Below are positions 1 through 64,000 of a DNA stretch of 64,000 nucleotides, one piece after another. How positions within the stretch are numbered: the stretch's first letter is position 1; each line of letters opens with the position of its first letter. Both the position numbers and the translations under genes were made by a program. The stretch covers positions 434,001 to 498,000 of the forward strand of contig BDIU01000099.1 in assembly GCA_002118135.1 (NCBI GenBank), in the 5' to 3' direction. This stretch comes from Trebouxia sp. TZW2008 (taxonomy: Eukaryota > Chlorophyta > Trebouxiophyceae > Trebouxiales > Trebouxiaceae). A model generated the notes under the pieces. The model saw only the letters and a list, made by a program, of their open reading frames with translations, ran no database searches and was not told the DNA's origin.

Positions 1-3000
1 CTCACACTTGATGCTTGTGGCACATGATATCCTGCTTCTCATGCCTGATGGGTGTTGCAGAGCCTACCCTGTATCTTGGCTGCAATGATTCCATGCACTC
101 GGCTATATGCCTACATTGGATGTCAGCTTAGGGCTGCAGCCTTAGCAGCACCATGTGTAATCAGAGGGGCAGGGCCATATGCATCCTGGATCAAGGAATA
201 CTCTTCTGATGCGTTTCTTGATTTGCCTGCGTCCAAAGAAGCGCTTCTGGACAAGCTTGGGCCTTCTGCTGACTATGGTGAGGTGACTAATTTTCCCTTG
301 CAAAGCAATACCCACAACCAGATGCAGCATCTTTGCGAGCATGCATTCTGGTAAAGCTTGCTTATGCATATTGATGCCTGGAGTCACGGCGAACAATCAT
401 GTTCGAACCCTGCTTGCCGCACGCCGAATGAATGCTGAGATCTGGTCAAACCTTCACAAAAGTCGCATCAAGGGAATCTGAGTTTAGCTTATGCATACCT
501 CGTTTTGTGACATTGAGCTGCACCATTTTGCCGCAGCGTTGACCCAGATGCGGCACGATCTTGTCCACGCGTGTGGCAGAATACACCATCTTGTGCTTGT
601 GAAGGAGCAGACGTGACTAGACCACGACCCGTCGGCTGCTATGCTACTCTTGCGTTTGTAGGCATGCCGTCTTTGTCGCGCGACGCGCATGCATTCCGCC
701 GTCATCCGCCAATGCGTTCCACATGTACGAGCTTGCTGTTCCAATCGACATCAGGCAGCTCTTCGGCAATGTCGACACGTTCGTCAGTGTCGACCTGGGC
801 GCCAGGGCTGGCACATGCATGGCAATCAGCAGAACAAAATGTACCTGTATTTGACAAGACAAGGTGATCATCAACAAGCTTGCTGCCTCAAACGTCCAGT
901 GTGTTGTTGTTCCAAGCCTACTCTGAAGCAAATGCTGTGAGCAGGTACTCTGCAGCAGCTCTACGGGAAAGCCATGCAGATGGAAGTGGATTTTTTCAGT
1001 GCACAGCCAGACACAAATCCTCCTTCAGCTGTCAGGCTGCTGGTGGTGGACTTTGATGACACCTGCACTGCATCTGATACCACCTCCAAGGTCTTTGACA
1101 CAGCTATAGCAGCTACTGTTGAGAGCGCTCCTGGTAAGCACGTGATCACACACTGGGTGGCCGCATAGCTGCTGTGCTCAATGCACGAACTGGCGCTTGT
1201 TGTTCCCTTGGCACAAGCAGCTTCAAATCAAACACAGCATATGTATGCCTTCCGAATTATAACAGCTGCACGACCTCATTGTGCATGCCTAATGACATTG
1301 TTTTGTCTGACTTCCAACGGTTGGGTATTAGATGCCTGCGTTCTGACTCAAGACAAGCCCGCCTGACAAGACAGGACTCGTGCCAAATGCATCTCGCATT
1401 GTATGCTAGAAAGTGTAGTGACTGTTATCATGATGAATGCAGATGGCAAACAAGATGACATGCAGCAGCAACTGCAAAGCAAGAAGCAAGACTTGGTAGA
1501 AAACTATATACGAGAACAGCAGAAGCTGTATGCTGAGATCTTGCCTGAGGTGCGCTACTGACTGTCAAGTGCTCCAAGGCTGCATGCTAACTTGAATGCT
1601 GAAACTGATTTGAAGCTGCTGCTAACACTTGCTATATCTTGACCATGGGTCCTAAGGCCCACAACCATTGTGGAGGTGTCTGACAATGATGAAGTGCATG
1701 CATAAACAAACTGCGTTCAGCCTGGCCTTGCTGCATCTGCACCCATTTTCATTTAGTAGACCCTTGTCCGTGGCCAGGTTTTGCTTCTTTTGCAGCTTGT
1801 TTATCTACTGTTGGTGTAGTTATATACATACATGCTTATAGTGCACCCATGCAGAGCATGTACAATCATGTACAATGCAAGCTGTTGTACAGCAAGCTAC
1901 TCAGCATCATGTTTGTAAGCTCTGCTGCACCGTCAGACCAGTCAGCTCTTCTCACTACCTGTGGTGAACGTTACAACTGAAAAACAAGCCTTTGTATGAA
2001 CACTGTCCCAAGCTGTACCAGCGCACATCAGCATGTGTGCCCAATCTTACCTTACATTGACACAGAGCATCTGAAATGCCTCAGCACTGCTAACAGCAGT
2101 AGGCTCAAGAGTTGCTACACCTTTGCAGGCCACATTGCATGCTGATGTGGTGGACCAGCAAAAAGCCAAGGCCTTCGTGGACTCCCTCACAAGCTTTGAC
2201 CGCCGCATGAACCAAGTGGTGGTTGAGTCAGGCATCCTCAAAGGCGTTCCTGAGGGCCGATTGAGAAGTGCTGGTGAGCCTGTCAGCACACAGCTCCTTC
2301 TTGTATGTACTGCTGCTTGTCGTGTGTACAACTACTTCCTGTATGTACACTGTAGAAAGTTTCTGAGGGCAACTGAGAGCCGACATTTAGCTTGTCTTAC
2401 ATAAATTCTCCTTCTTGTCTGTCTTGAAACATTCAGCAGCGCTGCAATCAGGTTAAAGACTGCGTTGATAGTGAAACAATGACGGAGCGTAAGCTTGAGG
2501 CTGCAGTGCATGAAGCATAGTTTGCATATGCAGTCGTCCCTTTCAATAAGTGTCTGAACAAATCTGTATTATGCCAGGTGAGCAAATTGGGCTACAGGCC
2601 AATTGCCTCGTTGCATTGGCCAGAGCATAACAGGCCGCAGTCCCCACGCATGTCATCAACACACATAATCATGGTCTATCATGTTGTTGCTGGTATGGTG
2701 CTGTTCAAGACTTTTCTGACACAAGTTTGTTCTGCCAAGTGAGCAGATTGGGCTGCAGGTTAATTGCCTCAGTGTATTGGCCAGAGCATAACAGGCTGCA
2801 GTTCCGCCCCATGTTGTCTTTGTCATTTCGACACAAACAATTATGGTGCAATGAATTGTTGCTGGCGTGATGCTGTTCAACAGATTTCTGAAATGCTTTT
2901 GTTATGCTAATTGAGCAAATTGGGCTGCAAGCTGGTTGCCTCGGTATATTGAAGAGAACACAACATGCTGAAGTCTCCGCCCATGCTGCCTCTATTGACT

Positions 3001-6000
3001 ATGTGCGCAAATGTGGTCCTATGCAAATTTGCTGAAGCCATGCTGTTCTGTGAATGTCACAAATGGATTCGTTATGCCAGGTGAACAGATTGGGTTGCAA
3101 GCAGGTTGCCTCAGTGTCTTGGCCAGAGCGCAACAGGCTGGGGTGCCCACCCATGTGGTCTCTGTCAATTACTCAACACAGATGGTGATTGCGGCACTGC
3201 AGCGGGGCAACCTCAACATTGTATCTGCGTAAGCCTTGCAGCCATTCCTTAAGAAAACCCACAGCATCAAGATGTTGGATGATGATTTATGATGCAGTGC
3301 ATGAGTATGCACGCAAAGCTTGCGGCTTGCATTAGTGACCGTTTCTTTGTGGATTCCAATCTAGTGTCATGCTGTGTGAAATGTGATGTCAGTCACAGGA
3401 CATCCAAATGCATGTGAACATTGATCAGCACAACAACCAGCTACGTGACTGATGCACAGTTGTTCCTGGCCAAACGACTAGCCAGGCTAGAAATTGCCAC
3501 ACGAGCTTTTGTGCTCAGACCAAGACCAAGCTTTTTTGGCCTTGCAGGTGTGCCTAGGAGCCAGATTTTTGTTCTGCATTTCACTGCTGCACGTGCAACC
3601 CATAAGGAAGGAAGATCTCATTGTGTCCATGCAGGGATGACATTAGTGTTGAAGCCCAGCATGATGTGGTGGTGCATGCAAATGAGCTGGCATATCAAGC
3701 AGGAGTATCTACAGGTGATATCATCAGGTACTGCTGATGCCTTGCCATTGCATCCATCTGTAGCTAGGACCATCAATGAATGATTTTGCTGTTGTGAGAT
3801 TGTTGCTGCCAATGCTGTCAGCTCAACTCGACGATGCTGTGGTCTTGCCACAAACGAGCCAGAACATGTACCTTCTGCCAGAGTCTGCTCAGGCACTGAC
3901 ATCATGTGGCACTTGTGTCAGTGCTTGATATTAGTGTGAACATCAACTTCATTTTAAAGGATTTCCTTGTTTTTAAGGGCATTGTGGAGAGTATGAGCAG
4001 TTCCACCCATAGGAAAAGCTGTATTTACTTCTGTCTGACTGGCAAATACTTCGTGTGAGCAATGACCCATGGATCATAGGTCAACATCAACAATTGTTAG
4101 CTTGGGGGATGCAAGTAATCTCTGTTTGCATGATGTGCACTGAGTTGGTGTCAGCACCACATCAGGAGGCTTTTCATCTGACGACTTCACTGCCAGCGGA
4201 CAGCTGAAAGACATTGTATCTCAGCAGTTGCTGCTACTGCCTTAGCCTATGCTTTCACTGTGACTGAATGATGTCATCACCATGCATGCGCTCATGCACA
4301 ATCATTGCCAAATGCTGCTACTGCTACTGTCAAAGATGCCACGTCACATGCAGGAGGATAGAAGGGGGATCAGACAAAGACAAGCTCATATCTCAACTCC
4401 TGCAGACCACACACATAGCCAGCAGCACAACAGCCGATGGTGAAAGCACATCTGACAGACAATGTGCAACTGCCAATAGCTCTTCGCCTAATGCAACAGC
4501 TGACAGACAATCTCAGTCAACAGCAGCAGCAGTCGGCAGCGCTTTGACTGATGCAACTGCTAGCAGTAGTGGTCAGACTGGTGCAGACCCTAAGCTGGCA
4601 GTGTACATTGGTGACTCCCCATCAGATCTAGCACCCCTGCTGAGGGCTGATGTGGGCATTGTGGTGGGGCAGAACAAGCTGCTGAGGCAGGTTGCAAAGG
4701 CCCTAGGGATCAAACTGAAGCCCCTCACGGCAGGTGAGGTGTTACTACACTTACTCATCATACTTTTGATCACACTTGAGCCAATTAATGAAGCAGGTTG
4801 CAAAGGCCGTTGGAATTAAGCTAAAGCCCCTTACAGCAGGTAATGATTATTTTACTATCAGGCAGATGCTGGGACCTGATGCAAAGATCTTTGGGTTGAA
4901 GCTGATTTGCCTCATAGCGAGATGTCACAAAACCGTATAGGCTGCTGAGGCAGGTTGCAAAGGCCCTCGGGGTCAAGCTGAAGCCCCTTGCACCTCGTAA
5001 CCATTGCTGATTCCTCTGGTTCTTTTCTCCAGCCAAAATTTGAGGTGTTTCTTGTAGGCCATGCTGTTGCCCCTCACAGCAGGTGAGTAGCACTCTAGAC
5101 TGCGTGGCACATGCGATCAGCCTTGTCGGCTGGCTAAAAGATCAAAACCGGTATTTTTCCCCAAGCAATCAAGATGACCATTTGGCTTGACATGCTTGTT
5201 CAGAATCAAGCAAGTTTGTTGAGCAACAATGTTTGCTATTCATGTGCTACCTGAGTGAAAAGAGAACATTGAATTGAAGATCTTTGTTGTTGTCTTTGTG
5301 CTTACCACCGCTCTTGCAAACAAAACAGAGCTGTTGCCCATGGCTCAGACTTTGCACATCAGAGTTGTTGACACGGCCACCTAAATACCTCCCTATACCC
5401 CTATACCCCAACAACTGTTTCCCCTATACCCCTGTACAATTGGGGCACAGGGGGAGCCTTTGCCAGGAGAATCCTTTTGGGAAAAGTGAAGTCCAATCGT
5501 GACAGAGTTTGGTGTACAAGTTGCCAGGGCAGTGTCTGAGCTTGTTCTCTCATTCCTGTATGCACGGCATTGCTGCTATAAGCCTTGCTGCTGTGCAGTC
5601 AGGAGCAAGGGAATGTATTTGGGCAATTGTCCAGATGAGCACGATGCCAATCTCATCTGTTTCATGGGATGTGCTCACATGTGTTTTGGCCTTTGTGCTT
5701 CTGATTCGGTTTTGTACAAAGATTGAAGGTCTGAATGTCTTGTTTCCTCCTTTCTTGATAATTCTCACTCTGGTGTACTATGCCAAGCAAGTGCAACAAT
5801 GCATACCGCTGGACAGACTGCCCTCTACTGAAATTGCCATCATGACTTCTTTGCATGCCCAAAGGCCACATTGGCAACAGCCATTGACAGCTTGCAGCAA
5901 CAGCTGCACCCGTGATCATAACAGTTCTGCATGCCAGTGGACATTTTTGCAACAGCTGACATCAATAGCATGCAGCATCAAGCATCTTTTGCAAGACAGT

Positions 6001-9000
6001 CCATGTCCTTGTCAGATTGCACGTCTCTCACTGAGACGCTTGCAGCATGCTTGATCAATAGCATTGTGTCAGCAGCCGTCATGATCAGGATGCCGCAACA
6101 GCTGAACAGCAGCACGGACCACTCAAGTGTCTCATTAAGGACAGTCCATGATAGTTTCAGATTGCACTGTCAGAGTGGTTTGGCTGATCTGCCAGCATGG
6201 TCAGTAACTGTCATCAGCAGCATGCAGCCACAGCCAAGCAGCAGAACAGATCACTTCAACCTCTTGCTGTAGACAGTCTATCACACTCCAAGACTGCACT
6301 GGTTCAGTGAGGGGTTAGAGTGGTTTGGGTCATCTGCTAGCGTGATGTGGCCAGCTGCTAGCATGGTGTCAGCAGGTTTCATGCAGCAACAGGCAAGCAG
6401 TAGTATAGATCACTTCAGCCTTTTGCTGGGGAGAATGCCTCAGCCTGCACAACTTGCGCTGTGTTGGTGAGATGCTCAAGCAGCGTGCCTGATCAACAGC
6501 ATGGTGTCAGCAGCTGTCATAAGCAGCACGCAGCAACAGTCAAGCAGCAGGTCAGATCATTTCAATCTGTCACTCAAAAGAGTCCGTCACACTTTAAGAG
6601 TGCACTGTTTCAGTGACGGGCTAGAGTGGTTTGGCTCATCTGCTAGCATGATGTGGCCAGCTGCTATCATGAATCTGCTGATGCTCTGTCATGAGACCTG
6701 CTGATGCGGTGTGCCTCAGCCAGATGTGTAGGATTGCTTTCCGACATGAAATAGACCTGGCATGGGCCTTCTAATGCTCTGTCATGGAATCTGCCAAAGG
6801 GCTTGGGCTGTACCATATGGAATTTGGCAAAGTTTTGGACCTTACCATGCATATATGACTGCTTTCTGACACATTCATATTGACCTGTCATGGGCCTGCT
6901 AATGCTCTGTCCTGTGATTTGGCAAAGTTTTGAACCTTACCATGCATGAATGACTGCTTTCTGACCCACCCATAGTGACCTGCCATGAATTTGCTGATGC
7001 CCTGTCATGAGACCTGCTAGTGCTCCTTGTCAGCCATCTGTGTCAACACAAATTTCTTCTTATGAACACACCTGTCGCGTGGAACAGATCACTGCATTCT
7101 GACTGCATTTGCACTTTTGAGCAACAACAGTGAGATGTGTTGACAATGTTGTCGGTAAGCAACGCAGTCGCTACCAAGAGTAATTACTATTCAGTTGGTT
7201 TCTCTTTCTGCAACTGCGCTGATTATTAGGAAGTTTGTCTGTATACCAAGCTGTCCTTACTCAGAGCTACCACTGCAGTCAGAATGTAGCAATTGATTTC
7301 AGCTGCCTTGTCCTTTTACCATGAATGGCCTTGTATCAAACGCTCCTTAACAACAAATTACAGTAATTGCTTTCTACCCCACCAGTCTTGATCTGTCATG
7401 GGGCTGCTGATGCTCTGTCATAGCACCTACTGATGCTCTTGGGCTGAGTCACAGGAATCAATCAACTTCAATTCAGCAATTGATAGACTAAAAGTTGCAG
7501 CTAGCATATTGCGCGCAGGAGACAATTCATTGCACATGAGCCTATGAGCAACACATCTCAATCATGCATAATCTCGCACGCTTGAAAATTGCATATCGCG
7601 AATCCAGTATTGCACATGATGATTCAATGTCGAACTGTACTCACTTTGGTGTTACTTTATGATCCACTTGCTTGTGAGTGTGCGCAGCGCTATCACATGG
7701 AAGGGGTGCATTGTATGAGGCAGAGTCTTTGGCAGCTGTGCGAACGCTGATGCTTCTGACTCAAACAAATGTTCAAAGTTGCTGTCTGACTCAGTCATGT
7801 ATGTGCGTGTGTGTGCAGCTCCAGCACATGGAAGGGGTGAGGAAGGGTCACTGTATGAGGCCGAGTCTTGGGCAGCCATAGGGGCTTTCCTGTTTGGGCC
7901 AGACCCTTCTAGGGCACTCACACCCCACCCCTCTTCTGCCTCAACCCTCGAGAAGAAGAAAAAGGTGTGTTGACTGCTCCTGATGCTGCTGTGATGCATT
8001 ATGAATCGTCCTTGTGATCTCCTTTTCCTGACCCCTCCCCTGATCGGCCCTGACTCCACTAAAGCTCTCACACTCCACCTCTCTGCCAGATCAAGCCTGG
8101 AGACGAAAAATATGTCAGGGTGTTTTGTCTGCTTAACTATCGCCAGGACGTATTCTGTATATCCTGCACATTTTCTCAGGGCTTCTTGTTTGGGCCTGAC
8201 ACCTCTGTAGCCATCAAAACCCATCCCTCACCCTTGGAAATTGATTGGCTGGCAAGTTGTGTTGGCTGCATATGACATTGTTGAAGGGCATTTTGCACTG
8301 TGCACCTGTGAAACAATTTGTGATTTGATGTGATTTGTGCGTTTTGACCTGCAATAGTGGGGTCTTCAGTGCAGGTACTCAGGGTGATGACAGTGGCTGG
8401 GTCAGACTCAGGAGGTGAGACAGGCATTCAGGCAGATCTGAAGACCCATCAGGCCAGAACACCCCAGGGATCAGCTGTCAAAGGATTTTCATTTTATGCC
8501 TGTCCACCTTCTATAGGAAATTCTTTGAATGCAGGTGCCCAGGGTAATGACAGTGGCTGGGTCAGATTCAGGAGGTGGTGCAGGCATCCAGGCAGACCTA
8601 AAGACCTATCAGGCTAGGGGTGTCTTTGGCATGTCAGCCATCTCAGCACTGACTGCCCAGAACACCAGGGGGGTCAGAGGGGTCCACACCGTACCCACTT
8701 CTCACCTATCGGACCAGATGGAGGCTGTGCTGACGGACATTGGGGCAGATGTAGTCAAGACAGGCATGCTTCCCACGGCTGAGGTGAGCTGCTCATTTCA
8801 TCAATAGTGACTGCTCACAACACCGGGGGGGGGGGGGGTTCCAAGGGGGGTGAAANNAAACACGGGGGGGGGGGGGGTTCCAAGGGGGTTGACATAGTAA
8901 CCCCCAACCCCCTCCCAACTGTCAGATCAGATGGAGGCCGTGTTGTCAGACACTGTGGCAGATGTCATCAAGACAAGCATGCTACCTACGGCTGAGGTGA

Positions 9001-12000
9001 GCTTTTGGTGTCATGCATAGCAACACTGCTGTCATCACTGATATCACTCGACACTGATGACGCAAAGTGCGTTGCATAGTTGATCTGTGACATGATGTTT
9101 CTTGGGGCACATGTGATCAAGATAGCGTACAGCAGGGGCAAGTTGACAAAGTCTCAACGAAAATATTATTGGCCTTGCCAAGCCTGTTTGTGACACGCTA
9201 CCTTGGGACTTGAAAATCAGGGTCTGCATGCAAATGTTGTTCCTGAGCTTGCTGTGGACTTGAAAATCAGGGTCTGCATGCAAATGTTGTTCCTGAGCTT
9301 GCTGTGGAGTTTACTGGCAGCAAACATATGGACACACACATGCTTGTCAGATCAGCACAAGCAATTTTGCCTTCATAGTGCATTGGCCATCACACTTCCT
9401 CACCCAGCTCAAATGTACTGACCTGGAATCATGCAGGCAGTCAAGGCAGTTGGGAGATGCTGAGAGGGCGCACAAGGTGTCTACTCTAGTGGTAGACCCA
9501 GTGCTGGTGCCTATTAGTGAGAATTTCTATTCACTGTGTCACACGCTTGCCGTACTGTGTCACACAGGCGGTCAAGGCAGTGGCAGATGCTGTGAGAGCC
9601 CACAAGGTTTCTACTCTGGTGGTAGACCCAGTGCTGGTGGCTACCAGTGGGGACTCCCTAGCAGGCTCTGAGGTGGCTGAAGCCCTGAAGACCCACCTGT
9701 TCCCCCTGGCTACCCTCATCACCCCCAACCTGCCTGAGGCCTCAGCCCTGTTGGGCAGCCGCCATGTAGCAACCCTAGATAGCATGAAACAGGTCAGTGT
9801 TTTCCATTACTGTAACATGTGCAGACGAAAGTCAACAGCGAGAGCCACCTGTTCCCCCTGGCTACCCTCATTACCCCAACCTGCCAGACGTGTCAGCATT
9901 GCTGGGCAGCCGCCATGTTGCCGCCCTGGATAGCAGGAGACAGGCAATCAAATTCTCAGTTCATGCAAGTGATGTGACAATCAACAGCACAAACCAGGTG
10001 ACAATCTTCCAGCAGGGTCGTGAATTGTTGCTAGCAAGCATCTCTTGAACCCTAGACCCTGGACTCACTCACAAGTGGTAGTGACTGTGATGATGATGTC
10101 TATCTTTTGTGCAGTCTGCAAGGGACCCTTACAACTTGCGCAGACTAGGTGCGTGTCAGAAGGGATCACTGCATGCACTTAGCAGCATCATGGCGTCTGG
10201 CTAGCAAGCATGCAAAGGATGATGGTAATGATTGTAATGTTTGTGTCCATCCCTTGTGCAGGCGGCAAAAGATCTTCATAAGCTTGGTCCCAAGTACGTG
10301 CTTGTTAAAGGGGGTCATTTAATCAGCCCTCCGACCACCCCAACTCCAGGGACCCAGGGGTCTGTCAACCATGCGCAACAAGGTCTCGCCACTGCAGCAA
10401 ATCTGGCGTCAGCCAGCACAGCTAATCAGACTTTAGGAAGACGGCATACACCAGACTCAGCACATGAACCTCAGTCAGAGTCAATCTCAGCTACTGCTCA
10501 GGACTCAGCTAGCAAGCCTTCTGATGATGTGTCACAGCCAGAGCTCCATTCTGGCAGCACTGCAGCTGAGCAAGTAGGGAGCGAGTCAATGGAGCCTGTA
10601 GACAACGCAAACACCTCTCAGCTTCACAGGCAAACAGAATCTTCAGGTACGAAGGCTTGTGTCAAAAGCTGTCCAGCCCCTGCATTGAAACTCATTGGGT
10701 TTTGACTCACACCACAGAAAGCACCAAAAAAATCTTAGAACCCTAAATTCTTCAACCTAAACCATTCCCCTATTACAATAAAACTGTTAAAGTTTCTTAG
10801 GGTTTTTCCAACACTTATTGCCCAGAGCCCAATGAATTGTAATGTAGGGCTCGCCTAGTACAATGTTCAATACCACTTGCCAGCTATGCATTGCCTAGCT
10901 GGCAAGTGGTGCTGGATTGACTGATATTTCTGACTTTCATGTCATATGAAGAGATGGGCTTTGAAATCATCTGGCAGCATGCAGGTCAGCTTTCAAGTAC
11001 CTCACTGCAACAGGTAAAATGTACTGTCCTCACAAAAGTAACCCAAGCACTTTGTTGCAGCAGCCTGTTTTTGACCTTGAGCAACAGTTCAAGGCTTCAT
11101 GTGCGGGCCAATGCTTGAATTTCCCTTGTCTATGCATGCACATCATTCTTCAAGCTGTCACGTCTGTGCGTGCAGATGAGGCCACACCCAGTGGTGAGCC
11201 ACAAGAGAAGCAAGAGAGCACTGCACCAGCAGTGGATGTCCTGTTTGATGGCACAGATATGCACGTCCTGGAGTCAAAGCGTATACATACCCACAACACG
11301 CATGGCACAGGTGAGATACCTTACCAACATCACTCTGACATCAGTGCTTGCCACTCCATTGCTGGACACAGCTCAGTCAGTGCAGCAGCAGACATTGCCA
11401 GTAGACAAAGGCCTTTGTTTGCAGAGGTTTTGCAAAATGTGTAGCGATGCCAGCTGATGTACTGCAGCATGTCAGCGCCATTGTCATGTTGCAGGCGTGC
11501 TGAGTGTTGTATGCCGCGCAAAACGCATGTTGTTTTGAGCTGCTATGGGAGCACTAGCAGAGCTATGCAAGACAAGCACCTGTGTGTTGAGAGAAGATGT
11601 ACCCTGGCGTCTGTCATTGGGGCAGAACTAGCCAAAGGGCAGGCACCATCAACCGCAGTGCATCTGCATCTTCCGGCAGGCATGCTCAGACATGTGTTGC
11701 TGTCCAAAACAGATGTTGAGCGCCATTGCAGGATGTACCCTGGCTTCTGCCATAGCGGCAGAGCTAGCAAAAGGGCAGCCGCCCTTAGCAGCAGTGCGCT
11801 TGGCCAAGGGCTGGTTGGGTCAAGCCCTGCAGGCTAGTGCCCCTCTCCAGATCGGCTCAGGACCTCATGGGCCCCTCAATCATGGGTAGGCTTCTGATCT
11901 GCTATGGCTCCCTCCCGCCATGTGTAGGTCCACATGTTGTCTCCTTCTCAGGTTGTCTGTGTACAGCTAAGCTCTCTAGGCTCACAACAGATCTGAGCTG

Positions 12001-15000
12001 CACAGATCAGCTTTGTCAAAGCTTTGTTGCTTGCATCTCATTCCTTGGCACGCAATCCTGTCTCATGTACATCATCAGCACTGCTTTAGATTGGCAATGC
12101 TTTGCGAGCAGCTAGCAAGCGAGTCAATCTTGAAGATAGGTCCCTCCAGCTTCAGATACATGCTTACAATGCTGAGTTGATGGTAACATTTATGATTGCA
12201 GGTGCTGATGTGCTTGCGTATTTTGCTGTGTCATCAGCTACACTGTGACAGCTGCTTTCATTCGTCACCTACAAAACGTTGTTTGTGGTGTAGATGTTGA
12301 CTCGAGGGCCAACAGTAGGCCACGCATGCCCAACATGCATGATGTGCGGTCCTATTCTCTGTCCCCACACTGTTCATCTGATACATGAATATTGTGTGGG
12401 GCTGAGAACAGGCCCACTGGTTTTGGGCACACTTGGCCTGCTGTTGGCCCATGAATCAGCACCTACAGGCCTTTGACATCTGCTAGTCTCTGCAGACAAT
12501 TTAGTTGTCTTACTTGGCTCACACAGTCTTTTTAGCATCTACTTCTCTTCAATTTCTGCCATTTTCTTGAGATATTTAGCTCTTTTATCTTGAGGAGGTG
12601 GAAGAGCTTGAAGCACTCTAGATGCTGACTTAGACGGTGTGACTTGAACTGAAGCTTGCATGTGTTGCTGGTGCAGTCGCAGCAATAGGTGTTACACTTA
12701 CATGCGGTGCTGGAAGTGTAACAGATTGCAGAGTCTGCAAAATTGTCGTCTGTAGTTCAAGGTTACGCAACTGGTCCTACCAAGTTGTGTCCTATTTTCA
12801 GCCCACACATTGTTGACGTTGGGGAGAATGGCCTGCTGTCGGTGTTCTAAGTCCACACCTGCAGTTCTGCAACATTTGCTAGCTCGTTCAGACACTTGAG
12901 CTCTGTTATCTAAAGCATAAATGTAAGTCAGCATTAACATTTTTTCAATCTCTGCCAGTCTCTGCAGATATCTCAGCTCTCTTATCTGATGAGGCAGACA
13001 GAAGTTGAAGAATTGCAGTTGCTAACTTAGTTTGTGTGACTTGGCCCAATGCGTGTATATGTTACTGGTGCAGTTCTGGCAGTACGTGTTACACCGGCAT
13101 GGAGTGCTGCATCTGCGGATTCCAGTCTCTGCAAAATTGCTGCCTGTGATTCAAGATTACGCAATTTGTCCTAATGTATTTGGTTCTATTTTCAGCCCAC
13201 CTATTATCAGTGTTGGGCATGAATGGCCTGCTGTCTCCCCTTGAATTAGCAGCTGCAGTGCTTCAGACCTTGCTAGCCTCTCCAGACAATTTAGCTCTTT
13301 GATGTAAGTCACACAGTCTTGTCAGCATCAACACTTCTTCAATTTCTGCCATTTTCTCAAGACATGTACCTCTCTTATGTTAAAGAGTTGGAAGAAGTTG
13401 AAGCACTGTAGATGCTGACTTAGATGGTGTGTCTTGAATTGAAGCATGCATGTGTTGCTGGTGCAGTTGCAGTCATAGGTGCTACTCTTACATGCAGTGC
13501 TGTAACTTCAAATTTTAGAGTCTGCAACATTGTTGCCTGTAGTTCAAGGTTACACCGTTGGTCCTACCGGGTTTGGTCCTGTTTTCAGCCAACACAATAT
13601 TTATGTTGGGCGAGTGTGGCCTGCTGTTGGCCCTCAAGTCAGCATGTACAGTTTTGCAATTCCTGGCAGTCTCTCTAGACAATTCAGCCCTGGTGTTTAG
13701 GGTACATAATTCAAGTCAGCATCTACCGCTCTTCACTTTCTGCTGGTCTGTCCAGATAAGATGATACAACTTTCTTGTCTGGGAACATGTGCAGGGATTG
13801 AAGAATTGTAGTTGCTGACTTAGGTTGTGTGACTTGGACTGAAGTTGCATATGTTGCTGGTGCAGTTGCAGCAGCATGTGCTTGTCCACATGGAGTGCTG
13901 CAACTTCAGATTCCAGTTCTTGTAAAATCGTTGCCTCTAATTCAAAATTACGCGATTGGTCTGCTGACTTTGGTCCTGTTGTCAATTCACACATCCATAT
14001 CCATGTTGGGCGTCAGTGGCCTGCTGTTGGTCTTCAAGTCAGCATCTGGTCAGTTTCTGCCAGCCTCTCCAGGTCTCTCATCTAAGTCACACAATCTCCG
14101 TCAGCATCTACATTTTTTCAATTTCTGCCGCTCTCCTAAGATACTTCAGCTCTAGTATCTTCGAAGATTGACAGATGTTGAAGCACTGTAGAGGCTGAGT
14201 CAGATGGTATGGCTACTTTGCCTCTCTAGTCAATGCTAAAAGCATCAGGCTGCTCTTGTCTTTCTGATTGCACCCTTTGGGTTTGCTGTCCTTGCCCTTT
14301 TTTGAAGCTGTCCCACCACCCTGATTCCAACAGTGGCCTTGCAGTACGATCATACTTGAAACAATGTATAGTGGATGTCTCGCAAAGCTTATGCTGAGCT
14401 CACAGTGGCATTGCAGCTTTCGACATTATGCAATGCAAAGTTGCCTAATGCATGTGCTGTAGCTGCAGCTCAAGGATTTGTTTGCAGCTTTGAGGTGACT
14501 GATTGAGTGAAAAGTGCAGCGGTGTGCTGAAACTACAGAACCTTGTGCTGAACCTATGCTGTGACACACTCAGCTTTGCCTCCTTGGTTGAATCAAGTTG
14601 GGTATTCATTTACAGCACAGCAGCAAGTTGCTCAGCCTGTCTGTTGCAATTCAGCATGAACATGTGCCTGTTACTTTGATGTGGATATTGATAGAATTGA
14701 AGCGGCCAAGGGCGCACTCCAACAAATGTGCTGCATCTTTGCACGCCATGGCAGGCACAGCCTTGCTTTGACCACAAATTGACTTGAGATTGTGCTTGCA
14801 GCTGTGAGGAGAATGAATGCGAGGAGAATGAATGCGAGGAGAGTGATTGATTGGAGTAGCAAACAAAGCACTTCAATTGCCCTTTAGGAGCCTGTGGTGG
14901 ACCTATGCTTGTATGCCATAACAGACACAGCCTTGCTGTGATCTGAAATTAACTTCAAGATGTGGTTGAAGCTTTAAGGTGGAGGACTGGAGCGGCAACA

Positions 15001-18000
15001 AGAGCAATTCGGAGCCTGTGCCAGACCTACCCTTGCACGACGTGACAGATACAGCCTTGCTTTGAACTGAAAATGATTCAAAGATGTGTTTGCAGCTTTC
15101 AGGTGAATGATTGGAGTGACAGTCAGAGCAATTCATTGACCCTTTGGAAACCAGTGCTGGATCTACGCTTGTACGCTGTGATAGAGTGTGTCTTGCTTTG
15201 ACCTGAAGTTGATCTCTTTGCAGCTTTGAGGTGAACGAACGGAATGGCAACAAGAGCAATCCAAAGCCTGTGCTGGACCTATGTCTGTACGCTGTGCCCA
15301 ACTTAGCCTGCAATGCCTTCAATGACAGCAATAACTAGCTCATCCCCAATGAGGTACATCAAAAGGAAACTGTGTTTGCAGCTTCGAGGCGAATAATCGG
15401 AGTGGCAATCAGGCCGCGTCGTCAACCCTTCAGAATTTAATGCTGGACCTACGCTTGTATGCTGTGACAGACCCAGCCTCGCCCTTGTTTTTGGCCGCAG
15501 CACAGCTCATTCCCAATCAGGCAGTTCAATCCGAACGTGTGTTTGCAGCTTTGAGGTGAATGACTGGGGCGGCAATCAGGGCAGTCTGAAGCACGCACTG
15601 GACTTACGCTTGTACGCTGTGACAGACCCAGCCTGCAATGTCAAGCAGCAGCGCAGCAACACAGAGGCAGTGAGGAAGGCCATAGAGGGGGGAGTCACCT
15701 TGGTGCAATTGCGGGAGAAGTCAGCTGACGGCGGGGCATTTGTGCAGGAAGCTTTGAAGCTTGTGGAATTGGCTAAACCCTCTGGGGTAAGCTTTCTCGG
15801 CTATTGTGTACATAGTTATGCTCCCATGTGCATGACTGCTTAAACGAGGCTTTTATTGGAGAATGCTTCAAGCTTATGCAGATTGCTAAACCCTTGGGGT
15901 TACGTCTGTTTGGCTTTTGTCTTCAACTTTGCTGCTGTATGCGTGACCACACATGGTGGGGCATTTTTGCAGGAAACTGTGGAGCTTCTGCACACTTCTT
16001 TTGGGGTACATAGTTTCGACTATCCTGTGCGTCACTGTGTTGTTATATGCTTCACCACTAAGGCACATGTCTTTAGCTATTGTGCGCAAAATTGCATTGT
16101 GTTGCATGACTGCTGGGTTACATCTGTCTCAGCTGTCACGTGTGTGATTGCATTGAGGGGTACATTTGCACACCATGGACGGATTTCAGGCTGCTTCTCC
16201 TTGAAGAGGCAGTAATTATGGCGCCCCATTATGTTCTTTGTATCATTAGCAGTTGGAACATGCATGTGGTTGAGCGGGCATTGCTAATATCTGATCTCAT
16301 GTAAGGCAGCTTGAACACAGGTTCAAGCAAGTCAGATGCACCACTGTTTTGCTGTTCACACCAAGTGGACAATAGATGAGTGCGGCGCATTATCCCACCA
16401 CGATCCCATCAAAAGCACTGCGCAATTTGCGGACAAGATATAGACAGCCTGAAGTCTGCTTTGTTCATAGCTTATGCTCTCAGAGCACCATCATCAGGAG
16501 AAGAATGACAGCTCTGCCTTCAACTTCAGTGCACAGCAGACCCTTCCTTTGACACAAACCAGTCAAGTCACTCACACACTTGGCCACGATGATGTTGTGG
16601 TGTTTGGAAAGCTTTGTTTATAGCTTAGGCTCACAGAGCACTAACATCAGGAGGAGAACAGCAGCTCTGCCTCTCACTCCAGCAGACAGCAAGACCATGA
16701 CTGGACACAAAACAGTCAAATCACAGGCATACTTGGTCATGATGCTGTCACGCATCTGTTGACGTGGTCTATCTGTGATTTTCCTGATTCATGTCAAGGG
16801 ACAGTTTTGGGGTTTGTTGAAGTGAGAGGCAAGGCTGCCGTTCTTCTGATGATGATGGTGCCCTGAGAGCACAATCTATACACAGTAATCTCTCTGTATA
16901 AGACACTCACTATAAGGACATTCCCAATGTACGCAAAATGAAATTGGGAATCAATTGTTGCATTCTGACTCTAATGCTGCTTCTGAGTACGGACAGGGAC
17001 AGTTGCAGGGACAATTTTCTTGGTAAATGCTGTTGTTACAAAGAGAAGATACTGTAGAAAGCTTTCCAATCGCTCATGCACAGGCCACTTCCAATTGGCC
17101 CTCTGTATGGCGCGATACAATGTAATGTTGCAACGATCAATGCGCATATATCACCAAATCATCACATGCATTACAATGATCTGAGAAAGTTTTGAATGCA
17201 CCAATGTTATGGTTGGGCAGAGCATGGCACCTGTCTCATATGGTGAAGAAAACTCACAAAAGTTGACTAGATCACAATCAGGTGTGAAAAGGTGCCCCAG
17301 CATTCAAGGCATGCCTTTCATGATAGACAGTCCGGGCTGTTGGTGAGTACAGCAGCACCCAATATTTTTAGTTTTGTAGTCTCACATCTTGAGTACACTG
17401 TATACCACTCTGGAATGTTACATGTCGCAGGTGGGCATCATCATCAACGACAGAGTGGATGTGGCACTAGCATCTGGGGCACATGGGGTCCATGTGGGTC
17501 AGGATGATCTGTCTGCCAAAGCGGCTCGAACTCTCCTTGGACCCAACAAAATCTTGGGAGTTTCTGTCAAGACTGTAGAACAGGCCCAGCAAGCTGCTGC
17601 TGATGGTGCTGACTACCTAGGGGCTGGAGCAAGTAAGCTTTTTGACAGACATCAACCTCTGGCATGCATTGTTTTTGGGCCTTGCAGCGATTTGCTTGTT
17701 GACAGGCAATAAGTCTCTGCGCAGACAAATTTTGCTTGGCATACATTCTGTTACAGTGTATGCAATTGCACCCTTTTTGACTGGCATACAACCTGTCGCG
17801 GTATATGCATTTGCACCCCTTTTGACTGGCACTCCATTTGCTGCAGTATATGTGCTTGTCATTGCTTTCTGTCATACAGACTGTTGCATTCAATGCATCT
17901 GCACTTCTTATGATTAGCATGCGACCTGTCTTAAAATATGCATGTGATTTGCTGGTCACTGGCATACACCTTGTGACAGAATGCACACTTGACATTGCTT

Positions 18001-18459
18001 CTTGGCATACTGTACATTGATTTGTCAATGCAGTCCAGCGCCTTTTGTGTGCTTTTGGCACGTGCTTAACAAGCACACATGCCAACCTATAACATTTCTT
18101 GTTACACTACTACAAACATGCTTACATCACAAATTACAATTGAAGCCAAAGCCCTACCATGCTCTTGTACTCTGTCACGGCGTTGGTTGTCTTTCAACTT
18201 GTTGCTTGCATTTGCAGTGTTTGCCACAGCCACCAAGGACAGCTCGACCATCACTTTTGAAACGCTCAAGCAGATTTGCGCAGCAGTGGATGTACCAGTG
18301 GTCGCCATCGGGGGAATCACAGCTGAGAATGCACAGTCATGCATACAAGCAGGCTGTCATGGGGTGGCTGTTGTGTCTGCAATTTTTGCTGCAGAAGATG
18401 CTGCTGCTGCAGCTCAACAAATCCGCAAGGCTGTTGACAGTGCGTTGTCAGACAGATAG
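1..18459 (+). CDS. TenA-HAD-ThiD-ThiE thiamin biosynthesis fusion protein (TH2 + TH1 type), 5' partial
   Basis: Visible exons: 61-277, 945-1133, 1443-1549, 2129-2273, 3081-3228, 3635-3727, 4354-4733, 7819-7964, 8535-8783, 9568-9792, 10262-10646, 11176-11310, 11732-11885, 15549-15786, 17431-17632, 18218-18459. All phases agree, giving about 1084 residues plus a missing N-terminus. Order: end of a TenA domain (LYAYIG, WIKEYSSDAF); HAD phosphatase with motif I DFDDTCTASD and motif IV YIGDSPSDL, as in Arabidopsis TH2, which dephosphorylates thiamin monophosphate; ThiD HMP-P kinase (VAGSDSGGGAGIQADLKT, LITPNLPEA, GTGCTLAS); ThiE thiamin-phosphate synthase (QLREKSADGG, NDRVDVALASGAHGVHVGQ, VAIGGITAENA). 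ThiD carries an extra S/T/Q-rich stretch of about 140 residues between KGGHL and VDVLFDG. In plants TH2 and TH1 are separate genes. Here exon 7819-7964 ends in phase 0 and joins straight to ThiD at 8535. A two-gene model is the alternative, but I see no new leader, and the TH2 frame has no stop before the donor. Confidence 0.85.
2560..3080 (+). repeat. Three decayed tandem copies of the HAD exon start
   Basis: Copies of the first 70-90 bp of exon 3081-3228, each with its upstream intron edge, begin near 2578, 2738 and 2912. The true exon follows at 3081, so the period is 160-174 bp. All share the core gagcaaattgggct with small changes. Only the 3081 copy keeps the full exon, an open frame and a donor. 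The intervening intron pieces (around gttgttgctgg) are also repeated, so the unit spans the intron-exon border. Confidence 0.85.
4797..5092 (+). repeat. Decayed copies of the 3' end of the HAD exon
   Basis: The last 50 bp of exon 4354-4733 (coding LLRQVAKALGIKLKPLTAG) recurs downstream at 4797-4840 and 4940-4997, with a short trace at 5066-5092. The first and last copies keep a donor-like cagcaggta or cagcaggtg. They lie inside the intron 4734-7818. Confidence 0.85.
5970..6720. repeat. Tandem repeat array, about 130-160 bp units, in an intron
   Basis: A segment related to gatcacttcaacctctt recurs at about 6118, 6250, 6408 and 6558, with accompanying blocks such as gtcagcagc..gtcat and gctagagtggtttgg. 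Plus-strand reading frames look alike between copies but break. The array lies in the intron 4734-7818 and I could not trace it to a neighbouring exon. Confidence 0.6.
6690..7450. repeat. Second intronic tandem repeat family (ctgatgctctgtcatg)
   Basis: Blocks built on gctgatgctctgtcatg and gactgctttctgac recur near 6680, 6770, 6895, 6990 and again near 7400-7440, roughly 85-130 bp apart. No gene is recognised here. The copy near 7400 is separated from the others by a dispersed repeat (7075-7200). Confidence 0.5.
7075..7200. repeat. Dispersed noncoding repeat, copy 1
   Basis: The segment around aatcactgcattctgactgc, ending near aacgcagtcgctaccaagag, matches segments at 16875-17070, 33080-33260 and 52895-53065. 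No coding potential is seen. It behaves like a short nonautonomous (MITE- or SINE-like) element, here in an intron of the thiamin gene. Confidence 0.55.
7689..7750 (+). repeat. Copy of TH2 C-terminal exon (upstream)
   Basis: This is a partial copy of exon 7819-7964, which codes LYEAESWAAIGAFLFG. Here the frame reads LYEAESLAAVRT and then diverges. The true exon lies about 130 bp downstream. Confidence 0.75.
8005..8240 (+). repeat. Two copies of TH2 C-terminal exon (downstream)
   Basis: Segments at about 8015-8105 and 8180-8245 resemble the second half of exon 7819-7964 (FLFGPDPSRALTPHPSS). They read roughly as LIGPDSTKALTLH and FLFGPDTSVAIKTHPS. Neither keeps a complete exon. Both lie in the intron 7965-8534. 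Confidence 0.7.
8366..8470 (+). repeat. Upstream copy of the first ThiD exon
   Basis: This is a copy of the start of exon 8535-8783, including its acceptor (gcag). It reads VLRVMTVAGSDSGG but then GETGIQADLKTHQA, with G replaced by E in the substrate-binding loop. It breaks after about 100 bp and is followed by the intact exon. Confidence 0.85.
8805..9000 (+). repeat. Downstream copies of the ThiD exon with poly-G runs and an assembly gap
   Basis: Copies of the middle and end of exon 8535-8783 follow it. They are interrupted by two long G runs (about 8825-8838 and 8864-8877) and two unresolved bases (8856-8857). The last copy keeps the donor gaggtgagc at about 8993. The G runs probably replace or expand the original AACACCAGGGGGGTC stretch. 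Copy number here is uncertain because of the Ns. Confidence 0.75.
9206..9305. repeat. 50-bp exact tandem duplication
   Basis: Two consecutive copies of a 50-bp unit starting ggacttgaaaatcagggtct (9206 and 9256) are essentially identical, which suggests a recent duplication. They lie in the intron 8784-9567. Confidence 0.9.
9430..9520 (+). repeat. Upstream copy of second ThiD exon
   Basis: This copies the first 85 bp of exon 9568-9792 with its acceptor. It reads VSTLVVDPVLVP, as in the true exon's VVDPVLVAT, but the beginning is frame-shifted. The true exon starts about 135 bp downstream. Confidence 0.85.
9829..9955 (+). repeat. Downstream copy of second ThiD exon
   Basis: This copies the last 115 bp of exon 9568-9792 (LFPLATLITPNLPEASALLG). 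It has lost several bases around the PNLP motif, so the frame shifts. The end ggagacaggcaatc has lost the GT donor. Confidence 0.85.
10640..10810. repeat. Dispersed intronic repeat, copy 1
   Basis: A block with gcattgaaactcattgggtt, gaaagcac and tcttagaaccctaaattctt resembles 40945-41065 in the malic enzyme gene. No coding content is seen. It lies immediately after a splice donor in both genes. Confidence 0.5.
11583..11705 (+). repeat. Upstream copy of the ThiD GTGCTL exon
   Basis: This is a copy of the first part of exon 11732-11885. It reads CTLASVIGAELAKGQ against CTLASAIAAELAKGQ in the true exon, then diverges. The acceptor upstream is lost. The spacing is about 145 bp. Confidence 0.85.
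12290..14210 (-). repeat. About 400-bp tandem array with minus-strand coiled-coil reading frames
   Basis: The intron 11886-15548 holds four to five units of about 390-410 bp (related blocks near 12655, 13055, 13440 and 13845). Read on the minus strand, corresponding parts give similar heptad-rich peptides: DQLRNLELQTTILQTLQS, DKLRNLESQAAILQRLES, DQRCNLELQATMLQTLKF and DQSRNFELEATILQELES. A second block reads EKMAEIEEVLML. The 13716-13994 minus frame is the longest open stretch (92 codons). Other units have stops. It is probably a decayed repeat from an antisense coiled-coil gene or element. I see no complete gene. Confidence 0.6.
14475..15548 (+). repeat. Array of about six copies of the ThiE first-exon border
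   Basis: Copies of the acceptor and start of exon 15549-15786 (core tttgcagctttgaggtgaa) occur at about 14481, 14794, 14967, 15088, 15218 and 15373, before the true one at 15541. Spacing is 120-170 bp, with one double step. Each copy includes versions of the later block ctggacctacgcttgtacgctgtgacag. Stops and indels spoil all but the last. Confidence 0.9.
15850..16015 (+). repeat. Copies of the 3' end of the ThiE first exon
   Basis: Segments at about 15858-15900 and 15960-16010 resemble the end of exon 15549-15786 (gcaggaagctttgaagcttg through ggctaaaccctctggggtaa). The exon is thus flanked by copies of its start upstream and of its end downstream. Confidence 0.7.
16455..16870. repeat. Direct duplication of about 160 bp plus an inverted partial copy
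   Basis: Blocks at about 16455-16600 and 16610-16760 share gctttgttcatagcttatgc, cagagcac and acagctctgcct. At about 16800-16870 part of the unit returns on the opposite strand (tgaagtgagaggcaaggctg, tcttctgatg). It lies in the ThiE intron 15787-17430 and has no recognised coding content. Confidence 0.65.
16875..17070. repeat. Dispersed noncoding repeat, copy 2
   Basis: It contains taatctctctgtataagaca, cactataaggacattccca and ctgttgttacaaagagaag, matching 7075-7200, 33080-33260 and 52895-53065. It lies in the ThiE intron 15787-17430 of the thiamin gene. Confidence 0.6.
17735..17985. repeat. Short tandem repeat array, about 55-60 bp units
   Basis: Four to five imperfect units built on gcatacaacctgt..gtatatgcatttgcaccc lie in the intron between the last two ThiE exons (17633-18217). 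The two central units are the best conserved. Confidence 0.65.
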
Positions 18460-18914
18460 CAATGATTGTGCTGCATGATGAGTTTACTTTTACGCTGTTA
18501 CACTTTGCTTGTGGGTCTCCATACATTGCAACACATGCGTCCACAGCATCTCACAAACAACCCAGCAGTCAGAGCAGCCGGCAGGCAAAATCTTGCTTGA
18601 CAGGAGCTCAATCAGATGTCAGCTGCATAAGTAAAAGCCAGCTTGTCTTCAGTCCTAGGTCTGCTTCAGCTTTGTGTATGGCATCAGTGGACAGATGCAG
18701 CCGTAAGCATCATAAGGTGTATTTCTTTCGGTACTATTGAGTTCAACAGTATTGCATTGCCTGTTGCAATCCTTGTGCTGTCAAACAGCTTCTGGCTCAA
18801 ATGTGTAAGAAACTATTCGTGGGCAGCAAAGCAGAGCTTCTTTGCTGCATTTGGCAAATGCTGAATATCATGTCATCAAGCATGCGCATCCCATATTGGT
18901 ACCTACCTTTGGTT

Positions 18915-19381
18915 TGATTACCTTTGGTCTAATATTGGCTCGAGTCTTGCATGCAACGAACAGTCCCCTTTGCCAGCTACTGAGAAACGCATCAGCAGGA
19001 CTGTTGATTGCATGATCTCCGTCGAAGATCATCATGGTCATCTTGTTGCAGTCCTGAGGACCAGGTCTTGGCGCTGTCTGCTCCTCTTTCTTTTTATTCT
19101 TTTCAATCTAAAACTCGCACTATGAGGTGGACTGGCAAATTGAAACATTATGTATTGAAGTCACAGACACTCCCCCTCATAGTGCACATTATAGCGTGAA
19201 GCAGCATTTAATAAAAGCAGACAGCGCCAAGACCTGGTCCGCCGGACTGCAACAAGATGCCTTGATGATCTTCGACGGAGATCATGCAACGACAGTCCTG
19301 CTGATGCACTTCTCAGTGACTGGTAAAGGGGACTGTTCGTTGCATGCAAGAAGCGAGCCGATTGGAGCCAAAGGTAAGTAA
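18915..19381. mobile_element. Foldback element with about 165-bp inverted repeats
   Basis: The arm 18915-19082 and the reverse complement of 19222-19381 match at roughly nine bases in ten over more than 130 bp, sharing cttgcatgcaacgaacagtc, gcatgatctccgtcgaagat and accaggtcttggcgctgtct. About 140 bp separate the arms. The outer ends read close to tacttacctttgg. A third, more diverged arm lies at 21925-22125. There is no transposase in between, so it is a nonautonomous foldback or long-TIR element. Target duplications could not be assigned. Confidence 0.75.
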
Positions 19382-19986
19382 CCCACAGGTGCGTATTGAA
19401 GGCAAGTGCTGTATGAGGTGAGTCGAATGCTCGCACACAAGAATGCCACTAGTCACAAGTATGCAATGCAAATACAAACGATATCATGGCAAGTCTTTTG
19501 ATGCTACAATAGAGCTTTCCAATATTGCAGGTGTCAAAATGACATCATCATGATTTGAACTGTTGTGAGCAAAGCGAAACTTACAAGAAGTGTGCAAGAC
19601 AACACTTGCTGAGCAAGCAGCTATTGAGAAGGTAAGCTATCTGTGTCATCACCAAAAAGCCCTTGTGACGGATCTTTTGCTGTCAGGCAAGTCAACAGCT
19701 GATGCACAAACCCTCAGTGCTTGAAAGGCTCACAAATACAAGAGATTGAAGCAGCAGACTTGTTTCGCCAATCAGTCAGGCTAATGTCCAAGCCTCAACA
19801 GTGTTTAATCTTCTCAAAGTAGATAGCCAGGCTCTGAAAGGCCGTGGGCGACTACGGCACATCTCTTGGACACCAAGCATTCTGTGATCAAAATTATATT
19901 GAAGCCCGGCCCAATGCCCTGCCTGCCTGCAATGTGACAAACACATTGTAGTTCAAAACCTGTTGGACTACCCCTGCGGTAGTTTA

Positions 19987-20026
<40 letters not shown>

Positions 20027-20043
20027 CTTATATATATATATAT
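19987..20043. repeat. (AC)n-(AT)n microsatellite
   Basis: A run of about 12 AC units continues into two AT runs separated by CTT. It is intergenic. The rest of 19382-20960 holds no gene that I can support. Confidence 0.95.
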
Positions 20044-20959
20044 GCTGTTGCGTTGGATGAAGCTTTTTGCACATGGAAGCAACACAGATGTGCCACTACT
20101 ACGGTGAACTTGCACAGACCTGCCCCCAAATGATGTCCAAATGTGTAGTTCACCAAGGCATGAAGGGTGGCAAGTTTACTGGGGGCAAGTGCACTGATGA
20201 TGTCAAAGCTGAGAACCCTGACCTCATACAGTTCTATAGGAGTTCCAAGTGAAGTCTTAGGCACATTTGCATCCCTGATTGATAGCCGCTTTGTAAGTAA
20301 AGGGGCAAGAACGTCGGAACACTATGCAGCTGATCAAGCAAATTGTTCAAAACCATTTTGACGTGTGGTGTTACTTTGCGCCAAAAAGCTCCAACAAAGA
20401 TCATCTTAAGTACACAGGTTTCTAAAATTATGATGGGCTGATTCACACACACTCACTACAACCTAGTCAGCTACCATGTCTCTCTCAACATATATGCCTA
20501 AGTAGTAACAGTTTATGCTTCACCACAGTGAGGCAACTGACTGCTAGCTGACTGTGAGGCATTGCATCAGAAGATCACTAATCGCTGACAGACTTTGACT
20601 GGCTGGAAATGCAGGTCTTGTTGCAGAAGCTCGTCTGCGGCTTTTTTTTGCAACCGCAGAGCAGACCACATTCCGAGCGAGCCACTTCATACACGCCTAC
20701 TACAATTCTGGCTCTGGCTGTCAAACTCTGCAAGCCCGGCGATGTCACGTGAGGTGCCCACCACAGATGCAGTGGAAGTCCACGAGCCACTTACGACGGG
20801 CTGGAAGCCGTGACGGCACTCTTGGTTTGCAAACGGTGTGTACAAACCCAAAGGCTGACCAGTTCGCCAACAACTGAAGGTCATGCACATCGACTTCAGG
20901 GTTGGTGCCGTTCAACCCTACCGAGGGCTTTTGGCGCACAGAATACAGCTGGCATGTGA

Positions 20960-21525
20960 AGGATTATGTATCGAGCCCTAGTTCTAGCTTCTAGATACCT
21001 GCCTCATGATGCCAACACTGGACAAGCGTTGCCAAGTCTGCCAGCCAAACTGCCAAATGGGAATGCAAGGAACATCCACATTGTGGAAGTGGGATACTGC
21101 AGTGACGTATCCTACCTTGACAAGCTGGAGGAAAAGAAGAGACAACACTCTGCCCTAGAGGCAGCCCTGAAAACTTATGGGTACAAAGTTATAGTACTGA
21201 CTTACATCCTGGGTTTTATGGCTCGACATACATTCGCAACCAACAGACCTTGAAAGCCTTAGGCGTTGTGCAAGCGGCAGCTGACAAACTGACTAGGAAA
21301 ATTCATGAACACTCTGTGATATGTGCACACAGTATCAACAAGTCTAGCAGATTTTTAGAAGGCTCTCAAAGTAGGACAAACCATAGACGCAAAAGAGAAA
21401 GAGGCTGACCCCTCGTAGGTCAGTCTTCTGTGGGTTGTTGCTTTGAAAGCAGCAATCTCGGGCTGCCTCTTCTGACAGAGGCTCCCGTCATGACGCCCGA
21501 CGGCGTAGACCTTTTTTTTTTTTTT
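20960..21525 (+). mobile_element. 3' remnant of a LINE-like retrotransposon
   Basis: The frame 20966-21253 reads IHIVEVGYCSDVSYLDKLEE, QHSALEAALKTYGYKV and then, after a frame break near 21213, GSTYIRNQQTLKALGVVQAA and KLTRKIHEHS. From memory, this resembles the C-terminal region of reverse-transcriptase polyproteins common in green algal genomes (a VEVGYC..D segment followed by an L.ALGV helix). No RT catalytic core is present. The element seems to end in the small hairpin cgcccgacggcg at about 21492, followed by gtagac and a T tract (21509-21523), consistent with a 5'-truncated insertion. An unrelated gene fragment is possible. Confidence 0.5.
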
Positions 21526-21924
21526 AGGCATCAAATTTTGTACCAACAATCATCGAAATCATCTGTACACACACTTAGACAAGCATTTTTTGAGCAAGCT
21601 GGCTGCCACCTTTTGACACTACTCATTTGTGAGCATTCAGATCACATCACTGTTGTACATCCCGTAAAAAGCGTTCATTGACTCGGGCCATTGCTTGCAA
21701 CTGGAACCAGTAGTTTGCATAACCTTTTTTTGGTCAACATGTTGCGTCAACAAGAGCTGTTTGACTTTCGCTGTGTTGTTGCTTCGACATCAGCAATGTT
21801 GGAGAGCCCATATTTGAGATCAAGCCGTATGTAACAGCTAAGATAATCACAATGTGATACAGGTTGTAGAATAATCATGCACATGCATGCGACTTACCTC
21901 GTTACGTACTTACCTTGGCATACT

Positions 21925-22140
21925 TACCTTTGGTTTGGCTGGAGTCCGACTCCAACAGACGGTCTGTTTGGGTCTTGCATGCAACGAACGGGCCCCCTTA
22001 CCAGCAGTTAAGAAACGCATCGATGGTACCGTTGATTGCATGATCTCTGTCGACGATCATCAAGGGCATCTAGCTGAAGCCAGCGGCAGTCTTGGCGCTC
22101 TGCTCTGGCCGCTCTGTCTGCCAGAACTAACAATTACATA
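21925..22140. mobile_element. Third copy of the foldback arm
   Basis: The segment from tacttacctttgg through cttgcatgcaacgaacg, gcatgatctctgtcgacgat and gtcttggcgctctgctctgg matches both arms of 18915-19381. It is a single arm, with no opposite arm found within the next 2 kb, so it is a solo end or a fragment of a larger element covering some of 19.4-21.9 kb. Confidence 0.65.
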
Positions 22141-22659
22141 GCTCCATTTCGCTGGAATATACTTTCGACTGCATTCAGAAGGCGCTATCAATGGGTAGGG
22201 CAGCTGCTTTGCTTGCATGAATATGGGGACGTAAATCCCCCGGTAGGGTTTTCATGAGCCCTTCAGTGTCGCGCAGAGTTCTTTCCAGCGACTGCGGACG
22301 CCTGTTTGGTAGACATGTCTGTACAGGCTGCGACATACACCTTTCAGTGGAGAGCAGTCTGTCGGGCATTGCAGCTCGCTTGCGACTGAAACAAGTCTTG
22401 CGATCCTCCACGCTGAGCTTACAGATTGAGTCTTTTTCGCCCGCAATTCTAGGGGCTTGTAACGGACGCAAAAAAGAGTAAGTGAGATCAACAGCAACCA
22501 GGATTGACTCGCGTGAAGCTAGAAGGCAACCTCGCGACGTCAACAAGCTTTGTCTGGCTGGTGATTCACGTCTGTGTCAGTTTTTGTCACCCGCGTCCTT
22601 GTTGCACAACCATGGCTCAAAGTGCAAAAAAAATTCTCAAACCTGTTCTCTATTGACGT

Positions 22660-23160
22660 CTAGTCTGAGCCAGCCAACAGCGGTGTTTTCAAGCAACGGT
22701 CGTCACTTGGGAACTTGACCACCTGTGCAATCAGCTTGAACTCAGCACCTGCATATTGTTGTACCAGACGCTCAAATGACTGCAGAGCAGCATACATGTT
22801 GACAAACCACACAGGGGTTCTAGCACTTTCAAGCTCAGCATTGCACGAAACCCTCTGCCAGACTGCAAGTCTCTGGCGTCTGAAGTCTGCGGCATAAGGC
22901 AGCAGTGAAGCATATTTCTGGGCGTGGCAGTCAGCCTTGCATGCACAGCTTACGGCCTGCAAGCAAAGTGCAACTTGACTTGCCCAATTGTAGGATGTCT
23001 TGTTCAGCACAAGCTGTTCAGCTCGTGCTGGAGTGCTTAGGCAATTGCAATTTGACTGTGATGCATGTCCTGTCTCAGATGCACAGTCTGCCTTCAACAA
23101 CACAACAGCGCAAACCTTAAAGCTTCCAGCTCTCAGCAGCACCAGCCAGCAGTCAGCCAT
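22660..23160 (-). CDS. Unidentified open reading frame, 166 codons
   Basis: This is the longest open frame in the otherwise gene-poor 18.5-24 kb stretch. The second half has balanced composition (YASLLPYAADFRRQRLAVWQ; TPVWFVNMYAALQSFERLVQ) and looks helical. The first half is Cys/Ala-rich. I do not recognise a family. It could be an exon of a minus-strand gene continuing to about 22175 (where another minus frame is open), part of a degraded transposon next to the foldback arm, or chance. I see no start context or promoter that would decide. Confidence 0.25.
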   Translation of the reverse strand: MADCWLVLLRAGSFKVCAVVLLKADCASETGHASQSNCNCLSTPARAEQLVLNKTSYNWASQVALCLQAVSCACKADCHAQKYASLLPYAADFRRQRLAVWQRVSCNAELESARTPVWFVNMYAALQSFERLVQQYAGAEFKLIAQVVKFPSDDRCLKTPLLAGSD

Positions 23161-24063
23161 TCAAACAGCAAAAGACACTGTTCATGCCATGATTAGAGTC
23201 TTTTGCAGTTGGTTCTGCAAATAGAGCAATCTGTATTGAACTAACTTGAAGAGCTATGTCACACTGCAATTGGATGTGGCATGTACAAGGTAACATGAGC
23301 ACAAAACGCTCTATCAGGTGACTGTGTGATGGCTTGATAAGGTTGGAGCAAGTATTGCAGGCCTAGCTCATGCGACATGTGGGCTGTATACTGGTCTCTA
23401 AGCTAACAGAGCACATTGTAAGATCCTGAGCTTGGTCAATGCATACACATTTCTTGATAAGTCTACCCTTGGAAGAATGCACAGTGCACGCAACGCATCA
23501 GCCTATGATACAGATGCAAGAGGCTGCAAAGTGGCGTTTTTATCTGCACTAACCTGAGCTACCAATTCAGAGCCAATCACACAGCACTGCTGCCAAGCAC
23601 TGTCAAAATGCAGTCAGTCTCTCAAGCAGATGGATATGCCACTTAAGAATCAAATCAGATGCCATGAAATTTCGCGTGTCTTAAGCCTGGCCATATGAGC
23701 TCAGCATGGGCAACAGTACCCGCATCCATGCTCCTTGCAATACTCAGTATGTGGGCACAGGAGCATAATGTTGCAAATATATATATATGAAGCCTGGCCT
23801 GCTGCCTGCCCACTGATGCTGAGCTCGATGAATGGACGCACTGTTGCATTTGGTGCATTTCTAAGCACTCAGTTTGACATGTGTCTGCACGTTCCTAGGT
23901 CAAGCATTTATTGTAGAGTGAGATCATGGCAGGTCATGTCTGCGTGCATACAATCACGCCTTGCACTGCAAAGTTAGATCATTCACTTCCTGGCTTGCGT
24001 TCGGCAGTCTTGAGGATGGCAACAGCCGTATAATCCCATACAGATCCTTGTAGATCCTGCCAG

Positions 24064-26914
24064 ATGGTGCAAGTCAGCCCGTCGGCTGCGAATTCTTCAT
24101 CGGCTGACGATATACCCATCATCAGAAGCCAAGTTGCGACTCTATGGTAAGAATTATTGCCGATTTCTCGCAAGAATGACCAGCCAGCAGTCAGCCAGAT
24201 CAGCCTGCCGTTCACACCCACTGTTGCAGGTTTAACCGGTTCGCACAAGGCATCTACATCACTCTGCCTTACACATTGAGTGTCTTCATGGTGAGGTCCT
24301 TTGAAGCTGACGACGCGTCGGAGGAATCTGTTGGACGCAAGACAGGCTTGCTGGTAAGCTCAGGCAGCTGAAACCAGTATACACTGTGAAGTCAGCTCAA
24401 GTTGTCTGTTTATGCAGGCGGCAGCTGCTTCTGTGGGCCAGTGCCTCAGCTCTTTCATGTGGGGCACCATTAGCGATTACATTGGCAGAAAGGTCTGTTT
24501 AGAGCACAGCATTGTCTCTGCTGGTCACCACCTAGTGTATGGCTGAAGCTTTGTGACTGCTGCAGCCAGTGCTAATGGTCGGCAACATGTCAGCATGCAT
24601 CTCTGTGACCGCGCTTGGCCTGGCACCAAACTATGCAGCAGCCATGGCTTCACGCTTTGTAGGGGGCCTGTTCACTTCCAGCACTGGGGTGTGAGTTCTT
24701 CTTCCAAAGCATGAGTTTGGCTGCGTGATACGCAGTGCGTTAAGATCTGCATTTGTGCCATTTCTTGTGGTCACTTTTGTCTTGACAGCAATTGCCGCAA
24801 CACAAGGCAGCCTTCGATTGTTTGCAGCTGTATGTGCAATTTTGGGTGGCTGCTGTATCATGACATGCTGCTGTCTGAGATTGTTGCTGCAACATGCTTG
24901 GGAATGGCCACATGCAAGAGCAGCACTATTATCTCATCGTTCCCTTATAATGATAAATGCAGTGCTTTCTGAGAAATTTCTTTACATTGAGTGTGTGCTC
25001 AATCAGAATTGCTGACTGCATGTGGAGCGCATCAACTGGTTTGCAACTCTTCGTGCTCAAACAAGAGCGTCCTGAATTCAAGCTATATCATGTTGAGAAT
25101 GTACTTTTTGCCAACCCTTGTGACCATTGCATGCAATTTCACATCCACCCTGCTGTGCAGGTCAATCAAGTCCATCGTTGCAGAGTCGTACGGCCCTGTT
25201 GGACAGGCAAAGCTAATTGGGTACACTACAGCAGGCTATAGCATAGGCACCATTGCAGGCCCTACCATTGGAGGCGCCTTGGCCTTTCCATGTGACACAC
25301 TATTGTCAGGCTCCACTTGGTGTCACCCTGACTCTTGGCTAGTCACAAGGTGCGCGGCTGATATGTGCAATCTCATTTAGCAAGTGCTTTTTGCAGTTTC
25401 TTTTGAGGTTGTCATGCAAGTAGTGATAACTTGACTGCCAGGATCTTGAAGGCAACAGCAGAAAGCTGCATGCAGAAGATAGTCGCAAGTGCAAATCTGC
25501 CTCAGTGTCATGTCTTGTGCCCTTCTCAGCCTAAAGTCATTGTACCTTATCAAGTTATTCACCCATTGCACAGAAACTGTTTGCCATCATCATGTTTCAG
25601 AACACATTGGCAATGCAAAGTGTCAAATGCTGGAGCAACTTTTACTGTATTAAATGCTGCAGGCCATTCTTATTGCCTTGCTTGGTCTCAGCATCTATGT
25701 CAGCCTTGGCTTTTGTGAGCAACACCTTGCTCATGTCTGAAACAAACCCCCGCTTCACCTCTTCCAGCTACTCAAAGCTCAGCAACAGCAATGACACAGA
25801 GCAGGGCATACAACGACAGCAGCATGCAACTGCCAGCTCTGCGGCTGAGAATGCCATCAAAGCAGAAGGGTCTGATTTGCAAGCGCCTGGTTTTACGTCA
25901 CCGAGCAGTGCAAATTATGTTCAGCTTACAGTGTTGGAATCTGCGACGCCTTCTGGCACAGTTGCAGACTCTGCAGATGTGTCTCAACATGTTGAGCATG
26001 TTCCAGAAACAAACTTACAGAGGCAGCATGGCATGCAACAATTTGTTGACGCCAGCCATACTTCTGCCTTGCATCAGAGCCATCGCAAATTGGAGTCGCC
26101 AGAAGAGAATGACGAGACAGACAGCACTCAGACTGAGACAGCGCATCTGTTGTCATTTCCCCGACGCACATCCAGCCAAGAAGAAGAAGAGGAGCAAGAA
26201 GAAGCAGGACAGCAGCAACAGCAGCAGCAGCAAACTCAGCATGCAGTCCGCAGCAACAGGAACGACCTTAATCCCAAAGTTGGTGAAGAACTTGCCTGGT
26301 ACAAACAAGGGCTTGTGCTGGTGTGCCTTGCCGGCGGGGGACTGATTGTGTTGTGTGTAAACTACTTAGATGAATTAGCACCAATTTTTGCATCAGCTCA
26401 AGCCTCACAGGGCGGGCTAGGAATGACAGCTAGCGCGTTTGCTTGGCCCCTAGCATTTGGAGGGGCCATGCTAATGCTATACTCAATTTTTGCGTACCCA
26501 GAACTGCAGAAAAAGTGGGGCCGTATGTACTGTTGCCAAGTAGGGTTGCTGGCATCAGCATGTGCGGCGCTGCTGATCCCCACATCTCATTTCTTTGCAA
26601 GCTATTGGTGGCTTGCACAAATGTTTATGTTTGTGGCAATTGGCATTCGCAGCATTGCAAAGGTGACCTCGCTCAGTAGTTCCACCATCATTGTGAATAC
26701 AGTTGCCCCAATGAGTCAGATTGGATCTGTCAATGGTGCTGGTCAAACGCTGAATGCATTGGCTAGATCTGTGGGCCCCTTGGTTGCTGGTGTTATCTGG
26801 GGCACAAGCGCTAGCAGCCACATTCCTGGCAAGCAGTACTTGCCTTTCATTGGGAGCATCTGCTTGCTCATGATAACGCTTGGCCTATACACGCGCATCA
26901 AGCTACAGGATTGA
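24064..26914 (+). CDS. MFS transporter, ZIFL-like
   Basis: Exons 24064-24146, 24230-24353, 24418-24492, 24566-24690, 25161-25319 and 25663-26914 join in phase to 605 residues. The start ATG precedes a short polar leader and the first membrane segment (FNRFAQGIYITLPYTLSVFM). The signature loop GTISDYIGRK matches the MFS G-x-x-x-D-x-x-G-R-K motif. FVGGLFTSSTG and SIGTIAGPTIGGALA follow, as in plant ZINC INDUCED FACILITATOR-LIKE proteins (proton-coupled carriers of small organic or metal-binding solutes). Between TM6 and TM7 lies an unusually long hydrophilic loop of about 190 residues with E-rich and poly-Q stretches (about 26170-26240). Six more membrane segments follow, including PMSQIGSVNGAGQTLNALAR. 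It probably sits in the plasma or vacuolar membrane. The substrate cannot be read from sequence. Confidence 0.85.
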
Positions 26915-27412
26915 CTGTATATCTTGACTGCAGCTGATAAACTTGTTCGACATATGTTTTGCCAAGCAGCTTGCAGCCCTGTATTTTGTACTTTTGCCCG
27001 CATGCAGACTTGCTGGTGGTGTGCATCCATTGGCAAATAGGCATGTGCGCTGAAGTCGACTTGTGACTTGACTTGAGCTAGCTTTCTGATGGTGTTCTGA
27101 CGATTTTCAAGTTTGTGCGTGAAAGCAGTTGAGGTACGCTTGTTAATGTCAGAAATACATGCGTGTCCTTGTGAACTGTGACAATGTGCTTTCTAACAGA
27201 AAAGGGTAGATGATACCTTTCAGGCGAAAGACTTTCGTGAAAACGCATTTTTAACCAGATCAGATGTTGTGGATATGCTTATGCCACATTTGCGCCAAAT
27301 GCTTGTTTGCCCTGCAGTACGTCAAGTAGAGCGCTATGCTGATGCATGGAATTACCACGTTTTGCTTTTAAACTGGACACGTCACAGGACAATTACCAGG
27401 CCCTAAATGAAA
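26915..27412. other. Convergent intergenic region
   Basis: This stretch lies between the 3' end of the MFS gene and the 3' end of the thioredoxin-like gene. No gene or clear repeat is seen. Short plus-strand frames (for example at 27346) overlap the last exons of the minus-strand gene and are not supported. Confidence 0.6.
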
Positions 27413-29146
27413 TCACTCCGAAGTTTCTATCCTTCCTGAAAGTTGCCCCATCTTCAGACTACTCCACTTCCACATGCGCTGAATATATATTTTTTTGCAT
27501 AAGCACTCAGCCAAAGCAAACACCTGACAGCACACATCTCTGGTGAGCTTGCCAGTTTGTTCACATGCATTGCGCCCCAAAAAATGCAATTGACGCAGCA
27601 AAGGCTGTACATTAGCATAGCTCACTGTACAAGTGAGACTGTGGTGGTGAGAGAAGGCCATACCACAATGGCATCAGCTATCAGTGTCAAAGGAGCAGTT
27701 ACTAAACTCTGCATCTTGTCATGACTGGCTGTGGCAACCTGCACAAACGCACCACAACTGTAAAAACAGCCATAGATGCTGTGATATGCTTGATAAGCGC
27801 ATGGTTTCGACCACCGCGTGAAATATAAGGTATACAAAAAGGCTGCATATGGCAAGCCTGAGACTTGTTATTCAGGTCTGTCCATGCCTTTACCTGCTGA
27901 GGTGCTTGTGTGAATGGTGTCTTCTGTAGGTCAAATGCTGGATGGCCTGGCTGCTGCATTGGCAGTGTAGCAAGGCCCTGCAGACAGATGCTCAGTTGCT
28001 AGAAGTGTTTCTTCTGAGTTGGCAACAGTCAGTCACAATGTGACACTCTGCGCAGACATATGGCATTCTGATCAAACATGTGGCGTTCATAACATTCTGG
28101 TGAGACGTGTGCTGAGTTGATTGAGTGATTGATGGATTGATTGATTGGCCGGTCGGTCGGTCGGTCGGTCGGTCGGTCGGTCGGTCGGTCGATTGAATGA
28201 ATGACTGATTGCCTGAATAAGAGCCTTGATGCAAATCACATAGCATCATCACCATGTCAGTCCATGCAAGCGACCATGCTGATGTTACACTTACAATGCA
28301 TGACAAGCACAGCGAAGGTCACTTTTGCATGACATGATGGCGAGTGCACACAGCCTGCGCTCACCGTGTTGTTGGTGATATACTTTGTCAGTGCTGACAG
28401 GGTGAAGTCTCCTGAATAGGTCAGCCTCTTGTCCTACACTCCATTTGCATACATCAGGATGCTACACAGGGCAACACTGCATCAACGGAAATGTGATGCC
28501 CAGCACAGGCTTCTGCATCAGCAGATGCAGCACCATAACATGTGACAAAAATGAATCAAAATGTGGCGCTCAGTCTACTCTCACCTGTGTATGTAATCGC
28601 ACCACTGGGGTAGAAGAGACGCCCATTCTGGTCAAGTCCGCATAGCTTGATTCAGCTATGTCAGCCTTGACGAATTGGATTGACTCATCTGAGTAATGCA
28701 TTGCAACCTCCGCCATCATTGGCAGCAGCGCTTGGGAGAAAGGGCATTGCTTGCCAAAGAAGGTGATAACGTATGCAAGTTGAAGGCTTGAAGCCTTGGA
28801 CTGGTTTTTCCGCCACCAGGCAAAGTGAGTGTTGAGTCTGCACATGATGCAGTGGAAGCTTGATACATTCCCTCGACAAGGCGTTTGATGGCTTGAACGT
28901 ATGTCAGGCTTTAGTAGCTCAAGCATACCGCTGACCAGACAGTGAGAGGTGATTGTTATTGGAAGGAAAAGCTGTAGGCAGGCAAACTTTCCATTCTGGC
29001 GGCAGCAGGACACGGTCCCCATGAAGCGCCATTTGCAGCGAGGTAGGGCAGCTTTCAGAATCCTCTGATATCGCTGACGCTGACGAGGCTAGCAAGCTCA
29101 ACATCGTCAGTGCAGGAAGCACATGCACAACGTGTGTGCAGCGCAT
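27413..29146 (-). CDS. Secreted/ER thioredoxin-like protein with CxxS site
   Basis: Exons (minus): 29146-28929, 28837-28585, 28433-28365, 27977-27894, 27738-27664, 27604-27524, 27478-27413. All phases agree; 281 residues. The start at 29146 gives a signal peptide (MRCTHVVHVLPALTM.. to SSASA). The second and third exons form a thioredoxin fold: LAYVITFFGKQCPFSQALLP carries the active site as C-P-F-S, then VKADIAESSYADLTRMGV, the cis-Pro loop SSTPVVRLH, and YSGDFTLSALTKYI. CxxS domains occur in ERp44 and related proteins that hold mixed disulfides rather than act as full oxidases. The last 100 residues are not recognised and lack a KDEL-type signal. The four terminal exons are small and all in phase 0; they are supported by splice signals only. 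Confidence 0.7.
28148..28192. repeat. (CGGT)n microsatellite
   Basis: About eleven units of the tetranucleotide ggtc lie in the intron 27978-28364 of the thioredoxin-like gene, flanked by degenerate gattgatt units. Confidence 0.95.
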
Positions 29147-29900
29147 ACTTGTCAATTGGGGCTTTGCATTTCAGCAGCACATTTGCCGGCTTTGCCTTAT
29201 TCTTTCGGCCGCAATACTCTTTGCATTGACTGCCGGATCACAGCGTATTTTTCACCAGGTGATCCTACTAGCATGCATCCACGGGCAAACCGTGCACTCT
29301 GTTACGTACGACTAGCACCGACAGGGACCTGCTCTTAGGCACGTCCTAACGCGACGCTAAATGCCGCAAACATGAGGGAAGTGGGCTGTCTAGGCTCTGA
29401 TACGCAGCCTAGACAGCCCAGACGAAAACGCAAACCCCCCCCCCCAACCCCACCCCCGACACAAGACCCACTGTGATTGTCAATGATGCCGGACTAGGTT
29501 TCCAGTAATATGCTGTAGGTGTATCTGCATGAGTGGCCACCTTGGTCAAAAGCCGCTTGAGCTTCATTTGCTCGTGGGTTGAGCTATAGCAAAGCATGGG
29601 TTGCAAATGTAATGCCAGAGTGATAATAAGAGGCTGCACTGGCTGAAATCTTGCGGAACATGGCTGCAATTGCTTCCTGGACTGCTTGCAAGGACAGCAG
29701 CTCCCCTGATGGTGCTTTGACAAAGCACAAACTGCTCTACGCTTTGAAGGAATCATGCTTACTAGCCATCTTCAGCACCATTGCTGTCAGTCTGATTGTG
29801 TAGCTGGCTGTGCCAAATCTGCTTGTCTGTTGTAGTACGAGCTGTAGACATCTTGACATTGCACAGCTGCAAAGCTAGTTGTTTGCTACATGTATGGGTT
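29147..29900. other. Intergenic region between thioredoxin-like and methyltransferase genes
   Basis: This is upstream of the thioredoxin-like gene and downstream of the methyltransferase. It contains a C run at about 29434-29442. Around 29350-29420 the block ggctgtctaggctctgatac is followed by the near inverted cgcagcctagacagccc, a hairpin of about 12 bp per arm. A minus frame of 115 codons (29409-29756) is low in coding character and is not called. Confidence 0.5.
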
Positions 29901-32900
29901 TCAGACATTTTGGCGCTGCACAGCTGCAAAGCTGTAGAAGGGCAGAATCTGAGTGTTGCTTTCATCCCAGGCCAGGTGGGGCAGAATGAGGGATACAATG
30001 TCCCTGCACACACCAACAAGCTCACGTTGCTAAAGTTTGATTGCAAACCTGCGCTTGCTAGCAGGGCAGGTTTGCGTTTGATGCATGGCAGCAGACTGTC
30101 ATGATAAACACATTCACTCATTTGCCAAAAGCGCATGCCCAGGCAAATACAGGAGCAACAAACTGTGTCCAACCAGTTTGGTCTTTGACAGGTCTAGGCC
30201 ATGTCCAAATCATGAACATGGAGGTTGGCCAGGGGATTGTATGTGATGATTTGCCCTCCGGACGTCCCTTGGATTGTCCCAGAGCTTGTCATGACAGTCA
30301 AGATATTGCTGCACATTACACATGCATGATGTTGCAATGGTAGAAATTGCATTCCAAATGCAACAGGTACACTCACCTTTGCGTTGGTACTAGACAGACT
30401 TGAACAGAATGCTTTGGAGGTAATTTGCTGCTGCTGTGTTCACCTAGCAGGGTCACAGAAGCTCACCAGCAAGCACAATAATGCACATGATGCTACTGCT
30501 GATGGTGACAAGTCGTTACAATGACAAGCATGAAAGTCACCTGGGGTTGAGCAGCGTCACCAACTTCATGCCATGTTGGCTCAAGACTTTGCTGAGTGAG
30601 GCTGAGGATGGTTCCAGCCCTGACAGGAATGGCTCACCCTTTATGGCTACCACCTAAAGAAAATGCGCTACACTCGCAATCAACTTCATGGGTCTCAGAA
30701 CATACAATCAAGTCATGCAGAGAAGACAAGAAAAAGAGAGTTTGCGCCTTTGGCATCATGATGGGAGCCACTAGGAAAGCATCAAGATGGGAGCTACTTT
30801 GAAAGCAGCCTCAAGCAAAGTCATGCTGTCATTGAACAGATGCACCCAGTAATAGAAATAGAATTTACGCAGGTGGACATCAACGCTGGAGTTACTCAAG
30901 TTGTGAAGCACATGATTGTGATTGCCGAATCTTGAAAGGGAGAAGAAACAGCCTGGATGCACCTGTGTAACTGCAGCAGAGCACTTGAAAGGAGCAAAAC
31001 ACTTGCAAATCAGCTTTCTCCTGGGCAGCACACACCTAGCACTTGTGTGGGCACATGGACCAATGATCACTGGGATGACCCACCTTGGCTGTGTTGTCAT
31101 AGCCAACAGCTGCTGTCCTGCCTTCCAGCACATCCAAGTGCAGGAAGTCGAAGAAGAACTGGCTGCAAGGCACAGCCAAGGCAGCCACGTCAGCAAACAG
31201 CTGCTCCACAGCTGCCTGCAACCAGCAAGTTGAGTAAATTTAGATTTTTTTTTTAGCGACAGGATTTCACAGATTTCACGGTTTTATAGGAACTGTAATC
31301 TTGTTTGTCTGTTTAGTTCGCCTGGATTTACACCATTGTCCTGAACATCAGCGCATGGTGCCAAGCATGAATTGCCTGGATGTCAACAAGCACTTGTGCA
31401 TGGAAAACGCAAGCTTGTAGTGTGGAGATGCACCTACGAAAGGTGAGACAAAGCTGGGCAGAAAGCATGCACTTGTCTGTGTGTGACACCAGGTGTCCCC
31501 AAGCAGTTGAAACAAGCATCTGTAGCACAGGAACAATGCGTGAGCAGAAGCGGCTGACTACCCTGTGAACAAAAGCTGCAAAAGCTTTGTCTCATCTGAT
31601 TGCAAACTAGCATTCTCACAACACAGCTGCATTGCAAGGACGGTTCGCTGACATGGCCAAATATCCAACGCATGGATCTGATATTGTGTGTCAAGGCACA
31701 GAGGGCTTGAGTTGACAACCAAGAGCATTGCGCTTACCTGGGGGAGATAGTACAGAAGGCCTTCACAGATGAAGAGAGATGGCTTGGCTGGGTCAAAGCC
31801 AGTGCCTTCCAGCGCCTCGCTCAGAGAAAGCTTTGACAAGTCAGCACCCACAAAGACTGGCCTGGGAAACTGCAGTACATAGTCATCAGCTTAAAAACAC
31901 GAAAACACTCAGTACCATAAACAGGAGTTGAACAAGTTTGAGTAAAGGCATGCCACATATATAGGCTCTTCTGCACTCAGAGAAAGCTTTGACAAGTCAG
32001 CACCCACAAAGACTGGCCCAGGAAACTGCAGTACACAGTCATCAGCTCAACAAGAGGGAAACCCAGTGCTGAACAAGGCTGTTTTCAGGTCAGAACCATA
32101 AAATGGAGTTGGAACACTTTGAGCAGAAGCCATGCCAAATATATAGGCTCTTCTGCACTCAGAGAAAGCTTTGACAGGTCAGCACCCACAAAGACTGGCC
32201 CGGGAAATTGCAGTACAAAGTCATCAGCTCAACAAGAGGGAAACCCAGTGCTGAACAAGGCTGTTTTCAGGTCAGAACCAAAAAGGGAGTTGGAATACTT
32301 TGAGCAGAAGCCATGCCAAATATATAGGCTCTTCTGCACTCAGAGACAGCTTTGAAAGGTCAGCGCCCACAAAGACTGGTCTGGGAAACTGCAATACAAA
32401 GGCATCTGCTTGAAGAAGAAACGACACCAGTGTCGATCAAGGCTGTTAAAAGGTAGGCAGCATGAAGCAAAGTTGGCATAGTTTGAGCAAAGCCATGCCA
32501 AGTGTAGCATGAACTATTTGCAGCGCCTCTGGTGCATAATCACATGCTTGTTGATACTTGCGCCCACAGCCATGGAGCAAGCCAACACGCACATGCACTA
32601 TCGCTGTCACAACATGCATGTAACTTTTTTGGCTGCAGGTGACAAAAGCCTATCACACCATTTGCTCATGCATTGTCAAAATGGGTAGGAGTTCCAACAG
32701 CTGCTGAGCACCACCTTGCAATGTTATGTGAGCAGAATGAAAGTGCAGACTACTCACCTTTTTCGCATCAGGCAGCACCTTCTGGACCAACTTCTGCTTC
32801 AAGGCTGAAGCATGTGGGAGGTCAATCTCGTAGAACTGCACACAACAGCAAGCTTATATTGCCATCAGAGCAACTTAAGTTTGACGTTACAGCTTGTGCG

Positions 32901-34031
32901 GATTGCGCAAAGGTGCCCGCTCAGCTACTGAATGGCTTTGCTGCAGTATGCATGTCCATAACACGGCTTGATGTAGATGTGTAGTCTGGCAGTGGCACCA
33001 CATTTTGTGTGCTCATAGCATGCTGCAAGTCAAGTCTATCTGCATCAGACATGCCTGCTTGCATGTCATGGCGTTTGTTGCAGAGTGCGACACGATTTAC
33101 AGGATGTCTGTTTGTAACAAGAACACTTGATGTCAGGACATTCTCACTGTAAGAACGATGCAGTTGGGAGCCAATCACGGTGTTCTGACTGCAGTGGTGC
33201 CTCTGATCAAAGACCAATTCATGCAAGGGCAATTTTTTTGCTACCCAAAGCAGTCGCCATACCTTCAGGCCAGCCTCATGCAACCTATAGGCTCTGCTGT
33301 CAAAACCAGCTGCAATGATGACAATCTGAGACAAGCCTGACGGCTTGGCGCCTTGTACAGCTTGATCAAACCATGTTGTGCGTGCATCAATGTAGTTTGC
33401 TGTTCCAGGAGAACCATGCTTTGGATGTTCTGTCACCCCCTGTTGAGCCAGCAACAAATTCGTTCAATCAACGAATCAACGAAAAGTCTTGCTGGGCAGG
33501 CTTTAGAACCCACCAACCAGGTATGTACAGATGCACTTAATTGCTTCCAAAACAGCTCAGCAGCAGAAAAGCTGATGTATCAGATCTGATTGGGCCAAAG
33601 CAGCACTTACCTTGTATGCTGACAAACAACACGGCAGGCACTTGTTGACACAGCTCCTGCACCAAGGATAAAGTCAACTGAGCTGAGTGCCTTCCAGTTT
33701 GTGCTACCATAGAATTACCACTTGCAGGTAGGAGCAATAAAGTACCTGACTGGCATGAGTGTGTTTCGGAAAAGAGCTGCAACATCATCTTGGTTGGTGT
33801 TTGGGCAATGCATGTCTCGATTCATGGTGCGGAATATGAGCTGCAAACAAGTCGCTAGCCCCAGTGATCAGTACTGATCAAAAGCCGGAAAGCCCTGTTT
33901 GAGCCCTTCAAGCTGCCAACAGTTCGTACCATATTGTAGTTGGTTGGCATGAATTTCGTCAGGAAGCCCAGCAGACCACCCTTGGTCTTTTGGTGGTCCT
34001 TGGCAACCGAGCCAGCAGGTATTTCAGGCAT
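29901..34031 (-). CDS. LCMT-like SAM-dependent methyltransferase
   Basis: Exons (minus): 34031-33930, 33840-33746, 33656-33611, 33439-33263, 32835-32758, 31869-31738, 31215-31084, 30653-30541, 30003-29901; 325 residues with consistent phases. The core matches the leucine-carboxyl-methyltransferase-like family: ARTTWFDQAV, motif I IVIIAAGFDSRAYRL (SAM-binding glycine loop with D), FYEIDLPH (acidic residue after beta-2), VFVGADLS, ICEGLLYYLP (motif around the E-G-L-x-x-Y-L box) and LILPHLAWDESNTQILPFYS at the end. The substrate is unknown: family members methylate PP2A carboxyl termini or small acids, and many bacterial and plant relatives are uncharacterised. The first three exons are less certain; a leader exon upstream (open frame 34350-34063) could add a transit peptide. 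Confidence 0.8.
31965..32400 (-). repeat. Three tandem copies of a methyltransferase exon border
   Basis: Upstream (in gene sense) of exon 31869-31738 lie three copies of its first 70 bp plus intron, at about 32400-32335, 32225-32155 and 32040-31965, with a period of about 180-190 bp. They share agaaagctttgacaagtcag, gcacccacaaagactgg and atatataggctcttctgcac. The copies are very similar to one another, so some duplications are recent. None reaches the donor side of the exon. Confidence 0.9.
33080..33260. repeat. Dispersed noncoding repeat, copy 3
   Basis: It contains gagccaatcacggtgttctg, ctgcagtggtgcctctg and caagggcaatttttttgc, aligned with 16875-17070 and 52895-53065. It lies in the intron 33262-32836 of the methyltransferase gene. 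Confidence 0.5.
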
Positions 34032-34566
34032 GTTGACTGTAGGATGAAGTCGTTGCTGAACGTCAGAATTTGATGACAGTTGTTGTGGCCTTTTCGCGAG
34101 CCCTGCTGGAGAGAAATTGTTTCTGTAAGCGCTGAAAGCGCGACTGGCAGGCTGTGTTGGCGAGAAAGATCAGATAGCTACAGCCTTGGTTCGCATCTTT
34201 TGTGCGCCAACTGGTTCGCTGCCAATGCCTCTGCCGAAGCGAATGCGTGCCATTCACGGCGTGGCATTGGCTTGTCCTGTGCGAGTTCGGACATCCAAGG
34301 ACATTGCTCTGCTTTGCCATACGAGATGAAGTTGAAGAAGAGACCTGCACCGCAGTGATGGTCCGTTGGATTTGCGTCTCGGTTTTATGCTCTAGTTTGA
34401 CCGGGCCTTGTTAGGGCGTACCGAAAGCAAGGCGACACGACTTGCACGTTCTGGTAGCCAATAGCATGCCCGAGTAGTCGGACTGTCTTCGCGGTCTCGG
34501 CTGCAGTGCCTCGGCAACATGTCGGATTTGCATGCGCTATAAAGCTTGCATCGGGTCTCGGGATAG
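34032..34566. promoter_or_regulatory. Divergent intergenic region (methyltransferase / malic enzyme)
   Basis: The two starts face away from each other about 535 bp apart, or about 215 bp if the methyltransferase has an extra leader exon starting at 34350. The stretch is richer in CpG than its surroundings, as expected for a shared promoter. A tataaa lies at 34538-34543, close to the malic enzyme ATG. Promoter function is inferred from position only. Confidence 0.45.
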
Positions 34567-42328
<7,762 letters not shown>

Positions 42329-43319
42329 AGCTGTCTTTCGTCTTTGACTGGTTAAAGTGTGTCAGATATGAAAGTAGTTTCATAAAAGTTCTTTTTAAGC
42401 AAGGACAGAGAGGGAGCCCAGTGGTATTGTGCGTGCTTGATGTCAGCATGCAAACACTGGTGTATTGTCAGCTGCTGCGATTGTCGACGGCGGCGAAGCT
42501 TGACCAATGCGTTTCACATGCAACTGCAGCGTGTACACCTTGTAGAAGCATTTAACTGTTCAATTCCTCCAGGTGAACTTCACATGCCGGGTGACGACCT
42601 GAACGGCCTGGCACTTCACCACACAAAGACGTGTCGCGTCACAGATTTTGTGGCGCGTGCGGGTTGGTTCAGAACAACATGCATTTGAGGACAGCAAGCG
42701 AGAAAGCTCTAGCTTGCAGACACAAATCGGTGTCGCGCGATGGCCACAAAAGCAGCCTCACTTTCTAAAAGCGTTGACCTTGACCCGACCTTAAGCTACT
42801 TGTCAACGTACACAATACACATCTCGACTTGCCTCGAAAGCCAGGACAGGGCTTGAGTGACAGAGCACACTGCCTCCCAGACACAGGTCGCGCCGCGTGG
42901 GCCATAGGCTTCGCAATTTGGGCGTGCTCACCCGATCTCTAGCTTTGGGGCATGCTCAGTGCACTCGGAGGGTCGCACAAGCTAGGTGTTTGTCGGGCTT
43001 TGCACTTCCGAGGTGACGCGCGCTTCAAATTGACAGGCTGAGTCTGCATTGACGACTTGGAGACGGCATACTTGAAACAAGTTACTCCAATGTGTGAAGG
43101 TGCTGCCTGTGGTCCACCTGCAAGCAATGGTGCTCCTGGCTGCTTGCAGGTGGATCACAGGGCCCTTCAGAAATACTTGTCAATTCACTTTGTACTCGGA
43201 ATATACAGCAAGTTTTAGCACCAAACTTACAAGCAGCACTCAGGCTGAAGTCAAAACGCAGTACAAAAATACCTTCAGTCAAGCATTCAGATAAGCAAGC
43301 CTCTTCAGATGCAAGTCAG
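42329..43319. other. Intergenic region before the VTT protein gene
   Basis: No gene is supported. Several short open frames exist on both strands without family features. The last 200 bp should contain the promoter and leader of the 43320 gene. A direct duplication caagcaatggtgctcctggc / gcttgcaggtgga is visible around 43110-43160. Confidence 0.5.
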
Positions 43320-44030
43320 ATGTCACAGTCTGTACCCAAAGCTCTTGTTGCTGTAGCCCTGTTGGCAGCAGCTGGTGCAGCCTATTACATTTTTGGGGTG
43401 CAACATTTGTCAGTCAAAGATGCTGCTGCCAGTCTAGATCAAATTGTCAGGTCATATGGAACATACGGCTTTGTGATCTTTACTCTAGCATATGTTGCAG
43501 CCACTTTGGTACTGATCCCATCAACAGCTTTGACTCTGGCAGCAGGCTACCTGTTTGGTCCAGTTCTTGGCCTAATATGGGTTAGTTTGGCGGCAACCCT
43601 AGGAGCAACCCTAGCTTTTCTGATTTCTCGATACTTGGCTCAGCCCTACGCCAAAGCCAAATTGCAGTCTTACCCTAAGCTTGCTTCAATTGAGGAGCAA
43701 ATTTCAGCGGAGGGTGTCAAATTGGTGTTCCTGTTACGCCTAGCACCCCTAGTACCTTTCACTGTTTTGAATTATGCTTTAGGTGTCACAGATGTTTCAT
43801 TTGCTTCCTATGTTGTTGCAACTTGGCTAGGCAAATTGCCAGGACTGTTTTCACAAGTATATTTAGGTAGCACAGGTAGATCAATTGATGCAGCCACAAG
43901 CTCAAAGGGTCTTGACAAAGTGTCCCTGGCACTGAATGTGGTTGGTGTAGTTGCTTCCATACTAGTGACTAAGCTGTTGGCTGACAAGGCTTCTGCTGTT
44001 CTGAACAATGACACAAACATTGATGACTGA
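43320..44030 (+). CDS. TVP38/TMEM64 (VTT/DedA-like) membrane protein
   Basis: One uninterrupted frame of 236 residues starts at ATG 43320. It has an N-terminal membrane segment (ALVAVALLAAAGAAYYIFGV), then the VTT core: YGFVIFTLAYVAATLVLIPS, ALTLAAGYLFGPVLGLIWVS, LGATLAFLISRYL, the conserved FLLRLAPLVPFTVLNYALGV loop, LGKLPGLFSQVYLGS, and a last segment (LNVVGVVASILVTKL). Relatives of this family act at ER, Golgi or plastid membranes as lipid scramblases or in membrane trafficking. The role here is inferred. It is the only gene in the window without introns and without exon-copy repeats. Its length fits the family. Confidence 0.88.
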   Translation: MSQSVPKALVAVALLAAAGAAYYIFGVQHLSVKDAAASLDQIVRSYGTYGFVIFTLAYVAATLVLIPSTALTLAAGYLFGPVLGLIWVSLAATLGATLAFLISRYLAQPYAKAKLQSYPKLASIEEQISAEGVKLVFLLRLAPLVPFTVLNYALGVTDVSFASYVVATWLGKLPGLFSQVYLGSTGRSIDAATSSKGLDKVSLALNVVGVVASILVTKLLADKASAVLNNDTNIDD

Positions 44031-44536
44031 GACTGCGTTTCTGAATTAATCTTCAGCAACTTTAGTCCAGTTGTGTTGACATTTTGTTACGGTCAAGCAA
44101 GTTTTGCACTGTTTCTCGTACTCGCTGTCCTAGACTACATGACAGATTGACATTGACATTGCATTTCAGCTATAGCCATGTAAGTCTTTTGCTGCTTCTG
44201 TATGGTGACTGCTTTGTTCTGTGTAGCGTAAGCGTGTAAGCCTCAGCTAGTGGTCGTCTTACACAGACAAAGCCCATCAGTCCACATGAAAACCAGTATG
44301 CATGGATCTAGCTGTACATGTTTGTTGGCTGCTGCACCTAGATTGGTTGCATCATTACATAAAAGGTCAATTAGCCTACACACACAGCAGCAACAATTGT
44401 TCCGCTGCATCATTGGTCTTCTTCTTTTCCTTCTGCTGCTTCCCCTTTCAATATGTATCCTATCGTGGTTTTTCTCGCAGGCATCAGGTCAGCAGTTTGG
44501 CATCAGCAGCATCTGCACAAAAGAGTCCAGGCAGGC
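44031..44536. other. Intergenic region
   Basis: This holds the 3' flank of the VTT gene and the 5' flank of the Nudix gene. No separate gene is seen. A frame open from 44453 runs into the Nudix start, so the Nudix protein could begin 28 codons earlier. Confidence 0.5.
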
Positions 44537-47500
44537 ATGAGCACAGGCGGGGCTGTCACCAGCACTGTACGGGCTCCAGCAGATGGGGATTTCTACAAGT
44601 ATGGGTTGAAGCCTGTCATCGGCGAGGGTTTGATGGACACAACCCTAAGGCGCCTGGGCACTGTAAAGATTAAGCCCATGGACAAATCCAACTTTGTGAA
44701 GCCCCAGTCTGTCATGTATGAGCTAGACGGCAAGTCTTTTGCTTGCTTTGATTACAAAGCTTCTGACTTGAATCACGCTGATGGGTGATGCAGTGTGTGC
44801 CTAAAGTGTTTCGGTGATGCTGATGCATTGCAATCTGCAGACCTGCTTGCTGCTTGATCAACACAAGCATCAGACTGGTTTGAGACAGTTGATTGCTTCA
44901 GTGCGTACCTAGCTGGGCCTGCTGAGGCTGTCTAGCACACATTTTTCAACGAATTACTGAATGAAATGAACGCACGCCCACCATCTGTAGAGTCTTGATC
45001 TCATACATGAATGGAGACCCAGCAGGACTCCTTTCCTTCAAAGCAGTCACTCAGCAAGACATCACACTCAACACAAATCCCTTCGCTGGCTGCTGCATGT
45101 GTACACCGAGTTTGCAGATGCATGCTGGCTTCCAGCACTAGATTGGAGCCATACCCGACAGCTGCCTGGGCGAGCGCACCGTAAACAAGCACCAAAGTTG
45201 AAGTGTTTACAACAGTGCTGCAAGCTGTCGGATTGAGTGTTTACGTTCATTTGTAATTGTGTCAGTCTTGTTGAGGTAAATTATGCTTCATGCCTGCAGG
45301 CAAGGAGAGGCGGTGGGATATGATATCATCCCATTCAAGTGTTGGAGTTGTCATCTACCACACTGGCCTTGACGCCCTCTTGATTGTGCGCCAGTTCAGG
45401 CCTGCTGTAAGCTTCTTTCCTTTATAATGCAAGAGCTGCATTTGTAAATGACATTCCATTCTAGTAAGGTGGTCTTCGGTCACCACACTGACCTTGACGC
45501 CCTCTTCACTGGACTTGTGATCTACCACACTGGCCTTGATGCTCTCCTCATTATGCGCCAGTTCAGGCCTGCTGTAAGCTCTCTCCCACACCCTCTCTAC
45601 CATGCATGGGTGGCAGTTGACTATGACATCTTGTGAGTTGCAGGCATCCTGGCTTGTGCATGCATCACAGACAAGACAGAGAAGATAATGTTCAAATTGT
45701 TAGACATTGGTTTTGACATTGTTTTGACGTTGATATTGTTTGCAATCGTAGCAGAGGAAAAGGACATCGGAACTTTCATGCTGTCAGAGACTGTCATGCT
45801 CATGTTCATCCTGTCAGCGTTGCATTGGATTGTGCATGCATGGCTGACAAGAAGACAGAATGCGTAGGAGGTCTGAGAAGCATGTCTGCCATGCTGATTT
45901 GCTTTGTCAGAGTTGATTACAGTATGGTGAATCAGTTCACACGCATCTCTCAAGCGACATGGTCAGCAGTCAGTGTGCATTACTACAATGTCAGGCATGT
46001 GACTGCATTGAACCTGTTTGCAGCACAAACTGCAGCCGGATGTGCAATGTGCAAGTTGCCTGCAGGCGTGTGCATTGAACCCGTTTGCAGCACAAACTGC
46101 AGCCGGATGTGCACTGTGCAAGTTGCCTGCAGGCGTATGCATTAAACCCGTTTGCAGCACAAACTGCAGCCTGATGTGCAATGTGCAAGTTGCCCGCAGG
46201 CGTACACATCAGCCCTGAAGCAGGCTCAGGATGAGGCGCAGCCTGACTCACACCCACCAGTGTGGGTTTGACATATGAGCTGTGTGCATTGACAAGCTCT
46301 CTTCTTCTTGTCACTGCACACAGCTCATATGTAAAATTCACCTTGATTGGTGGGCCAGGCTGCTCCTCATCCTGAGCACGCTTTGCAATAGAGCTGGAAA
46401 CATAACAGAATGAGAAGTGACATCCTTGGCATGTGCATCACCATTGAAGCAGGCACAGGATGAGGACCAGCCTGACCCACCCAACACTCAATACTTTAAT
46501 ACTGCTGGAAGCGTTCAAAGGCTTCGAGGTGCTCTTGAGGTGTCACTGTAGAATGCACAATGCAACCCTGTGGGCTGTTGCTTGCAGGCATATGCATCAG
46601 CCCTGAAGCAGGCTCAGGATGAGGGCCAGCCTGACCCCCCAATCAGCATTGGCTTCACGTATGAGCTGTGTGCTGGCATCATCGACAAGAAAAAGAGCTT
46701 GCAGCAGATTGCAGCAGAAGAGGTGAGCAAAAGTGACTCATCAGATACCCATCTGTGTTATGAGTCATGTTGACAGCTAGCATCATACCTGGTTACGCAT
46801 AGGCATCATTTGCGCTTGCGCTTGCACTTACAAAGTCCTTGTGTTCACTGTGTATATTACTGCATACTTTGCCAGTCAAGGTCACCTTCAGGAATAATAT
46901 GACGTTGCTGATGTTTTGTAAGCTTGAGACAAGCCTTGTTAAACAAGGCAAAGTTGGTCTCACTTGTTGCAAAATTTTCTGTTAGAAATTTGTATTTCGC
47001 CAAAAATCTACAGTGGTGAGGGGTGATTAATGCGTGGGTCTGTCCCAACGGCTATAATAGTGCAATCATGCTGTCATTCTAGCCCTGCCTTTTGTCTGCC
47101 AACTTAACAGTACTGTACAAACACCACTTACAAGTTTCCAAAAAGCAAGGAGGAATTGCTTGCCTGCAGGTGAAGGAGGAGTGCGGATATGAGGTGTCCC
47201 CAGAAAAGCTGCAGTGGGTAACGCAGTATGTGGGAGCAGTAGGTACCAGTGGAGCGCGTCATGACATGTTTTACGCCGAGGTGGATGAGTTAATGCGAGT
47301 CAACCAAGGTGGCGGGCTACCGTAAGTGCCCTCCTGGTGTGACATGTTTTACGCTGGGGTGGATGAGTCAATGCGAGTCAATCAAGGAGGTGGACTAGAG
47401 CAAGTTCAAGTTGTGTGCTGACTCAGCTCCAATATCTGCTTCATTTGTACTGTAGCTTTTATGCTGTTTGATGCTGAGGTGAATGAGTCACTGCGAGTCG

Positions 47501-48093
47501 ACCAAGGAGGTGGATTAGCGTAAGTGCAAGCTGTGTGCTGACTCAGCTGCAACGTTTGCTTTGCTTTTTGTGAGAGTTTTCACACCATCTTGGATCATTT
47601 GAGCCATGCGCATGATGCCAAGATTTTACAGTAATGACGTGGAATGTTGGCACAAATTACATGAGTGCCTATGGCAAAAAGAGTTGGGACTGAAAGCTCA
47701 CGGTTTCAAAGGTGTCTTGCACAGGTCATCTGAACATTTCTATGTTCACACGTTTTCATTTGTGCATGGCATGTGTCATGCATGCTTGCTCTCTCATTGG
47801 ACAGCCCCTTTGCATATGCATATACGCTTCAGGTCCCTTTGCACTATTCTTGAAGATGCCAGACACAAGCTTGCATGCCATAGCATCATTCCGTGATTGT
47901 TGATTGACGCCATCCTATGGTCTGCAGGGATAGTGTAGAGCGCATAGAGGTGCTGTCCCTGCCACTGAAAGAGTCCAAGGCCTTTATAGGGGACCCCAGC
48001 TACCCCAAATCAGCAGGCCTGCTATTTGGGTTGATGTGGTTGCAGGCATTCATAGCTGCCAGAAAGGATTTGCCAGCTGACCATGTTGTCTGA
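44537..48093 (+). CDS. NUDT14-like UDP-sugar Nudix hydrolase
   Basis: Exons 44537-44729, 45300-45406, 46588-46722, 47170-47321, 47928-48093; 250 residues, phases consistent. The protein follows human NUDT14 (UDP-glucose/ADP-sugar pyrophosphatase) through its length: WDMISSHSSVGVVIYH, LLIVRQFRPA, FTYELCAGIIDKKKSLQQIA, the Nudix helix EEVKEECGYEVSP, YVGAVGTSGARHDMFYAEVD, and IEVLSLPLKESKAF with a closing GLLFGLMWLQ. The first E of the classical Nudix box is absent at its usual place, as in NUDT14, while the EExxEExG-type helix is kept. It is expected to hydrolyse nucleotide sugars to sugar-1-phosphate and NMP. The first intron appears to use a GC donor (G|gcaagt at 44730) with acceptor at 45299. 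The start could lie upstream at 44453. Confidence 0.88.
45455..45580 (+). repeat. Copies of Nudix exon 2
   Basis: Two copies of part of exon 45300-45406 lie in the next intron, at about 45474-45508 (diverged) and 45512-45572. The second reads VIYHTGLDALLIMRQFRPA and ends with the same gctgtaagct donor. It differs from the true exon by only a few bases, so it is probably recent. Confidence 0.9.
46005..46200 (+). repeat. Tandem array of about 63-bp units, three copies
   Basis: Three nearly identical units, cgtttgcagcacaaactgca through tgcaagttgcctgcaggcgt, start at about 46014, 46078 and 46150. Each ends in an acceptor-like tgcaggcg that mimics the border of exon 46588-46722 (ttgcaggcatatgcatcag). 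Confidence 0.9.
46195..46500. repeat. Direct and inverted copies of Nudix exon 3 forming a palindrome
   Basis: 46200-46290 is a direct partial copy of exon 46588-46722 (acatcagccctgaagcaggc, tgacatatgagctgtgtgc). 46305-46385 is the same sequence on the opposite strand (gcacacagctcatatgt, ggctgctcctcatcctgagc). A further direct piece lies at 46440-46490. RNA from this intron could fold into a stem of roughly 70-80 bp. Confidence 0.85.
47341..47540 (+). repeat. Two downstream copies of the Nudix exon 4 end
   Basis: 47341-47415 and 47463-47540 repeat the end of exon 47170-47321 plus the intron start. They share ggatgagtcaatgcgagtca, aaggaggtgga and tgtgtgctgactcagct. The second keeps gcgtaagtgc as a donor-like end. 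Both carry frame changes near the start. Confidence 0.9.
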
Positions 48094-49526
48094 AACGAAA
48101 CTGAAAAACAAGAAAACAGCACAGAAAGACTACAGACTGTGTCAGTTGGCGCCATGGCGGGAGACTCTCTGAGGACGCGCAGTTCAGAAATGGAATGAAG
48201 CTACCGCATGTGCTGCCCGTCAGGCACCTGAAGTGTGCCTGCTCGGACACAATGTATGTCACAACAGCATCAGTGGTAACACTGGCATTATTTCTCAAGA
48301 CTTCATCAGGCAGGCATCACAACAGCTGTAATATTGTAGTAAGTAGTCACTTGTCTGCTTCCACTGCCAGATTGTATGAGGCTTGTGCACAGCGGCAAAG
48401 TGTTCGGCACATCCCTGAATGGTTGTTGCAAGTGTGTGGATGATATGGTGATAGGATGTAGTAGCAAACTCAACAGCTCAACCGGGGGCATCTGATACTG
48501 CAACCAGGCAAGCTGCTGGAGCATGGCTTCAGCAGCTTGATTGAGCAAAATTGGGCTATACAGCCTCTGTGTGCATTACCCAGGAGTAGACTCATGGAAC
48601 CACAGTATGCAGCAGCAATTGATGATGACAAAGCTGCACCATACACAAGACTAGTCAAGCAAATTGCTCATTTAGCCAAATGTACTTTTCACCGCTCAGC
48701 AACACAGCCTTTCTTTATATTAACGACAATACGCAACAGGATTGAGCAATCAGCACCCAAACCTCCCAATTTATTCATGCCTAATCTCTAATTTGCACTC
48801 TCAATCCAAAACCCCAGCTGTGCTTATTCCAAAGTCAAATACACCGTAGAACAGTAGCGTAGCCATTACCATGGCATACCCAGTACACATGGTCAGTGCA
48901 GCTGTTCCTACCTCTGAATTTCACACTGACACAGACTTGCTAGTTGATGTCATTCATTATTATTGCAATTGCTGAAGGTTCCAACCTGATTCATTGAACA
49001 AATGTAGAAGGGAAAATGACTTAGTATGTCAATATGGCTAATAGCAGGGTCAAGTCAGAAAGGGAGATGATGTTCCAGGGCTTCAGCAATTCTCATTATG
49101 TACCAACATATATCACGCCAACGTTGACATCTATTTCAGTTCAGCAATTCTGTAGGCCAAAGTTTTCCTACAATGCCTGTTAGCTGCAAAGTCAGACTAA
49201 TAGCTGCAGCCCCAATATATTTTGTAGTTGTGACATTCCCCAACTTATGGCAGTGCAAAGACTGCACGCTTGAACAGCTTGCGCTTTATTGTCCTCATTG
49301 AGTGCTCCCCATTGAGACATCAGCCTCAGCAACTCTAGGGTCAAGCAAAATGCAGCAAAGTTGGGTGACAAAGTTCTGCTGGGAAGGTTATCCAGAATGG
49401 CAAACACTGCCATTCTTATGTAGCAAAAGCGCTGGGTAGGAATTTTGGAAACGCTGGTTTGTTGGCGGGTGTAAGTGCCCACAAGGATGTCCCCAGATCA
49501 ATTCTGATCTAAAAACATCTGCAGAG
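48094..49526. other. Convergent intergenic region with no recognised gene
   Basis: It lies between the 3' ends of the Nudix and PQQ genes. An 84-codon plus frame at 48537-48791 and minus frames near 49192-49482 have no family features. The part 49425-49500 (minus) is a copy of the last PQQ exon, described separately. Confidence 0.5.
49420..49505 (-). repeat. Downstream copy of the last PQQ-gene exon
   Basis: On the minus strand this reads TSLWALTPANKPAFPKFLPS and then a stop, paralleling TSFWAFTPTGNPDFPNAYPA in the true last exon 49648-49527. The period is about 107 bp. The acceptor-side half is missing. Confidence 0.85.
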
Positions 49527-52500
49527 TTACAGCAGCAAAGGTGCTGGGTAAGCGTTTGGGAAGTCTGGGTTGCCAGTTGGTGTAAATGCCCAGAAGGATG
49601 TTTGCACATCAACTGGTACTGGCATTGAGCCATTGGCCAGATCATACCCTGCACAATGACACCAAGGCTTTGTCAAATGCTCTAGGCAAACATGAGACAG
49701 AGGTATGTTTCTGCACTTACAGACACTGGCACCGAATCATTTGCCAGGTCATAGCCTACACAAGCATACAAACAGTTTGTGTGTTGGCTGCATGATTAAT
49801 CAGTGTTGTCTGCACGGACAATAAGCGTTTGTGCAGTCTCTGCATGGACACCAATCTATTGTATAGAGCTTGTGGGTGGGGGAAAAAAAACACAAGAAGT
49901 CTACGCCGTCAGGCGTGTTTGAGAGGCCTCAGATAGACTGTGGCGCGCCTTGCGAGCTTGTCATGTCTGCATGGACATCAACAGTATGTCTGCATGAACG
50001 TCAACAGTATGTCTGCATGGAGAAGAGTGAAAGCAGGCAGAGGCATGACAAAGCAAACTGAGCACAGCAAATGCTGCTGTAATGCACAATGTGCATAGCC
50101 TGCAGAGATGTAGGCATGGTTGTTTCACCAACACAAGCTTGCAACTGCATATGCTGAGAGCACTGCATGTGTACTAGTCTTGTGTATTTTGCTCACTCTG
50201 TCCTTAGTTGATGCAAGAGGAGCTGTGTGCACACATAGGCAGGCTTTCAATATGCATCCTGTCAATATGCAGGCAACAGCTAGGGTCGACTACGGGGAAA
50301 AAGTTGCAGGAGACATGCAGGAGCATTCATGCAGCAGGCCCCAATGGCTGCATCAGCCAGCAAGAAGTTGCAGCTATGCTCTTCCATGTTAACATCTTCT
50401 CTTGGCAGTCCAGCCATTGCTGTCATGAACACAGTTTTCAGCAGGCTCGGCAGGAGTTGGACCACAGATACCTTGTACTTGTGCAGGCACGTAGAACATC
50501 TGCAATGACATGACTATGATTATGATTGTTATACACCTCTTTCAGCACAGCAAGATCTGCTACCTGATCCCTGGTACAGGACGCTGTTCACAATGGAAGG
50601 CCCGTTCTGCACAAGGGTGTTGTTCAGGGTCACCGCATTCAAAATGGTCCCATCTGTGGTGTTGAGGGCAAATAGCGATGCATCCAGGCTGCCAGCATAC
50701 GTGCTTGTTGCACCAAACAGCACTCCATTTGCCAATGTAAGTTGACCCTGCATCAGCTCAGAAGCTTCACGCTTTGGAGCATGCGTGTTCCGAAGCTTTG
50801 CTACTTTGTGATGCATTGCTCCAACAGGACTTTGCCTGTTGCAGCAGCAAAGGCCGCCCACAAGCCATGCAGTGTTGTGTTGGAACTACCATCTCACAGG
50901 CAACAGAACTGCTCAAGTCTCAGGAAACCGCCAGCATTACATTCAGCTCTCACCGCCACAGAGGGGCTCAGAGCGCACTGAAAAAACTTGTGCATTTCAC
51001 TGAACAGCAGCAAATGGCACCTGGCTCCATCCCACAGGACAGGAAACTTGCAGAAGTCACACATAAAGTGCAAAATGACGTGTAGGTCTCACTGCCAAAG
51101 CACTGATGAGAGGGCTGGAGGGTTCTTGCAGGATTCTGCTGGTTGCAGCATTCAAGGCCGCCCACAAGACGTGTGAAGCGGTTTTGGGATTGCTAGCACA
51201 TAGGCAGCGGCATTGCAGAGCCCTTACACAATAGCTGACACGTCTTGCAGGTGATGCTGCAATCACACAAACAATGGTCTTACCGCCATGGAGCTGCTGA
51301 GAGGGCTAGGAGTTTCCCACAGGATTCTACCAGTCGCAGCATCCAAGGCCGCCCACAGACCATGCAGTGTGGTATTGGGGCTGCCAGGACTAGGTTCAAG
51401 GACTGGAGCTGGTGATGATCTGCATATGCAAAGGAGCTGTCAGAAACTTGAAGTTAAATGAGAGTGATGACTGCAGTGTTCAACGTCACCCATAGCCTAT
51501 GCAATGTGGTGTTGGGACTGCCGGCACTAGATTCAAGGACTGGAGCTGGTGAGCATCTGCTCAAGCAAAAGAGATTGGTAAGGTCCATTTGAGCAGTGAC
51601 AGCGTAACAGCATGCATGGTTGCACCCTTTGTTTTCCTTGCACAACAGATGGCCGTCTGTGATGAGCCTGCTGTGAAAAGCCAGCTTATCTGTGAAGGAT
51701 TTTGAGCATCACATGCATCAGCAGCTACAGTCGTCCCAATGGCTTGGAAGACTTCTGCATTGACAATGTGCTGTCTTTCAGCATGCGCTTGCTCATGACT
51801 ACAGCCAGCGCCAAAATTGTTGCAAGCCATGTGATACTCGATGACGAAAGTTGATGACACGTAATGTCAGGCATGTACATGAGATGAGAGTCTGAAGGTA
51901 CTTACTCATCAGACCTTGCATTGATGGCTACATACATGCGCTCCCCGTCTGTGGCAGACCCAAACATTGCCCCACCCAGGTACCCCCCAGGGCCTGCAAA
52001 AAGGCACATGTGTGTACATGTCATATTCATGCACGATATAACTAGTCTTCACAAAATAAGCACATGATGTATATTTTCACACTCTTCCAAGCAGGAAGCA
52101 GAGTTGACGTGCCTTTGACAAGCTAGCGGCATGCGATCAAACCTTTGGCAAAGGCATCAGATTGCCTGCTCAAGAACAGGAAAGAAAAGAATTCCTATGC
52201 AGCTGAATGTCATAACAGGCAACTCTGCACACAGAGTCAACCTGAGCCTATCATTCAAGCAGCAGGCCAACACAAGCAAACATGGATGTGCTGCATCACA
52301 GCAAGATGCAGCTATACACAGCAGCACGAAGCAGGCCAACGCTTGCAAACCTGGCATGTGTTGCATCACAGCAAGATGCAGCTATACACAGCAACATGCA
52401 GCGCTGTCGGCACATGAGAGCTTGTGATCAGGTGCTTATGCTTACCTACTGCTGTAGCCCAGACTCTTTCACCAGTCTCTGGGTCAACAGCAAATGCAAA

Positions 52501-55500
52501 GCCTCCCTTGTTGGCAATCAGCAGCAGATCTGAGTCCCTGCATCGGCCAGCACCAATGCTACGAGATCAAGTTACAGATGCAACACCAAGAGCTTGCCCT
52601 AGCATCCATCTGGTGGCGAACAGCACAACTTTGGCCCCGCACCAGCAAGCGCCATTGCTGATTCGACAAGTTTGCGAAAGCCCCGGCGAGAGCTTGAGCC
52701 ATGATACATTTAGCGGCAGCAGCAGATCTGAGCCCCTGAACCACCAGGTGTCAATGTCACTGCAAATGTCTGTGGCAACGGCAAAAGTTTGCTTGTGTGA
52801 CACTGTCATTGCCTTATCGAGCTTGGATGATCTGATGCTCTGTCTTCCCAGCAATGGAACAACATGAAGCTGTTGTTACCCAGCTGATGGTGTATAGTAA
52901 GTTCTCCTGTCAAGCACACCCAATGTAAGGGCATTTTTGACATAAGGCTGATTGGATTGGAGACCAATCACTGCATTCTGGCTGCAGTAGCGCCTCTGAG
53001 TAAAAGCAATTTGAGATAAGGACAATTTTGGGAAGCAAAGCAGTTGTTACAAAGAGAAGTGACTACATTGTTGTGTGCAGGTGCAGCAAGGAGTTGCATT
53101 GGTTGCGAAAGGGCTGCTTGCAAGTGGTCTGAAAAATTTTGGATTCTGGCAGGTCTCGAGAGCAAGGCTTTAGGCGACCTACATTCATGCTGGGATAGTT
53201 GTTGTTTTACTTGCAATCAACTTCAGCTTAAACGCGTGTTCACAAGAGCACTTGCAGTGACGGTATGTATGCCAGCATTGGTGCTTGAGCAAAGTCTGCA
53301 TCTACTTCAGGGCGGGCAGGCAGACAAACGCCACTAGGATGATGGGTAAGCCAAATGCTTGTCTGGAAACTTCAAAGCCCGTACTTTGAGGAAAGCACTC
53401 ACAATGAGGGTATGTATGTCAGCATTGGTGCTTGAGCAAAGTCTGCATCTACCCCGGGGTAGGGGGGACAGCCAGACCCCACCAGGCTGCTGGGCAGACC
53501 CACCCTGCCAAACACCAACTCATCTGGATCACTCAGGTCTACACCAGATGATGGCCTGCAGTGCATAAACATATGTATGTCATCTGCATACATTCTGTGT
53601 CCACTGGCCTGCGTCAGGTATGTATCTACTACATCTGAAGTGCCCAATAAGTGTATAGATAGACAAAAGACTGGTGGCCATTGTGTTGCATGGTTTTGCT
53701 GGATACACGCACCTTGCCAAACAGCAACTTGTTTGGGTCACTAAGGTCTACACCAGATGGTGGCCTGCATCGCAAACTGTCTCAGAAGTTTGCAGTTCAA
53801 AAAGGTTGCGGCTAGAGTTATAAGCTGGGGTTGTTGTGTGTTGAGGAATGATGGGCAACTTGCAGGTGCTGCCAAAGTTGCTGCCATACAAGGGTTTGTG
53901 CAGTCATCAAGTCAAGAGGAACCTAAAAAGTGGCCTAAAGTCCAAAATGCACACAGGGCCATTTGACAAGATCCTCAGCAGTTTGTAACAACACAATTAA
54001 GCAATCTAACAACAGAGCTTACAGGTAAACATCCACTCCAGTCAGGTTGAGTTCTGCCCCTTCAAAGTTTACGCAAGCAAAGGTCCAAGACTCCAGCGGT
54101 CCCAGCTGAACGCTCCAGTTGATGTCACCGGTCTCCAGATCTAGAGCCAAGATGCTGTTGGCCTGCAGAAAGAGAATGCATCATTGATGAAGGCACGCGG
54201 ACAATGAGATTTATGCATGTACAAGGCAGGCACATGAAAGATAGCATTTTGGTAAGGTGTTGTAAGGTCCTAGAACTGCATGCACATTTTTGCCGGCCAT
54301 AGGCAGTTTTGCAGGCGCTGCATTGAGCTCAAGCTATGTACTGTCAGCAACAGCGACAGCCCCAAATGCTGTCAACCTTGTCACGCATTTCTACAATCCT
54401 GTCCGTACGCATTGACTTAAGCAGGGAGTCATGTCTCTGGACACTCTTTTGCCCAAGACTTGAACAGCTGTTTAGCATGCACCAATACACTCAAGCACTA
54501 GTGCATTGAACTTACGTAGTTGTCAGGGAGACCGCACTCATCTGTAGACGTGCTACGCTGCAGCTGGCACTCTGTGTACTCTGAAGGCACCTTGTAGTTG
54601 TTGCCAGTAGCCACATACACCTGCAGGACAATGATGATTGCATAATTGGGCCTGTAATTGATACCCATACTTTGGACATACCAGACCAAACCATATCATA
54701 CACACTGGTGATTGGCAAGCACAAGCCCTGCAGCCTGGTGTCCAGCCCACTTGTAATGATTCCAGCTTGAGAACATGCTGCTCCTTGCTTCTCCTTGGCG
54801 AAAGGCACCGGAACAGCAAACACTGTAATGCTGCAATGCACTGCATGACTGGCCTTGCTGATTGTTTTGCACCTGCTAGTGCAGCGATCTGGCATGGTCT
54901 GAACTGCTGCGTATATAGTGACAACCCAATCATTGAACATGCATAACAGACTGTGTACACATGGCCTGTGGATGTCAAGGCATGTGTGACAGTCTGCAGC
55001 CTAGGCCTTGACTGGTCAATGCTGCAGCGCATTGCTCAGGATGAACCACGCAAGGAAGAGGAATGCTGCCAGCGGCAACTGTGCTTACAAGGAAACACTT
55101 TAACTTAAATTTACAGGCTACCTTCTGAGGTTGTAGACTAGTCTGTTACAGCATGCAATGCATCAATGGTATGTAGTCTCGAGAAGGACAGCACACCTGC
55201 TGCCGCAAAATGTCTATAGGTGTCATGCTGCCCCATACTGCCACTCCAGCATAGCCCTCATCAACTTCAGGCTCCAGAAATGTCTGCCAGTCAATGGAGC
55301 CATCCAGTGTCTGCACACAAGAAGAGCTGTTGTTTTCCTCACAGCGTCAGCCTGTAGCATACAGAGGACCTTGATGTTGTGCTGAACAGCATAGACTGCT
55401 TTGTTGCCTATCTTGCACTTACACACATAAGCTACTGCTGAGAACAGAAGGTCCTGATTCATTGCTTGGCAGCACAGAATGCTTTGCTGCACCATTTTCA

Positions 55501-56473
55501 CTTGCATGCTGAAGACCACCTATGAGTACAGAGACTGTCAATGCGATGCTAGACAGCACCGACTGCTTTTTTGCACCACGTTTCACTGACATTTACGCAA
55601 GGTCATCTGAGTACAGGCAATCTTGATCAATATTATGATACAATATAATAATACAATGCTCACAAGCACAGACTGCTTGTTTGCGCCGTCATTACACTGA
55701 GCTTGAGAAAGTTGCCCCTGAACATGGCATCGTCAACTGGCAGCTGCTCGTCTTGAGAAGAGACTCCAACATAAAAGGAATCATTGTAAGCCACACCAGA
55801 GGCTGTGATGACTGCATGAGGCTGATCATCCGCTAATGTGCACCACTGCAGCTCCCCAGTGCTAAGAGTGAGGCCTGCAGATGCACAATCAATGCGAAAT
55901 GATGCAGTTCGATGAATCGAACAGAATATGCTGCAGGCAGGCATCAACGGTCGTACCTAGAACGTAAGGCAGGCCACCGACAGCGATGGTGGGAAGCGAA
56001 GTGGCGATCACGATCAAGTCTGAACCAGCTAGAGCAGGCGTCGTGCGTGAGACGCTGGTCAGCAAAACTTCGTCGGTGACGTTGCCGTCAGACGGTCGCT
56101 CGCACAGCGAGCTGAGCACGTATTCGCCGACTAACTTTTGCCACTGCACTTCCCCGGTCTGGCTGTTCAAGGCATATAGCTGCCCAGCCCACGTTGGAAA
56201 CACGACAGAGTTGTTGTGTACGAAAGGCGACGCGGAAACGGCCCCTAGCACGGATTCGACCCACGCGACGCTGAGATTGCCAACGCTCTGCTGATTGACA
56301 AGCGCTGAGGCGCTTGCAGAGCGAGTGTTGTTCAAGTTGCCGCCCCACGATGGCCACGCCTCAGTGGCGTCGAGAGTTGCAGCGCAATGCACAGATCCAA
56401 CAGCATATAGCCAAAGCTGCAGGGCAACCCAGAGGCCTGACGATGCAGCCACTCGAGACCGCCTTGCAATCAT
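49527..56473 (-). CDS. Secreted PQQ beta-propeller dehydrogenase (polyvinyl alcohol dehydrogenase-like)
   Basis: Exons (minus): 56473-55957, 55874-55696, 55310-55197, 54620-54516, 54162-54023, 53555-53403, 52537-52446, 51993-51906, 51419-51284, 50747-50564, 49648-49527; 609 residues, all phases match. The signal peptide ends near SVHCAATL. Repeated beta-propeller blades of PQQ type follow: WPSWGGNLNNTRS, LYALNSQTGEVQWQK, LTLSTGELQWCT, VYVATGNNY, ILALDLETGDINWSVQLG, FAFAVDPETGERVWATAVGP, LWAALDAATGRILWETP, LFALNTTDGTIL. The order and the GVDADFAQAPML and VGPGGYLGGAMFG segments fit quinoprotein alcohol dehydrogenases without a cytochrome domain. Substrate and need for PQQ are inferred. A shorter ending at 50529 is possible if the last intron is retained. 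An in-frame ATG 16 codons upstream (56521) exists, but 56473 gives the better signal peptide. Confidence 0.85.
49700..49765 (-). repeat. Upstream copy of the last PQQ-gene exon start
   Basis: In minus sense this reads GYDLANDSVPVSVSAET, against GYDLANGSMPVPVDVQT at the start of exon 49648. The acceptor cag is replaced. Together with 49420-49505, the exon again has start copies upstream and end copies downstream. Confidence 0.8.
49875..49930 (-). mobile_element. LINE 3' tail fragment
   Basis: In minus sense: cgcctgacggcg hairpin, gtagac, then a short spacer and a T tract. This matches the end of the element at 20960-21525 (cgcccgacggcg, gtagac, T tract). It is probably a severely 5'-truncated copy in the last PQQ intron. 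Nearby, gtctgcatggacatcaacag is repeated three times (49966-50020). Confidence 0.5.
50840..51175 (-). repeat. Two downstream copies of the PQQ LWAALDAATG exon
   Basis: In minus sense, 51175-51090 reads LWAALNAATSRILQEPSSP, and 50965-50840 reads TTLHGLWAAFAAATGKVLLE. The true exon 51419-51284 has LWAALDAATGRILWETPSP. The first copy keeps a donor-like gcagtgagacc. Both have lost the acceptor-side part or the frame. Confidence 0.88.
51440..51560 (-). repeat. Upstream copy of the PQQ LWAALDAATG exon
   Basis: In minus sense it reads SPAPVLESSAGSPNTTLHRL, then WVTLNTAVITL, compared with SPAPVLEPSPGSPNTTLHGL in the true exon 51419-51284. It breaks before the RILWET part. Confidence 0.88.
52270..52402. 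repeat. Tandem duplication of about 66 bp
   Basis: Two units sharing gcatcacagcaagatgcagc and tatacacagca, preceded by gcaggccaac, lie in the PQQ-gene intron 51994-52445. Confidence 0.85.
52895..53065. repeat. Dispersed noncoding repeat, copy 4
   Basis: It contains caatgtaagggcatttttga, gaccaatcactgcattctgg, aaggacaattttggga and gttgttacaaagagaag, matching 16875-17070 closely and 7075-7200 and 33080-33260 more loosely. It lies in a PQQ-gene intron. Confidence 0.6.
53225..53335 (-). repeat. Downstream copy of the PQQ exon end (VDADFAQAPML)
   Basis: In minus sense it reads EVDADFAQAPMLAYIPS, against GVDADFAQAPMLTYIPS at the end of exon 53555-53403. It lies about 150 bp downstream in gene sense. 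The donor gtgagt has become tgcaag. Confidence 0.88.
53690..53785 (-). repeat. Upstream copy of the PQQ exon start (GVDLSDP)
   Basis: In minus sense it reads SGVDLSDPNKLLFGKV, against SGVDLSDPDELVFGRV at the start of exon 53555-53403, including a version of the gcag acceptor. It then diverges. Confidence 0.88.
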
Positions 56474-56926
56474 TCTGCTTGGCTGCAGATAGCTGCACAG
56501 ATGCAGCGGCTGTGAATGCACTGCAATCGCACAGCCGTCGCATGAAGATCGTTGCGCGCCTTACAGGCACGACATCACGCAATCTTGACGTCATCGCGAA
56601 CTTCGGCGGGGTTTCAGCGCATAGTCTCGGTGCTTGGCGGGACTCAAAGTTTGAAGAGTGATCATCGTGGATCGAGCTGTGACTAAAAGCGTTGCGCACA
56701 TGTCGCTATCGCACGTGACTGCAGCGCTTGCCTTGCCTATCGCCACAAGAAACGCACTTTGCAGCGAAGCAAAACACTCGCCCGACTCAAGCTCGTGGAA
56801 TCTTGCCGTGCCTGCGAGGCGTCATCAGGGCATGGCAAAATTGCATCTTCTTGCTAAGGCTTTACGACTGATCTGAGACACGCTTAGCATATCTTGGCTG
56901 AGAGCTGAGTGTCAGGCTCGGTCACG
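56474..56926. promoter_or_regulatory. Divergent intergenic region (PQQ gene / GST)
   Basis: The two start codons are about 450 bp apart and face away from each other. The region is richer in CpG than its flanks. Open frames on both strands (such as 56314-56661 plus) overlap the first PQQ exon and are shadows. A shared promoter is inferred from position only. Confidence 0.4.
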
Positions 56927-59900
56927 ATGAATGGCGCCCTGCTAAACCGACCAGTGCACGCCTACCTGCGACCATGCCTAGGGCGCGCACCATTCAGACA
57001 AGCCATACGGTGTCCAGTCGCCTCGCACAGACCTCGTTCAAGGCTACAGCGAGTATGTCCGTGCGCCACTGCCACTACGGAAGATGTCGAGGAGGTGCAA
57101 GAGAGCTCCAACGCGGGAAGGAAGGTCTCTCCGAACCCTGGCGAACTCATGAGCTGGGAGCAAATCGGGGAAAGTGCAGGCACAGATGTCCTCAAAGGCT
57201 ATCAGTTGTTGGATCAGTCTCCTAACGTGGGGCAACCCAGGACGGCTCCTACTCGTGTGCTGCCTGCGGAGGAGTCAACAACTACAGACAAGCCAGTTTT
57301 GCTGTATAGAGATACCAATGCTTGGTGCCCATTCTGCGAGCGGGTGTGTGCTATATATCACTTGCAAGCATGTACTCTCTGTATCTATCTAAATACGCAT
57401 GCCAGTTAGGCTCAAAGGCTTTGCTAGGTATAGTCACCAAGCAACTGCCTCTGAGCAATCCAGGTTTCCCTTTGAGCAACCCTTTGAGGCGACATGTTTG
57501 CTATGCTACAGTCCCCACTGCCTGCTGATGCGATGCAATCAAAGGCTGGTGTGTTTCTCACTTGTACTTTGTCTACTCACCGACACAAAATACAATGAAC
57601 GAAGCAAATAAAGCAGATATGACAAGCACTGCAGTGCCTGCCTGCAGGTCTGGTTTGCCTTGGAAGAAAAAAACATATCTTACGATACAGTGTTGATAAA
57701 TCTGCAAGACAAGCCAGAATGGTACAAAACCATGATCCCCACACAGTTAGTGCCTGCAGCCAAAATCAATGGCAAGCTGGTATATGAGTCGTATGACATC
57801 ATGATGGTATAGTTCAATCTGCAATGTTTGATAATTCATTTAGGATTCCATGCTTGAGACCCTTCTGCTTGCTGTGCTACGAGTCACAGAGAAGTATTGC
57901 TTTTCACTTCGCGTTTTGTGCTGTGGCTGATTCTGCTTTTGACCAAGATGGAGCAGCAGAGCTGATACATGCGCAACATTGCTATCAAATGCACCTCGCT
58001 GAGCTGGTTTGCTTTGCTTGAGCAGTGCCAATGTTATGCTGACTTTTCTTTCACATCACAGCCATTTTTTTGCAAGCTGCTTCTGCTTACAGATGCTTGT
58101 TTGATAATGTCTGAAGGCCTGTTGAGCATGCAAATTGATTGCTGCTTTGTTCCACCTCAGCGTCGTAAACTGTTGCTACAGGAGCTTGAGAGCCAGTTTC
58201 CAGAGCCACCATTGTTGCCCAGCAATTCAGATCTGCGTGAGGAAGTGGAGGAGGTGTGCAAGCAAGCCTCAGGTAGCTGACTCATTTGCCGTCTGCAATC
58301 TTGCATCTTTCAATTATCTCTGCTGCAAGCAGGCGCCAGTCCCTCGCGCCCACCTCAACTAAAAGGCTGTCACCATAGTTGCAACATGAAATAGAAAGTG
58401 CAGCCACACACTGCGCAGCGTGGCTTGCCCAGGCTTTTGCTGCGTTTGCTGATATTGCAGAGATGGTTCAGGGGCTGCAGTCATATGTTTCATAATTGAG
58501 CATCTTTCAATGGCAACAGCACCATGGCAGGCTGGTGTTGAGACACGCGCAGGATGCTCACTCATTTGTTCTTTGCTTAATACACTGAATTGCACTAGAT
58601 ATTCAGCAGTTCTGGCAACTGTGCATGCAGCGTCGGAATGCTGCCAGGGCAAAATACATATTTCATGTCAGACATCAAGAAGGCTTAAGATGGTGAGACT
58701 GGCAAAAGTCTACTGCAGTCTGGGATCCTGCCGTGGTACCTCAACTTGATGTATGGACTGACTCTGTGCTTTGCTTGGGCCCTGGAGGGTTCCGTCTGTC
58801 GCAAGCATTATTGCATTCAATGCTGACATTTCATGCTGACCAGCTTGTATGCCAATGCATGCCTGTTGTAGCAGACGTGCAGGTGTTGCAAAATACAGGT
58901 CAGGCTGTTGTGCACACCTCTTACAAACAATTCAGTCACACATGAGTACAGAAGAAAAGCAAGAATGGGCTGCTCCATCCAGTTTCTCAAGTGGCGTGAC
59001 GTTTGCGGAAGGCTACATGCCCTCTGCTGTCAACTGCCAGACACATCAGAAGAGTCAACTTGGGCGCCCTGAAGCATGCTGCCCAAGCGCAAACAAGCTT
59101 CTCTTGTATGGCTGCAGAGGTTTCTTCTGCAAGCACCTGGCCAGCAGAATGAAAAATTGAGAAAACCCAGCTGATGAGCAGAGAGCGCAACACGCTCATG
59201 AGCTTCTGTGCCTGAGGTTCTGTTTCGTGCGTGCAGATGTGTCATCTGCTGGCTACAAGTATCTAGCAGAATGAGCTGTCGAGAAAATCTCAATGGTGAA
59301 CAAAGTGTGCAAGACGCCTTTTCCAAGTACGCATTAGCTTTTGTTGCCTGTGAGTCTGTTTCATGTTTGCAGAAGTCTCATCTGTTGGGCACAAGTACCT
59401 GGCCAGCAGAATGAAGAACAAGCAGAACCCAGATGATGAGTAGAGTGCGCAAGATACCTTCTCAACATGCTCATGAGCTTGTGTTGCCTGAGCTTCTGTT
59501 TCAGGTGTTCAGAGGTCTTGCCTGTACGTTTGCGAATGTTTGTACTTACCTGCAGATGTGTCATCTGCTGGGTACAAATACCTGGCAAGCAGAATGAAGA
59601 ATAAGGAAAACCCAGATGATGAGCAGAGTGCGCAAGACGCCTTCTTGCTGCAGCTGGATAGCATGGAGAACCAGCTGGGCAAACATTCTGGCCCCTACAT
59701 GATTGGGTAAGTCCAGCAGACATTGTCCACTGTTCTGCAATGGAGCGTTTTGCAGCTAACATGTCCAAAGTAGCTGGTCTTGGAGTTTGATTCTGGTGAC
59801 ACTCAAACGCACTGCTTTGGGGCAGGGACTTGAGTCTGTTTCTGGTAACAGTCAGCTTCAGACTCACGGTGCTAATACTCTGCGGGACTTCAGTCAGCCT

Positions 59901-62128
59901 GCAGACATTGTGCTTTGTTCTGCAACTGAGCGCTTTGAAGTCGACATGGCTCCAAGTCACACTTCCTGTGCTGTGGCGCACGGAATTCAGTCTGGCAGAC
60001 ATTGTACACTGTTCTGCCATCGAGCGCTTTGCAGCTAACATGCCCAAAGGGGCCTTGTGTTGACCTGAATCTGGTCATCTGAATCACCTGCTGCGTGGCA
60101 TTCAAGTTATTGTGCTTGTGCCGTGGTGCAGGGACTTCAGTCTGGCAGACATTGTACCTTGTTCTGCTATGGAACGCTTTGCAGCCAACATGCCCAGGGT
60201 AGCCAGCCTGCAGCTGAAGGGTCACACATCACATTTGTTGTATCAGGTTTAGACTGGCCTTAGCACGCCTTTCTCAATATTTGGACTTGACATCCCAGTG
60301 TGAATGCTGTGTAGGGACTGCAGTCTGGCAGACATCGTTCATTGTTCTGCCATGGAGCGCTTTGCCGCCAACGTGCTCAAGGTAGCTGGCCTGCAGCTGA
60401 AGGGCCACATTCGGCACCCAAAATCATGGTGTCGGTGCTTGGCACAGATACTTCTGATGACAGTCAGCCTCAGACTCATGGTTCTAGTGCTGTGGTGCAG
60501 GGATTTTAGTCTGGCAGATATTGTACACTGTTCTGCAATGGAGCGATTTGCGGCCAACATGCCCAAGGTAGCTGGCCTGCAACTGAAGGGCCACACACGC
60601 TACCCCAACATCTCCCGATGGTACAGCGTTATGGACTCAAGACCAGCATATCAGAAGGTCAAGAGTGATGACACCACACTGAATCTGGTCATCAGGTACG
60701 CAGCAGGATGTGAAAAGCAGCACTGACAGGATTTGAACATTGAGGTGTTGACTTGATAGTCAATCCAGCATCACCAGGCAATGCACTCCTGACAAGCATG
60801 GTAGACTGCGCTGTGCTCATTGCATGGTTGCATGCGCTGTGCTGCACCCTCTGGAAGCACACGGAACTGTATCAGCGCTGGCAAGATTGATATGGACAGC
60901 ACGACCTGATGCCTGTGTGACTGTTTGCAGGAAAAGTGTGTGGTAGCCCAATCGCGTATGCTCCGCCTGTGACTGCTTTTGACAGCACAGGACAATGCCT
61001 AGGGCTGTCAGGACAATATGGACAGGACAATCTGATGGACGTCTTTCTTGTACTGCAGGAAGGTGTTTGGCATTCCAATGGCATATGCTCCACCCGTGAC
61101 TGCCTTCGTGCAGCTGGGCAGGAAGGAGGCAGCAGCCAAACTCAGCAGCAACAAGGATGTTGTGCGAGCAGGTATGAAGCTGCCTGGACCCATCATGCTG
61201 CTGCCGATGCTGTAGTCCATGTAAGGCATGACTCCATACTTTTCATGCTGCTGGCAAAACAATCAAAAAGCTGCTTGTCGTACGGCTGAGAGCCATTATG
61301 CTGCTGGCAGAACAATACAAAACCTGCAATAATGAGCTGCTGCTGGGCTGCAGACATTGTGAGGCGCAGTGGAGTTTTGCGCGGCCATGACAGCACCACT
61401 GGCAGTTCTAATGGCTCTGACCAGGCCACATCAGTGCCTCAAGGCGTGCAAGACGCAGTTGACCATGCCATGCGACGACTAGCCAACTACCTCTTGACAG
61501 GTATGAACAGATCATACAGCTGAATGTGGATCGTCACAATGTACTGAAGGTACTATTTGAGTAATGATTCTGTAGTAATTCATGGCACAAACGGCTCCAA
61601 CGGCTCTGACCAAGCCACATCAGTGCCTCAAGGTGTACAGGATGCAGTTGAAAATGCCATGAGACGGCTAGCCAACTATCTGTTGACCGGTATAGATATG
61701 TCTTTTAGTTGCACTAGGCTTTGCTTTACTGCGCTGAACACAGAGCAAATTGCAAAAATTGGTGAAATTTGTTCAGCATGTCTGCCAGATGTCACGCTTC
61801 ACGGCACACAGGGTTTAGTACTTTGTCACAACTGCATGTAGAGTGGTTGTCAAGCTTGCAGTTATGCAAATGAATCCCACAGCATGTGATTGAACTGGTG
61901 ACAGCCTGTGTGGAAGTTTATCAGCTAAGCTAACAAAGTATCAAGCCTTAGTTCTCCTGAGTTGCAGGCGAACCTGGGCCAAGGCATGAAGAAGCTGAAG
62001 CACGGGCCATTGGCGCTGCTGGAATGGCATATTTTGCTAACAGGGCCTCAGCACCTCGAGATTTGTCTGCCAATGCTTGCAATGAACTTCGAGAAGCATG
62101 CTTAGCAGTTGTGAGAGATTCATATTGA
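56927..62128 (+). CDS. Glutathione S-transferase, plastid-targeted, with C-terminal extension
   Basis: Exons 56927-57343, 57648-57806, 58182-58272, 59556-59706, 60501-60695, 61059-61171, 61354-61500, 61968-62128; 477 residues, all phases match. An Arg/Ala-rich leader of about 60 residues suggests a transit peptide. The GST N-domain has LLYRDTNAWCPFCERVWFAL with a Cys-Pro-Phe-Cys site and the substrate-side QLVPAAKINGKLVYES with its cis-Pro. The C-domain has GPYMIGGDFSLADIVHCSAM and NISRWYSVMDSRPAYQ. The CPFC site is like omega/lambda-type or glutaredoxin-like GSTs, which act in thiol transfer and dehydroascorbate reduction rather than conjugation. The last 130 residues (KVFGIPMAYAPPVTAF, VQDAVDHAMRRLANYLLTG) form an extension beyond the usual GST fold. 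The exon used at each array is the only complete one. Confidence 0.85.
59100..59500 (+). repeat. Three upstream copies of GST exon 4
   Basis: Before exon 59556-59706 lie copies at about 59117-59200, 59235-59330 and 59369-59470, spaced 120-185 bp. Each begins with a form of tgcagatgtgtcatctgctg and contains ctggccagcagaatgaa. Each also has stops or indels, such as aaaaattgagaaaacccag and gatgatgagtagagtgcgc. Confidence 0.9.
59710..60420 (+). repeat. About five upstream copies of GST exon 5
   Basis: Copies of the first 60-100 bp of exon 60501-60695 (DFSLADIVHCSAMERFAANM) lie at about 59710, 59887, 59990, 60130 and 60314. The true one starts at 60501. The period is 100-190 bp. The 60130 and 60314 copies stay open through GLQLKGH-like sequence, keep gcag-like acceptors, and include gggtagcc or aaggtagc at the internal position. 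The earlier ones are more decayed. Confidence 0.92.
60925..61000 (+). repeat. Upstream copy of GST exon 6
   Basis: tttgcaggaaaagtgtgtgg followed by atcgcgtatgctccgcctgt copies the start of exon 61059-61171 (RKVFGIPMAYAPPVTAF). It carries an inserted base that shifts the frame before IAYAPPVTAF. The spacing is about 120 bp. Confidence 0.88.
61560..61700 (+). repeat. Downstream copy of GST exon 7
   Basis: This repeats most of exon 61354-61500. It reads NGSDQATSVPQGVQDAVENA then MRRLANYLLTG and ends with a donor-like ccggtatag. It stays open and in the same phase, differing from the true exon at only a few residues. It lacks the acceptor-side part (DIVRRSGVLRGHDS). Confidence 0.9.
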
Positions 62129-62724
62129 GATCGCGGGGTAGATCGTGTCAAAGAACTCTTATTTGATACTGCTTTCTGTTCCGCTTGTTTAGGCTGCTGG
62201 CCTGCTGCTGTGTTTGTTGTGCAGTGAAATGGCTCTTGAGGCACTTAAGACTGCAATGAGCAAACATCGTGCTTTAGGATAAGCGTTTTGGCTAGCAGCA
62301 GGGTTGAACTGTACATCGCACAGATGCAATGCTATCAGATTTTGTTCAAGTTTCAGTATCTTTTGTCCGATGGTCTAGATCTGCTGGTGGCAGCTATCAA
62401 GCTTTGCTTGCAATGAATAAAGGCTGGCAGCAAGTCAAAACGACCGCAGTCACATTGATTGCAAGGCATGCATGCTGCATGTCTGCTGCTGGACCCGTCT
62501 CAGCTACCATCTTTGGTACTTGACTCAAAAAGCTGGGCTGAGTGGCTCCAATGATCAATAATGAGGCTCTTGCTGCAGACTGCTCCAATCTGCAATATTG
62601 TGCCATTGGCAGCGGCATTGTCCAGGTGCTCATAGCCATACCAGCTTGCTGACATTGGCTGTCTGTAAATGTGCATGATGCTGTGGATCAGATATTCTCA
62701 GTGTCTGCAGGAGGCCCTGTTGCA
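62129..62724. other. Convergent intergenic region
   Basis: It lies between the 3' ends of the GST and the glycosyltransferase. No gene is supported. The plus frame 62329-62523 and minus frames overlap without family features. Confidence 0.5.
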
Positions 62725-64000
62725 TTAGGATTGTGTAGCTTGCTCTTGTCGCCAAAGATCATGCTGGTATGTGGCAAAGATCTGCTGGCTGATCGAGATG
62801 ATGCTGTGTAACTCTGGAAAGTAGCCCAGCGGAATTGCCAGCATGCTGTGATCATCTGAGCTGGAGGTTGAAGGGCAAGAGCAGGATGAGAAGTAGGTTG
62901 CACTCTGAGCTGAAGTGTGAGGGGTTTTGGCTGAGACTGGTGCAAGGGCAGGAGGAGAGTTGGTGATATTGGGCAGAGAAGAAGAGGAACAGCACCCTTG
63001 TGCAACCGTGACGTTCACGCCAGCAGCAGGGTAGTGTGTTGCCATGCCGCCTGCGCCGTATTCCAGCTCAAAGAACTGAACACCTGCTGGCCGGCGCCAA
63101 GAATGTGACAGAGGTGTGGTCACAAACATGGGATTGAGCACGAGCGGGCTGCCAGGGTTGAATTTAGCGCCATGCTCGACCCTATGGTAAAATGCTGAGG
63201 CATTGGCAAAATCAGGTTGCACAAAACCAGCTGCAGGCCTTCTGGCCGTTTCCATGGCGTCAGGCCTAACTGAGGACCATACTTCATTTGATTGTACTGG
63301 CTGGCTTTGTTGGCTAGAGCAAATGCCAGACGGTATGTGTCTTTGTCACCATGCATTCTGGGATAGAAGAAGTCAGAGTTGGCTGTGACAAACCACAGCC
63401 AGTGCAGAACTTCAGCGTGCTTTTGCCTGTGTACAGACAATAGCCCTAAATGCTGCATGGGGCTTTGAATGCGTATAGCAAAGAGACTGCCATTCAGCTG
63501 CATAGGCATCTAGCGTATGGTGGGGTCATACCTGTTGAGCATAATTTGGCCACTTTCAGCTGCTAGGAATGCTTCATTGTCCTGCCAAGGAGGCGATAAT
63601 TCAAACATCTCATAGACAAAGGGGTCCAGGCCATTGATGTTGGCATCTGACCAGAAAATGTTGCCATATTGCAGAAATTTTGCTGACTGAAACAAAGCTG
63701 ACGGGTCTACAACAGGCATACTGTCTGAGTCTAAGCAGAGCAGCTCAGAGAATGAGCTGTGAATGATGGCAAAGGCTTTGACAGCCCAGCCTGTTAGAGC
63801 AAAGTCTGACTTGTATTCCAATGGCTGGACAGCAGACAAATCTACAAGTTTCACATTGCTCATCTCCTGCACATGCACCCGCAGTGACGCAGTGATCAAA
63901 GCCTTTGCAGTCTGTGGATCACCCTCACCTCAAACAGAGCTGTGTGATATGCGTCCATCTCATGCTGACCAAAGAAGGCCACCTCGATTGGCAATTGACA
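62725..64000 (-). CDS. GT71-like alpha-mannosyltransferase, 5' partial
   Basis: Visible exons (minus): 64000-63929, 63866-63532, 63426-63283, 63238-62725, giving 354 residues; the gene continues beyond the right edge. Features of MNN1-type Golgi mannosyltransferases: LPIEVAFFGQHEMD, the DxD-like ELLCLDSDSMPVVDPSALF, GNIFWSDANINGLDPFVYEM, AAESGQIMLNRQKHAEVLHW, FFYPRMHGDKDTYRLAF, and GFVQPDFANASAFYHRVEHG. These enzymes add mannose from GDP-mannose in the Golgi, here probably to cell-wall or secreted glycans. The frame changes near 63260. A 44-nt GT-AG intron (63282-63239) restores it and fits the phases. An indel is the alternative. The C-terminus has a Ser/Pro-rich stretch and a family-divergent tail. 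Confidence 0.8.

What the first reader, a model, noticed from the sequence alone, without database searches (positions are those of the whole stretch)
2560..61700. Genome-wide habit of exon-border tandem copies filling introns
Six of the nine genes (thiamin fusion, methyltransferase, malic enzyme, Nudix, PQQ, GST) have at least one exon accompanied by 1 to 6 partial copies in the adjoining intron. The unit is usually 100-190 bp, takes in intron plus one edge of the exon, and normally leaves exactly one intact in-phase exon. Copies of the exon start lie upstream and copies of its end lie downstream, as tandem duplication with breakpoints inside exons would give. The range from near-identical (45512, 61600) to barely visible copies suggests a continuing process rather than one event. 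I do not know a description of such density. It may reflect a replication or repair bias, or a splicing-linked mechanism.
Basis: seen in the sequence. Interest (0 to 1): 0.9.

Follow-up and report, generated by a model that had tools for sequence, protein, structure and literature searches.

The report
Algal genome full of ~146-bp duplications
The nuclear DNA of this green alga, probably a relative of lichen algae, is littered with small head-to-tail duplications of roughly 100-200 bases; some cut across exon borders and leave dead exon fragments in introns, which points to a continuing copying error rather than anything aimed at exons.

Summary
The copies are real: 72 of 97 repeat pairs in the window are direct and within 1 kb. 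In two genes mapped with related proteins, 12 of 27 exons overlap a copy. The malic-enzyme gene still reads through 12 GT-AG exons, and a 95%-identical relative contains none of the copies.

The exon-border "habit" fails testing: copies cover 16 of 54 exon edges, 19.7 expected. Unit lengths are alike in these genes and elsewhere, and 19 of 20 other 10-kb nuclear pieces hold arrays.

The striking part is unit size. Of 121 arrays in 264 kb, 82 have units of 100-219 bp (median 146) and only 4 are longer, though longer units are no harder to detect. The peak is the same at every identity level; 81 of 83 arrays have sequence private to their site.

I infer a continuing tandem-duplication process on the scale of one nucleosome or Okazaki fragment; copies at exon borders are tolerated and decay. 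The mechanism is not shown, and no other eukaryotic genome could be compared.

The parts
2542..3187 (+). array of about 161-bp units: three upstream partial copies (2577-2660, 2741-2824, 2913-3002) of the start of thiamin-gene exon 3081-3227
4678..5005 (+). copies of the end of thiamin exon 4523-4733 at 4779-4838 and 4939-5001
5949..7451 (+). tandem array inside the long intron between thiamin exons 4523-4733 and 7819-7937; no exon mapped in it
7673..8229 (+). copies at lags 131 and 150 around thiamin exon 7819-7937
8334..9038 (+). exon 8535-8783 (phosphomethylpyrimidine kinase): start copy upstream (8369-8458, lag 159) and end copy downstream (8910-8999, lag about 204)
9429..9952 (+). exon 9568-9792 with an upstream start copy (9450-9518) and a downstream end copy (9840-9952), lag about 131-151
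10076..10317 (+). copy at lag 147 overlapping the start of exon 10262 onwards (exon end uncertain)
11596..11797 (+). upstream copy (11598-11663) of the start of exon 11732-11885, lag 136
14633..16058 (+). array around exon 15549-15786 (TMP synthase): four upstream copies of the exon start, one downstream copy of the end
16458..16748 (+). intronic two-copy tandem, unit 153 bp
31820..32506 (-). array of 156-182-bp units overlapping an exon match of the LCM methyltransferase gene; a search of the whole genome with 31909-32410 returned only this array
34885..42325 (+). malic-enzyme gene, 12 exons (34885-34968, 35048-35167, 35343-35504, 35729-35843, 36113-36267, 37380-37520, 38021-38176, 38556-38720, 39261-39423, 40838-40925, 41715-41870, 42142-42325), one open frame; a further exon lies upstream
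36161..36999 (+). end of exon 36113-36267 and five partial pieces of it downstream; includes a direct/inverted/direct piece at 36631-36805 with the palindrome CCCATGTACATGGG
37707..38081 (+). start of exon 38021-38176 with two short upstream copies and a doubtful third
39064..39937 (+). exon 39261-39423: one upstream start copy (about 39090-39144) and three downstream end copies (about 39496-39579, 39706-39795, 39838-39921), each ending in a GT like the true donor
41416..41789 (+). two upstream copies of the start of exon 41715-41870
45282..45629 (.). tandem copies, lags 126 and 167 bp (no exon mapped here)
45966..46673 (.). 67-bp-unit array merged with lags 133-388
50820..51573 (.). array of about 137-bp units
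53247..53774 (.). two neighbouring duplications, units 147 and 209 bp
59096..60608 (.). arrays of about 119-186-bp units
61407..61693 (.). 98-bp copies at lag 189 (86% identical)

Best explanation
Shown on a 264-kb sample: this nuclear genome (a trebouxiophyte green alga, probably Trebouxiales) carries local head-to-tail duplication arrays at about 0.46 per kb. Most units are 100-219 bp (median 146). Copies are mostly direct, mostly private to their site and of all ages, and lie in introns, across exon borders and elsewhere. In the two genes tested, exon edges are hit at the rate expected by chance; one intact exon chain is kept and the extra exon pieces decay. Inferred: a continuing mutational process copies about one nucleosome or Okazaki-fragment length twice, whatever the sequence. 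Duplications straddling an exon edge are nearly neutral because the untouched exon with its own splice sites can still be used; those inside an exon should be purged; deletion and substitution erase the rest. Existing duplications grow into arrays by slippage or unequal exchange. My preferred molecular route, inferred only, is a lagging-strand or flap template switch that re-copies one Okazaki unit.
For: Unit size: 82 of 121 arrays at 100-219 bp and 4 of 121 at 220 bp or more, though simulated detection at 220-300 bp is as good as or better than at 150 bp; the peak at 140-159 bp appears in all three identity classes. Direct copies in 168 of 660 400-bp bins, inverted in 10. Private sequence: 81 of 83 arrays have no match elsewhere in the sample; two arrays searched against the whole genome returned only themselves. 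Beyond the window: 19 of 20 sampled 10-kb nuclear pieces hold at least one array of any unit size, and 18 of 20 one of 100-219 bp at the stricter 34/40 threshold. Overlapping exon matches, read by eye, also occur in unrelated genes found by family search: an XPG-type exon three times at C57:178778-179254 (6 matches listed), Helicase_C pieces on C44, C352 and C100 (112 matches), an AAA piece on C328 (25 matches, 19 of 180 candidates scored). No exon targeting: 16 of 54 edges against 19.7 expected. Decay: over 27 of 29 exon-copy alignments (1,955 bp) mismatches are 92/74/173 by codon position and 20 of 26 gaps shift the frame. Two of the nine arrays displayed have clean young junctions: match of about 153 bp at lag 153 and about 52 bp at lag 50, so about 0-2 bp of microhomology (read by eye). 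Template switching is visible in one array: a direct/inverted/direct piece at 36631-36805 with a 14-bp palindrome. Precedent: FEN1-associated small inverted triplications average 148/160/148 bp, and in yeast their breakpoints lie at nucleosome midpoints and Okazaki termini; tandem duplications also rise in the rad27 mutant (PMC13334657; passages, including part of the abstract, and section 2.5).
Against: The molecular step is not shown. Unit lengths have no periodicity between 9 and 12 bp. Exons resembling FEN1, EXO1, XPG and the Ku domain are present, so I have no missing repair gene to point to. Only two junctions were clean enough for microhomology. Thirty-five of 121 arrays have units under 100 bp, and short old units are detected less well, so the lower edge of the hump is softer than the upper. 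Third codon positions carry somewhat more of the mismatches than my hand-made neutral expectation, so some copies may have been used for a time. Exon coverage is below intron coverage with all pairs, but slightly above it, not significantly, with pairs of 75% identity or more, so purging inside exons is not shown. In the malic gene 12 of 13 repeat pairs touch an exon. The piece-by-piece density is uneven: L020 has no array and L003 none at the stricter threshold. The sample pieces were chosen by contig number, not at random. No other eukaryotic genome was available, so how unusual this is remains untested.
Confidence: 0.62

Rival explanations
1. Break repair rather than replication: staggered breaks or paired nicks with long overhangs are filled in (CST / Pol alpha-primase) and joined by end joining, giving tandem duplications about the length of the overhang.
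For: Described for small tandem duplications in mouse and human cells, with less microhomology than the Pol theta route (PMC8355091, passages). The two clean junctions here have about 0-2 bp. Ku-domain exons are present.
Against: It does not by itself set a unit of about 146 bp with an upper bound near 200 bp, nor explain the palindrome-associated inverted piece. In the passages read the designed overhangs were about 43-50 bp.
Confidence: 0.25
2. Ordinary background: every genome makes such duplications, and they are merely easier to see here because introns are long and deletion is slow.
For: Internal gene duplications are called commonly observed (Gao & Lynch 2009 as cited in PMC4974935, passages). 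No eukaryotic comparison could be made here.
Against: The hump with an upper cut-off near 200 bp, its constancy across identity classes and about one array per 2 kb are not what I would expect of a background of mixed sizes; this expectation is from general knowledge, not from a call.
Confidence: 0.2
3. Exon- or splicing-directed mechanism.
For: Many conspicuous copies include an exon edge: 28 of 47 repeat pairs in the two genes touch an exon.
Against: Exon edges 16 of 54 covered against 19.7 by chance; arrays of the same unit size outside the annotated genes.
Confidence: 0.04
4. The copies are functional tandem alternative exons.
For: Some copies keep a donor GT or acceptor AG; third-position excess among mismatches.
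Against: The copies examined are partial and 20 of 26 gaps shift the frame; relatives 95% and 89% identical carry the single exon chain only.
Confidence: 0.04
5. A dispersed element (introner, MITE or satellite monomer of about 150 bp) inserted many times.
For: The unit size would fit an element; a dispersed repeat of about 140 bp does exist in the window.
Against: 81 of 83 arrays have no match elsewhere in the sample; whole-genome searches with two arrays return only the array itself (the tool skips very common words).
Confidence: 0.02
6. Assembly artefact.
For: Two N bases inside one repeat-rich stretch near 8.86 kb.
Against: Copies differ by about 4-40% and carry their own indels; arrays occur on 15 of 15 sampled nuclear contigs, 14 of 15 for units of 100-219 bp at the stricter threshold.
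Confidence: 0.02

Closest known systems
Small tandem duplications as a mutation class (CST / Pol alpha-primase fill-in; PMC8355091, passages read)
   Same: head-to-tail, local, little microhomology
   Different: here one size class dominates and has accumulated through a genome over evolutionary time; cause unknown
FEN1-associated small inverted triplications in yeast and cancers (PMC13334657, passages and section 2.5 read)
   Same: unit of about 148 bp; one inverted piece with a palindrome is seen inside an array here
   Different: here nearly all copies are direct; FEN1-like exons are present; no mutant is known
[quoted passage not shown] potato RdRp; ATP2A1, Hellsten 2011; all from passages of PMC4974935)
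   Same: tandem duplication next to splice sites; the protein is preserved because one copy is spliced around
   Different: here units run across an exon edge into existing intron; no new intron was demonstrated
Published Trebouxia genomes (PMC11523091, PMC12712428; passages read)
   Same: 63-74 Mb, GC 49.6-51%, repeats 9-16%, with a large unclassified share
   Different: the word search found 'tandem' 0 times in either main text, and nothing of this kind in the passages shown

Membership tests
Local tandem duplication | copies head to tail, same orientation, adjacent | tested here: met
   168 of 660 bins direct against 10 inverted; in the two clean junctions the match length is about the lag
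Local tandem duplication | units made from whatever sequence lies at the site | tested here: met
   81 of 83 arrays private in the sample
Exon-directed or splicing-linked duplication | exon edges hit more often than chance | tested here: not met
   16 of 54 against 19.7 expected, p 0.86, two genes
Intron gain by tandem duplication | duplicated segment is exonic and carries AGGT | tested here: inconclusive
   the units examined run across an exon edge into intron; AGGT was not tested separately
Intron gain by tandem duplication | intron absent from relatives | not testable with these tools
   only protein sequences of relatives were available
Tandem alternative exons | copies complete and in frame | tested here: not met
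   partial copies, 20 of 26 gaps frameshift
Introner elements or satellites | shared sequence at many sites | tested here: not met
FEN1-type small inverted triplication | duplication / inverted / duplication with about 148-bp units | tested here: inconclusive
   one direct/inverted/direct piece at 36631-36805, segments of about 50-65 bp, palindrome present
Okazaki- or nucleosome-unit duplication | breakpoints at nucleosome dyads or Okazaki termini | not testable with these tools
   needs MNase or Okazaki-fragment mapping; size agreement only, no 9-12-bp periodicity

The most novel reading that the evidence does not exclude
This alga has a constitutive mutation process that copies one Okazaki or nucleosome unit twice, so that much of its intron and other noncoding DNA was built from duplications of about 146 bp; the genome is a natural, long-running equivalent of the FEN1-defective duplication phenotype and drives intron growth by duplicating exon-intron borders.
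Probability: 0.3. Interest if true: 0.85.

Novelty: new variant of a known kind. Interest (0 to 1): 0.6.

Why it matters
Short tandem duplications are a common kind of insertion whose molecular origin is still argued over (general knowledge). A genome that makes them all the time, in one size class, preserved at every age, would let the link between duplication length and nucleosome or Okazaki-fragment length be tested directly. It would also give a concrete neutral route by which introns lengthen and by which exon-like decoys with splice sites arise. It is a practical warning for gene prediction in such algae, because exon copies that keep splice-site dinucleotides sit in introns.

Tried and rejected
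Exon targeting was tested by rotating the copy footprint 5,000 times along the two mapped genes, at four identity cut-offs (none, 70, 75, 80%): no significant enrichment at any (edge p 0.86, 0.87, 0.38, 0.63). Periodicity of unit lengths between 9 and 12 bp: none. Unit length as a multiple of three: remainders 0, 1, 2 in 28, 28 and 32 of 88. Loss of FEN1 as cause: FEN1-like exons are present on C110, so rejected as stated; whether the gene works was not tested. The codon-usage self-training gene finder was too weak to annotate exons and was not used. Identifying the organism by rRNA (family RF01960) did not complete. The Rfam scan of the window gave 0 matches.

Rows dropped before counts: L005 (GC-poor, two tRNAs, many inverted repeats) and L011 (298 bases) from all samples; the overlapping loci L001, L002 were dropped throughout, and L027, L028 where they existed. 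One search includes L025 and L026, fetched for a gene; searches do not. Low-complexity matches were filtered out of the event counts. Two of 29 exon-copy alignments shorter than 40 bases were left out of the codon-position count. Thiamin exon edges are good to about 10 bp only and were set by eye. Overlapping exon matches were picked out by eye. The organism label rests on named relatives that disagree: Trebouxia for the thiamin gene, Asterochloris and [Myrmecia] bisecta (70 and 69%) for malic enzyme, where the only Trebouxia protein noticed is 58% and may be another gene copy.

Literature: ten searches; no listed title or abstract start described such arrays in Trebouxia or other green algae. 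Word searches of two Trebouxia papers, the Asterochloris paper and one Chlamydomonas paper showed none in the passages returned. Gao & Lynch 2009 is not held. Most subscription journals are missing from the library, so absence is weak evidence.


Full report
What was checked. The window is G000:C96:434001-498000 of a 68.5-Mb, 527-contig genome. Self-BLASTN gives 97 repeat pairs: 72 direct and within 1 kb, 8 direct and farther, 17 inverted. I mapped two multi-exon genes. The malic-enzyme gene has 12 mapped exons with AG/GT borders and one open frame. Its closest database relative is 95% identical over the whole query and comes from a contig of 4,004 bases, shorter than the gene's 7.4 kb here, so probably a transcript; it contains the exon chain and none of the copies. 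The other is a thiamin gene joining phosphomethylpyrimidine kinase and TMP synthase, with an upstream part that relatives annotate as HAD-like.

Organism. The best named relatives of the thiamin protein are Trebouxia sp. C0004 and C0006. For malic enzyme they are Asterochloris (70%) and [Myrmecia] bisecta (69%); a Trebouxia protein there is only 58% and may be another gene copy. Genome size and GC (window 48.5%) are close to published Trebouxia assemblies (63-74 Mb, 49.6-51%; passages of PMC11523091 and PMC12712428). It is a trebouxiophyte green alga, probably of the Trebouxiales; the genus is an inference, and no rRNA was recovered.

The copies. In these two genes 12 of 27 exons overlap a local repeat. 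I aligned 29 exon copies; 27 were at least 40 bases (1,955 bases together). Their mismatches fall 92, 74 and 173 on codon positions 1, 2 and 3, and 20 of 26 gaps shift the frame. A decaying copy compared with a constrained exon should show roughly 28, 27 and 45% (my own hand estimate); observed are 27, 22 and 51%. The copies are therefore mostly dead, with room for some having been used for a while.

Not about exons. If duplication were drawn to exon borders, borders should be covered more often than other positions. Rotating the copy footprint along each gene gives 19.7 covered edges on average; 16 of 54 are observed (p 0.86). With pairs of at least 70, 75 and 80% identity p is 0.87, 0.38 and 0.63. 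With all pairs, exon sequence is covered less than intron sequence (0.34 against 0.46 in the thiamin gene, 0.22 against 0.29 in malic); with pairs of 75% or more it is covered slightly more (0.12 against 0.10, 0.15 against 0.12), not significantly, so neither purging nor targeting is shown by coverage. Repeat pairs touching an exon number 16 of 34 in the thiamin gene and 12 of 13 in malic; rotation shows that units of about 150 bp among dense exon edges overlap this easily.

Beyond the window. I took 20 nuclear 10-kb stretches from 15 contigs, chosen by contig number. Nineteen of 20 hold at least one array of any unit size; 18 of 20 hold one of 100-219 bp at the stricter 34/40 threshold, L003 and L020 being the exceptions. 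With the window, 264 kb contain 121 arrays. In the window only one event, of 57-bp units, lies between about 18 and 31.8 kb. Family searches of the whole genome show the same anatomy in unrelated genes: an XPG-type exon on C57 matches three times within 480 bases at spacings of 155 and 172 (6 matches listed); Helicase_C pieces overlap in profile on C44, C352 and C100 among 112 matches; an AAA piece on C328 among 25 matches, only 19 of 180 candidates having been scored. These overlaps were read by eye.

Unit size. The lag spectrum has a hump between 100 and about 200 bp. As separate arrays, 82 of 121 have units of 100-219 bp, 35 are shorter and 4 longer; within 80-220 bp the median is 146 and the quartiles 129 and 167. 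Simulated duplications are detected at least as well at 220-300 bp as at 150 bp, so the upper limit is real in this sample; short old units are under-detected, so the lower limit is less certain. The peak stays at 140-159 bp in high, middle and low identity classes, so the process seems to have kept its size over time. Unit sizes in the two annotated genes (18 arrays) and in the rest (65) do not differ (medians 150.5 and 146). Eighty-one of 83 arrays have no relative elsewhere in the sample, and two arrays searched against the whole genome match only themselves, which speaks against an element family.

Mechanism. Shown: direct, local, mostly site-private, recurrent, of a fixed size scale, with about 0-2 bp of microhomology in the two of nine displayed arrays whose junctions could be read. 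Inferred: the size equals one nucleosome core or one Okazaki fragment. Small inverted triplications tied to FEN1 average 148/160/148 bp; in yeast their breakpoints follow nucleosome midpoints and Okazaki termini, and tandem duplications also increase in the rad27 mutant (PMC13334657; passages, including part of the abstract, and section 2.5). One array here contains a direct/inverted/direct piece (36631-36805) with a 14-base palindrome; that paper's model invokes palindromic junctions. Thirteen of the 14 local inverted pairs in the sample touch direct arrays, but 11 of those come from a single array at 12.3-14.2 kb. Against a simple loss of repair: exons like those of FEN1, EXO1, XPG and the Ku domain are present. 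Fill-in of staggered breaks is a live rival (PMC8355091, passages). The absence of 9-12-bp periodicity neither helps nor excludes the nucleosome idea.

Selection and decay. A duplication straddling an exon edge leaves one exon intact and a second splice-site-bearing fragment beside it; the protein survives if the intact exon is spliced. The malic gene shows this outcome at four exons. Duplications wholly inside exons would usually break the frame and are expected to be lost; this was not shown. Thirty-eight of 88 arrays in the hump span at least 2.5 units, so duplications are extended further.

Limits. No other eukaryotic genome was available, so I cannot say how far this departs from other algae; that comparison is the first thing to do. 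The sample is 264 kb of 68.5 Mb and was not random. Only two genes were annotated well enough for the exon test.

Noticed in passing
window 36631-36805: Direct/inverted/direct rearrangement inside the malic array, with the perfect palindrome CCCATGTACATGGG at 36737 (also at 36214 and 36507); resembles a template switch.
   Followed up: partly
window 12289-14214: Array of about 396-bp units whose parts also match each other in inverted orientation; unlike the other arrays.
   Followed up: no
window 7080-7353, 16884-17053, 33107-33257, 52896-53065: A dispersed repeat of about 140 bp in both orientations, MITE- or SINE-like.
   Followed up: no
window 943-18460: Thiamin gene fusing phosphomethylpyrimidine kinase and TMP synthase with an upstream part; related fusions of similar length appear in other green algae in the search listing.
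   Followed up: partly
window about 18000-31800: A stretch of nearly 14 kb with only one short-unit local duplication, containing a 459-codon open frame with an MFS match (25535-26911); younger or foreign DNA is possible.
   Followed up: no
L005 (C27:20001-30000): GC 41.5%, many direct and inverted repeats, tRNA-Thr(GGT) and tRNA-Glu(TTC): probably organelle (plastid) DNA in the assembly; 7 events there, units 22-223 bp.
   Followed up: partly
G000:C57:178778-179254: An XPG-type exon present three times in tandem, with stop codons in two of the three matches.
   Followed up: no
Asterochloris genome paper PMC6652019 (passage): Reports arrays of duplicated 141-bp units at the scaffold ends of a virus-like low-GC region in a related alga; whether this is connected is unknown.
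   Followed up: no
window near 8857: Two N bases inside a repeat-rich stretch.
   Followed up: no
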